64,000 nt of DNA from Balaenoptera acutorostrata (taxonomy: Eukaryota; Chordata; Mammalia; Artiodactyla; Balaenopteridae). Made by a program: the position numbers and the translations under genes. How positions within the stretch are numbered: the stretch's first letter is position 1; every line of letters begins with the position of its first letter. Below the pieces are notes generated by a model. It made no database searches, was not told the origin of the DNA, and worked only from the letters and a program-made list of their open reading frames with translations. Of this stretch, positions 1 to 64,000 are shown piece by piece. The DNA lies in contig NC_080079.1 in NCBI RefSeq assembly GCF_949987535.1, forward strand, positions 49,587,000-49,650,999, read 5' to 3'.

Positions 1-164
1 GCTGAGGACCCAGATGATGCCACCCTCAGGTGGGTATCACTCTGTCTGGGTGGAATGAGGCTGGGCTGAGTTCTTCTAGTGGGGCTCAGTGTCTCCACTT
101 TGGCTGGGTGATGGTCTATGCACATCACCATGTTCCCCTTGCAGTCCCTCTTCGGGTCATACCT

Positions 165-325
165 CATCATGGCACTTTCATGGTACATGTTCCATGGTAA
201 CGACCCTATGAGATAGGGTTATTGTCATTCCCATTTTACAGATGACACATTTAGGACTTTCCTAGGGTCATATAGTAAGTGACAGATAAGTAAGTGACAG
301 TCAGAATTCAACCCCAGGTCTCCCA
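165..325 (-). repeat. MIR SINE relic
   Basis: The segment with 'cccattttacagatgacaca' followed by 'tagtaagtgacag' and 'ttcaaccccaggtc' matches the reverse complement of the MIR core and 5' half. It is a decayed ancient tRNA-derived SINE with no coding content. Confidence 0.75.
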
Positions 326-1315
326 CTCCATGGACCCCCTGCTCAGTGCTCTTCTCTGCGGCCTCCTGCATGTGGCTGGGCCCACCATCTCTCCTCGGGC
401 CTCTCTCTTTCGGTGGGTTGCTGGTAACGTTTTGATTCCTACTTTGTCTGCTCCTGACTGCCCTTGGGCTAAATGTATTTCAGAGAAGAGTCTTGGTATC
501 ATGTAATGTGGCCCTTCTCAACAGCCCCTGTGCCTCAACACAGTGAGCTCTTTCTTGATCAAGAAAGTCAAACTGTTGACACAAGGTGCTGCCAGAAGCT
601 GGGACTGGGTGACTCCAGAGGCTGGAGTCAGATCAGACTGATGAAGACGTGGGAGGGGTAAGTGTAATAAAAACCGTCAGACTTCAAGTAGAGAGGGTTA
701 AACTCTTGACCAGTTGGTAAACCACCCAGCATTCTGTTAAAGTGCCTACAACATAGATAGTTCCAATATTTGAAAAATGCTCAGTGTTCAAGAAACTTTC
801 AGATAAATACATTTTCAAGACACATCGAAACTTACCAAGGCACTGGCTGTGAAGGTTTAGGTATAATTGAAACACTCTCATTCACTTTCATTTCATTGTG
901 TCCCAGCTACATTTTCATCACAAATGATTGAACTGGACTCTTAAAGGACAGTGGCAGGCAAGCTGATAAGGTGGGTGGATATTTGAAATTCAAATATGAC
1001 GAAAGGGCTGGTTCTTATCTGAAATAGGAAGCAACACATTGGTAGAGGAGATGACATGGAGGCTTTGAAGACCCTGTATGCCATTTATGGGGAAGTCAGA
1101 CACTCTGACAACTTTGGGAATGATGCATTACAGATTCACGAAAGTGTGCAGCAAGCAGGGAGCAGCTTATATGTGGAGGGCAATCTTCCCAGAGGGGGCT
1201 CCTCAGGGCTGGGGAGCTAAAAGAAGATAGGGTGAGCAAAGCTTTGGGGATCCACAGGGCAGTAATTAAGGCCTATAAATGTTAGTACTTATGAAATGTC
1301 CCAGGAGATCTGCAG
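326..1315. other. Unassigned non-coding stretch
   Basis: Only short chance ORFs (up to 70 codons, both strands, no recognisable motif) occur here. I see no clear repeat family, splice-bounded exon or RNA gene. Confidence 0.5.
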
Positions 1316-1317
1316 TG

Positions 1318-1545
1318 CCGTGGTGGGAGGCGGCAGAGAGCAGGGCTCCAAGCCAGACTTCGCCACTCACTAGCTAAATGACAAGCAGCAAGTGACTTTT
1401 AAACCATCTAAGACTCAGCTAACTGACTGCCAAGTGGAGATAACGAAATCCATCTCATGCTGTTCCTGGGAGGGTTAGACGACAGCGCGGCTCACATGTT
1501 TAGCACACTGTGTGGCATGTAGTAACGACTCAAAAAGTGTTAGCT
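1318..1545 (+). repeat. MIR SINE relic
   Basis: Sense MIR: 'gccactcactagctaaatga' followed by 'aagtgacttttaaacc' and a tail 'gtggcatgtagtaacgactc' follow the order of the MIR consensus (cytoplasmic tRNA-like head, core, L2-like tail). It is moderately diverged. Confidence 0.75.
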
Positions 1546-2165
1546 ACTTTTAATCATAAAGGAGGAAATTACTGCAGTGAGATGATGCAACCTTATTAAC
1601 GCATTCAATGCCGTCGTTTTTTTCTCCATGTAGACAAAGGACTGGTGCCCTAACGTGGGCTGTGGGGTGGGTGAGGAGAAGTACTGGTTTATGGCAAAGG
1701 TGTCAGGATCCAGGGTGGACGGAATAGCCCTCAGCTATGGACGGCGGCTTGCGACGTAGTTAGGCTGAGTCCTGTCACAGTCACTTACCTTCCCTGCTGA
1801 CAGAAGGCGGGCCTACACGTGTGGGTGCTCAAGGCCTGAGTTCTCAGACTGGGCTCCATGGAGCTGCCCACAGATGTGCTTCAAGGCACCTGGGGAGCTC
1901 TACAGTTAGAATGTTAACTTGCTGCTTCTTTTGGAAAAAGCAGCTCTTAACATTCTCCAAGTTCTCTAGGAGAACAAATCCCCCAAAGTTAAGGGCCTCT
2001 GTTGTATATAGTCTCTCTTTCATCCTGGAAGTACAGAGAAGTTTTGGAGGGTATAGGAGGACTTTGCTTATAGATGGAGTCATGCATCCTTTAAAACTGT
2101 ATAACAAATTATTTTATTTGGTCCTTTTAGATATTAAGACAGTAATAGTATATAGGTAGTTTCTA
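1546..2165. other. Unassigned non-coding stretch
   Basis: The open frames of 112 codons (+, 1821-2159) and 87 codons (-, 1844-2107) overlap each other and show no domain or coding pattern. I regard both as chance frames. Confidence 0.5.
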
Positions 2166-2167
2166 TA

Positions 2168-2310
2168 AATGATTTAATTTAATCCTCATTTCAACTTTGA
2201 GCAGTATTCTTATTCCTCTTTTATAAATGGGGCTTGGAAGGTTTATTTAATTTGTCCAAGATCATACAGCTAGCAGGGGCAGATTCACACTGCTGCTATC
2301 TGATTCTACT
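2168..2310 (-). repeat. MIR SINE relic
   Basis: Reverse-complement MIR core: 'taatcctcatttcaac', then 'ttttataaatggggcttgga', then 'catacagctagcaggggcag'. Confidence 0.75.
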
Positions 2311-3225
2311 TTTGGTGCATTTTTACATTTCCCCTAGAATGTGCCTGTCCACATAGAGTTGTGTAACACACGTGTCTTTCCATCACGTGTTCTGAGTCCT
2401 ACTACTTCTCTCTTATGAGGCTAAAACAACCCCTGCTGTCCAGTGGGATTAAGAAGGCAACTGAACTGTTCTGTTCAGGGAAGGCTGCTGGCCAAATGGC
2501 AGGGTGACCCAGTAAAAGCTGCTTATTGTTCTAGGTGAACAGAGAAAGTGGGACAGTCTCCCAAGGCAGAACCTGAGGGTTTCTGCCTGGACATCCTTCT
2601 GACTGTGATCACGTGGAAAAGCCCTCAGATGTTGGTCCAAAGAATGTACCCACATACTTCACAATAAGGAAAGAGGCCAGTGGGGCCCTAAGAAGGTGAC
2701 CTGGGATGGAGTGTCTGGCCCAGTTGTTAAGAAGTAACTTCAAAAAAATCATGCCTGTCACTTCTGAAACTCATTTTGAATAGTGGTCGTGATCCCTCTT
2801 CAGTTCTGGGGTTTATGTTGAATAAAGCTCTGTGTGTGTATGTGTGTGCACATGTCCTTGCATACTTACAGGGGGCTTCGCCTGGTGAAAGAATTTGAGA
2901 ATCAACCTCCTACATCAAGATAAGCCAGGACAGGGTGCAGTCTCGCTGGTGCACTGGTCACACTTTCTGGGACAGATGCCTTGTTCCAGTTGGCACTTTT
3001 GGGTTCTCCACTGGTTGAAGGAGTTTCCATGGTTTTCAAAGTGCCCCCAGTTCCCTCGAGGGAATCTGCTGAGAGACTTGGCTCAAAGGCCATGGGAGTA
3101 GTGTTTTGTCATCTTTCTGTGTTCTTCCTATGCAACTCCAAATGGTTATACATTCTTTTAAAAACATTTTCCTTTTGGGTTCTAATTCTAAAAATTATAT
3201 GAAAGAAAAATAAGATGGGAACATC
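2311..3225. other. Unassigned non-coding stretch with a short TG run
   Basis: A short imperfect TG run lies at about 2829-2850. Overlapping short ORFs on both strands around 2895-3202 have no recognisable product. Confidence 0.45.
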
Positions 3226-3229
3226 TAAG

Positions 3230-3715
3230 AAAAAGGAAGAGTGAAGTGGTAGATCCAGCATTATCAGATATTAGGACATATAGCCACCACCATAACAAAA
3301 AAAACTAAAAAGCTAAAGGTTGGAGTTATTAAGTGTACAAAAGAAATAGACCTGGAGGACCACAATGTGAGCCAAGGAACACTCAGTGCTATATAATGGG
3401 GGACGCATGGCAATCAGTCTCAATGTGGGGGAGGGAGCCCAACTTCATAGATCGAACTAAGATAGGTGGAAAAGATGACTTAGATTCAAAAGTCACGTCA
3501 TCTACTAAAATTACATACAGCTTGATTAAATAAAAAAGCATAGGAAAACTGGTAGAAAATATATTCTAGTTTTATCAGATCTACAGAGGAGTAATAACTT
3601 CCTCTGGCTGCCAGCAATTGACAGAGTATAACAAAGAAGAACTACAGTGTTGACAATATTGAAAAAGTTAAAACTTCTGTATAGTAACAGTGACAAAATT
3701 AATGTAAAAATAGGA
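3230..3715 (+). repeat. Probable old L1 3'-region fragment
   Basis: A-rich sequence containing 'aaaacttctgtatagtaaca' followed by 'gtgacaaaattaatgtaaaa' resembles the L1 ORF2 3' region (where 'aaacttctgtatggcaaa' is typical). It is strongly diverged, so the family call is tentative. It directly precedes the zinc-finger retrocopy and may be its insertion target. Confidence 0.35.
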
Positions 3716-3769
3716 GCAGTGGGGTTTCCGTGTACCTATGGGACCGTGGTCGCTGCCCTGCAGGGAGCC

Positions 3770-5543
<1,774 letters not shown>

Positions 5544-7335
5544 ACCTGGCATTCAGGTTATGACAGTTTCTCTAGAGAGAGTGACTAGGAATCCGGCTGG
5601 GAAAGAGGGACAGGAAGAGTTCCTAGAGGGAAGGATAAAGGAGCCTTTGATACTGCACTCAGGAGGGTATTTTGAGAAATGGAGGTGGGAGCTTGGAGAA
5701 TGCACAGCCTACTTCAGGTGGGCATCTGGGAATACAGGGTAGGAAAGAAGCTTCTACTTTTCAGAGAAATCCTTGTTCTTTGCCATTCCTTTGTCTCCAT
5801 GGCACTCTCATACCTGGAGGTGCCATTTAAGTTAGCACTGTGTTTCCCTTATTACACCCCTGCTTCACCTTCCCAACTTGTCACCTGTGTTCGCTGGTCA
5901 TAGGCTGAGGTGCTTTTCCATTTTGATTGTCAGTGTGAAAGAGGCAGCAGCTCTGAGGTAGTTCTGAGTAGCCTCCAGATGCCTGAGGCAGCTCTGACCG
6001 TGCCACTGTGGGGAGGCTGCTCATCTGTGGAAGTGTTCCCGTGAAGGGGAGATAGAAACAAGTGAAAACAGAATCCTTAGTCATTCATTTATTCAACAAA
6101 TAAGGGGATATGTGGCAAGAGCTGGGCTGATTGCTACAGAAAAGTTGGTGAAGAAGGCTTTTATCAGGGTGAGGGAGAGCTTCCTGATCCTTTCAAGCTG
6201 GAGGGTGACTTGGGGCTAAGAAGGAAATAGATCAAGAGAGACTTCTTTTGAATGATGTCAGTTTGTGGGAAGGAAGTCAGATCTGCTCAGAGGGTCACAG
6301 AGAGGAAGACCTAACCTCTGTCCCAGAGGAATACTATCTTACCCAGAAAGAAAATGGTTTGTGCTAGGCTGCTAGTGGTAAGAAGCCTCAGAGCAGGAAG
6401 CCTGCCTGTGACTGAGCAAGCCACCCACATATCCCTGTCCTGGACTAGGGTGTACACCTGTCTCTTGTAAGTTTGGCTGGGGCACTAGGGCACAGGGACC
6501 AGGGGAGAGAGGCCCACTAGGATTAACAAAGTGGGACTTGGTTTGTTAGCCTTTAGAGAGGAGAAAGCATTTGTGATGAAGTAGTCACCATAGTGGGGAC
6601 GGCTAGGTTTTGTGTAATCATGGCATTGGTGGCTCTAACCATAGATTCATTAGATCTCAGATATTTCTGTTTTTATTGGACCTCTTATTCCAGGATATTT
6701 ATCATTCCCTGCGGATTAGGAGTATCTAGGGAAACATCTCTCATGGGATGAATTTGGAAAGAATTCTAGAGAGAATTACCTCTTTTTCAAGTTCCTGAAA
6801 ATTGAGATAACATGGTTTGCCATGACTGTGATGGTATTTTCTTCTTTTGAGAGAAAGGAAGGGCATGTGTCCCCTTTATTTCCCCCATTCTCTTTCATGT
6901 TCTTAACTGCTACCCAGAGATTCAGCTCTGGAAGATTAAGTGAGGATAGCCTTTGACTAGTATTTGAAATAGTTTCTATGCTCTGAAGCTTATATAGTTT
7001 TTAAAATATGACTATTAAAAAACTAAAGTAAGTTAATTCTGGAATGGTTATTTGGAACTCAGCATCGATTTTTTCCTTCCAGAGCAAGTGTATTACAAGC
7101 ATTGGTTTGAGCAATTAATTACCAATAATGGGAATGTGGCAGAAATAACATACATTTCCCTCTCCAGCTATAAAGATTATGTTTTCAAACCTGCCATAGG
7201 GCAATTCATAATTGAGTAAATTAATATCTTATGGGCAAAAATAACCCTATGAAAACTTTATATTTTATGCTCATGGAAAAAAAATACAGTCTACTGAAAG
7301 CAAATGTTAATGTAATTTTTTTCTAAATGAAAAAT
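5544..7335. other. Possible 3' UTR of the retrocopy followed by unassigned sequence
   Basis: Sequence straight after the zinc-finger stop may be copied 3' UTR, but no AATAAA plus poly-A marks its end, so I cannot place the boundary. The rest has only short chance ORFs and no recognised repeat. Confidence 0.4.
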
Positions 7336-7398
7336 AATCTAAACTCATTGCTAGCACGTAGTAAATGTTCAATAAATATTTATTTGTTGAATTAAAAA
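7336..7398 (+). repeat. Short L2/MIR-type tail
   Basis: 'ctagcacgtagtaaatgttc' followed by 'aataaatatttatttgttga' is the common 3' tail shared by L2 and MIR relics (compare 'ggcacatagtaggtgctcaa'). Confidence 0.55.
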
Positions 7399-7429
7399 TA
7401 ATAGCAGTGGATTGGGAAAACATTTACAT

Positions 7430-8258
7430 AATTGTGACTACATATTAATACCTATAATATTCAGAAAGACCATTATAATTTATAATAGAGTAATAAAGGA
7501 TTTCAATAGACAATGTATGTGATAAAAATACAAATGGTGGACACAGTCTAATAAAAATAATGAATGCCAATGTATTAATTTGCATCCACCACATTCACAA
7601 AAATTTTTTAAAATACTATCCAGTTTTGGCAAAATTTTGGTGAAGCTGGTATTCTCAGAAATACCAAAAGTCATAAAGATGCTTATGCCCAATGACCTAA
7701 CAATGTTATTCCTGAGAATTTATCCCAAAGAAATAATTCAGAATAAGAAAATATCTGTTTAAGATCTTCATCTTATTGTTCTTGATAAAAACAACAACTG
7801 AAAAATGGCTGAAATGCCTTAGAATATAGTACTATTAAAAACAATTATGTTTAGTGAAAAAAAGAACAGAATAGAATAGAATAGAAATAGTAATAGAATA
7901 AAATATGGTAATATTAAAGACAACATGGTTAAAAAAAAACAGTTCTAGTACAATAGCATAATGGGATATTATGCAGCCAAGAAGACAATAAAATAAGTAC
8001 CCAAAAGTCACAACTTAGAAAAATGTTTGTTATAATGACTCAAAATTGTACGCTAGCGATTAAAGCAACAGAAAAGCATGTGTGCACACAGAGGAGTACA
8101 GTGAAGAGCAGGGAAGGTGCAGTAGTGGAATAGAATTTGCCCAGTGTTTGGGTGATGGGATTAGGAGAATATGCTTTATTTTGTTAAAAATTCCTTTACT
8201 TTTATATATTTCTTACATAATGCATTTTACATTGAAAATAAAAGATTGAAATAGCAGA
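7430..8258 (+). repeat. Old L1 (L1M-type) 3' end
   Basis: 'attcctgagaatttatccca' followed by 'aagaaataattcagaa' and later 'atgggatattatgcagccaa' follow the 3' end of ancient L1 elements. It closes with 'cattgaaaataaaagattga'. No intact ORF remains. Confidence 0.65.
7867..7892 (+). repeat. Short (AGAAT)n run
   Basis: Imperfect pentamer run (agaatagaatagaatagaaa) inside the old L1. Confidence 0.7.
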
Positions 8259-8259
8259 G

Positions 8260-8868
8260 AGAACAAACAAAAACGATGACAAAGGTTTAAAGAAGCCTGT
8301 GCTCGAAAATTTAATTTATGAACCCTTCTCTATGTACTTTTATTTCTAATTTCCTGTTTTCTTTATAGTAGAAAAGTCTTATAGGTTATTTGGCTTGTTC
8401 TGCTATTAATGAAAAAGAAGTTTCCAGGCATCTGAACAGTCTTGTTTCCAATGCTCTCAGGGCTGGCGTCAGCTCCCTCAGGGCCCTATTGCACAGTGTC
8501 ATGGACCTCAAGGTTAGGGGATTAATCAAGTATGCAATGCAGTGAGAAAATAACAGTACTTACAACTTTGCAACTGCTTGTACTCTGCTGAACTCCGGTT
8601 GCTTATTTCCTCTTTGGAAAAGAAATGGGTGGCTACAGGTTCAAAATGAATCTAGTCTTCCTCCTTATAGGAAAGGACCTTCCTGGCTCCCTGGGTCTGT
8701 TTACTCATTTTGAGCCATATCTCATGAAGGACATGTTCATTTGCCTTAGGTGAACTTGACTGCAGCTGCCACTTGCTTTGTTTCAGGGCAAATGTCAGAA
8801 AGAACAGTACAGTCCTAAGGGAATCAGCTCATTGCCTGCAAACTGCATCCATGTCTGGCTTCTGTATT
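8260..8868. other. Unassigned non-coding stretch
   Basis: No repeat family, exon-like segment or RNA gene is recognised here. Confidence 0.45.
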
Positions 8869-8871
8869 GTA

Positions 8872-9053
8872 CATCTTCAAACCTGACTGTACCTGAGAAT
8901 CAACTATAGAGGGTGTTAAAAATAGAGGGCCACTGGCCTCAACCCTGGAGACTCTGAATCAGCAGGCTGAGGTGAAACTCAGAAATCTGTACTTTTACCA
9001 ACCTCAGCAGAGGATTGTATGTGTGGCCAGATTTGGGAACCACTGATCCAGAT
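8872..9053 (+). mobile_element. MER5A-like hAT DNA transposon relic
   Basis: 'tacctgagaatcaactatag', 'gactctgaatcagcaggctg' and the closing 'tttgggaaccactgatcc' follow MER5A, a non-autonomous Charlie-family element. Internal deletions are expected; it encodes nothing. Confidence 0.75.
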
Positions 9054-9184
9054 TTTTCAAGATTTTGCCTGGCTCTCCCATCCTTCCTCTCTGCCATAAA
9101 TATTTATTAAGCTTCTATTATCTGCCAGCACACCATTTGTATGAGGTTGCTCAAACATACACACATTCATCACTAAATTGTAGA

Positions 9185-11115
9185 GCAAAAGTGGACATCC
9201 CAACTCAACATGGTAAAGATGTCAATTCTCCCCAAATTAATTTAGAGGTCAAATGTGATTCCTATCAAATTCCCAGCAAAGCATTTTGTAGACATAGATA
9301 AGCTTATTCTAAAATCCAGTTTATAAATTTTATTTTATATTTTTTGTATAATTTACATTATATAAAAATTTTTAAGTGCTCTGAAAATGCACAAGCCCTA
9401 GAACAGCTAAAATAATCTTGAAAAGGTAGACTAAAGTGGGAGGAATCACCGTACTCAATATAAAGTCTTACCATATAGCTACCATAGTCAAGTCAGTGTA
9501 ATCTGGCAGAGGGATAGACACATAGGTCAATGGGACAGAATGAAGAACCCAGAAATAGACCTGCACAAGTATTCCCAATTAACGTTTGACAAAGGTGCAG
9601 AAGAAATTTAATGGAAAAAGAATGGCCTTTCAACAAATGGACATCCATAGACCAAAAAACCGAACAACCAAAATAACAACAACAAAAAAACTCCAGTGGT
9701 CCCATTAACTTTACACCTTGTACAAAAACAAACTCAAAATGGATCACAGACTCAAATGTAAGGGTAAAACTATGAGACTTTTAGAAGAAAAAAAAGGAAA
9801 GGATTGGGTTCTAGGGCTAGGCAATGAGTTCTTAGACTTGACATCAAAAGCACAATCCATAAAAGGAAAAATTAATAAACTGATCCTTTTCTCTGTGAAA
9901 GTTTCTATTAAGAGGGTGAAAAGACAAACTGTAAACTGGGAGAAAGTATTTGCAAACTACACATCCAACAAAAGATTAGTATCTAGAATATATAAAGAAT
10001 TCTCAAAACTCAACGGTAAAAAACAAAAAAAAAATCCACTTAGAAAATAGGCAAAAGACATGAACAGATATTACCCTGAGGATTATATACAGATGACAAG
10101 TAAGCTCATGAAAAGATGTTAAATCTCATTAGCTATTAGTGAAATGCAAAGTCAAACCACAGATATCTCTATACAGACATCAGAATGGTTAAATAAAAAA
10201 TAATGGCAACACCAAATGCTAGTGAGGATGTGGATAAACTGGGTCACTCATACATTGCTGTGGGAATATAAAATGGTACAGTCACTCTGGAAGACAGTTT
10301 GGCAATTTCTTATAAAATAGTAAATATACAATTACCATAAGACTCAGCAACTGCATATTAGACATTTATCTCAGAGAAATGGAAACATGCTCACACAAAA
10401 CCTGTACCTGAATGTTCATAGGAACTTTATTTGTAATAGCCAAAAATTGCAAATAATCTGGATGCCTTTTAAGCAGTGAATGGTTAAATAAACTTTGGTA
10501 CATTCACACCAAAAGGAGTGAACTATTGATACATGCTTGGATGGATCTCTAGAGAATTATGCTGAGAGAAAAAGCCTGTCACAGAAGTTTTCACAGCATG
10601 ACTCCATTTATATAACATTCTTAAAATGACAAAGTTATAGAAATGGGGAACAGATTTGTGGTTACTATAGGTTTGGGAGGAAGTAGGGGAGGAGATGGGC
10701 AGGTAGCAGGGAAGTGGGTGTAGTTATAAAAAGGCACCAGGAGAAATCCTGATGGTGATAGACTCTTCTGTATCTTGACTGTGGTGGTGGATACATGAAC
10801 CTACCCCCGTGATAAAATTGTATAGAACTTTTTTTTTTAATTGAAACACAGTTGAGGTACAATATTATGTATGTAAATTTCAGGTTTTATATAACTTAAA
10901 ATACACATACAAATGAGTACAAGTAAAACAAAAGAAATCTGAACAAGAGGGATGGATTTCATCAATGTCAATATCCTGGTTGTGATGTTGTACTAGTTTT
11001 GTAAGATGTTACTATTGTGGGCAAACTGAGTGAAGGGTACAGGGAATCATCTGTATTAGTTCATATAACTGCATGTGCATCTATAATTATCTCAAAATAA
11101 AAAAGTTTAATTTTG
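9185..11115 (+). mobile_element. Old L1, ORF2 3' part to 3' end
   Basis: A sense L1 relic. It begins in ORF2 ('ggtaaagatgtcaattctcc') and passes through 'gggagaaagtatttgcaaac' and 'gaacaaacctgtacctgaat'-like 3' sequence to an A-rich end near 11115. An open frame at 9718-10050 (110 codons) is recognisable as ORF2 carboxyl-terminal sequence (VKRQTVNWEKVFANYTSNKR). Stops and indels break the rest. It carries a small nested insertion at about 10830-10887. Confidence 0.8.
10830..10887 (-). mobile_element. Tiny L1 3'-end insertion nested in the older L1
   Basis: 'ttttttttaattgaaacaca' followed by 'gttgaggtacaatattatg' is the reverse complement of an L1 3' end. It is flanked by near-identical 'tatagaact' (10821-10829) and 'tatataact' (10888-10896), the likely target-site duplication. 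The old L1 continues on the far side with 'taaaatacacatac'. It is an extremely 5'-truncated insertion. Confidence 0.6.
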
Positions 11116-11314
11116 AAAAGTGGTCTTCCCAAGTCTGCTTTAACCATGCCGTGACTGCTCACATATTGGCAGGGCGGGTTCTACAGAAAGTTACAGATCC
11201 ACCCACCGAGAGGGCAGCGTGAGGGTGCTCAGCCTCCACTACCAACTGTCTGAAGCCAACATGATTCTCCAACAGCCCATCTACATAGTCAGTGCCATCA
11301 CTGTGGTACTTGTA

Positions 11315-11450
11315 GTATTTAAAAAAATTTTTTATTAATATATAGTTGATTTACAATGTTGTGTTAGTTTCATATGTTATACATATACATATGTATAACA
11401 TTTTAAGATTCTTTTCCATTATAGGTTATTACAAAATATTGAGCCTTTCC
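11315..11450 (-). mobile_element. L1 3'-end fragment
   Basis: 'ttttttattaatatatagtt' followed by 'gatttacaatgttgtgttag' and 'agattcttttccattatagg' is the reverse-complement 3' UTR of cetartiodactyl L1. Confidence 0.7.
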
Positions 11451-11779
11451 CCAAATTCTGTATTAGGACACTCTATGTCTACAACTCGAAGGTAGAGACC
11501 GTTGCCAATCCTGATCCTTTTGGATTTCTGTTTCTCAACCAGGCTTTCCTTCACTGGAATTTTCAAATTTCCTTTTATCATTTTGAAATGGGAGGCCCAG
11601 TGTCTACCTGTGTTGTTGAGGATACAATCCTTTTCCTAAAGTACTTCTCAGCGAGAAGTTGGAAGTCTTAACTACCCCTGTGGGCAGAGGCCACTCTTCA
11701 TTGAAGAGCTTTGTCAGAGCCTGGTGGGTTTGAAGCTCTGTGCCAAGCACTCTTGTGTTTAACCCCACCACAGGCTTGT

Positions 11780-12133
11780 GGGGTAGGTATTTGTGGTGGA
11801 GTGGGACCATGTGATTTGTTCTGACCAAAAAGTTGTGAGCAGAAGTAATGCATACCATGTCCAGACTAACTGTAGACACATTCAGACATTTAATTGCAGG
11901 TGCTGAACCCTCTAGAGATCTCTATCCCCATCGGCCACAGTGATCACAGGGTGTGGGATGGTGAGTGCTCCATCAGCCTGCGGGTTGAAGTCAGGGATCA
12001 CGGAGCAGAGCTTCCAGCTGACCCACATTGGATATGCACTGAGAGCATGAAGCAAACCTTTGCTGCTCTAAGTGACTAAGATTTGATGGTTTGTTTATTA
12101 CAGCAGCATAACCTAGCTTATTCTGACTCATAC
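11780..12133 (+). mobile_element. Solo MLT1-type LTR (MaLR)
   Basis: 'gtgagcagaagtaatgcata', then 'ggtttgtttattacagcagc' and 'ataacctagcttattctgac' near the 3' end match MLT1 LTRs of the mammalian MaLR group. No internal retroviral sequence adjoins it, so it is a solo LTR. Confidence 0.65.
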
Positions 12134-12136
12134 ATT

Positions 12137-12250
12137 CTTAGGGTCATTTTTATATATGAGGGAACTGAGACCCAGAGAAATTGAATATTTGTCTGAGGTC
12201 ACAAGTAAGTAGTGATGCTGAAATAAAACCCAGGTCACTTGGAATAAAGC
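12137..12250 (-). repeat. MIR SINE relic
   Basis: 'gagggaactgagacccagag' followed by 'gaggtcacaagtaagtagtg' and 'aaacccaggtcac' is MIR in reverse complement. Confidence 0.65.
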
Positions 12251-12509
12251 CGCCCCTTGCCACTGAGGCTCTGAGTTGGGCAGAGGGGCTGCTGGCCTGG
12301 CCTGGCCAGCCTGATTTCTCAGAGGGTCTGTGGATTGACACTGGTTCTTTTCATAAAAAAATAAAATCACAATTAAATCTCTCAATCACAATGCCTCCCT
12401 AAGAACTTGGCAAACCAAGGAGAATGTGTGGCTTTCAAGACTGTATTAGAAAGACTTTGAGAAATAAGAAAAAAAGTCAGAAATTTTTTACTCTTTTTTT
12501 AAAAGCAAT

Positions 12510-12531
12510 TAAAAAAATAAATTTTATTTAT

Positions 12532-12567
<36 letters not shown>

Positions 12568-12860
12568 TTATTTGTGGCTGCGTTGGGTCTTTGTTGCTGC
12601 GTGCGGGCTTTCTCTAGTTGTCGTGAGTGGGGGCTACTCTTCGTTGCAGTGCGCAGGCTTCTCATTGTGGTGGCTTGTCTTGTTGTGGAGCACGGGCTCT
12701 AGGTGCGTGGGCTTCAGTAGCTGTGGCACACGGGCTCAGTAGTTGTAGCACACGGGTTTAGTTGCTCCGCAGCAATGTGGGATCTTCCCAGACCAGGGCT
12801 CGAACCCGTGTCCCCTGCATTGGCAGGTGGATCTTAACCACCGTGCCACCAGGGAAGCTC
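12510..12860 (-). mobile_element. CHR-2-type tRNA-derived SINE
   Basis: Reverse-oriented SINE: an A/T tail at the left, then 'tggctgcgttgggtctttgt', and at the right 'gtgccaccagggaagctc', the tRNA-like head with A and B boxes. This family is shared by whales, hippos and ruminants. The tail has expanded into a tetranucleotide array. Confidence 0.85.
12533..12566 (+). repeat. (TATC)n microsatellite in SINE tail
   Basis: About eight uninterrupted TATC/ATCT units sit in the AT-rich tail of the CHR-2 SINE. Confidence 0.9.
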
Positions 12861-12865
12861 CAGAT

Positions 12866-13045
12866 ATTCTTTATTCTGATTAGAAGATCCTCTGAACATT
12901 GCTTATTAATGTTCTCAGCTCACACCAGAGAAGTCTCTACTCTCACCATGCCTCTCCACATTGCAGCCAAAAACAGCATGCTAAGGGCCAAACATGTACT
13001 CCCTTGATTAATACCATTTGATGGCTAATCCTATAGGAGAGCATT
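12866..13045. other. Unassigned non-coding stretch
   Basis: No feature is recognised between the SINE and the L2-like segment. Confidence 0.4.
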
Positions 13046-13049
13046 AAAA

Positions 13050-13335
13050 TTTCTTAGCATAGTGTGCAAAACACTGCAGGAGGTGGCTACAACTTGTTTC
13101 TCCGATTGCAATTCCATCTCTGACCATGCCGCAAACTCTCTCTTCCTCATGCAGTCACATGGGGCTCCTAGAATACGCCACGCTTTCTCACGCACCTTCC
13201 TGTGCTGCTCTGTGCCCTACACACCCATATAGGCCACTCTCCCTTCTTCATTCAGTTAACACCTACTCATGTTTTAAGAGTCACCTCCCCTGGCAAGCCA
13301 GGAGCACTGCTGATCACCCATCCATAGCCTGTGAG
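13050..13335 (+). repeat. Possible L2 LINE relic
   Basis: 'tttaagagtcacctcccctg' after a 'ccttcttcattcag' stretch resembles the L2 region that reads 'caaatgtcacctcctcc'. The match is weak. Confidence 0.35.
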
Positions 13336-14830
13336 GGATTAGAGGGTAAGGAGGCCAGGAATGGAAGATTCCTCTGAGTTGTTGGAATGCCATGGCATTT
13401 TCCCTTCCACACCTGTTTCCCAGCCCTGGGGAGGAGAGGGGAGAGGGAAGGCAGTGCTTCTCCTCCTTCAAGACCTCTGCATGCGTAACAGGAACTTCAG
13501 GAGAATAATTTATAAGGCTTGATATGTGTCTCCAGCAATTTGGGGGGACACAAGGGCTTGGTGTCTGACCCATGCCCAAGCAATCGAAAGATGAAAGGAG
13601 ATGGCTGAAACAACATGCTTGGTGGGAGAGCAAAGAGGAAGAGGACTGCCCTGGACTGTAACTGCTGATACCCTTGGTAGGGGAAGGACGTGGAAGCCCT
13701 TCTTAGAGCCAAGTGGATCTACAGGTGGGGCACCATCTGGAACTGCCCTAAAACAAGCAGAAGGGACATGGACCCAAACAAAGAGAGCCTCAGAGCCTCA
13801 GCTCACAGACGGTGGACTGGGGAGAATCACGGAAAGGCACCCTCCTGTGGCTGATGAATGACCCGAAGGTGGTCCTTCCTCCATTTGAGAAGCCCCTCAT
13901 GGGGGCATAAAGCCAAGTCTACATTTTGGCCTCCAGTTACTCATTTGTCTGGCACCTTTATTCATGGTCCTGGAATGGGCCCATGGGAGGCAGGAACAGA
14001 GGGAGGGCATTGTAAACAACTGGCCAGTGGCAACATCACCCAGGCCATGGAGCTGCACTTGGAGATACCTCAAAAGGGAATTCTTAGGGAAACCATAAGA
14101 TTTTCTCAGGCAAACAGCCAGCTCAAAATATCTGCTGAAGCCAGAGAGCCCTGTGCTGGATTCCAGCTGCAAAGATGTCAGACACTGAGTCTGGAGGGTA
14201 GGATGTGGGTGTGAAGTTGGGTGAGAAAGGAGAAACTGATGTGCCCATTTCCCATGCCTATTTCCAGTCCAAAGCAGTCCTGGCCTCGAGACAGAGAAAG
14301 CCTAAGAGTTAGATAAGAAGTCAGAGGGAGTCTTACACTGAAATGGGACTGTTCTGGGTGCTCAAAGTTATAGACCTGCCCAAGATTTTATATTCAAGAA
14401 CCCAGGAAAAAAATGCATCTGGGCACTGAGTTTGAATGACACTGGAAAGAAACAAAGAAGTTGCCTTCTGTGTGCACCCTATTCTGTCCAGCTAATAAGA
14501 TGCAGTAAGATGGTGACATCTGAATTCTTGCTGTAAAGAACAGGGCTTGGCACAGACCAAGAGGACTGAATACATGAGGACTAAAAGGCATGCATCCAGC
14601 TCCTGTCTTAGAATTTGGCAGTGTTTGCAGTTCACTTTCTGCTGCATCATTATTTTACTGTTAATAAGCAGAGCTGGAAGTAGAAGGCAGGGCATTTATA
14701 GGCAAGGGTTTGTAGCAGGCTCACCTGCCAACTTAACAACTCTCCCATCAAAGCCTAAGGATTCTCTCTCTTTGTGGTGTGTGCAGGCAGAGTGGTGGGC
14801 TGGTCATTGCTCTGCAAACTGGTGAGCAGC
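13336..14830. other. Unassigned non-coding stretch
   Basis: Several chance ORFs of 60-120 codons overlap on both strands (for example 13274-13633 minus and 13858-14214 plus). None shows a motif or splice-bounded pattern. Confidence 0.45.
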
Positions 14831-14832
14831 CA

Positions 14833-14925
14833 ACTAATGGATCAATCAATTGATATTTATTGGGCATTGCCCATGTGCCAGGCTCAGGAACTAGGCATCT
14901 GGGAATCCAGAATGAGGTAAGTGCA
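14833..14925 (+). repeat. L2/MIR-class relic fragment
   Basis: 'gatatttattgggcattgcc' followed by 'catgtgccaggctcaggaac' is the widespread ancient motif 'tattgagcacctactatgtgccaggcactg'. Confidence 0.55.
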
Positions 14926-14929
14926 TGTC

Positions 14930-16855
14930 CTTCTGCTTTCTAAATAAAATAGTGTTCAGCCTCTACTGGGAATTTTATTGGCCTTGTACTTTCCACAATA
15001 TATTTTTATAGAGTCTTTTATGTGAAGTGTCTCAAAGCTGAGCAGAGAGAAAGAAACACACAGACAAGCTCACAGTCCTCATCGACTCACACTTGATGGT
15101 GCTGGGTGTGAAGAACACCATCCAAAAATAAACGGGCTGCAAAGCAGAGGCCTGTACCAGGATGGAGCCGTGGAAGCGTAGTGCTGCTGAAATGATTCTT
15201 CTTTTTTTTTTTTGGTCAGCGTTTCTTGTTCTTAGTGATTTGCTCTCCCCTGGCCCCAAGCCAGGTTTGGAAAACTCTGAACTTAATCATGGGCCTTAGG
15301 GGCTGTGAAGAAATGACTTTGGGTCCTGAGGTCCTGGGAACAAGCTGTCCACTAGGGTCTTGGAGGCCCTCAAGGGACTCTGTGATTGTGTCTGGAGACA
15401 CACAGCTTGGGATGAGGGGCCATTTGGGCAGTAAATTCTTACACTTGAAAGGAGCAGATGGGTCTCAGCTCAGTGGAGAGCAGAGGTATGTCTGGCTCTC
15501 AGGGTCCATCCTGAGGGAGTCTGGGTGCTCAGACCAGGGTCAGGAATGCAGACTGTGAGATTCCAGAATCCGCATCACCTCTGTGCTGGTCACTGCTGCT
15601 ACCCCAGTTGAGCTTCCCCAGGGATCCGCAGTGAGCCTGGGACCAAGTAGGACAAGAGAAGGTGGTGTCTGGGGGGCAGCAGGGAGGGGACAACCAAGCT
15701 ACTCTTCAGTCAGGCTAGAAAGGGGACCTTTCAGTAGCAGATCAGGGACTTAAGGCCTGCAAGACTCCTTGCACTGCTGGTAATGGCAAGTCATAGGGAT
15801 TTGAAAAGGCCTCCAAAGAATGGAAGAAATTTTGATAAAGAACTAACCTTTATAATTCTTCCAATTTTTCACTGGTGAAAACAGAAGCAGCCTTCTGGGT
15901 CGGTGGCCACTGGGAATATGATGTGGTTTAACAGTAAGTTGAGGGACATGATGAGACCTCGGGGTTCTCTCCCACCAAGTATTCATTCAGTCTCCATTTA
16001 GCGATTTCCTGATGCCGTGGGTGAAAATTCTGTGTGTGTGTCCCCATGACAGCCATCTACGTAGGAACACAACAATAGAACATTCTGATTCATTCGTGCT
16101 GCTCAGATTTGTGAAATAGTGATGGCATGCAAAGTTCTGACATTAGACGCTATGAGAAACAACAGGCATCCCCTTAAAGGGGGCCCATCTTTAAGGAGGA
16201 ACTCTACCTTGGGACGGGAGGGAGCCTTGGCTGCTGAGGAAAGGCAGGGCCTCTGGTGGAGAGAAGGCATCTGCTGTCAGTGACTCATGGAGCAGGAAGC
16301 TGACCTCTCCACGCCTGGACAGAGGGTGACTGTTTTGGCTCAGTCCCAGCTCAGCTCAAGGATATGGCTCTCCTGGATCAGGCTGTGGGCTAAGTGAGGC
16401 AGGTCTCATCATGCCTTTAAAGGAACTGGATCCACCGGAGTGGCTCTGGTCAGGACCAAACGGAGAGAGGTGCGCTTGTTAAGATAAAAAGATTCTGGCC
16501 TCCTGTATTGAGGCAATGTCTACACGCTGAATTCCCCCTACACTGACCACCCTAGATGAAACTGTCTCACCCGACCTAGCAGCTAACTGACCTCACGTTC
16601 TGGCACAGTCTAGTGACTCCTTCTGTAATCGTCTATCCTGTCCAAAGTGCCCAAACACTACCTGCCCCTTTCTGACACTGCAAACCAGTCCTCTACCCCG
16701 GCCCCTCTCCAACTCAGTAGGGAGTTGAGGGGGCAGGTGTGAACCAGGCCATCACCCCTAGGGAACACAGTACTCAGTGGTTCAAGATGTGGGCATGGCT
16801 CAGAGAGTTGCTGGCATTATGAGCCTGGCTTGGGACCAGGCACCACAAGGGATCC
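14930..16855. other. Unassigned non-coding stretch upstream of the CpG island
   Basis: A short T run lies near 15200. No repeat family or exon is recognised. Base composition rises in G+C towards the CpG island, as expected of promoter-flanking sequence. Confidence 0.4.
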
Positions 16856-16857
16856 AC

Positions 16858-17190
16858 CACCGGGTCCGCGGTAACTGCTGCAGTGCTTCCGGAGGCCAGC
16901 AGGGGGAGGCACTGCCGACCCCAGCCTGTTTGCAGAGGGCGCCGGCGCAGGGCGCGGCTCCAGTGCGCAGGCTCATGGGAGCCTCCAGGATTGGATGGCA
17001 CCGATCTCGCAGGGCCGGCGGGCTCCCGCGGGAACCCGACTGGCAAGTGGGCTGGGGGCAGGTGTGTCGGTTGGAGCCAAGCTGGGCCGGCGGGGCAGGT
17101 CCAGGTGAGGAAAGATGGCGGGGCCCCGGCGGGACGTGGGGGAGGGTAGAGGGGGCTGCTGCGGTGGGGCGTGAGAGGGCAGGCTTGGGC
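16858..17190 (+). promoter_or_regulatory. CpG island, likely promoter of the + strand gene
   Basis: By eye there are about 27 CpG dinucleotides in roughly 320 bases, against almost none in the neighbouring kilobases. It includes 'gcgccggcgcagggcgcgg' and 'gccggcggg' clusters. 'aaagatggcgg' at 17111-17121 fits the YY1 consensus, which in mammals often lies at transcription starts or over the first ATG. Methylated CpG decays, so this stretch has probably been kept unmethylated in the germ line. Direction is inferred from the putative first coding exon; bidirectional activity is possible. Confidence 0.6.
17115..17145 (+). CDS. Putative first coding exon of an unrecognised gene
   Basis: ATG at 17115 has a strong Kozak context (A at -3, G at +4: aaagATGG) and reads MAGPRRDVGE plus one extra base before a GT at 17146 (GAGG/GTAGAG). 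The extra base means the next exon must supply two bases, which the strong exon at 29063 does (GC, giving a Gly codon). It lies in the CpG island and overlaps a YY1-like site, as in many mammalian housekeeping or testis genes. Against it: the exon is tiny, the donor is only average, and an alternative donor (CAG/GTGAGG at 17105) lies just upstream and could end a non-coding first exon instead. Product unknown. Confidence 0.4.
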
Positions 17191-17199
17191 CCACCCAAT

Positions 17200-17622
17200 G
17201 GCCTTGAGAGGAAGATGCCTTGATGCCCACTGAAGGAGTGGACTGTGTCTCCAGCTACCACAGGGAGGCCTCCTGGGCTGGATTCGGGCGGGCCCTGGGC
17301 AAAGTGAGGCCGGAGTCCGCTGAAGCCTTGCGGGGAGACAGCCTGGGCAGTGTGATGCCCAGCTGTGCTGTGACATGTGTCATGGGTCCTGTGTGTCACA
17401 GGTTTGGGACAGGAAACACTGGCTCTGTGGTAAAGAAGGCCTTGAACTCTTGCTGAGGACTGTGGAACCGCTGTGATTGGTAAGAAGCCATAATCAGGTA
17501 CTAAGACACAGTCTCTGCTGCCTGGGCTGGGGAGGTTTGGAGGCCGAGAGCTCCATTCTCACTCAAGGACAGTGAGGGCTGAAGGGCCTAGAGAGAAACA
17601 GAGCAGTAATTCATGATTAATT
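17200..17622. other. Unassigned stretch downstream of the CpG island
   Basis: Still fairly G+C-rich, with no recognised repeat or exon. Probably the start of intron 1 if the gene model holds. Confidence 0.4.
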
Positions 17623-17624
17623 CC

Positions 17625-17745
17625 ACAGCTATTTTTGAACACCTCCTGTGTGCTAGGACTGTTCTAGATGGGCAGGGCCCCTGCCTTCATGGAATTATAT
17701 CCCAGGTGGGAGAGAGCCTGTCAAGGCTGAGTCCTGGGATTTTGC
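17625..17745 (+). repeat. Ancient LINE-type relic, left part
   Basis: 'cctcctgtgtgctaggactg' and 'ctgccttcatggaattatat' follow the old motif 'tgtgccaggcactgttctag...cctgccctcatggagctta'. It appears to continue after an L1 insertion at 18095. I do not name the family with certainty (L2/CR1-like). Confidence 0.45.
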
Positions 17746-17864
17746 CTTGCCTACTTTTGCCTTGCTTTTTGATGAGATGGGGAAAACTGTAGGTGAGAGG
17801 TAGGTTTCATTTTCGGAATGGTTGGAATCAAAAATTGTTTTAGACATATTATGTTGAGATGCCT

Positions 17865-18095
17865 AGTAGGTTTTCTCCCAACATGCAGCATATGAACAAT
17901 ATACTTGGAAAAAATTTTACACTAAACTCCATACACCCACCACCTAGACCCTACCATTAATATTTAGCTACACTTGTTTTTTCACATGCCTGTTCATCTC
18001 ACCATCCCTCTCTCCATCTGTTAATCACCTGGTATATATATATTTTTTATTGTGGTAAAATACACATAACATAAATTACCTAGTAGATTTTTAAG
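17865..18095 (-). mobile_element. L1 3'-region fragment
   Basis: 'tttttattgtggtaaaatac' followed by 'acataacataaattacctag' and upstream 'actccatacacccaccacct' match the reverse complement of an L1 3' UTR (L1M-type). It interrupts an older repeat. Confidence 0.6.
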
Positions 18096-18955
18096 TTAAG
18101 ATGTCATATAGGCCATTGGAAATTTGAGTCTGAAGCCCTAGGGGATGTTAGGGCTAGAATTGGTCTTTGGAATCATCACCGCATAGGTGGTATTTAAACT
18201 AAAGGACTAGGTGAAACCACCTAGGTTGAGAGCGTACATAGAGAAGAGTAAGGAAGCCAAAAAAGAGGGAGGTGGTGGCCAACCATGGTGAATGCTACTG
18301 TGCAAGATAGTTTGGCAATTAGGAGGATTTTAATCATTTTAACAAGAACAACTTTAGTGGAGTAGAGGGGCCTTAAGGTCAAGTGGAATTTTGTTTTTAA
18401 GATGGAGGAAACTAGAATATATTTATATGCCAGTGGGATTGAACTCATAGAAAGGGAGAAATGATGCAGATGAGGGGAACACTGCAGGGGAGGTATGTAA
18501 ACACCTGAGAGGGGAGGAGACTCCAGAGTAGGTGAGCAGTTGGCTTTGAAGTGAACAGGAACACATATTCCGTTGTATCTAGAGGGAAAGCCGAGACAAA
18601 TGCAGATGCGGACAGGTGGTCAGAGGCATCATCTGTCTGTGAAGGCAGTCACTGGCTGAGAGCAAGGGCAGCAGGGGAAAGGAGAAGAGGTGTTAGGAGA
18701 CACATGTGACATAGTCCTTCTGGAGAACGGGAAAGTGAACTAAGTACAGAAATGGAATTGGATTGCTAGGCAGTGCTGAGTGCCCGTTTGAGATGTGTAG
18801 TCGTGAAAGAGTGGGATCAAGCTAGTGGGGTTGTGTGGCTTCCCATGGATGGGAAGGGTGTTGAGAAGTTTAGGCGCGGTAATACATGGAAAACATTTAA
18901 TACAGTGGCAAGCACATGATGAATGTTACCTGTTTGAATTCTTACTTTGTTTTTC
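18096..18955 (+). repeat. Ancient interspersed repeat, right part
   Basis: 'gaatcatcaccgcataggtg' followed by 'gtatttaaactaaaggacta' and 'cacctaggttgagagcgtac' resemble a widespread ancient mammalian repeat that I recognise by pattern but cannot name. The end (18880-18950) has a MIR/L2-type tail. Confidence 0.45.
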
Positions 18956-19382
18956 TTTTGTTTATACAAATGTGACTGAGGAAGGCTGACATTTACCTCC
19001 TGAGAGGATCTTCTCCTGTGACATGTTCTCCAATCACACCAAAGTCCACCGCAGTTTGCAGCTACTTGGAAGTCTGGCTCCCAGTGTGGTTACATTTATA
19101 CAGCTTGATAATTGAGTATGTTTGCTAAAAAGAGACAAACTATAGCAAATAGAGCTTTCCATTTTCAGACTAACTCATAGTCTTGGACTGGAGGGGCTGG
19201 GGGTTTGTCACAGTGGCAGTTCTTATAAGTTTTCATGAATATCTTTTATTACTGCATGTCTTATCGGATCTGATGTAATGGCAATCTACAGAATCTATGG
19301 ATCTCAGATCACCAGGGGAAATTTTCAGTTTCGTGGGTTGTAATTTCTCCGTGACCGCTTGGGCTGTATTATGATACAAATA
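18956..19382. other. Unassigned non-coding stretch
   Basis: No repeat family, exon or RNA gene is recognised here. Confidence 0.4.
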
Positions 19383-19384
19383 AT

Positions 19385-19590
19385 AATAATGGCTGACATT
19401 GACAGGTCTTAAAAGTACCAGGCACTGTCATAAGCACATTATATGCATAATCTTGTTTAACTGTCATCTCAACTCAGTGAGGCAGGTACTATTATTATCT
19501 CTATTTTTCAGATGCAAAAATAGGCTCCAAGGGGTTAAGTAACTTGCCCAAGGTACACATGGTCTGATCTCCAGTTTCTGCTGCATACTT
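19385..19590 (-). repeat. MIR SINE relic, well preserved
   Basis: 'taccaggcactgtcataagc', 'ggcaggtactattattatct' and 'ttaagtaacttgcccaaggt' match MIR in reverse complement over nearly full length. Confidence 0.85.
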
Positions 19591-19621
19591 CAACTTTTTT
19601 TTTTAAAGACCTTGGCCATCA

Positions 19622-19870
19622 CTCATCTACACTGTAGTGGAGTAGGCAAGATAATGGACTGAAGCAGATTGCCTGGGTTCAAAAACTGCCACATACTAGC
19701 TCTGTGACTTTGGACAAATTATTTAACCTCTGTGTGCCTTTGTTTCTTTATCCATGAAATGGGAATAATAATTGTACCTGATGATAGGGTTCTTGTGAGG
19801 ATCACATGAATTAATATACTTAATAAGCCTAAATTAATGCCTGGTTATGTAAATGCTGCACTACCACCTA
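19622..19870 (+). repeat. MIR SINE relic, well preserved
   Basis: 'gattgcctgggttcaaaaac', 'tagctctgtgactttggac' and 'tttctttatccatgaaatgg' match sense MIR nearly end to end. It lies about 30 bases from the preceding antisense MIR. Confidence 0.85.
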
Positions 19871-19874
19871 CCCG

Positions 19875-20440
19875 GTAGTGCAGCCATGGTGGTATGTGTA
19901 CTGATTGATTGACTCCCCTAAAATCATTCTCTAAGGTTCCTACTACTGGTCTAGGTTGAGTTTGGGAATACTCCTAACTCGGGGATCATCTTTGTTTCCT
20001 CTGATTTTATTATCTCTCTGAGGGAAGCAAACATACCAATTTGCTTCTAGGTGCAGAAAACAACTTGGATTTCATTCAGATTCATCTGACCAGTGATGTT
20101 CATTTAATTTGTCCTGGCATTGCAGTACCACTTAAAGGGAAATAAGGCTTGGGGAGTAATGTGATTCCATTTTGCCCTTGCCAGATCAGCAGCCTATTAG
20201 AGGGATTTGGTTAGAAAGGCCAATGGGCTATATAACCAGTGCTGGGCACAGTGTATGGTAAATGATGTGGGTCAAGGGGCTGCACATGAATGTGTTCTGA
20301 AATGATCTGTAAAATTGAGACCTGCTGTGATGTGTTGCTTCAGTTACTAAAAGCAACTGAGCAGCCTTGGCATGGGAGGCCAGTGAAAGTTCTAAAAGAT
20401 GTTTTCTGGTAGACAGCAGGTAGACTAAATGCATGGTATA
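19875..20440. other. Unassigned non-coding stretch
   Basis: No repeat family, exon-like segment or RNA gene is recognised here. Confidence 0.4.
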
Positions 20441-20442
20441 AA

Positions 20443-20605
20443 GTAAGGGTTCCTAATGGGTCTGTGTCAGGATAATCAGGAGAGTTTTATGAAGCTTTGC
20501 AAAATGATAGGCTTCATATTCACAGATTCTGAATCAGTAAGTCATGATGGGGTTCTGGAATCAATCTATTTTTTAAGAGCTCCCTGAATGACTCAAATGT
20601 GTACT
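20443..20605 (+). mobile_element. MER5A-like DNA transposon relic
   Basis: 'agggttcctaatgggtctgt', 'cacagattctgaatcagtaa' and 'gatggggttctggaatcaat' follow MER5A order. Confidence 0.6.
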
Positions 20606-20634
20606 TAGCATGGGATATCATTAATGCAAATCAG

Positions 20635-20820
20635 TGCTTTTCAGTCCTGTGTTTTAAAATCACTGTTCAGTTAGCTTTTTAAAAAATACTGATGCTCTGG
20701 ACTCACCCCAGGGTTTCTGAGTCAATTGGCTTGGGCAAATTCTGGACATTTGGTATTGGTATTTTAAAAAAATCTTCTTATGTAATTAACCTGCAACCAG
20801 GTTTGAGAATCGCTGGTGTA
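20635..20820 (+). mobile_element. MER5-like DNA transposon relic
   Basis: 'atactgatgctctggactca' with 'ccccagggtttctgagtcaa' and 'aggtttgagaatcgctggtg' fit a MER5-family end. It is the second of two adjacent copies. Confidence 0.6.
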
Positions 20821-20821
20821 A

Positions 20822-21033
20822 ATAATCAGCTAGATTTCCCTCCATAGTTTAGTTACTCCTAGATTGAACATAGACATAGCTTCAGGTATCATCTTATCAG
20901 GAGAGTAAAAAAATTAGTATTTCTAAAGTTTCCCAACGCAGATGTTCAATTTAATAATCAGGTAACAAAGATATGAATTGATGATTGAATTAGCGTTTAT
21001 CACTGGGCAATGAAGATTTCATCAGGTTTTCCC
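20822..21033. other. Unassigned non-coding stretch
   Basis: No feature is recognised here. Confidence 0.4.
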
Positions 21034-21034
21034 T

Positions 21035-21565
21035 GGGGAGGAGAATTAACATTTACTGAGACCTTTATGTGTAATCTCAATCTTTTTTTTTTTTTAAACT
21101 TTATTTATTTATTTATTTTTGGCTGTGTTGGGTCTTCATTGCTGCACGCGGGCTTTCCCTAGTTGCAGGGAGCAGGGGCTACTCTTAGTTGCGGTGAGCA
21201 GCTTCTTACTGTGGTGGCTTCTCTTGTTGTGGAGCACGGGCTCTAGGCGCACGGGCTTCAGTAGTTGCAGCACGCAGGCTCAGTAGTTGTGGCTCGCGGG
21301 CTCTAGAGCACAGGCTCAGTAGTTGTGGCACACGGGCTTAGTTGCTCCACAGCATGTGGGATCTTCCCGGATCAGGGAACGAACCTGTGTCCCCTGCATT
21401 GGCAGGCGGATTCTCAACCACTGTGCCACCAGGGAAGCCCCTGTAATCTCAATCTTACAACAACTCTGGGGGGTGTGTATTATTCCCATTTTGTAGGTGA
21501 GAATTTGGGGGCTAAGGGAGGTTAAGTAACTTACCCAAGATTTACACCCGGATGTGTACAGCTCC
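21035..21565 (-). repeat. MIR SINE split by a CHR-2 SINE
   Basis: The left part (21035-21084, 'taacatttactgagaccttt') and the right part (21457-21565, 'tattcccattttgtaggtga', 'ggttaagtaacttacccaag') join into one reverse-complement MIR once the inserted SINE and one copy of the target duplication are removed. Confidence 0.75.
21085..21441 (-). mobile_element. CHR-2-type SINE with target-site duplication
   Basis: Reverse-oriented SINE: T-rich start, 'tggctgtgttgggtcttcat', end 'tgccaccagggaagcccc'. The 15-base direct repeat 'tgtaatctcaatctt' at 21070-21084 and 21442-21456 is the target-site duplication, so it is a typical L1-mobilised insertion. Confidence 0.9.
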
Positions 21566-21584
21566 ATAGTCTAGGTTCCATTTC

Positions 21585-21765
21585 CTCAATGATTCTTAAC
21601 TTTACACAATTGGATTACCTGGGGAACTTTAATGATCAATTCTTGGATCCCATACTCAGAGATTCTGATTTCATTGATTTGGTATAGCCAGGAATCGAGA
21701 TTTTGCAAAGCTGTCTATCCAGATAATTCTAATGTGCAGCTGAAATTGATAGTCTCTGCATTATA
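21585..21765 (+). mobile_element. MER5A-like DNA transposon relic
   Basis: 'tcaatgattcttaactttac', 'catactcagagattctgatt' and 'gataattctaatgtgcagct' follow MER5A. Confidence 0.6.
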
Positions 21766-21879
21766 CCATGTAGCCTTCTGGTGGTCTAATCATTTTCCTT
21801 TACACCAGTAGGTTGTCCCTCTGTAGAGTGCTGTGACTGGGTTCCTTGCCTACATACATTCACATATCTTAGTGTCCTT

Positions 21880-22095
21880 TCTGCTCCTTCCTGCCTCTTA
21901 ATAAATACGTATTGAGTGCCCAGTTTGTGCCATTTTTCTTGGTGCTGAGATGACACAGTGGTAACAAGACAGACCAAGTCACCAGCCTCATGGTACTTAT
22001 ACTGAGGGAGATACACAGTAAACATATGAGCAGATAAATTTTGACTTACATACGTAAGCAAACTTTAAGGTAATGCAAAGTGCTTTTAAGAAAAA
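21880..22095 (+). repeat. Ancient LINE-type relic
   Basis: 'acgtattgagtgcccagttt' followed by 'tgacacagtggtaacaagac' and 'gcctcatggtacttatactg' follow the old mammalian repeat motif seen also at 17625 and 60370. Confidence 0.5.
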
Positions 22096-22109
22096 TAAAA
22101 CAAGGTAAT

Positions 22110-22570
22110 GAGTAGAGTGATCCTAACAGCAATGATGAGCATTCCAGTTGCTTCACATCGTTGCCAGAACTACTTTGTATTGTTTTGTGTGTGTATGTTT
22201 TATTTTAGACATTCTAATAGGTATGAAGTGGTATCTTATTATTGTTTTTTTTTTGCATTTTTCTGTTGACCAGTGGTGTTGAACATCTTTTCATATGTTT
22301 ATATACCATCTGTATTTTTTCTTTATAAAGTGTCTGTTGAAATTTTTCGCCCATTAAAAAAAAATTGGGTTGATTTTCTTCTTTTTGAGTTGTAAAGGTC
22401 TTTATATGTTTAGGATATAAGTCCTTTTTCAGATATGTGTTTTCTCCCAGTCATGATTTTTCTTTGTATTATTTTTTAATGATATATTTTGAGGAACAGA
22501 AGTTTTTAATGTTTATGAGTCCAATTAGCAAGTTTTCTTTTGTGGTTTATGCTCTTAATGTCCTGAGACA
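22110..22570 (-). mobile_element. Old L1 fragment
   Basis: 'attctaataggtatgaagtg', 'gtgttgaacatcttttcata' and 'ggatataagtcctttttcag' are the reverse complement of the L1 ORF2 3' region. Confidence 0.8.
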
Positions 22571-22574
22571 TATA

Positions 22575-24472
22575 TTCTCTCACTGTTTGGGAAGCTGGAA
22601 GTACGAAATCAAGGTGTCAGCAGGGCCATGCTCTCTCTGAGGGTTCTTGTGGAGCACCTGTTTTTCCTCTCCCTCTATTTTGATGGTTGCTGCCAATCCT
22701 TGGCAGCACAATTCAGTTGGTTGACACCATTCAAATCAAAGCAGTCTTCCCTCCACCCGCAAAAGTCATGTCCTTACCATATACAAAATACATTTGCTCC
22801 ATCTCAACATCCTCAAGAGGCTTGACCTATTCCAGCATCAACTATGAGTCTAAAGTCTCATCAAAATTTCATCAACTCAGAATGTCCCAAATCTTATCTT
22901 ATAAATCATCCAAATCAGATATTTGTGAGACTCTGAGTATGGTCTATACTGGGGCAGAATTCATCTCCATTTGTTTATCTTGAAACCTAGAAGACAATGG
23001 TGTTATAGGCATAGGTTAGACATTCTCATTCCAGAAGGGAGAAAACAGAAGGGGAAAAAAGGTTCACAGGTCCCAAGTGAGTCCACACAGCAGGGCCAGT
23101 TTCATTAGGTTTCAAGGCCTGGGCATAATTCTCTGGCTTGATCCACCCTCTGGGCCCATGGAGGCCCTGTGGGCCTCTGAGCTGCCCTCAGTGAAGTCGA
23201 CTTAACTGACCTTGGCCTGCAGCAGCAGATGAGATGCACCCTCTGGATGGCCTGTTTCCTGATTGCAGAATACAAAAAGTCTGACAGCCTTCCTACATTT
23301 CATTCTCCTACATTTCATGTCCTCTTTGTTCCAGGCTAGCAGTGTTTCTGCTGGGAGGGATGGCTGGATCCATGAGTCTTACACCTAATCTCTCTGGTGA
23401 AAGGTTGTCCAGCTGCTTCTTTAGTCCTGTTTCCAGAGCATGATATCTTGGACAGGTTGAGAATTTTACAGATCATCAAGTGTTGGTTCCTTTTTGCTTA
23501 ATAATTTCTTCCTCAATTGATCTCTTTCCTCTTGCATTTTACTCTAAGCTGCAAGGAGAAACTGTGGTCACATCTTTCACACTTGGCTTAGGAATCTCCT
23601 CAGCTAAACATCCAAGTCATTACTTACAAGTTTTACTTTCCACCCAATGGCAGAACACAGTTTAGCCAAGTTTCTGCCACTTAGTAACAAGGATCACTTT
23701 TCTTCCAGTGTCCAATAATATGTTCACCATTTCCTTTTAAAGTCCTCACCAGAAGAACCTTTTCAAGTTTGCATTTCTAGCAACAGTCTGTTCTTGACGA
23801 TACATGTAATTCTCTAAGCATTCTCTATGCTTTTTCTAAAATTCCCCTCTTTTCTTTCTGACTGCTCACCAGAATTGCCTTTAACATTTGTATTTATACC
23901 AATAGTTTTTTTAAGGCAATCTAAGCTTTTTCTATTATGTGCCTCAAAACTCTTCCAGCTTCTACCCATTACCTGATTCCAAAGCCACTTCCACATTTTT
24001 TAGGTAATTATTACAACAGCACCACACTTTCTGGTACCAGAATATGTATTAGTTTCCTAGGTTTGCCATAATAAAGTACTACAAACTGGATGACTTTTAA
24101 AAAGGAGAAATGTATTCATTCACATTTCTGGAGGCAAAATTCTGAAATTAAGGTGCCAGCAAGGCCATACTGTCTCTGAAGTCTCTATGGAAGGATCTTT
24201 CCTTGCCTCTCTCTGACTTTTAGTGGTTGCCAGTAATCTTTGGTGTTCCTTGGCTTATAGACATATGACTGCAATTTTTGCCTCTGTTATCACATGGATT
24301 TCTTCCTCTGTGTCTGTGTCCAGATTTCCCTTGTCTTATAAGGACATCAGTCATTGGCTTAGGAACTCATCTTCACTTGATTATACCTGGAAATACCCTA
24401 TAAATTTACATTCACAGGTACTGGGGGTTAGGACTTTAAAATATTTTTGGGGGGATGCAGTCACATAGGAGA
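22575..24472 (-). mobile_element. Degenerate MaLR (MLT1-type) provirus, antisense
   Basis: An old endogenous retrovirus-like element lies in reverse. LTR sequence at the right (24046-24472: 'gtattagtttcctaggtttg', 'ctgggggttaggactttaaa') is followed leftward by a primer-site region ('ttctggtaccagaa') and a MaLR-like internal region with 'ctgattccaaagccacttcc'. The left LTR is partial (22575-22700: 'gaaatcaaggtgtcagcagg'). The internal part has no long ORF, only short broken frames, so it is inactive. Exact left boundary uncertain because an L1 fragment abuts it. Confidence 0.65.
24046..24472 (-). repeat. LTR of the MaLR element (element 5' side)
   Basis: The most complete LTR: 'cataataaagtactacaaac' at one end, 'cttataaggacatcagtcat' in the middle and 'gtactgggggttaggacttt' near the other, all in MLT1 order in reverse complement. 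Confidence 0.65.
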
Positions 24473-24474
24473 AA

Positions 24475-24655
24475 ATCTAGGTGGTCTTGGTTTTAGCAAT
24501 GAATTTTTAGATACAAAACCAAAAGAAAGAAAAAATTATAAATTGGACTTTATTAAAATTAAAAACTTCTCTGAAAGATGCTGTTAAGAAAATAAAGACA
24601 AATTGTACACTGGGAGAAAATGTTTGCAAAACACATATCTGATAAAGGACTTGTC
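24475..24655 (+). mobile_element. Old L1 ORF2 fragment, sense
   Basis: 'ggactttattaaaattaaaa' followed by 'acttctctgaaagatgctgt' and 'tgtacactgggagaaaatgt' is sense L1 ORF2 sequence. Confidence 0.75.
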
Positions 24656-24659
24656 ATAG

Positions 24660-25197
24660 AGTTGGAATTGTACAGTATATAGCCTTTTCAGATTGGCTTT
24701 TTTCCCTTAGCAACATTCACTTAAGATTCCTCCATATCTATTTCTGGCTAGGTAGCTTATTTCTTTTTAATCACTGAATAATATTCCATTGTATGGATAT
24801 ACCACAGTTTATCCATTCAACTATTGAAGTACATCTTGATTGCTTCCAGTTTTTGTTGATTGTGAATAAACCAACTATAAACATTTGAATGCATGTTTTT
24901 GTGTGGACATAAGTTTCAGATCAATTGGATAAATATCTGGGAGTACAATTGCTGGGTAATATGGCAATACTAAGTTAAGCTTTGTAAGGATCTGCTAAAC
25001 AGTCTTCTAGAGTGACTGTACCATTTTGTGTTCTCAGCAATGAATCCACATCCTTAACAGCGTTTAGTATTGTCACTTTTTTGAATTTTAGCCATTCTGA
25101 TAGTTAGGTTGTAACATCTTATTGTTGTTTTAATATGCAGTTCTCTAATGACATATGATGTTGAGCATCTTTTCCTTTGCTTATTTGCCATCTGTAC
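24660..25197 (-). mobile_element. Old L1 3' region, antisense
   Basis: 'gaataatattccattgtatg', 'ggagtacaattgctgggtaa' and 'gatgttgagcatcttttcct' are reverse-complement L1 3' sequence. With the preceding sense piece it makes a convergent junction, suggesting inversion or two insertions. Confidence 0.85.
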
Positions 25198-25199
25198 AT

Positions 25200-25325
25200 T
25201 TTTTTCTTTTTTGGGCCGTGCCACACGCCATATGGGATCTTAGTTCCCCGACCAGGGATTGAACTCGTGCGCCCTGCAGTAGAAGCACGGAGTCCTAACC
25301 ACTGGACCGCCAGGGAATTCTCTGA
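25200..25325 (-). mobile_element. CHR-1-type short tRNA-derived SINE
   Basis: 'tttgggccgtgccacacgcc', 'ccccgaccagggattgaact' and 'ccactggaccgccagggaat' match a short cetartiodactyl tRNA-derived SINE in reverse. The direct repeat 'catctgtacat' at 25189-25199 and 25326-25336 is its target-site duplication. Confidence 0.85.
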
Positions 25326-25326
25326 C

Positions 25327-25606
25327 ATCTGTACATATTCTTGGGTGAGGTGTCAGTTTAGCTTTTTTGCCTATTTTTAAATTGGGTTGTTTTCTTGTTG
25401 AGCCTTGAGTTCTTTTCTTCTAAGCCACCCAGTTTGTGGTACTTTGTTACGGTAGCCTTTGGGCACCAATACAGTTATCTTCTAGCAGTTATTTATAGTT
25501 TTTAGTTTTACATTTAGGCCTATGATCCATTTGGACTTAATTTTCATGAAAGTGTAAGGTCTATGTTTAGATTCTTTTTTTTTTTTGCATGTGGGTGTCC
25601 AGTTGT
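25327..25606 (-). mobile_element. Old L1, antisense, with an MLT1 LTR fragment inside
   Basis: L1 resumes after the CHR-1 SINE ('aaattgggttgttttcttgt') and again at 25490-25606 ('ttaggcctatgatccatttg'). Between them, 25400-25465 ('taagccacccagtttgtggt' then 'actttgttacggtagc') is sense MLT1 LTR 3' sequence. Confidence 0.7.
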
Positions 25607-25909
25607 TTTTTTTTAAATAATTTTATTTATTTATTTATTTATTTTTGGCTGTGTTGGGTCTTTGTTTTTGTGTGAGGGCTTTCTCTAGTTGTGGCGAGCG
25701 GGGTCCACTCCTCATCGCGGTGCGCGGGCCTGTCACTATCGCGGCCTCTCTTGTTGCGGAGCACAGGCTCCAGACGCACAGGCTCAGTAATTGTGACTCA
25801 CGAGCCTAGTTGCTCTGCGGCATGTGGGATCTTCCCAGACCAGGGCTCGAACCCGTGTCCCCTGCATTGGCAGGCAGATTCTCAACCACTGCGCCACCAG
25901 GGAAGCCCC
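25607..25909 (-). mobile_element. CHR-2-type SINE
   Basis: Reverse SINE with 'ttatttatttatttattta' tail, 'ggctgtgttgggtctttgtt' and end 'gcgccaccagggaagcccc'. It interrupts the antisense L1. Confidence 0.85.
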
Positions 25910-28170
25910 TGTACTCTTTTAAATTTGTTAAAGTATGTTTTATGGACCCAAATGTGGCCTTTCTTGGTGAATGTTCCATATAAGCTTGAGAGGAGCATGT
26001 ATGCTAATGTTGTTAAATGAAATAGTCTATAAATGTCAATTAGATACACTTGATTGCTGGTATTGATCATTTCAACTATGTCCTTACTGATTTTCTGCCT
26101 GCTGGATCTGTCAATCTGATAAAAGGGTGCTGAAGTCTACAACTGTAGCAGTAGATTTGTTCATTTCTTTTTGTAGTTCTATCACTTGCCGCACATATTT
26201 TGACACTCTGTTGTTAGGTGCATACATATTAAGAATTGTTATGTCCTCTTGGATAAGGAGTACTTATCATTATGTAGTGTGCCACTCTTTGTCACTGATA
26301 CTGTAATTTTCCTTGTCCTGAAGTCTGCTTTGCCTGAAATTAATATAGCCTCTCTAGCTTTATTTTGATTAGCATTAGCATGCTGTATCTTTTTCCTTCC
26401 CTTACTTTTAATCTGTCTCTATCTTTATATTTAAAGTGAGATTCTTGTGGACAGCTTATATTTGGGTCTTTTTTATCTACTCTGATATGCGAATGTATTT
26501 AGACTGTTCACATTTAAAGTGATGTTAGCATAGTTAGGTTAATGTCTACATATTTGTAACTTTTCAACTTGTTGCACTTACTGTTTCATTATCTTCCCCC
26601 ATTTTTCTGCCTTCTCTTATTTTAAGTGATCATTTTATCATCAATTAAATCATTTTATCTCCTTTTAATTAAAAAGTTACTCTTTTTTTAGTGGTTGCTC
26701 CAGTGTTTGAAGTATACATTTACAATTAATATAAATCTACTGTCCAATAACACTATGTTATTTCACAGGTACTGCAGTTACCTTGTAACATGGTAGTCCC
26801 AATTTCCTCCTGTTGTTCTTTACAACATTGCTGTCATGATTTTCAGTTATCCATATGCTATAATCACCCAATACATTGTAGCTTTTATTACCTTGAAAAG
26901 TTATTTATTATATCAATTAACAGTAAGAAAGATGAAGGATTCTATTTCACCTTCATTTATTCCTTTTGTCTTGCTCTTCATTTATGTAGATCTTAGTTTC
27001 CGGCCTGTAGCATTTTTCTTTGTGCTGAAAAAACAAACAGACAAACAACCCACCCCCCCCAAAAAAAAGACCAAACAAATAAACTTCTTTTAACATCTCC
27101 TGCAAGGCAGGTCTACTATTGACAAATTCCCTCAGTTTTTGTTTGTCTGAGAAGGCATTTATTCCTCCTTAACTTTGGAAGGATGATTTTATGGGATACG
27201 GAATTCTAAGTTGGTGGATTTTTCTTTTAACTTTGAAAATATTCCACTCTATAGTCTTCTGTTGATCAGACTCACTGATTCTTTCCTCAGTCATGTCCAG
27301 TCTACTGATGAGTCCATCAAAGGCGTTCTTCATTTATGTTACAGTGTTTTTAGTTTCTAGCATTTTCTTTTTATTCTTTCTTAGAGTTTCCATCTCTTTG
27401 TGTACATTACCCATCTGTTCTTGCACATTGTCTACAGTTTCCATTAGAACTCTTAGTTACTTTAAATCTCTATATGATAATTTCAGTATGTGTGTCATAT
27501 CTGAGTCTGGTTCTCATGCTTGCTTTTTCTCTTCACATGTTGTTGTTTTCCTTTTAGAGTGCTTTATTATTTTTGTTGAAAGTCAGATATGTTGTGTTGA
27601 GTAATAGGAACTAAGATATTTAGGCTTTCAGAGTGAGGTTTTATGTTAATCTGGCTAGAGGCTGGGCTCTGTTTATGTTTCCTATAGCTGTAGGTGTCAG
27701 AGGCTGCAGTTTACTCTAGTTTACTTGTTTTTTTGTGTGTGTTTTTCCCTCTTCTACTGTCTTTAGTTTTCCCTAAGAATTCCTTCTTAAATAGAATTTA
27801 TGACTTGCAACTTTTTCACTTATAGTCCACTGCTAACACACTGAAGCCCAATTGATATGGTAGGGTTTCGAGGACGAGAAGCATTGTATAACCTAATGAT
27901 TAAAACTCAGTTTTTGTAGTGGGCCTGAGTCCTTGGGATGTGACATTTAGAAGTGTTTTCTTATTCTTTTTTTCTCCTCTTACATGAGACAGGATGGCTA
28001 GAGGGGGCTAGAGTTGACCAGTTGCCCTTCCTCCAGGTCAGATAAGGCTCTAGTCAAGTACCTTTCTTGGGAGGGCAGGCTTTTTTTATGGAGAGTGCTC
28101 TAGGTGCATTTCAAAATGTTTACTTTTCCCCTCCCTTTGTCTGAAACACAAGGGTATTTTTCTCCACTCT
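25910..28170 (-). mobile_element. Old L1, antisense, ORF2 and upstream part
   Basis: 'tggtgaatgttccatataag', 'gattcttgtggacagcttat' and 'ctcctgcaaggcaggtctac' follow antisense L1 ORF2 and 5' sequence. No ORF longer than about 100 codons remains. An A/C run lies near 27050. Confidence 0.7.
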
Positions 28171-28174
28171 TCCC

Positions 28175-28370
28175 CATGAGAACCTGGTGCAGTATGGCAA
28201 TGCCTCATGGACTGGATATGGTCATAAGGGGATGGTAAGGAACAGTGAAAGACAGGGAGAACATGAACAGATGAAGTAGTGGTAGTAGAAAGGTTGCAAC
28301 CTTTATAACTTCAGTGACTCGGAAAGAACACAGAATGCAGTGATTTCATACAAATAGCATGGTAAGGACC
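28175..28370 (-). repeat. Interspersed repeat shared with 39.7 kb (inverted copy)
   Basis: 'gaagtagtggtagtagaaag' and 'aacctttataacttcagtga' occur in reverse complement at 39690-39885. It adjoins the 5' side of an antisense L1, so it may be old L1 5' UTR. Confidence 0.7.
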
Positions 28371-29050
28371 CATGAGGGGTGATAGTTCTCTCTCATTTCT
28401 ATGATTGATTGGGTAACACCTATTTTTTAAATGTTTAAACTTTCATTAATAACTTGATTTTTAAATTATTTTTACGTAATTATCTCTGTTTTATTTTACT
28501 CTTATTGAAGTAGATTGTTTATCTTTTTATGGCTTTTTAAATATCAGCTTTATTGAGGTATAAGTATGTACAAATATCTTTATCTCATGAATAAAGATAA
28601 TTTCATTTATTCCTTCCCAGTTGGAATACCTTTATTTCTTATTCTTGCCTGATTGCACTGGCCAGAACTGCCAGTGGCTCTTGAGGTGGCACTTCAGCAC
28701 TTCATTCCTCCCTGCTTCACCCCGCTCCCAACACTCACACACTCATAGTGCAGAGGATGAGTAATAAACCGCTGAGCAAAAATGAAATTTCCTAGTGGTA
28801 ATATGAATATTGCTTATCTTTATAATCAGAAAAAGCAACAACATTATTCCTTAAAAAAAACAACTAAACTGAAAATAATTGTTAAAAGGTATAAAACATG
28901 TTAAATAATTAATAATAGTCCAAGAAGCTTATACTAGCAGTTTTGTCACAGGAAATATAGACTTTACAGGAAGGAACTATTATCCCTGAGGTGACTTCAG
29001 GAAGGGGAGCAAGATTACTCAATATTGAGCATTTGGGGTTTCTTTCATTC
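28371..29050. other. AT-rich unassigned stretch
   Basis: A possible small antisense L1 piece ('atatcagctttattgaggta', 28545-28570) lies here. The rest is unrecognised. It ends in a strong pyrimidine tract (29040-29060) just before a candidate exon. Confidence 0.4.
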
Positions 29051-29062
29051 TCTTCTCTCCAG

Positions 29063-29166
29063 GCCAGTATCTCCGAGAGTGGGTCGAGATAGAACTTTTA
29101 AAGGAATTGGGAACAGTTACGTTCCTGGGAGGTGGGCGTCTGGGGCCTCCACGTGGCAGCTCAGAG
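29063..29166 (+). CDS. Candidate internal coding exon 2 of the unrecognised gene
   Basis: The splice signals are the best in the window: a pure pyrimidine-rich acceptor (tctttcattctcttctctcc/AG at 29061-29062) and a near-consensus donor (CAGAG/GTGAGAG at 29167). Length 104. Read with two bases finishing the previous codon, the exon is open and looks protein-like (QYLREWVEIELLKELGTVTF, then LGGGRLGPPRGSSE). It begins in phase 1 and ends in phase 0, fitting both the putative ATG exon at 17115 and the exon at 32650. Hydrophobic and charged residues alternate as in a beta-strand or short helix region. It lies about 110 bases upstream of the EGLN3 retrocopy and is not part of EGLN3. Product unknown. 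Confidence 0.55.
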
Positions 29167-29180
29167 GTGAGAGGAGATGA

Positions 29181-30845
<1,665 letters not shown>

Positions 30846-31393
30846 TGGAGATTGAGTCGGAAATGTGGGCATTCCTATTTTTCAGTTTTTCTTTCTAATG
30901 AGCTCACCCTTCTTTAACAAAATAAGAAAATCACGAAAACTAGGGCACTATATTTTAAAAAGGAAATAGAAATAAAACAAAAAATCCTGAAAAGCTGCTT
31001 GAGTTCTTCCACATTTTCTGACCCTAGTAACCTCTTTTCAACAGATTTGACTCTTCAGATTCACTGTGGTTAGCAGTGTGGCCAGAATCATGGAATTTGC
31101 TAGAACTGTGGGAAGCTCTGCTCCTACAGTAAGCACAGATTCCGCTGCCTCAAGAACTCTGTATTGAGCTCCTGTTTTATGCAAGTTACTTTTCTTAGTT
31201 TTCAATTCCATTTTCATATTTTAAAAATCCCTGTAATTTCTTGCTTGAAAATCCCATGAACATTAAGGGGCCAGAAATACTTTCTTTGGTCACTGACACA
31301 TACATAGACTTTCCAAGAAAGAAGCGTATTTTTATGTGTGTCTGGTTTTGGAAAATTTCCAGATAAGACTTGTCTTCATTCTCATGACTGCTC
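30846..31393. other. Unassigned stretch after the EGLN3 retrocopy
   Basis: No repeat family or exon is recognised. Some of it may be remaining copied 3' UTR beyond the first AATAAA. Confidence 0.4.
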
Positions 31394-31394
31394 T

Positions 31395-31630
31395 GTTTTT
31401 TTTCTGTAGTACTCATCACCTCCTAACTTACTATGTAATTTACTTATTTGTTATGTTCATTGTCTGGTATCCTTTCTCTAGAGTGTAAGCACAATGAAGA
31501 CAGGGATTTTTGTATGTTTTTAATCAATGGAATGTATTCCCAGCACCTAAAATAGTGCCTGGCACATAGTAAGGGCTCAGTAAATGCTTGTTGAATAAAC
31601 TCATTCTCCTGCCGTAAAAAAAAAAAAAGG
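31395..31630 (+). repeat. L2 LINE 3' end with A run
   Basis: 'gagtgtaagcacaatgaaga', 'agtgcctggcacatagtaag' and 'gggctcagtaaatgcttgtt' are the L2 3' end. An A run follows at about 31615-31628. Confidence 0.8.
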
Positions 31631-31631
31631 A

Positions 31632-32640
31632 AGTAGGCTCAGCCCAGGAGGTCAGAATTGCCAGGGCAAGGTGCATCTTGCATCTAACAAAGTCGATATG
31701 AAGAAATGGTCTTTGCTAGCATGTGCTTTAGTTTTGAGAGAGTTTAAGATAAACTGAAAATAGTACCCCAGCTGAAAATTTGAGAATACGTATAGTATTC
31801 ATTGGCTCTTCTATGTCACTGTAACTCCTGAAGAAAAATGTCCTGCTTTTGTTGGCTGGGCAAACTAAATACATGTGTTTTCCCCCTCTTATGATCACGT
31901 GAGACCACTTTGTGTCATGTTGGAGCTTTTCTCCTCTATCTTCAGTGCTGTATTCAAAACCAAGTAATTTCTTTTAGGCTTCCCTCTTCTCAGGGTTAAT
32001 TCCCTGATTTTCTACACTATAGCACCTTCTCCAGGAGTTGGAGGGAAATCTTTATTTTAGGGGTCTGACTTCTGTGTTCTTGAAATGGTTATGCAGATTG
32101 CCTGGTGATGCATACACGTTTTTCACAGAATTAACTAATTAGTTAATCCATCAAACACTTCTTGAGTGTGTAAAATATCTAGTCACTGAAGATACAAAAA
32201 TTAAAAAGTTACAGTTCCTGCCCTCAAATGCTCATGGTTCAACCTGGGGAGATGTGTCCAAGAAATCATTATCAACAGAAATATAGTAGAAGCATAGAAT
32301 GGGCTTACTTAGCCAAAACATGGGGGGAAGTGGGTAATACAGTAGAAGCTTTCAACTATATTTCCTGAAAAGTTTTCTTTTGCTTTAAAAGAAAGTGAAG
32401 ATTCTGTTTTTATTGTATAATTTACTTTTGTAGACTTTATAGACTGCCTAGGCATCAGTACACATTTGTTGATGGTGAATTCTACAGTCTTACACTATTA
32501 CTGATTTACTACAGTGGTTGTAACTCAAAAACTGAAATAAATGTTAATCAGCTTAATATTGATATTATTTTGTTTATTTCTTCTATGATATACTATGTCA
32601 AATATAAGAGAAGAGAAATTCATCCAGTTTCGTTCTTGTG
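31632..32640. other. Mostly unassigned, with an L2-like relic
   Basis: 32140-32300 ('aacacttcttgagtgtgtaa', 'ttcctgccctcaaatgctca') resembles the ancient LINE-type repeat seen elsewhere. The rest has no recognised feature. The last 25 bases form an acceptor-like pyrimidine tract. Confidence 0.4.
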
Positions 32641-32649
32641 TTTCTATAG

Positions 32650-32758
32650 GGTTATCTCAAACTCACTGCACTAACAGACACCAGAAATGGGCATGTGTTT
32701 CTGATCAAAGCTGATTGTTCTGGAAGTACTGCTGACTCTTATGGAAGATTTGAAATTG
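32650..32758 (+). CDS. Candidate internal coding exon 3 of the unrecognised gene
   Basis: Acceptor 'gttcttgtgtttctatag' precedes an open segment in phase 0: GYLKLTALTDTRNGHVFLIK, then ADCSGSTADSYGRFEI plus one base. A GT follows (TTG/GTGACC). Length 109, so the exon ends in phase 1, exactly what the exon at 53864 needs (GC completes Gly). An alternative donor at 32769 (TTG/GTATAG) would end in phase 2 and break the chain. Residues look like amphipathic beta strands rather than low-complexity noise. No repeat family covers it. Frame stays open past the donor to 32919, so length alone is weak evidence. Product unknown. Confidence 0.5.
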
Positions 32759-33044
32759 GTGACCGTTGGTATAGATTGATATGGATTTCAATCAACTCAT
32801 CTCTGTGCAAGAGAGATCTTACTAATTTGTGTGTGTATTGTGCGTATGTGCATTTATATAAAGAGGATAAGATGTTTGGTTGCCATTCACATGTTTATTT
32901 GGTGGAATGCAGTGGATAGCATATTTAAACACTGGTATTTAAATAGTAAGAGTATCTCCAGTTATCAAGGAGCATCTTAAAACTATCTGACATTTCTGAA
33001 GGAAATTCATTTTAACTGTCTTTAATTAAGATTGTATCGTTTAA

Positions 33045-33868
33045 TGGGCAGAAGACCTAAATAGACATTTCTCCAAGGAAGACATACAGATGGCCAATAG
33101 GCACATGAAGAAATGCTCAACATCACTAATTATTAGAGAAATGCAAATCAAAACCACATTGAGGTATCACCACAGGCCGATCAGAATGGCCATCATTTAA
33201 AAGTCTACGAATAACAAATGCTGGAGAGGGTGTGGAGAAAAGGGAACCCTCATACACTGTTGGTGGAAATGTAAATTGGTGTAGCCACTATGGAAAACAG
33301 TACAGAGGTTGCTTAAAAAACTAAAAATAGAATTGCCATATGATCCAGCAATCCCACTCCTGGCCATATATCTGGAGAAAATTCTATTTTGAAAAGATAC
33401 ATGCACCCCAGTGTCCATTGCAGCATTATTTACAATAGCCAAGACACAGAAGCAACCTAAATGTCCATTGACAGATGAATGGATAAAGAAGATGTGGTAT
33501 ATATAAATAATGGAATACTATTCAGCCATAAAAAATGATGTAATGCCATTTGCACAACATGGATGGACCTAGAGATTATCACACTAAGTGAAGTAAGTCA
33601 GGGAAAGAGAAATATCATATGATATCCCTTATATGTGGAATCTAAAATATGATACAAATGAACTTATTTACAAAACAGAAACAGACTCGCAGACATAGAA
33701 AACAAATTTATGGTTACGAAAGGGGAAAGGGGGTGGGAGAGGGATAAATTAGGAGTTTGGGTTTAGCAGCTACAAACTACTATATATAAAATAGATAAAC
33801 AACAAGGTCCTATTGTATAGCACAGGGAACTATATTCAATATCCTGTAATAAACCGTAATGGAAAAGA

Positions 33869-33908
<40 letters not shown>

Positions 33909-33998
33909 GCATGTATATATAATTGAACCACTTCACTGCATACTGGAAACTAACACAACATTGTAAATCAACTATACTTCAATAAAAAAATTTTTAAA
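33045..33998 (+). mobile_element. 5'-truncated L1 with target-site duplication
   Basis: Sense L1 from late ORF2 ('gggcagaagacctaaataga') to the 3' A-rich end ('aataaaaaaatttttaaaaa'). Flanking 17-base repeats 'aagattgtatcgtttaa' (33028-33044) and the one-mismatch copy at 33999-34015 mark the insertion. ORF2 frame is broken. Confidence 0.9.
33871..33908 (+). repeat. (GT)n microsatellite in L1 3' UTR
   Basis: About sixteen GT units, slightly interrupted at the right end (gtgcgtgtgc). Confidence 0.9.
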
Positions 33999-34015
33999 AA
34001 GATTGTATCATTTAA

Positions 34016-35315
34016 AATATTTTCAATCATGTATTTGCGAGGTAGAAGCTTGGATATCATTCTTGGTGGTTTTTATTTAACAATGAGGTCTTTGACGTTT
34101 CAGTGTTATTTCCAGAGGAGGCCTATCACTTAAGTCCATTACCTCAGTACCAGTCACAAGGCCACTGCTGTCCTTGTAAAAAGAGATTTTTTCCCCTTTG
34201 TCAAAGTAGAATTTTCAAAAATTAAAAATGTGACTCATTAAAATTTGAAATGAAACCATGTTAAGGATTTTATTCAATTTATTTATTAATGAAGCAACCA
34301 GGAAGGTGGCCAAGGTAGTTCAGAGGACATTTTGAGGATCTAGGCTTTTATATGTATTTTGAACGAAGGTTAGAGTAAGAATGCTAGGTTAGATTTTAAA
34401 AGCCTGGTTAATGTGTGACAGGGCAATAAATTATAATCTTTGGTACCATCTTTTCTCTCAGAAATTATTTGTTTCCTAACTGGCTGAAAATCTATAGGTT
34501 AACATGTAATTTTACTAAGTCTAGGACTTTTAATCAACAGTAAACAATGAGTTGTACAAAGTACAATTTCTTTATATAATTAAATAATCCTTGGGAGGGC
34601 CTTTTAAACATCATCCTCATATAACATTGAAAGGATATGCCACCTATGTTTTTGCTTTACCTCCATGTTTTAAATAATCTTTCTTAACATACTATATCAA
34701 AGTTTTAAAATATGTTTCCAAACATTAACTTTTAGATTAAGATTATAGTAATCTTATTTCATTTGCAGGTAAACTAATTGAGTCACCAGACCAAAAAAAC
34801 CTCTAGATTTCAACCAATGGGAGCAATGTAACATCATCTTACAGGCCTATTATGGCAAAGATTAGAAGAGAAAAAAATGTTTATCCTGTGTGAGGACATT
34901 TTATAGATTGAACATGACCTCCTTGAAGATAGGCTCTGAAGTTAATTCTTATCCTCCAATATCGAATCTGCAGCACCTAATTCAGAATAAGTTTGGCATT
35001 AAAAGAATTAACTCGCTGAGTTACAGTGACTAAATAAATGAGTAATGATATGTCAAAACTGTGAGAACTCGAGTTGTCTAAAATTCCTTTACATTGTATG
35101 TTTGACCAGGTGAACAACAATTGTGTGCTGGCCCCAGGATACTAATTCGACCTTCTGTCTGACTCTGAGAACACAAGGCTCAGTACCTGCAGAAACCTTT
35201 TACCCATCTCATCCGGGAATGGGGGCAACATGTCTTCATCGGGGAACACTACAGCAGAGTCTGGTAGGTTCTTATGCATTGTGCACCGTGGTGGACATGG
35301 GCAGCAGGAGGAGCC
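34016..35315. other. AT-rich unassigned stretch
   Basis: Short chance ORFs only. A splice-like segment near 35110-35263 was examined and rejected. Confidence 0.4.
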
Positions 35316-35317
35316 AG

Positions 35318-35445
35318 AGCAGTGCTTCTCAGATGGTAAGTACGCATGAACCACCTGTGGATTTGTTAACCCGCGCATTCTGATTCACTGGGTCTGTGGT
35401 GGGGCCCAAGACTGCATCTCTAACAAGCCACCATGCTTAGAATAG
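35318..35445 (+). mobile_element. MER5A-like DNA transposon relic
   Basis: 'agtgcttctcagatggtaag', 'gcattctgattcactgggtc' and 'tgcatctctaacaagccacc' follow MER5A. Confidence 0.75.
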
Positions 35446-35459
35446 CAAGGATTAGACTC

Positions 35460-36350
35460 CTATATAAGTTTTATTTTACTCTGATCAAATAATGCTTATT
35501 TCTGATTGTAGATATAGTATATATTTATTGCAGAAATTCTTATGTACTTAGGAAAGTACATAAAAGCACAAAAAAGGAGGATTTTGGTATATAATACTAA
35601 TGCAGTGTTTCAATTAGATGTTAACTTTCTCCCAGCTGACTCATGGTGTCATTGTCGTGCCTCACTCATTGGTAGCTTGCCATCAGTTCTCAACATTTCT
35701 TTTATGTCTTTTCTCTTCCATGTACAGCTCAGCTCTTGGTTCCTCTTCTACCCTGCCTCCCTGTAATCAGTGTTGTTCCCTTCCCCTAGGGGCTTAAGCC
35801 AGAGGTCTACATAGGGCATTCCCTGCCAGGCTGCTGCTCTAGCCTTGCAGGTCTGATTTCAGAAGTACTTCTGGTCCTGTTTACACTCCGAAAGGCCTGG
35901 AGGCAGCTTTCTTTCTCATCATGATATGACTTATCCATAACACATATGTTGTTTCCAGTTTTTTTTTCCTTCAATTATAGATATTATTATTGACATGTTA
36001 ATATTTATAGATTTTATTCTTTGGTTGAATTCTTTCTTCAGGATAAATTCTCCAGATTGGGATCCTTGAGCTAATGAATCTTAATTTTGTATCACTTTTA
36101 CTACCTATTGCGATATTATTTTTAGAAAAGGTTAAGCATGTTACCAGCAATATATCAGTTATACTGTAACCTCACCACATTTGGTGTTACCACAGCAAAA
36201 ATAAATGTGGTTAATTTGTTAATTTACTTGTTATGAAATGATGCCTTGAGCTTCCTTTAATTTACATTGCTGTGATTACTGTCCAGGATTATTTATTTCC
36301 TTTTGTGTAACCTGACTTAAAAAAAAAATCTGCTTGATACTTTTTCCATT
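35460..36350 (-). repeat. Probable old antisense L1 relic
   Basis: 'atattattattgacatgtta', 'gaattctttcttcaggataa' and 'gttaccagcaatatatcagt' resemble a decayed antisense L1 3' region. Strongly diverged. Confidence 0.4.
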
Positions 36351-36351
36351 T

Positions 36352-36864
36352 TGAGCTAACTGTGCATTAACAGTTCTATCAATTATCTTCTGATCTTCTA
36401 TTCCAGAATCTGATGAAATTTAAATTTTATGTGAGTCTTTTAAAATATAATTTTGACTCGGCTTCTTTCTGTTACATCCTAAGCACTCCATGCCTTTGTT
36501 TTAGCTTCTGTGAAAAGGACAAAAAAAGCATACAAAAAATAGTTGAGGCATTAATTTTCTTAAGACATTTGCAAATTAATATGCAAGTGGCCAAACTGGG
36601 TGGGCTTCCGTAAAAGAAATTAAAATAAAATTAGCAATTCTCATATTTTGTCGTCAGAACTTTTCATGAATATATTTTTCTGTATTCAAAAAGTACTACA
36701 TTATATTGTAGTAATTTATAGTTTTATTCTTTATTGCCACCTAGCAAATTATCTCTTTTCTCAAGGAAAGAGAATGCTTTGCAAAATTGAAAAGTTAAAC
36801 ATATAGATGGATTTAAAGTCCACAATAAGAGAGAGACAGAGAGACAGAGCAAGAATCAAGTTAC
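36352..36864. other. AT-rich unassigned stretch
   Basis: No feature recognised apart from a GAGA-rich run at 36828-36850. Confidence 0.4.
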
Positions 36865-36865
36865 T

Positions 36866-38062
36866 TTATTATTATTATTTTTTAAATTTTTATTGGAGCA
36901 TAGTTGATTTACAATGTTGTGTAGTTTCAGGTGTACAGCAAAGTGAATCAGTTATGCATATACATATATCCACTCTTTTTTTAGATTCTTTTCCCATATA
37001 GGTCATTACAGAGTATTGAGTAGAGTTACCTATGCTATACGGTAGGTCCTTATTAGTAATCTATTTTATATATAGTAGTGTGTATATGTCAATCCCAATC
37101 TTCCAGTTTATCCCTCCCCCTACCCCTTACCCCCTGGTAACCATAAGTTTGTTTTCTACATCTGTAACTCTACTTCTGTTTTGTAGATAAGTTCATTTGT
37201 ACCTTTTTTTAAGATTCCATATATAAGCGATATCATATGATATTTGTCTTTCCCTGTCTGACTTACTTCACTCCGTATGACAATCTCTAGGTCCATCCAT
37301 GTTGCTGCAAGTGGCATTATTTTGTTCTTTGTATGGCTGAGTAGTGTTCCATAGTATATATGTACCACATCTTCTTTGTCCATTCCTCTGTTGATGGACA
37401 TTTAGGTTGCTCCCATGTCCTGGCTATTGTAAATAGTGCTGCAGTGAACATTGGGGTGCATGTATCTTTTCAAATTATGGTTTTCTCCAGATATATGCCC
37501 AGGAGTGGGATTGCTGGATCATATGGTAGCTCTATTTTTAGTTTTTTAAGGAACCTCCATACTGTTCTCCATAGTGGTTGTACCAGTTTACATTCCCACC
37601 AACAGTGTAGGAGGGCTCCCTTTTTTCCACACCCTCTCCAGCATTTGTTGTTTATAGATTTTTTGGTGATGGCCATTCTGACTGGTGTAAGGTGATACTG
37701 CTTTGTAGTTTTGATTTGCATTTCTCTAATAATTAGTGATGTTGAGCATCTTCTCATGTGCTTTTTAGCCATCTCTATGTCTTTGGAGAAATGTCTATTT
37801 AGATCTTCTGCCCATTTTTTGATTGGGTTGTTTGTTTTTTTGATATTGAGCTTTGTAGATTAATCCCTTGTCGGTTGCTTCATTTCCATATATTTTCTCC
37901 CATTCTGAGGGCTTTTTGTTTTGTTTATAATTCCCTTTGCTGTGCAAAAGCTTTTAAGTTTAATTAGGTCCCATTTGTTTATTTTTGTTTTTATTTTCAT
38001 TACTCTAGGAGGTGCATCGAAAAGGGTCTTGCTGTGATTTATGTCAAAGAGTGCTCTGCCTA
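36866..38062 (-). mobile_element. 5'-truncated cetartiodactyl L1, antisense
   Basis: Starts with the reversed 3' end ('tttattggagcatagttgat' and 'ttacaatgttgtgtagtttc') and runs into ORF2 to about 38060. An open piece at 37470-37772 (-) holds the ORF2 C-terminal cysteine motif ([18 protein letters not shown]). The rest is broken. A possible target duplication around 'caagttcctttaaa' is imperfect. Confidence 0.9.
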
Positions 38063-38214
38063 CCAAGTTCCTTTAAATGGATCAGAATCTTTAGTCACAG
38101 ACACAGTCCCCAAATCACTTATTATCCCTTATTGAAATTTATAGTTTTTATGGAATTCCAGCTGGAATTTGTATTCTCTTTTCTTGGCTCCCATACGCCT
38201 TTATTTATATCCTT

Positions 38215-38375
38215 ATTGGAGTGTATGTTTTATTGCCTCATTCATTTTTATATTTTCTTATTGAACTGCAAACTCCTTGAGGTTGGAGATTGAGTCTTTT
38301 TCCTCTTTCCTTAAGCAAGCTCAGTACTTTGTGTATTGTAGATGTTTAATAAGTGTTTGTTGGTTTGAACATGAT
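38215..38375 (+). repeat. L2 LINE 3' end
   Basis: 'gaactgcaaactccttgagg' and 'gtagatgtttaataagtgtt' are L2 3'-end motifs. Confidence 0.7.
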
Positions 38376-39685
38376 CTCAGAGCTGCTCTTAGCGTTGACA
38401 GGAAACAGAGAACAGAGGAGGTACTAACCTGTAGTTTCTGCAATATGCTGTCCTTCAACAAATGACAGATTAGCAGTTTTGACTTACGGTAAATTTCTGT
38501 TACCAAACAGATGTTTGTAATAGAAAGAATGAAGTGACCTTTAAGCCCTTAGGAAAGAATGAAGTGATCTTTAAGAACTGACTGAGTTTCACTAAGAGCA
38601 AGATAGGTTAAACCAGTCTCTAACTAGAGTAGTCTAGAGCAGCCCTGGATCAAGAGGAAGCTCTCCTTATCCTAATGGAGTAGGCATTCTTCTTCCTGGT
38701 CACCCTAAGATTAGAATGACTCAAACCACCAAACCCCCGGGAATTCTTTGCTTGGAACACCTGTTGGCCCTAAAGCCTCCCTTGGAACCCTATTGCAAGG
38801 TCAAATAGTTGCTTGAGCCTAGCAATGCATGCTGAAATTAGAAATCATCCTTTTATAATTCTGAAAAATTGTGGAGTACGCAGGAGATTCATTTACTAGT
38901 TGAACTAGTATACTAGTCACTTAGATGTGCCATTGGCAAAATCTATGTGACGATCCTCGGCCTTCTTCATGTTTCAGGCACCTTTAAAACTTAACCACAG
39001 TGACCTGAAATTTCTGGTTATCGTACTGCGTCAGGTCCAAAATCTGAATTATGTGGTACCATGTAGGACCTGAGCTAGCTAGCCCAGGGTTTATGCTGCT
39101 CGCTGTCAATTCCTGAGTATCCTGGAGGAGAACACAGTTCTCATTATAGTAAATATCTATGCCAAAACAGACCACTAGGTTCTTTGTGCTGGTTCATCTT
39201 TAGTTTTTCCAGTCAACCCTACTTTTTCTTGAGATAATTTTTTTCTAAACTTCCCACTCATGTGTCTGAGAGAGGGCCACATTTGTAACTTGTAATTTTT
39301 AAGACCTTATAAGTTCATGTCCATCTATCAATAAGCCAAGTGGGGTATTTAAAGGAGTCACTGGGAAGTACTGTTGGTACTGTGCCTTTAATATGGGTAA
39401 AATGACAGGTTACCTAGCTCCCAGAGGCAGGGTTAATGAACAACAGGTAGTTAAATCAGTCCACACATCTTTCATGGTAATTATGTCCTTAACTCTTAGT
39501 TCTGTAGTGTATCTAGAGCCATCCTGACTCTGGCCATTGGTCAAGGAATTTCAATTCACAAGAAGGGTTTATAGGATACCACATGAGGGGCTGCTAGTAG
39601 GCCTCAATTGACATAACATTGCTCACCAGTAGAAAGCATCCCATAGTCAACCTAGACTCACTCAACTCCCATATAATCTCTATCA
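38376..39685. other. Unassigned stretch with a 30-bp direct duplication
   Basis: Two copies of 'gaaagaatgaagtgacct' plus 'ttaag' lie at 38523-38545 and 38553-38575 (period 30, one mismatch). A self-complementary run of 'actagt' units lies at about 38894-38917. No gene or named repeat recognised. Confidence 0.45.
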
Positions 39686-39689
39686 CCTG

Positions 39690-39885
39690 ACCCTTCAAGA
39701 ACATTGAAGACTGCATTCTGAACTCTTCCTGAGTCACTGAAGTTATAAAGGTTGCTACCTTTCTACTACCACTACTTCATCTTTTCATGTTCTCTCTCTC
39801 TTTCACTGGTCCTTACCATCCCTTTATGACTATACCCAGTCCATGGGGCCTTACCATGCTGCCAGGACTTTCAGGATGTGCTCCA
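39690..39885 (+). repeat. Interspersed repeat, inverted copy of 28.2 kb segment
   Basis: 'cactgaagttataaaggttg' and 'ctttctactaccactacttc' are the reverse complement of 28175-28370, similar over at least 150 bases. Confidence 0.75.
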
Positions 39886-40605
39886 CAAATAGCCTCCACC
39901 AGGGCTTGCTCCAGTGCCGAACCAAGGAGAAAGTCTGGACACCATAGGAGTTCATAGGAACGTGAGGTCAAACAAGCTTTCTTAGGGGCAGGATCTCAGA
40001 CTGGACAAAAAAGGGACACCCCTTGCCTTATCCCAAGGTTAAGGTATCTAGGAATGAGTAGGAAGGGAGAAGGGGGTGTTCTATGCAGCCTGGTGCTTTT
40101 AAACTCTCATATCTGCCCCTAAGCCACACATGAGCACACATAAAAATGGCTCTCTGTTGCCTTTTCATTTTTCATGGACCCCATTAATTTATGGCCTTCT
40201 ATGTCTTATATGACTTCTCGTCTCCTAGCTTTCCACTTCATATTTCATTCCTTGAACTGATGCTTAGCACCCCTTCTCCAGTTTTGACCTGTTACTTTCC
40301 TTATTTGATTCTGATTTGGACTCTTCTGGCCAAGTGATTATCATGATTTTGAGAAAATACCTTGTTTATTCTAGTCTACTAATCTAGAATCCATGATGGA
40401 AGGGCACATCCCCTACTACCATAACGGAAAAGCTTTCCCTGTTGCCTAGCATCTTGCATTTGTCCAAACCTTGGAAAAATACTTTTATTGCTAGAGAAAC
40501 ATATAATAAGATTGATCACACAATGACAATTGCTAACAAAATTCATTATTCCATGGACATTTTTCTACTGCATGTTCTGGCCTGGGCACTGTATTCTAGG
40601 TTGGA
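39886..40605. other. Unassigned stretch
   Basis: May continue the repeat at 39690 as old L1 5' sequence, but the match is not clear to me. Confidence 0.35.
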
Positions 40606-40609
40606 AATA

Positions 40610-41110
40610 GAGAAGTGTAAGCAGAAATGAAAAAATTCAAGAGAGGAAGATAAAGTTGGATATATCTTTCAGAAAATAAAACAAAAAGATAAAGAGATAG
40701 AAAATAGAAAAAAGGTAAAGTTAGAGCGTGAATCTAAGAGCCTGCATTTAACTAACAGGAATTCAGAAAAAAAGTGGAGACTGAGGAGCTAATTATTAAA
40801 GAAAAACTCCTAGACTAAGATGAGTTTCCAGATTGAGAGTAAGTTCCATTACCCAGCAAAATGAAAGAAAAAAGAGCACACCAAGGCACATTATTGTGAA
40901 ACCTCCAAACATGGAAAAGATCCTAAAAGCTTCTAGTGGTGGAGAATAAAGCAAGTTACATATAAAAGAATGTGCTCTAGAGTGAAATTAGCATCAAATT
41001 GTCAGTTTATCAAATTATCTCACTGGAAGCTAGAATAAAGGGTTTCTCAGACATGAAGTAAGTGTCTTCATGTTTATTTTCAATGTAGAATAAGTAAAAA
41101 ATCTAAAGGA
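40610..41110 (+). repeat. Possible HAL1/L1-type relic, sense
   Basis: 'tcctaaaagcttctagtggt', 'ctcactggaagctagaataa' and 'ggtttctcagacatgaagta' resemble HAL1/L1 ORF1-end sequence. Diverged. Confidence 0.4.
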
Positions 41111-42085
41111 GTGATATAAGGAGCTAAAGATGTTTACCCTGGAGAAGAGAACCTAACAGTAGGTATTACACCAGTGTGCAAAAATGCCAGGACCTATGGC
41201 GGGAGGACCCACTCTGTAATGCTCCAGAGTGAGGAAGCCAGAACAAGGATTACAGAGTGAGACTCTGCCTTAACATGTTAATGGCCTGTGATATTCAATG
41301 ATGAAATCATGATCATCTAACACAAACCTATGCAACATTGAATAGAATTATATAAGGGAATCTTCTTGAGGGATTGCTAGACTATTTAATGTAAAATCTA
41401 ACTAGACAGTAAGATGCCATTATGACAATAAATACCATTTTATTCTTTAAATTAGTAGACAGGAAGCTGTCTGGCATAGGCTAAAAAAGTGGGTCAGAAA
41501 TCTAGAAGGTTTTTGTTTTAGTTAAAAAAAAAATCTTAACAGAGCCCTGCATTCCTTTAGAGAAGGTAGGTTACTTAAAAAGTATATACAAGGTCTGGTA
41601 AACTTGAGGGCTCTTCATTTATTCAAATCAAAATTTGAAAGCTCAAAATTTGACAGAATTCACAAAAGCATCATAGCCAAGTAGACACAATCCTTTTTTC
41701 CTAAAGGTTAAAATCATATATGCTTGAAAAAAATCACTCTGCACTTAAGTGTCAGTTCATTTAGCTACCTTATATTAGAGGAAAACCCATACAAATAAAT
41801 ATAGGAAGAACCTGTCTCAAATAATTTATTCAACTCATTAAATAATCAGGGAATAGTGAGAGGATAAAAGCTGGTTGAAAGAGCATTTTTGAGAACAGGG
41901 TATGTTTGATCCACTAGGAAGGGAATTTTGAAATAAGTTTGCTGAATTAGAAATAAAATTGATTAATGTTCTACAGGGTATTGAAACTATAACCTTTTCT
42001 GTCAGACAGACATCTTAACAAAATGATATTATTAAATTATTAACTTTACTTCTGATATAACTTTCACATATATGACCCGCAACTT
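41111..42085. other. AT-rich unassigned stretch
   Basis: No repeat or exon recognised. Confidence 0.4.
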
Positions 42086-42093
42086 TAGTTCTT

Positions 42094-43971
42094 CTTTTTT
42101 TTTTTAAACATCATTATTGGAGTATAACTGCTTTACATTGGTATGTTAGTTTCTGCTTTATAACAAAGTGAATCAGTTACACATATACATATATCCCCAT
42201 ATCTCTTCCCTCTTGTGTCTCCTTCCCTCCCACCCTCCCTATCCCACCCCTCTAGGTGGTCACAAAGCACCGAGCTGATCTCCCTGTGCTATGCGGCTGC
42301 TTCCCACTAGCTCTCTATTTTACGTTTGGTAGTGTATATGTGTCCATGCCACTCTCTCACTTTGTCCCAGCTTACCCTTCCCCCTCCCCGTATCCTCAAG
42401 TCCATTCTCTAGTAGGTCTGCGTCTTTATTCCCGTCTTGCCCCTAGGTTCTTCATGACCATTTTTTTTTTTTTTTAGATTCCATAAATATGTGTTAGCAT
42501 ATGGTATTTGTTTTTCTCTTTCTGACTTACTTCACTCTGTATGACAGACTCTAGGTCCATCCACCTCACTTCATTTCAATTATCAATTTCATTTCTTTTT
42601 ATGGCTGAGTAATATTCCATTGTATATATGTGCCACATCTTCTTTATCCATTCATCTGTCGATGGACACATAGGTTGCTTCCATGTCCTGGCTATTGTAA
42701 ATAGAGCTGCAATGAACATTGTGGTACATGACTCTTTTTGAATTATGGCTTTCTTAGGGTATATGCCCAGTAGTGGGATTGCTGGGTCATATGGTAGTTC
42801 TGTTTTTAGTTTTTTAAGGAACCTCCATACTGTTCTCCATAGTGGCTGTATCAATTTACATTCCCACCAACAGTGCAAGTGGGTTCCCTTTTCTCCACAC
42901 CCTCTCCAGCATTTATTGTTTGTAGATTTTTTGATGATGACCATTCTGACTGGTGTGAGATGATATCTCATTGTAGTTTTGATTTGCATTTCTCTAATGA
43001 TTAATGATGTTGAGCATTCTTTCATGTGTTTGTTGGCAATCTGTATATCTTCTTCGGAGAAATGTCTATTTAGGTCTTCTGCCCATTTTTGGATTGGGTT
43101 GTTTGTTTTTTTGATATTGAGCTGCATGAGCTGCTTGTAAATTTTGGAGATTAATGCTTTGTCAGTTGCTTCATTTGCAAATATTTGCTCCCATTCTGAG
43201 GATTGTCTTTTCATCTTGTTTATGGTTTCCTTTGCTGTGCAAAAGCTTTTAAGTTTCATTAGGTCCCATTTGTTTATTTTTGTTTTTATTTCTATTTCTC
43301 TAGGAGATGGGTCAAAAAGGAACTTGCTGTGATTTATGTCATAGAGTGTTCTGCCTATGTTTTCCTCTAAGAGTTTGATAGTGTCTGGCCTTACATTTAG
43401 GTCTTTAATCCATTTTGAGTTTATTTTTGTTAGGGAGTGTTCTAATTTCATTCTTTTACATGTAGCTGTCCAGTTTTCCCAGCACCACTTATTGAAGAGG
43501 CTGTCTTTTCTCCATTGTATATTCTTGCCTCCTTTATCAAAGATAAGGTGACCATATGTGCGTGGATTTATCTCGGCTTTCTATCCTGTTCCATTGACCT
43601 ATAGTTCTGTTTTTGTGCCAGTACTGTACTGTCTTGATTACTGTAGCTTTGTAGTATAGTCTGAAGTCAGGGAGTCTGATTCCTCCAGCTCCGTTTTTCT
43701 TTCTCAAGATTGTTTTGGCTATTCGGGGTCTTTTGTGTTTCCATACAAATTGTGAAATTTTTTGTTCTAATTCTGTGAAAAATGCTATTGGTCGTTTGAT
43801 AGGGATTGCATTGAATCTGTAGATCGCTCTGGGTAGTATAGTCATTTCCACAATGTTGATTCTTCCAATCCAAGAACATGGTATATCTCTCCATCTATTT
43901 GTATCATCTTTAATTTCTTTCATCAGTGTCTTATAATTTTCTGCATACAGGTCTTTTGTCTCCTTAGGTAA
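42094..43971 (-). mobile_element. 5'-truncated L1, antisense, best-preserved ORF2 tail in the window
   Basis: Reversed 3' end ('attattggagtataactgct', 'aacaaagtgaatcagttaca') leads into ORF2. Two open pieces (43537-43923 and 42576-43451, minus strand) cover about 400 residues of the ORF2 carboxyl half, ending with the cysteine motif [18 protein letters not shown]. An indel near 43555 separates them. A short direct repeat 'tagttctt' (42086-42093 and 43972-43979) may be the target duplication. It lacks ORF1, the endonuclease and most of the reverse transcriptase, so it cannot move itself. Confidence 0.93.
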
Positions 43972-43979
43972 TAGTTCTT

Positions 43980-44398
43980 TACTTTAGTTATTATTTATAA
44001 CTAATTGTGCTGTACCTCCCAAACTGTTTTGACACTGTAGAGCTTCATCAAGTTTGAAAGCCTTTGAAAGGGCAGTGGGATTGAAATTAGGGGAATTTAG
44101 GATAGTCTCTGAAAATCCACAACAGGACTCAGTGGTGAATACAGTCAGAGATGAATTGGTTGCAAAGAGCGGAGACTTTTTGGGAAGCTGCTTAGAATTC
44201 CATTTTATGGATGCATCTTAACTTACCAACTGTCCTATAATTGAAGGACATTTTTTTCCCCCAATTTTTTTGGCCACATATGGTACTAAAAGAAATATCC
44301 TTGTTCTTTGATCAGTTTTTACATGTGTGAGTATTTCTGTATGAGAAATCTAGATGAGGAATTTCTCGTTAAAATTAATGCACATTTAAAGGAAGTTG
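43980..44398. other. Unassigned stretch
   Basis: No feature recognised. Confidence 0.4.
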
Positions 44399-44399
44399 A

Positions 44400-44650
44400 T
44401 ACTATTTCAATTTACATTCCCTTTAATCTATTTCCCTTAACCCTCATCAGCAGTGAATTTTATCCATTTTAATAATTTTTCCCAACTGATGAGTCAAAGT
44501 GATATCATACTGTTTTAATGTACATTTTCCTGAATGCTAGCAAGGTTGTCATCTTTTTTGTTTATTGGTTATTTCCATTTCATATGAATTTTCTGTTCAT
44601 ATCTTCTGCTTTTTTTTTCTACTAGGTTGTTTGCTTTTTTTTTTGCTATT
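44400..44650 (-). mobile_element. Older L1, antisense, left of a nested L1
   Basis: 'ccctcatcagcagtgaattt' and 'ctgttcatatcttctgcttt' are old antisense L1 ORF2 3' sequence. It seems to continue at 46130-46265. Confidence 0.7.
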
Positions 44651-44651
44651 G

Positions 44652-46128
44652 AGATTTTTTTTTAATTTATATTTTTTATTGGAGTATAATTGCTTTACAA
44701 TGTTGTGTTAGTTCCTGCTGTACAACGAAGTGAATCAGCCATATGTATACATATATCCCCTCCCTCTTGGACCTCCCTTGCATCCCCCCCCACCCCGCCC
44801 ATCTAGGTCATTAAGAGCACCGAGCTGAGCTTCCTGTGCTATACTGCAGGTTACCACTAGCTATCTATTTTACACATGGTATTGTATTAATGCCAAACCT
44901 AATCTCCCAAGTCATCCCACCCTTCCTTCCCCCCATGTGTCTGCACATCCGTTCTCTACATCTACGTCTCTATTCCTGCCCTGGAAGTAGGTTCATCTGT
45001 ACTATTTTTCTAGATTCCACATATATGCATTAATATACAATATTTGTTTTTCTCTTTCTAACTTACTTCACTCTGTATGACAGACTCTAGATTCATCCAC
45101 ATCTCTACAAATGACCCAATTTCGTTCCTTTTTATGGATGAGTAATATTCCATTTTATATATGTACCACATCTTCTTTATGCATTCATCTGTCAGTGAAC
45201 ATTTAGGTTGTTTCCATGACCTGGCTATTGTAGATAGTGCTGCAGTGAACATTGGGGTACATGTGTCTTTTTGAATTATGGTTTTCTCAGGGTATATGCC
45301 CAGTAGTGGGATTGCTGGGTCATATGGTAGTTCTATTTTTAGTTTTTTAAGGAACCTCCCTACTGTTCTCCATAGTGGCTGTATCAATTTACATTCCCAC
45401 CAACAGTGTAAGAGGGTTCCCTTTTTTTTACACCCTCTCCAGCATTTATTGTTTGTAGATTTTTGATGATGGCCTTTCTGACCAGTGTGAGGTGATAACC
45501 TCATTGTAGTTTTGATATGCATTTCTCTAATGATTAGTGATGTTGAGCATCTTCTCATGTGCCTCTTGGCCATCTGTATGTCTTCTTTGGAGAAATGTCT
45601 ATTTAGATCTTCTGCCCATTTTTTGACTGGTTTGTTTGTTATTTTGATATTGAGCTGCATGAGCTGTTTGTATATTTTGGAGATTAATCCCTTGTCAGTT
45701 GCTTCGTCTGCAAATATTTTCTCCCATTCTGAGGGCTGTCTTTTTGTCTTTTTTATGGTTTCCTTTGCTGTGCAAAAGCTTTTAAGTTTAATTAGGTCCC
45801 ATTTGTTTATTTTTGTTTTTATTTTCATTACGCAAGGTGAGTCAAAAAGATCTTGCTATGATTTATGTCAAAGAGTGTTCTTCCTATGTTTTCCTCTAAG
45901 AGTTTTAGAGTGTCTGGTCCTACATTTAGGTCTTTAATCCATTTTGAGTTTATTTTTGTGTATGGTGTTAGGGAGTGCTCTAATTTCATTCTTTTACATG
46001 TAGCTGTCCAGTTTTCCCAGCACCACTTATTGAAGAGGCTGTCTTTTCTCCATTGTATATTCTTGCCTCCTTTGTCATAGATGAGGTGACCATAGGTGCA
46101 TGGGTTTATCTCTGGGCTCTCTATCCTG
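44652..46128 (-). mobile_element. 5'-truncated cetartiodactyl L1, antisense, nested
   Basis: Reversed 3' end ('tttattggagtataattgct', 'gtacaacgaagtgaatcagc') runs to ORF2 sequence ending near 46128. An open piece of 256 codons (45058-45828, minus) includes the ORF2 C-terminal cysteine motif, but a short stretch before it ([15 protein letters not shown]) reads in a shifted frame and then returns. Confidence 0.92.
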
Positions 46129-46129
46129 G

Positions 46130-46265
46130 GTTGCTTTTTTTTTTTTTTAGTTTGTAGGTTTTATATATTATAGCTAATCTTATCTTTAGTATGTAAGTCA
46201 AAAATCTTCTCCCAGGCTCTAGATTGTCTTTTTTTTTTTTTGTATTTTTATTGAAATGTTTCTTC
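46130..46265 (-). mobile_element. Older L1, antisense, right of the nested L1
   Basis: 'gtttgtaggttttatatatt' and 'caaaaatcttctcccaggct' resume the older antisense L1. Confidence 0.6.
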
Positions 46266-47228
46266 TGACTTTTTTTTCAGTTAACTAATATTTGTTTAGC
46301 TGTATGCAATCTGCTGTTAAATTCACCACTGATGTCTTAGTTTCAGTATTAGTCTTTCTATTGTGTTCCTTTCAAACCATAGAAGTCTTTCTTCAGTTTC
46401 TTTCCTAGATTTTCATTCGTCTTTTATGCCTTAAACATAGAACATTTAAAGTCTCTATTTGTTAATGCCAGTATCTAGAACTCCTATCTGTCTGTTTCTA
46501 TTATCTGTTATTTCTCTGGCTTCAGTGTTGAGGATGTATTGGATGGATAGTAAGAGTGAAAATAGCAGGCTTGTTAAGAGGCTGTGGCAGTAATTAAGAC
46601 ACATGGTGACAAATTGGACAATGGTTGTGGCATTAGAAAAGGAGAGTAACATTCAAGAGGTCAAAACAACAAGGTTGCTCTCATAGGTGGGGAAGGGAGG
46701 TAGCTCTGCTTCCTAGACAAGGGAGTAATATATGTACATTATTTGGGATTGCCCTATAAAGAAGATTTGTTTCTACTCCCCTACTTATTTATTTATTCAG
46801 TCATTTGTTTATATCAGTATGGACTCAGTATATGTATTTTGTACTTTATATTATAATCTAGTTGTTATGTTATTTACTTTGTTCAAATTATTCTAGTCCA
46901 GGTCCTTGGGAGCTCTTTCAGGTTGACTCCTGGAGTCTGTCAAAAGACCCATCCTTTTGTTTTTTGAGCACTTTATTGCATTACAAGATACTCCAGGCTT
47001 ATCTTGCATTTCCTCCTGTCCCAGCCCTAGATGCAGCCATTTCTCCTAAGAACTTAGTTTTCTCTTATTGGATAATAGCATTTAGGAACCAAGATATGGG
47101 TACGGGGCATGTTTGTTGCTGATGTAGTATCATTGTTTCTAGGCTCTGGATATTTTTTTTTAATAAATTGAAAAATAATCACATGGTTTAATGGAATAAA
47201 TATTTCTTGAAACATGTAAATGAAGAAA
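46266..47228. other. Unassigned, AT-rich
   Basis: Possibly old L1-derived in part. No clear family or exon. Confidence 0.35.
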
Positions 47229-47229
47229 A

Positions 47230-47453
47230 TTAATTCTGGAAACTCGAATAGTAGTAACCAACTTACTAAATGCTGACCCTGCGTCAAGTGCTGTGCTGAG
47301 CACTTCATATATATCTTGTTTAATCATTGTGACATCCTTGTGACATAGGTACTGTTAGTATTTCTATTCTGTAGATAAGGAAACTGAGGCATAGAGAGCG
47401 TAGGGAACTTGGCCTAGATCACACCAAGTGACAGAACTGGGATCAAAGCAGAC
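47230..47453 (-). repeat. MIR SINE relic
   Basis: 'gataaggaaactgaggcata', 'gatcacaccaagtgacagaa' and 'caagtgctgtgctgagcact' are reverse-complement MIR. Confidence 0.85.
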
Positions 47454-47454
47454 G

Positions 47455-47628
47455 CAACAGGAGGGAGGCCATCTACATGCCAAGGAGAGATGCCTCGGAA
47501 GAAACCAAACCTGCTGGAACCTTGATTTTGGACTTCCAACCTCCAGGACTGTGAGAAAATAAATTTCTATTGTTTAAGCCACCCAGTCCGTGATATTTTT
47601 TTATGACGGCCCTAACAAACTAATACAG
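47455..47628 (+). mobile_element. MLT1-type LTR, 3' part
   Basis: 'ttggacttccaacctccagg', 'gaaaataaatttctattgtt' and 'taagccacccagtccgtgat' match the 3' half of an MLT1 LTR, including its AATAAA. It ends 'aacaaactaataca'. Confidence 0.8.
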
Positions 47629-47639
47629 TAGTGTTTACC

Positions 47640-50600
47640 TCATAAAATAAGGTGAGAAGTGTTTCCTTCTTTTCAATTTTTTTGAAAGTTGGTGTAGAAT
47701 TGGTATTTTTTCCATGAATGTTTTGGATTTGACAGTGAAACTCTTTGGGCCTGGTGTTTTCTTTGTGGGAGAGTTTTAAATTATGAATTCAGTTTCTTTA
47801 CGAGCTATAGGGCTATTCAGATTACGTGTTTCTTTTTGGGTGAGCTATGCTAGATTGTGGCTTTCAAATTATTTGTTCATTTCATCTAAGTTGTCAAACT
47901 TACTAACTTAAAGTTATTCATAATATTTCTTTAATATCCTTTAAATTTCTATTGAAAGTATTACAAGGTCTTTCCTTTCATTCCTGAGATTGCTAGTTTG
48001 TTTCTTCATCTGTCAAGATACTTACCAATTTGATAGATCTTTTCAATGAACCAGATGTTGGTTCCATTTTCTTTTTCTCCTTATTTAATTGATTTCTTAC
48101 CAACATATGTTCTTACCAACATATCCATTTTTCTGCTTCTTTGAATTTAATTTTTTCTTCTGTTTCTAACTTCTTAAGGTGGAAGTTTAGATCATGGATT
48201 TTAGGCCTTTCTATTTTTTTTCATAGAAGTATCCAGTGCTGTACATTTACAAAAACATTACTTTTGCTCCCTCTTTAAAATTTCAATGTGCTGTTTTATT
48301 CACCTTCATGAAGTTTAAGATATTTTCTAGATTCCCTGTGATTTCTTCTTTGACTCATTGGTTAAATAGAAATTTGTTGTTTAGTGTCCAAATATTTGGA
48401 GATTTACCATATATCTTATTATTACTGGTTTCTAATTTCATTGTGATTTGAGGATATTTACATGATATATTTTATAATTTATATGATAAACTCTGTATTA
48501 TTTAATAGCTTAGAAATTTATTAAAAATTGTTTTATGACCCAGTGTGTGATCTTTGAGAATGTTCCATGTGTGCTTGAATGGGTATTCTGTTGTTTTAGG
48601 GTGAAGTGTCTATTCTTTTAAATTAGGACAATGTGAATTATAGGGTGTTTCAAGTCTTCCATGTCTTTACTAATATTTTTTTCTATTTGTTATGTCAGTT
48701 GCTGAAAGAGAATTTTGTGGATATGTGTCTTTCTCCTTTCAATTCTGTTGGTATTTACTTCATGTAATTTTAAGTTTTGCTATTAGTTATATACATATTT
48801 TGAATTGTTATATTTCTAATGAATTAACTTCTTTATCATTATGTTATGTCCCTCTTTATCCCTGGTAACATTCTTTGTTCTGAAGTCTATTTTTATAATA
48901 ATCTAGCCATTCCAACTTTCTTTTACTAGTGTTAACATGGTATCTCTTTCCCCTTTTTTTTCTTTTAAAGTTTGCTGAGTCTCTGTTCAGTCTCCTCCCC
49001 ACACTGGCCCCCATGCTTCATTTTTGGATAGTTTCTATTGCTATCTGTTGGCATACACTTATCTTTTCTTCTCTGCTTATCTGCTATTAATTCCATTCGG
49101 TTCATATATTCTTCATTTCATTTCTAAAAGTTCCATTTGGATCTCATTTTTACACTTTACATTTCTCTTCTCATTACATGATGTTTTCTTTACTTCCTTG
49201 AACACCTTTATAAAAGTTATAATAGCTTGTTAAATGTTCTTGTTTACAAATTTCATCATCTGTTATTTCTAAGTGTATTTCTGTTAATTGACTTATCTGG
49301 TTATGGGCCGTATTTTCCTGTTTCTTTACTTGCCTGTTAACTGTTGACAAGATGATGGACATTGTGAATTATGCAATTTGGGGTTCTGAATTTTTTTTTT
49401 TTTTGTATTCCTATAAAAAAGTTAAGTATTTTCTGCCTTGCAGTTATGTTACTTGCAGTTTGGGTAACTTGATCCTTTTTGAGGCTTGCTGTTAAACTTT
49501 TTGTAGGTGGTCCAGGTAGCTTTTATTCTGAGGATAACTTAGTTTTACTACTAGGAGGTATCTTTTTTGTGCACTCTCTCCAGTGCTCCCATGTTTTGCA
49601 AGTTCTTATTCTGGCTGTGAGAACATACACTGTTCCTAGCCCTTACTAATCTCTAGGAATTGTCTGGCTTGCTGCTTTCCAGCGACTCTTCCTGGGTGTC
49701 AGGGTTTGTCCTCTACATAAAAGCAGATCCATATTCTGTAAAGGACATGAGAGGATTTCTTTGCCAATATTCAGACTTCTCTTGTTCTGTACAGCTAGCT
49801 CCCTTCTCTCTGATATTCTGCCCTACAAATTCTGCCTGCCCTGGTCTTCTGAAGTTTGACGTCTTTCTTCTCAACTCAGTGAAAGAAAGATCAGACTCTC
49901 AAGGTTCCTTTCCCTGATGTCTAGCCTGGAAACTCCTTGAGGCCTTAATCTGGGGTAATCATAAGGCTCACATCATTTGTTTTCCCTCTTTCAGAGATCA
50001 CAGTCTGTTGTACAACATCTGAAAGTTGTCATCACATGTATTTTGTCCTATTTTCTGGTTATGAATAAATTTTGCAACACTAAATCCCTCATGGGCAGAA
50101 GTGAAAGTCAGTGGTAGGTTATTCTATTTTCATTTCTTTGTTTATTAGGTGATGGTGGACATTTTTTTCATATCTTTATTGGCCTTTAAGTTTTCTTCTT
50201 CTATGAGTTGCTTGTTTATAATTCTTCTAGACATTTTTTTCCCCTTGTAACTGACCTCCCTAGAATTTGAAGCTCCTTCTTAGGTTTGGAGAGCTCCCTG
50301 TCCTTTAAATCTTGGTATGAGGCAATAGTGGCAGTGATATCCTAAGTCAAGGACTTTAGGAAGATATGGTGCAGTTTTAGCATTCAGCATCAGGAGTGTT
50401 AGACGTGCACCCCACAGCATTCAGAGGACAATATCTTATCGCTCAGCTTTTTTGGTGGTTAAAGGAGTTTCCCAGAGGACATGTGGTAAATTTTCTTTAT
50501 TCTTCAATCAGCGATAGTTGGTTGCTTTTCATTTTGAATTTTAAGAATTCTGTATATATCCTAGATAAATTCTGTCATCTGTTGTATCACTTTTCCCTGG

Positions 50601-52850
50601 TAAATGCTTATTTTTTGTTGATAGTGTCTTTTAATTGAATATTCAAACTTATCAATATTTTCTTATACCATAAATTGTGCTTTCATAATTCCAGAATCCA
50701 TCCCTAACCTGAGATAACAAAAATAGCCTCTTTTATTTTGCATATTTTGGTCTTTGATCTTATGCTGTGAGAAAGGGATATGATCTTTTTTTTCTGGTAG
50801 GAAAGCTAATTGTCCCAACCCCCACTTATTTTATTACTTTCCCCACTTGATCTGCACTGCCATCATTATCAAATGGCAGGTGCTCTTATGTGCTTGATTC
50901 AGACTGTTTTTGAATCCGAATTCTCTTTTATTGGTCTACTTTTCCATCCCTACACCAATCCACACTGTTACTCTAGCTTATAATAAGTATTGATATCTTA
51001 TAGGGCAAATGCCCCCTCTCTGTTCTACTCTTCCAGAGTTGTCTTTCTTGTTCTTAGATTTCTGTTTTCTAGTTTGTCTACACACATACATACATACACA
51101 CAAATACACCCACACATCCTGCTTGAATTTTGAGTAGATTTTCATTGAATCTATGGATTAATTTAGAAGATATTTACCATAATTATGATAGGAGTTTTTG
51201 CCTATATGAATATAGGTTATTTATTCTATTTTTTGTACCTTTCACCAAAATTTTGCAATTTTCAGTATATATTTTTGGTTCAATTTATTTCTAGTTACCT
51301 TATATTTTTATGTCTATTGTGAATGACATATTTTCTTTTGTTGCAATATCTGGCTGGTTATTGTTGGCCTATGGAATGTTTCTAATTTATTGATCTTGTG
51401 TCATCTCTTCTGTCAGGCTTTTTTATTATTATTATTATTTCTAGTGTTTGACCATGGAGTCTCTTTAATTTTCTATGTAGACAATTACAATATTTGCAAC
51501 TAACAGTTAACTTGCTTTTTTTCCAATCCTTATGCCTTTTATTTTTCTTTCATCTTTCTTTTCATTGCTTGGGCCCTGTATTATACAATGTTAAATAAGT
51601 AGTAGGCTTTCCTGTATTTTCTTTAAAACAGTAAGAATGTTTCTAAAGTTTTACCATTAAGGGTAATGTTGGCTCAATATTTTGATAAGATAACCTTGTC
51701 TATAAGTTAAAGAAGTTTTCTTCTATTTCTACCTTGAAAGATTATTGAATTTTCCAGATGATTTTTCTTTATATGTTCAGATGATAATATGATTTCTGTC
51801 TCTTATTCTGTTAACATTTGTTAATATGCCGATTTACATTGATAGATTTTTATGAAACTGAGTATACTTTGAATTCTTGAGATAAATCTTAGTCTATGCA
51901 TTTTTTCCACTGCACCATTTAGTAATATTTTATTTAGGACTTTTGCATCTATGGTCATTTTTGAGTTTGGCTTACAATTTTTCTTACTCGTATATTACAT
52001 GTTTGGTTTTCATGTGAGGATTTACTAACCTTTTAATATAAATTAAATACCTTTACTTAAAAAAAATTCTCTAAATCAGTTTGCATAAGGAAGAGATTTT
52101 TGTTCATTGGAAGTTTGACAAAATCTCATCTGGAAGTCTGTTTGGGTCCAGATGCCTTTTTCCTCCTTGGTGTGAGACTTTTGATTATTGGTTTAACCTT
52201 TTAAATAGTTATTATACTATTCAGGCTTTCTGTATATTCTTGAGTAGATTTTGATAATTTATAATTCTATAAAAGTTTCCATTTTATCAAATTTGTCTAA
52301 TTGTAATTTCTTATTAGTTCTTAAAATGATAGTTGGATTTGTGGTTGTGCCTTTTCTTCATTTTGATATTATTGAGTAGTGAAAGAGTTTTGTATATTTT
52401 TAAGTCTTTGATTTCAAAGAACCAGTCTTTGATTTTGTTGATTATTCTATTGTTTTATCTTATTTTCTATTTGCTGTTTTTCTTTATGATATCTTTCTTT
52501 CTATTTTGGGGGGCTTCCTCAGTTATTCTTGGCCTTTGTAATTGAATACAAAACTAATTTTTGTCATTTTCTTTTGTCTTTTTAAAAATGTTTTCAAAAC
52601 TATGCACTTCCCCTTTAAACACTGCTTTAGCTACTTCACGTTAGTTTTGATATGTTGTCCTTTCATTGATATTTCTTACTATATACTTAGAAAATTAATT
52701 CATATGTTGTAATAGTTCATAATTTCTATTTGATTTCCTTTTTGGCACATTAAGAAATGCACTTTTTAGTTTCTGAAGTACTTGTTTACTATATTTTTAC
52801 TATACTTTTTATTGTTGATTTTTTTAACATGCTATATCATACATTTCTAA
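47640..52850 (-). mobile_element. Long old L1 sequence, antisense, in several pieces
   Basis: 'gttggtgtagaattggtatt', 'gagaatgttccatgtgtgct' (48560), 'gttctgaagtctatttttat' (48880) and 'ctatggaatgtttctaattt' (51371) are reverse-complement L1 ORF2 sequence. It is very AT-rich and full of stops. 50240-50515 does not look like L1 and may be a separate insertion. Several L1 copies may be merged here. Confidence 0.7.
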
Positions 52851-52851
52851 A

Positions 52852-53237
52852 TCATAATATTTAAGGCTGCCATGATATAAGAAACAGTACTCTGAGTGCT
52901 CAATTCTAAGATCAGAGAAAAATATCTCCCTTGGCTACTATATGAAAGATTCTGTGCAGTGTAATTAACAGAGTAATTAATAAAAATCTTAAAATAAAAC
53001 CAACAAAGAGTTTCCTAGGGATGATTCATATTACATTCTTCAATAAAGTCTAAAACAACTTTCTATGTACATTAACATATTACTAATGTATTTATTATTA
53101 ACAATGTAAGATGTAAAAATGAGACACATAACATACTATTCTTTATCCAAGAAGGAGACTCTGAAACACAGAAGAATTGAATTCTTTAGATCCCAATGCA
53201 TAGGTTCTGTAGGTGGTATATATTTAGAATTTACTTG
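52852..53237. other. Unassigned stretch
   Basis: AT-rich; no feature recognised. Confidence 0.4.
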
Positions 53238-53251
53238 AAGGGTACTTTCTT

Positions 53252-53587
53252 TTTTTTTTTTTTAATAAATTTATTTATTTTATTTATTTATTTTTGGCTG
53301 CATTGGGTCTTCGTTGCTGTGCATGGGCTTTCTCTAGTTGCAGGAGTGGGGGCTACTCTTCGTTACAGTGTGCGGGCTCGCAGTGGCTTCTCTTGTTGCA
53401 GAGCACGGGATCTAGGCATGCGGGCTTCAGTAGTTGTGGCTCGCGGGCTCTAGAGCACAGGCTCAGTAGTTGTGGCACACGGGTTTAGTTGCTCTGCGGC
53501 ATGTGCGATCTTCCCGGACTAGGGCTTGAACCCATGTCCCCTGCATTGGCAGGCGGATTTTTAACCACTGCGCCACCAGGGAAGCCC
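53252..53587 (-). mobile_element. CHR-2-type SINE with target-site duplication
   Basis: Reverse SINE: T-rich start, 'ggctgcattgggtcttcgtt', end 'gcgccaccagggaagccc'. Direct repeats 'aagggtactttctt' at 53238-53251 and 53588-53601. Confidence 0.92.
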
Positions 53588-53863
53588 AAGGGTACTTTCT
53601 TGAATAATATGGAAGTAGGAACAAACGGACTGCTCAAAAATCCACTTTCTGAGGATGATCCTAGAAGAAGGATCATGTTTGCTATGTTATTTTTTCAAAG
53701 CAGGGAGAACAATGATTAATATAGGAGATAAAGATGAGATGACTAAAACAGGAAAAGTAGGTGAAAATTCCCCTCATGTAGCTTGGCTTTTCTCACTAAG
53801 GCTCAAACTGTCCTTCTCTGTCACACTTTGCATTTGATCAGTTCTTTCCTTTTCTTTGTTCAG

Positions 53864-54021
53864 GCAAAGATTGGAAGGGAGAGGACTCTGATATGAAAAA
53901 CCTGGATCTATGTTTGCCTACATGGTATCATGATAACTTGCCTTCATCAAGTCATGACAACTTGCCTTCATCAAGTCATGACAGCTTGCCTTCATCAAGT
54001 CAGGAAACGACACCTATATCA
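53864..54021 (+). CDS. Candidate coding exon 4 of the unrecognised gene (contains 8-residue repeats)
   Basis: A good pyrimidine-rich acceptor (gttctttccttttctttgttcag) precedes an open segment entered in phase 1: GC completes a codon, then KDWKGEDSDMKNLDLCLPTW, then three copies of HDNLPSSS or HDSLPSSS and QETTPIS. With the donor at 54022 (ATCA/GTGAAT) the length is 158 and it ends in phase 0, matching the exon at 59626. That donor is weak. If unused, the frame continues (VNCELKLEEEGSLLINYG) to TGA at 54076, with AATAAA at 54300, giving a possible terminal exon. The segment is acidic and Ser-rich, probably disordered. No repeat family covers it. Product unknown. Confidence 0.5.
53929..54000 (+). 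repeat. 24-bp tandem repeat, three units, in a candidate exon
   Basis: Three consecutive 24-base units (53929-53952, 53953-53976, 53977-54000) differ at one base each (gataac, gacaac, gacagc). Period is divisible by three and keeps the reading frame open. Confidence 0.95.
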
Positions 54022-54299
54022 GTGAATTGTGAGCTAAAACTAGAAGAAGAGGGATCTCTGCTAATTAACTATGGCTGATACCTAAATCACTGACTGAGCT
54101 CTCTAAAGAATAGATGTCTAATTTATCTCCTTACTGCAATGATTTCTCAATTCTCTGTCACTCTGATATTGAAGATGACCAAAACAGGGATTTGGAAGAG
54201 TGGGACTTTTGCAACTGAAGAAAACCCCTTTCACTGTTCTTTTGGAAATTTTACTTATTTTAGCATCTATTTTATTTTGTGCTACTAATAGAGACACAA

Positions 54300-54305
54300 A
54301 ATAAA
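54300..54305 (+). promoter_or_regulatory. Candidate polyadenylation signal for a short isoform
   Basis: AATAAA lies 222 bases after the TGA that ends the read-through of candidate exon 4. It would allow a terminal-exon isoform. AT-rich sequence makes chance occurrence likely. Confidence 0.25.
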
Positions 54306-54329
54306 TTTCACATAAAATTTGAAGCACCT

Positions 54330-55262
54330 TTAGATATATTGATGATAGAATTTTTAATTGATAGGGGCAGCATGGTGCAGTGTCTCCGAACTATGGAATA
54401 GTAGATGGCTGTGAAAAAATCTGGGGCAAAATCCTCACCTTGATATATTACTTTCCTTGTGAAGATACTGCCAGTGTTAGAGCACAGAAAGGGAAATATA
54501 TTTTCATCTTATGGGTGCCTTGTATTTTTTTTTTCTTATCTAGCTATTGGAGCTTTGGGACTTCCATCATGTTACTGTCCTCATACTCACTCTCTGTAGG
54601 TTCCAGCATTAATAGAGATAAAAATCAGTACCAAGAATAGGCACTGCCTCCCCTACTTTCCCAATTTGGCTGCCACCACTACCCAAGGCTGACAGTTGTG
54701 CTGCTGCTTTGAAAAACAACATTGTATTTTGGTTGTTCTCTCATGTAGGAGTCTGTCCATTCCTCCGTGACATGCAAGGTGGCCGTATCAAGACCACTAT
54801 CACATCTCTGGCTGGCAGTCTCTCTTAGTGTAATCCAGGGTTCTCAGCTCCACTGTTGATACTTTTCTCTGATCAGAATGATTTTCTACTTGGAGAGATA
54901 TTTGGAAGTGAGAAACTTCACAGAATGTCTTGAGTAGATGCTTTATATAACCATACTGACTCCCTTCTAGAACTGAGTATATTTTATGCTTTGGGTGTTT
55001 TCCCCTATATTTTATGGCTTGACTTTTCTAGGATGAGTTTTGATATGCTTTAAAGTTTACTTTTAGAAAAGAGTATCTTAGAACATTTCTGGGTATTTTT
55101 TAGAATATGTTGTTTAGAATAAAATCGCTAGTTTTATTAGAATTTGCCTTGCTTATATTTCATGAATTAGTTTGATGTTATAGTTGCTTGATGCCCTTTC
55201 AGTTATGATGCTGTCCCTAGGAATTGTCTAGACTTCATAGACTTGTATGTAGATGACTAGAT
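54330..55262. other. Unassigned stretch
   Basis: Chance ORFs only; no repeat or exon recognised. Confidence 0.4.
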
Positions 55263-55264
55263 TT

Positions 55265-55412
55265 AGAAGATAGATCAATTAATTTTTATTCCAACCCTCA
55301 TTTTAAAGGTGAAGAAACTAATTCCCAGAGAGCTGAAATGATTTGTCTGTGATCATACAGCTCTTCAGTCACAGCGGAAAGACCAGGAACCAGGCTCCTA
55401 TCTCTTAGTATT
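55265..55412 (-). repeat. MIR SINE relic
   Basis: 'ttttaaaggtgaagaaacta', 'gtgatcatacagctcttcag' and 'aaccaggctcc' are decayed reverse-complement MIR. Confidence 0.65.
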
Positions 55413-55413
55413 A

Positions 55414-56080
55414 CTGTTTACACTTTGTCCTCATAAATCTTTGCATATGCAGTGCAGAAAAGTTAACTTAGGCTCCTTGGAAAATTTTATCCAGCCTTTT
55501 CTTTGACATTACTTTGATTCAGTGAGCACTCTCCAAAAAGACCCGGTATCTTGATAATTTAGAATATTTCTCCTTGTGCCTTCTTGATACTGTTAGCCAA
55601 ATCACATTTCATTCAATCAAAGACATGTTAGAGTCCTAAGAGAGCCTTATTTGAATTACAACTATCTAGAACAGTTTGCTTCTTTGATAAATATAATCAA
55701 GTTTATTTGGAAACATGACTTGAAATATGTCTCAGGTTTAAATTATGCTAGGACTTCTCACTTGGGTGATGTCACTTTTTCTTAGTAAATGAGTTGTGCG
55801 CAAATGACTTTTTAACGTCTTGTTGGAGATGGGAGGGATTGTGTCAGTGTATAAGCATTGCCCCATTTCTTTTCCTCTGTTCCATTTCATTCATAATCTC
55901 CACATTCCTACCGTAATTACCTGAAATTAATTTTTAGAGATTTGCTTTACCAATTAGTGTTGATAAACTATTTTTCAGGACTAGGTCAACTCTGTAGAAC
56001 TCATTTCATTTAATTTATTGGTCATCCACGTAGTTTAATGAGAAGGAATCTTTGGGAACATTTTCCCTGGATATTTTAAA
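55414..56080. other. Unassigned stretch
   Basis: No feature recognised. Confidence 0.4.
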
Positions 56081-56084
56081 GTAA

Positions 56085-57400
56085 AAATTAAAATACACAG
56101 AACAATACTAACAAAAGAGAGCTGGTATAGCTATAGAGAGATCAGAAAGAAGAGACTTAAAAGCAAACAGCATTAGGCATTAAGAAGTCACTGTATAATA
56201 CTAAAAGGTTTAGTTCACAAGGAAGATATAAAATTCTAAAATTATAAGCACCGAATAATAGCTTCAGAATATATAAATCAGAATTACAAGTAGTAATTGA
56301 TAACTTCACTATGATAGTGGGCCATTTTAAAATATCTCCTTTATTAATAGATTAGAAAGTTAGTTAAGAGTATAAAAATTTTTTAAAAAGTCAATTAGCA
56401 AGCTAGATATAATGAATGTATATAGAATTGCATCCAAAAATTAGAGAACACAAATTTTTTTCAAGCATACATGGACCATTTATAAAAATTTATCATGTAC
56501 CACATCAAAATATATCATAATAAATGTCAAATAGTCTTTATAGTACTGACTGTGGTCTCTGATATAAAGAAATTCAGTTAGAAGTCAACCACAAAAAGAT
56601 GAAGCATACATTTGGAATTTAAAGACACGTACTTCTAACTCATGAGTCAAAGAAGAAGTCATAATGGAAGTTTAAAATTTTAGAATATAATAAAAACAAA
56701 ATTACTATCTATAAAAACTTGTGGTTTACTCACTATGCAGTAGTTAGCATATGTAATTATATAATCTATACCAATACATTTATAATGATACCAGCTATGA
56801 AGTATGTAGGAGTAAATCTAAGAAAAGGTGTTAATTGAGAACATTATAAAATGTTTTGATGGCTAGCCATATAATATTAATGAATAATAAGACATAAAAT
56901 GTTTTGATGGCTAGCCATATAATATTAATGGATAATAAGACTTAATATAACAAAGATAACTTTTTTTCTTAATTTTAAACCACAAAATTAATTTAACTTA
57001 GTTTCAATACAAATTTCAAATTTTGTCTGTTTGTATATGAGGGAGAGAAAGATTTAATCAGCTGATTCAAAAATGTACTTGGGAAAACAGAAGGCCAAGA
57101 ATAGGCAGTATTAGGACAGGAAGGTAAAGTGTATATGTGGTGGAAGGACAACTGGGATAACTGCAGGTTATCAAGACTTGTTATAAACCTATAGGAGTTG
57201 AGGAAATGTGGTACTAATATAGGAAGTGGCAAGTAAGACCAATGAAACTGCATAGAGATTCCAGAAGATGACCCATGTATATATGGGAACTTTTTCTGTG
57301 ACCAGTGGCATTGTGGATCGAATGGTCTATGCAATTAATGGTGCTGGTACAATTGGTTATTCCAATAAGAAAGATAAAACTGAATTACCACCTGTGAGTA
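56085..57400 (+). mobile_element. Old L1 ORF2 relic, sense
   Basis: 'aagaagtcactgtataatac', 'caccgaataatagcttcaga', 'gatagtgggccattttaaaa' and, later, 'aagaccaatgaaactgcata' follow sense L1 ORF2 order with heavy decay. Confidence 0.6.
56846..56941 (+). repeat. 48-bp tandem duplication
   Basis: Two adjacent 48-base copies (56846-56893 and 56894-56941), each containing 'gatggctagccatataatat', with one mismatch (atgaat versus atggat). It lies inside the old L1. Confidence 0.95.
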
Positions 57401-57401
57401 A

Positions 57402-58685
57402 AGGTCGACAGAACATTTTCTTCTTTACGATGAGAAAAATGATCTTGTGTTAGCCTTCTAACACCCTGTTTCTCTGGAAGCCTGAAAAATGGTAGACTAT
57501 CAGTTGTGTTACCAGGCAGCATTGATTATGGTAAAACTGACTCCTGGGCTAGAAGGATTATGACTAGGACTGTAAACGCCTTGCTGAAAGTATTGATACA
57601 AATGGGATGAATGTGGGAAGCTCCTTGCTGCAGTCTCTAGAGGTTAGGCTCATGAGTTGTTACAAGAGGTCCTGCTTCCTGTGTAGCTTGAGGCTTCTAA
57701 GCCAGGGTAACTGCTACCCATCCATGTCATCTCACTTCCCTCCACTTGAGGCGACACTAGAATGCCATTAGAACTCCTGATGAGGGCAAGCCTTAGGCTA
57801 TTCTGCTGATATGTATCTCCCTTCCTGTATCCTTCTGCAAAGCTCTCCTAGTGCCAGGTGTGGCCTACTGGATCTTGTGAATGTCTTTTGAATGCAAGAT
57901 CATTGTTGGTGGTTGAGCAGAATGGGCAAGGTACACTTTACACTGAAATTTATTCTAAGTGAATGAAATCCCCAAATATTAAAAGCAAAGCTTAAAAAAG
58001 TTTAGAAAAATACATGAGAATTGTTATCTTTTTTTACCCGCATAAGGAAGGATTTTTAAAATTTATGTTTTATATGTTATTCAAAATGGCAATTAACCAA
58101 TTCACTAGAATTTAATATATTCTAAAATGGTCAAGTTATTGCTAAAGTATAATTTAACTTTATATTTTAGGCAATGCTTATTTATGTTAGACTAAAAACT
58201 TAATAAGTTGTATTAACTTAATAAGTTATATTTGTCCAGTGAAACGAATATGCTTGATAAGAGTGCTAGGTAGTTGTTGCATCTTTCCATTAATATGCTT
58301 GCTTTTAAAATCGATTGTGCTTAGGTCCATATTTCTGTAATGATGTCTGTATATACGCCTACAAGCATATATATGCCACTAGGAAGTATTCCAAGTCTAG
58401 TAAATTTCATGGAATTAAGCAAAATATATACATATGCATATACACTAACAAGAAGGGAAAGGATTAATAAGTTTCACAAAATAAGAATCATCAAAAGATG
58501 CTTCAAAAAAGATGAAAAGACATAACACAGAGTGTGGAAAGACATAACACAGGGTGTGGCTAGAGATGCTGCATGAGAAACAGATGGGAGCTGAGGGTGG
58601 GAAATTAGGCAGAGGCCAGACCATGGCAGGCCTCCCAGTCTTTGGACCTGTTGTTCCTTTTGCTCAGGATGCTTTCCTGTCTCTT
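57402..58685. other. Unassigned stretch with a 22-bp tandem duplication
   Basis: 'aaagacataacacag' plus 'agtgtgg' or 'ggtgtgg' is repeated at 58516-58537 and 58538-58559. No gene recognised. Confidence 0.45.
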
Positions 58686-58687
58686 TG

Positions 58688-58948
58688 CCTAGCCCTTCCT
58701 TCTGTCTTTTAGGTACATGGTGGTTAAGTATCACCATACTCTGTTACTGCATTAACATTTATCACAGCTGTAATTTTTCTACGCTTGCTTGTGTATTTTC
58801 TCTCTCCTCATCAGAATATATATGCTCCACAAGGGCAGAACACATGCCTCTTATTCAGTGTTTTATCCGTAGCACTTAGAACAGTATCTGCATGTACTAG
58901 GACCCCCAGAGAAGAACTGTCAAATGAATGGATTAATTGAAGCAGAAT
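58688..58948 (+). repeat. L2 LINE 3' end
   Basis: 'tgctccacaagggcagaaca', 'ccgtagcacttagaacagta' and 'caaatgaatggattaattga' follow the L2 3' end. Confidence 0.7.
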
Positions 58949-58949
58949 T

Positions 58950-59620
58950 GAGGGCTAAAATATTGGTAACTAAATCTTTATTTTAATGTGATTTTTCCCT
59001 TTAATTATATTCAATTTTGTCTACCAGTGGGCCAGGTACTGTATAGAATGGTGCAAAGTCAACAAAGTGGACTAAAGTCCATTGGGCAGAACAAAATCTT
59101 GTGGCAGAGACATACCTAGAATTACTGGATTAGATTGCAAGCGCTAAAATAAAGTGTTAGGAATTTTATTTTCACAATAAACTAAATGTGATAAGCATTC
59201 ATTATAAGAATCTCTTCTGGGCTGTAGTAATAATCTGTTTATCTGTTTGTTTTTTTTTAAGAAAAATGAAGTTTATTTTTATGAACTTTTGGCAAATAAC
59301 TTGGGTGATTCAGTAGAAATAATTTATATGTGCATAGTACTCTACACTCTGTTTTGACAGATTGGAAAATATTTAATAGGGAGATATACATTTCAAATGA
59401 TTTTCTAGGAGTAGAAATCACACTGTGATTGTGGTTTTTTTTTTTTTTGTGATTGTGGTTTTAATTCTATTATTGAATACCTTATTGCTCTTCTTGAGAA
59501 GCTATAGAAATCATTTTCTTTAAACTATATATTCTTAAAATCATAGCCATAATTTTTTCCTTTCTTATGCCTGTAGGTTTTTGAAAATGAAGTTAACTCA
59601 GGGGAAGTAAAATTGTTTTC
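58950..59620. other. Unassigned stretch upstream of a candidate exon
   Basis: 'gtgattgtggttttt' is duplicated on both sides of a T run at 59424-59465. The rest is unrecognised AT-rich sequence. Confidence 0.4.
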
Positions 59621-59625
59621 TTCAG

Positions 59626-59678
59626 GATTTTCAACATAGTGATGATTTTGAGGATCAGTTTAAAAAAGAGACAGAAAG
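59626..59678 (+). CDS. Candidate coding exon 5 of the unrecognised gene
   Basis: Acceptor 'aattgttttcttcag' and donor AAAG/GTATAA bound 53 bases that read DFQHSDDFEDQFKKETE plus two bases (AG). It enters in phase 0 and leaves in phase 2; the next candidate exon begins with T, completing AGT (Ser). The peptide is acidic and charged, like the segments on either side. Such a short exon could occur by chance. Its value is that both phases fit. Confidence 0.5.
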
Positions 59679-59679
59679 G

Positions 59680-60365
59680 TATAACTAATATGCTTATTTA
59701 GTGAGTTTTTTGCTTATTCATATTCATAGCTAGCCCTCTGAGTAGAGACAGTGAGTAATGGTCCTCAGATGTTTGATTAGTTTTAAAAATATAGTTCTTT
59801 GTAGTAAGTACAACCTGATTTGTCTAAAAATAGGGTGTATTTATGATCTCATAAATATGGTATTAACACAAGAAAAGATATTCCTAAAGAATTAAATTTC
59901 TCTGTCATATCAACAATTACCCAGTTCCAAAGCCTTTGTAAATGTGTTTGGAGCTCTTGGAGGGGGCAGTGTACTTGAGGTAAGGTAAAGCTCAGTACAC
60001 AACTAAATTTTATGAGACATTATATGCTTCCAGAAAGAAAATAAAATACTAGAAATGGAATTATTAGCATGGCGAATACTTGGTACTATAAATGAAAAAA
60101 ATTTTTAAAACTGGGAGAAAAGTAAATTTCCATTAGAAAAACAAAAGAAATAGCAGCTTTCATGCTTATAAAATGTTCAAATTTAGGTGTTACATGCAAA
60201 AACATCAAATAAGGAAACATTTTTTTGAGCCGTATTTTCTTAGAGATTTATAAGTAATGTTAGCTACAGTCACTGGAAGAGCACTGCATAGTAATGTGTA
60301 TAGTATGCAACTTGTATAAACAACTTTCACAAGTGCATTAAGTGAACAAATAATATTAATTCAAA
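59680..60365. other. Unassigned stretch
   Basis: AT-rich; no repeat or exon recognised. Confidence 0.4.
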
Positions 60366-60369
60366 AGGC

Positions 60370-62070
60370 ATTTTGAGATAATATTGTATGCTACTAATAT
60401 ATACTAATTAGTAGATACTAATTATATGCTAAGCACTGTATACAAATACAAAGTATTAATAGCTCTTGCTCTCTAGTTTATAGTTTAATTGGGGACACAG
60501 ACATGTAAAAAACAAATTTAAATACAGTGTAGTAAATATTATTATAGAGTCAGAGTCCAAGGATTGTGGGTACAGAAGACAGAGAACTATGCAAGGGGGA
60601 GAGTTCCCCACCACCTTCTTTGAAGAAAAGATATTTTGGTTGGATTTAGGATCGGATCTTAAATAAATAGAAATTCAGCAGGTGAAAAGGGAGGGAAGAA
60701 AGTTTCAAGCTGTGGGGAGAAGTTTGAACAGAGGTAAGGAGCTATGAAAATATCTTATTAATGGTGAGAAATGTGATGTGTCAGGAGTTATAAGGTATAC
60801 GTGAATTGGAATGCCAGGAAACTTGAGAAGATGAGAGACAGAGCAAAAATATAATGTGGGCCAGAGTGTGAAGGAACTCAATATATGTGAAACCAAGGAG
60901 TACACATTTTATTCAGTCTGTTAGAATGAAAATGAAGCACAGATGGAGTCTTTTTTGCATTTTCCTATCTGTCTGTCAATCACCTATCTGGAAGGAGGAT
61001 TGCTGGTAATGAGGTGAAAGATGGCTGGCAGGAAATGGAGAACAAGTTGATGTTTACAGTAACCCAAGAAAAGGTGGGAAGGAGGAAAGAGCAAGAAACC
61101 TGAAATTACCCACAGAAACAAAAGGAAAAGACATTTACTTTGTTAAGGCTGAGGCATAAAGGGCATAAAGGAAATTAATAGAGATAAGGATGAAAAAGTA
61201 GGCAGGGGACAGACTACCAGCATCCTCAATTTAATGAGTCCAGTAAGGAGCCTGAGTTTATCCTGACGTTAGTGAACAGGTATAACAATAAAATTTGAAT
61301 TTTGGGGAGAATTTTCTCTAGAAATTGGAGATTAGACCCAGAAATCAAATTAGGAGCCTTTTGCTAAGTGGGGTTGCAAATGAAAGTGCAAAGAGAGCAA
61401 AGCAGATAGCATAAGTGAGTAAGCTGAGTAGTGAGAAGTTGGAGAGGAAACAGAAAGGGAGTGTGGGCTCATATTTGAGAAATCTGTTAGAGTATATAGA
61501 GCAGTTATTTAGACAGAGATAGAAAGATTAAAGGGTCTTCTGTTTTTAAGGTGAGAGAGAATCAAGTATTCTTATGATATTGTAGATAGAGAGAATTTGT
61601 AGATAGGGAGAAATTAGTTATATATAAGAAAAGATAATTTTAGAAAAATCTCTCAGAGGAGACAGAAGGCATAGAGAACATGGAAGGATTAATTCTGAAC
61701 GTGGAGAAAGTAAGGAGTAATGAAGAATGTTGATGCATTTTTAAAGAGAGTAAGTTGAAAGAGTTCTTACTTTCTGGCTTACATTTTATAGAAGGGACTA
61801 CATTTTTACTAAAGCAGAGAATTGAGAAGGGGACTACATGAGGGTGGTAATACGGCAGTTAGGAATGGTAGAGGAAATGGAATAGAGACGTACGAGTGTT
61901 TTCCAAATGGCTCTCTGCTGATACTAGAAAACCCAGGACTCCAGTACTCTTCGTCCACCACAGCCTGGATAGAGGAGGAAAGAAAGTGAATAGGTGGCTT
62001 GATCCAAGGTGGCTAGTTTGCAAGCCAGGTGAAAGGGAGAGGAGTTGGAGTTTGTGATCGGACATTCGAA
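60370..62070 (+). repeat. Ancient interspersed repeat, same general class as 17.6-18.9 kb
   Basis: 'atatgctaagcactgtatac', 'gtttaattggggacacagac', 'gttgatgtttacagtaaccc' and 'gaaattggagattagaccca' have the order of an old purine-rich mammalian LINE-type repeat. I recognise the pattern but cannot name the family. Boundaries approximate. Confidence 0.4.
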
Positions 62071-62244
62071 CTTTGGAATTATCTCTTCGAAAGTGGGCCA
62101 GTTCCAGGGGCTGACAATAGAAATGGGTGGCTGAACTGAAATGGAGGTGAATGTCAATTGAATAATTAATATAGATTATCAGAGATTCTTTCTTAAATGT
62201 ATACATTCTCTGAAACCATGAACGAATATAAATTTCTTTTCTAG

Positions 62245-62357
62245 TGAGAGTGACCCCAGCTTGTGGACAACCAGTAGCTTCTTTCTAAAAAAGAAGTCGA
62301 GCGGTGAGGATGAAGAGCTTGCAGGGCCTTCCCATACTGACACCCCTACACTTCAGG
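62245..62357 (+). CDS. Candidate coding exon 6 of the unrecognised gene
   Basis: Acceptor 'aaatttcttttctag' and donor TTCAGG/GTATGA bound 113 bases. Entered in phase 2 they read (S)ESDPSLWTTSSFFLKKKSSG, then EDEELAGPSHTDTPTLQ plus one base, with no stop. The exon leaves in phase 1, so at least one more exon must follow to the right of or near the window edge. SSFFLKKKS is a short basic-hydrophobic patch in an otherwise acidic, Ser/Thr-rich context. It lies just after an ancient repeat and is not itself repeat-like. Product unknown. Confidence 0.5.
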
Positions 62358-62359
62358 GT

Positions 62360-63085
62360 ATGACCTCATCCCATTTTATTAGCAGATTCTTGAAGAGACT
62401 ATATTTCAGAGGTATGCACAAAGAAATTTCTAATATAAATGCAGGTCCTGAGCTAGGAAAAACTTTTTCAAATGGGGAAAACATGATTTTCTAGGATTTT
62501 CCTTTAAAAATGAAGAAAATGCTCCACCCCTCACATTCATAAAGGGCACACTTCTACCCTTTCTTTAAATATTTTAGTATGGCAAACATGTCAATTTAAT
62601 AAAATGATCTGTTTGTATTTCTTAATGATTTGTATAGCCTTGAATATGACCTGCTTCTTCATTTTCTTAATTTTAATTTGTTGCACAGTATATACTTTGT
62701 AAGTAAAATAATAACTTTTTTTGGGATTATACATTATCACATGTTGTGGGAAAAAAGAAAATACAGGTATGTATAATAAAATGAGTCAATACTGAAGAAT
62801 ATTCCAAATTTTTTCTGTGTATATGTATTTACATTTGTATATAATATAAATATAACCGTGGAGAAAAATATACATATATAATTATTGTGTATAAGGTTGA
62901 AGAATCACATACATACCTCAGAAACCTTGGAGTCAGAGAAGATCTTAGAGATCACCTTTCAACCACTCATCAAGTGCCAGAATCGTCTTCTCTGATGACT
63001 TTTTTTTATTTGAGGAATGTCGAATCTAATTAAGGCAATATCACACTATATAATTATTAAAGTACAGGTCTCACACAAAAATAGT
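62360..63085. other. AT-rich unassigned stretch
   Basis: No exon or repeat recognised. Confidence 0.4.
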
Positions 63086-63089
63086 TTAC

Positions 63090-63865
63090 AAGAAAATACT
63101 TTTTAAATACTGAAGTATAACTTATATACTGTAAAATTCACCCTTTTAGCATACAGTTCTGTAAGGTTAGACAAAGGTCTACCACTACTGTCAAGATACA
63201 GTACATTTCCTTCACCCCTCAAATTTCTCTTGTGCTCTTGTGTAGTCAGCTCCTAACTCTACCACCAACACGTGGCTACCTGTAATCTGTTTTCATTCTC
63301 TTTACTTTTGTCTTTTTCAAAGTGTCATGTGGATGGAATCATAAATATGTTGCATTTTGAGTATTTTGCACTTAGTGTAAAGCTATCCACACTATTGCAT
63401 TTACCAGTATTTAATTTAAAAAAAATTTGCTGAGTAGTATTTTATTATATGGCTACACCAGTTTGTTTAGCCATTTACAGTTTGAAGGACATTTGAGTTG
63501 TTTCCAGATTTGGCAATTACGGATAAAAGCATTACAAATATTCACATACTGGTTTTGTGTAAACCTAAGTTTCCATTTCTTTAAGGTAAATATCTAGGAG
63601 TGGGATTTCGGAGTCATAAGTATATAAATGACAAACTATTTTCCAAAGAGGCTGTACCAATATGCTTTTTACTTTCTTTTCCTCCTACTCTTTTTTCTCT
63701 TTGTGTTTCAGTTAAGGCAATTTTTATTAACCTTTCTTCAAGCTTATTAACTCTTTCCTCAGCTGTGCTAACTCTACTAATGAACCCACTGAAAACATTT
63801 TTTTAGCTCTTTTATAATGTAATTTTTTTATTGTTAACACTTTCATTTGACTTATAATTTTCATC
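63090..63865 (-). mobile_element. Old L1 3' region, antisense
   Basis: 'taaaattcacccttttagca', 'gtgtcatgtggatggaatca' and 'atctaggagtgggatttcgg' are reverse-complement L1 3' UTR and ORF2. Confidence 0.85.
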
Positions 63866-63882
63866 TCTGTTCAAATTCTGTA

Positions 63883-64000
63883 TCGGGAGGGTGAGAGGGA
63901 GGGAGACTCAAGAGGAAGAGATATGGGGATATATGTATATGCATAGCTGATTCACTTTGTTATAAAGCAGAAACTAACACACCATTGTAAAGCAATTATA
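63883..64000 (+). mobile_element. L1 3' UTR end, sense, cut by the window edge
   Basis: 'gagggagggagactcaagag', 'gatatggggatatatgtata' and 'ctttgttataaagcagaaac' are the 3' UTR of a younger cetartiodactyl L1. The A-rich end lies beyond the window. Confidence 0.85.

Follow-up and report, generated by a model that had tools for sequence, protein, structure and literature searches.

The stretch of DNA analysed here (64,000 nucleotides of the minke whale, Balaenoptera acutorostrata; hereafter the window) harbours on its + strand the first coding exons of PTPN20, a known mammalian gene coding for protein tyrosine phosphatase non-receptor 20. A sequence-only reading had described six exon-like segments as an unrecognised gene which begins in the window and leaves it at the right edge. 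Such a + strand protein gene is borne out by homology to PTPN20, and it is the claim of novelty that has to be given up. The features referred to below are the following:

16751-17479, +: candidate promoter and first exon, a CpG-rich stretch followed by GTGATTG/GTAAGA (the stroke marks the exon border)
17115-17145, 29063-29166 and 32650-32758, +: segments 1, 2 and 3, without support as PTPN20 exons
35170-35263, +: PTPN20 start exon, ATG at 35230, reading MSSSGNTTAES-G, then GTAGGT (GT at 35264)
53864-54033, +: PTPN20 exon holding segment 4, coding for KDWKGEDSDMKN...SSSQETTPISVNCE
53928-54002, +: coding tandem repeat with a 24-base unit, about three copies of HDNLPSSS (Tandem Repeats Finder: 3.1 copies, 96% matches)
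54034-54035, +: implied splice donor site, placed from the proteins of relatives; reads CT
59577-59678, +: PTPN20 exon holding segment 5, with a frame shift of one base
62245-62357, +: PTPN20 exon identical to segment 6

A check of the sequence confirmed that all six segments (1 to 3 as listed, then 53864-54021, 59626-59678 and 62245-62357) are bordered by AG and GT, that the first opens with ATG, and that their lengths (31 + 104 + 109 + 158 + 53 + 113 = 568 bases) and junction phases (1, 0, 1, 0 and 2) give 189 codons with no stop. Membership in one gene, however, holds for three of the six only: segments 4, 5 and 6 lie inside PTPN20 exons, as follows from the homology found in two protein searches, while segments 1-3 are without a match. 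With the 189-residue translation as the query, seven matches were obtained among 89 candidates (approximately 104-330 amino acids in length). Four are PTPN20 proteins, from Mesoplodon densirostris (89% over 30% of the query), yak, pig and peccary; the others are two goat proteins annotated as uncharacterised and an ORF, P0006. When residues 1-112 of the pig protein served as the second query, there were eight matches among 27 candidates, and these yielded PTPN20 models of pig (P0008) and yak (P0009), both of 420 amino acids and spanning the entire tyrosine phosphatase profile, as well as a cattle isoform of 400 amino acids (P0010).

Pieces of the window were compared by blastp with nine of the 11 proteins found, the ORFs P0006 and P0011 being omitted. 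The exon at 53864-54033 matched eight of these nine PTPN20 proteins, the remaining one being the Mesoplodon model (P0001), which begins further 3'. Both parts of the frame-shifted exon at 59577-59678 matched all nine, and so did the exon at 62245-62357 (92% to Mesoplodon). The exons stand in the same order as in annotated PTPN20, as expected of an ortholog of its N-terminal region, and the pig and yak proteins P0008 and P0009 agree in exon content and order with the portion present in the window. Judged by this homology, the part of the chain that had been noted as acidic and Ser-rich is the N-terminal region of PTPN20. No phosphatase domain exon was seen in the window among the tblastn matches listed for the relatives' proteins; the catalytic exons lie past the right edge.

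The start of the earlier chain in segment 1 overlooked the exon with the ATG at 35230, which was located by way of the MSSP... start shared by the pig, yak and cattle models. In a fuzzy match, four of its 12 residues differ from MSSPENATAASG and five from MSSPRKDLAESG, which corresponds to an identity of 8/12 to yak and cattle and of 7/12 to pig. Translated together with the residues upstream of it, the start exon matched cattle P0010 (E 1e-11, 70% over 30 amino acids) and yak P0009 (E 0.027) by blastp; among the nine PTPN20 proteins these two species alone were matched, pig not being found, and two tblastn runs gave no match. When 35263 is joined to 53864, the junction reads AESGKDWKGEDSDMKN, against AESGKDPKGEDSDMKN in pig. 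The AG at 35168-35169 is a poor acceptor (score -3.5, on the approximate splice matrix used for the scores given here), and therefore the start exon may begin further 5'.

Transcription may begin near the CpG-rich stretch at ∼17 kb (16.8-17.2 kb). The whole 64 kb contains 12 intervals of 300 nt with GC>0.5 and CpG O/E>0.6, of which two start at 16851 and 16901; segment 1 stands at the edge of these two, so that the chain's reported start in a CpG island is partly upheld. The sequence GTGATTG/GTAAGA at 17473-17479 differs by one mismatch over seven bases from ATGATTG, the exon end that can be deduced from the MIG-start isoforms of pig, yak, peccary and cattle. It is one of five such sites found, and its donor ranks 65th of 3,580. 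Segment 3 was also considered as a relic of the MIG-start exon of these four species, as it shares with it the ATTG before the border and the phase. The site at 17473-17479 is closer, having one mismatch, a stronger donor and a position adjoining the CpG-rich stretch, though both comparisons extend over about seven bases.

The N-terminal 80 residues of the chain, encoded by segments 1-3, had been described as folded, a description for which no support was found: these segments have no match in the nine PTPN20 proteins (blastp), in Pfam or in PDB, and a search restricted to them gave none among 65 candidates of 273-868 amino acids at E<=10. An OB-fold, TPP1-like reading, suggested by the peptide, likewise found nothing in Pfam and PDB. 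The agreement of their phases is easily reproduced. With thresholds as permissive as the segments' own sites (acceptor >=5.0, donor >=-1.2, exons of 50-250 nt), 3,565 chains of an ATG exon plus two exons of the required phase occur in the first 53,800 bases of the + strand; the same span of the reverse complement has 1,074. Raising the donor threshold to >=2.0 leaves 13 and 2, respectively, and with an acceptor of >=7 and a donor of >=4 none is left on either strand. Since many equivalent chains arise by chance, no gene is required to explain why segments 1-3 fit together. An unrecognised gene starting with their 80 residues would account for the fitting phases and the open chain, and the end of segment 3, ATT G, resembles the MIG-start isoforms of pig and yak; against the empty searches and the abundance of chance chains, this explanation is nevertheless hardly credible. 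It had been cautioned at the time that some of the agreement was due to selection; segments 1-3 do not exceed chance, while segments 4-6 go beyond it by their homology. In a self-BLAST of the window at 1e-5, neither the start exon nor any of the six segments was covered by a repeat, although Tandem Repeats Finder does pick up the 24-base repeat in segment 4. The tRNA and Rfam scans of the window were empty.

The junction between segments 4 and 5 (54021/59626) departs from PTPN20 as well. Both borders fall inside coding sequence homologous to PTPN20 by blastp, and both are displaced relative to the homologous exons. At the first of them, the proteins of pig, peccary, cattle, yak and goat continue for four residues (VNCE, VNHK or VNYK), followed by VF(E/Q)NEVNS. 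VNCE is also coded in the window, where the exon extends to 54033. At the second, homology places the true start of the exon at 59577 and not at 59626. The six-segment chain is hence a known gene that was wrongly joined in two places, the 5' end and one internal junction; with this, a false novel gene is removed and the locus receives the name PTPN20.

Two lesions are found in these neighbouring exons. The bases following 54033, at 54034-54035, are CT, and the implied donor is therefore absent. The exon at 59577-59678 starts out as VFENEVNSGEVKLF and, after a frame change of one base at a run of T (59616-59619), goes on as FLQDFQHSDDFEDQFKKETE. Relative to the intact relatives, both a splice site and the frame are thus disrupted, the ancestral donor being deduced from proteins. 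Pig P0008 and yak P0009, which are predicted proteins, are continuous and have a full phosphatase domain, whereas the copy in the window is without the implied donor and is shifted in frame. Eight exon junction choices from the ATG at 35230 were compared (two donors by two acceptors, read-through and three kinds of skipping), of which seven run into a stop in the exons present in the window and only 54021/59626 stays open. The openness of the six-segment chain is explained by this, because the GT at 54022 and the AG ending at 59625 step over both lesions.

The same pair of sites could be read as a bypass by which PTPN20 still works, dropping ∼20 codons together with both lesions and keeping the phosphatase in frame; 54021/59626 would then be a real, cetacean-specific splice form. 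Besides being the sole open choice of the eight, it uses an acceptor, the AG at 59625, that scores 6.9 compared with 4.0 for the homologous one at 59577. Its donor, however, scores -2.5 and ranks 1,040th among 3,580 GT sites, and none of the annotated relatives' proteins was seen without these residues in such a manner, which makes the bypass improbable. It also counts in favour of the segment borders that the donor at 59678, which homology supports, scores low as well (-0.04).

Errors of assembly or sequencing in an intact PTPN20 seem a little less remote, though still unlikely. The frame change sits in a T run and the other PTPN20 exons have no stop; yet two separate lesions, different in kind, would have to fall in neighbouring exons, and the missing donor lies outside any homopolymer.

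The explanation that we consider probable is that 35170-62357 belongs to an ortholog of PTPN20 and comprises its initial coding exons, the amino-terminal part being disabled in the minke whale. With the donor missing from the second of these exons and the third shifted in frame, the gene likely no longer makes a normal protein. Its transcripts would end early or be mis-spliced, and the copy may be under relaxed constraint. Since the four exons otherwise keep stop-free homologous stretches, the decay would be recent. One must bear in mind that this reading, made from sequence, concerns one assembly, that one of the lesions lies in a run of T, where sequencing errors arise easily, that the donor was placed from proteins and that the acceptor at 59626 outscores the homologous one. 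The copy could also be broken while a working phosphatase is retained, either because a second copy is intact or because translation begins at a start codon 3' of both lesions. Extra copies of PTPN20 are reported in human (PMC3335823, PMC9900141), and in the proteins of relatives a Met directly follows the window's last exon (TLQGME). We hold this to be unlikely, if somewhat less so than errors in the assembly.

Decay of PTPN20 is further considered in the light of a second whale. The Mesoplodon model P0001, from the nearest relative of the animal, shows 92-95% identity to the window over the last two exons in it and is anomalous like the window copy: it is a short model labelled LOW QUALITY PROTEIN and covers positions 126-216 of the 234 of the phosphatase profile. 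It differs in that a single frame runs through its counterpart of the frame-shifted exon; the model starts at MRKVFENEV. The short model is weakly suggestive of decay in more than one whale, because shortened models with an incomplete domain also exist for pig, yak and peccary (P0005, P0003 and P0007); pig and yak in addition have their full-domain models of 420 amino acids.

The probable decay of PTPN20 in the whale is the only new point at this locus. Among the matches listed in a search of the open-licence PMC literature, none dealt with PTPN20 in cetaceans, and those pairing PTPN20 with whale or with gene loss were, by title and the start of the abstract, medical only. Gene losses are described for cetaceans, those of hair keratins among them (PMC4195889). 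PTPN20 would resemble these in being broken in a whale and kept in land relatives, here in one genome, and would, if the decay is true, be a testable addition to them. As to the gene itself, FRMPD2 is placed immediately 5' of PTPN20 in all species looked at in one study (PMC3335823), and zebrafish and human cDNA are reported to reveal that the two can be joined in a single long PTPN13-like transcript (PMC3335823, PMC9900141). Mouse Ptpn20 mRNA is reported mainly from brain and testis, with the highest level in testis, and knockout mice are reported to show ventriculomegaly, with phosphorylated NKCC1 elevated in the choroid plexus (PMC9164390).

The tandem repeat within the exon holding segment 4 has counterparts comparable to HDNLPSSS in cattle P0010 and goat P0002 and P0004, while the 420-residue pig and yak models carry a single SSSQ unit, so that repeat length varies between species.

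Several other features of the window were recorded. On the + strand, 29277-29390 codes for 38 residues closely resembling EGLN, the HIF prolyl hydroxylase (best PDB match Egl nine homolog 1, E 9e-21); this is probably a pseudogene fragment, and directly 3' of it stands what we take to be SINE-like sequence. Segment 2 was considered as part of an EGLN retrocopy, a possibility rejected when its peptide with the 3' extension gave no PDB match at E<=10 and no Pfam match. An array of C2H2 zinc fingers occupies 4025-5543 of the + strand. It is read in two frames that overlap, as ORFs 4025-4963 and 4458-5543, and is therefore a zinc-finger gene or a pseudogene with a change of frame. On the - strand, the ORFs within 42576-43923 and 45058-45828 presumably represent fragments of LINE-1 ORF2; the ORFs 42576-43451 and 45058-45828 had no Pfam match at 0.001. 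Finally, the database ORF P0006, whose contigs do not exceed 1006 bases, matches the window at 62009-62491, over the exon located there and its introns, the window's in-frame stops being read as W. Its appearance is that of cetacean DNA which sits in a public assembly and was translated with a different code.
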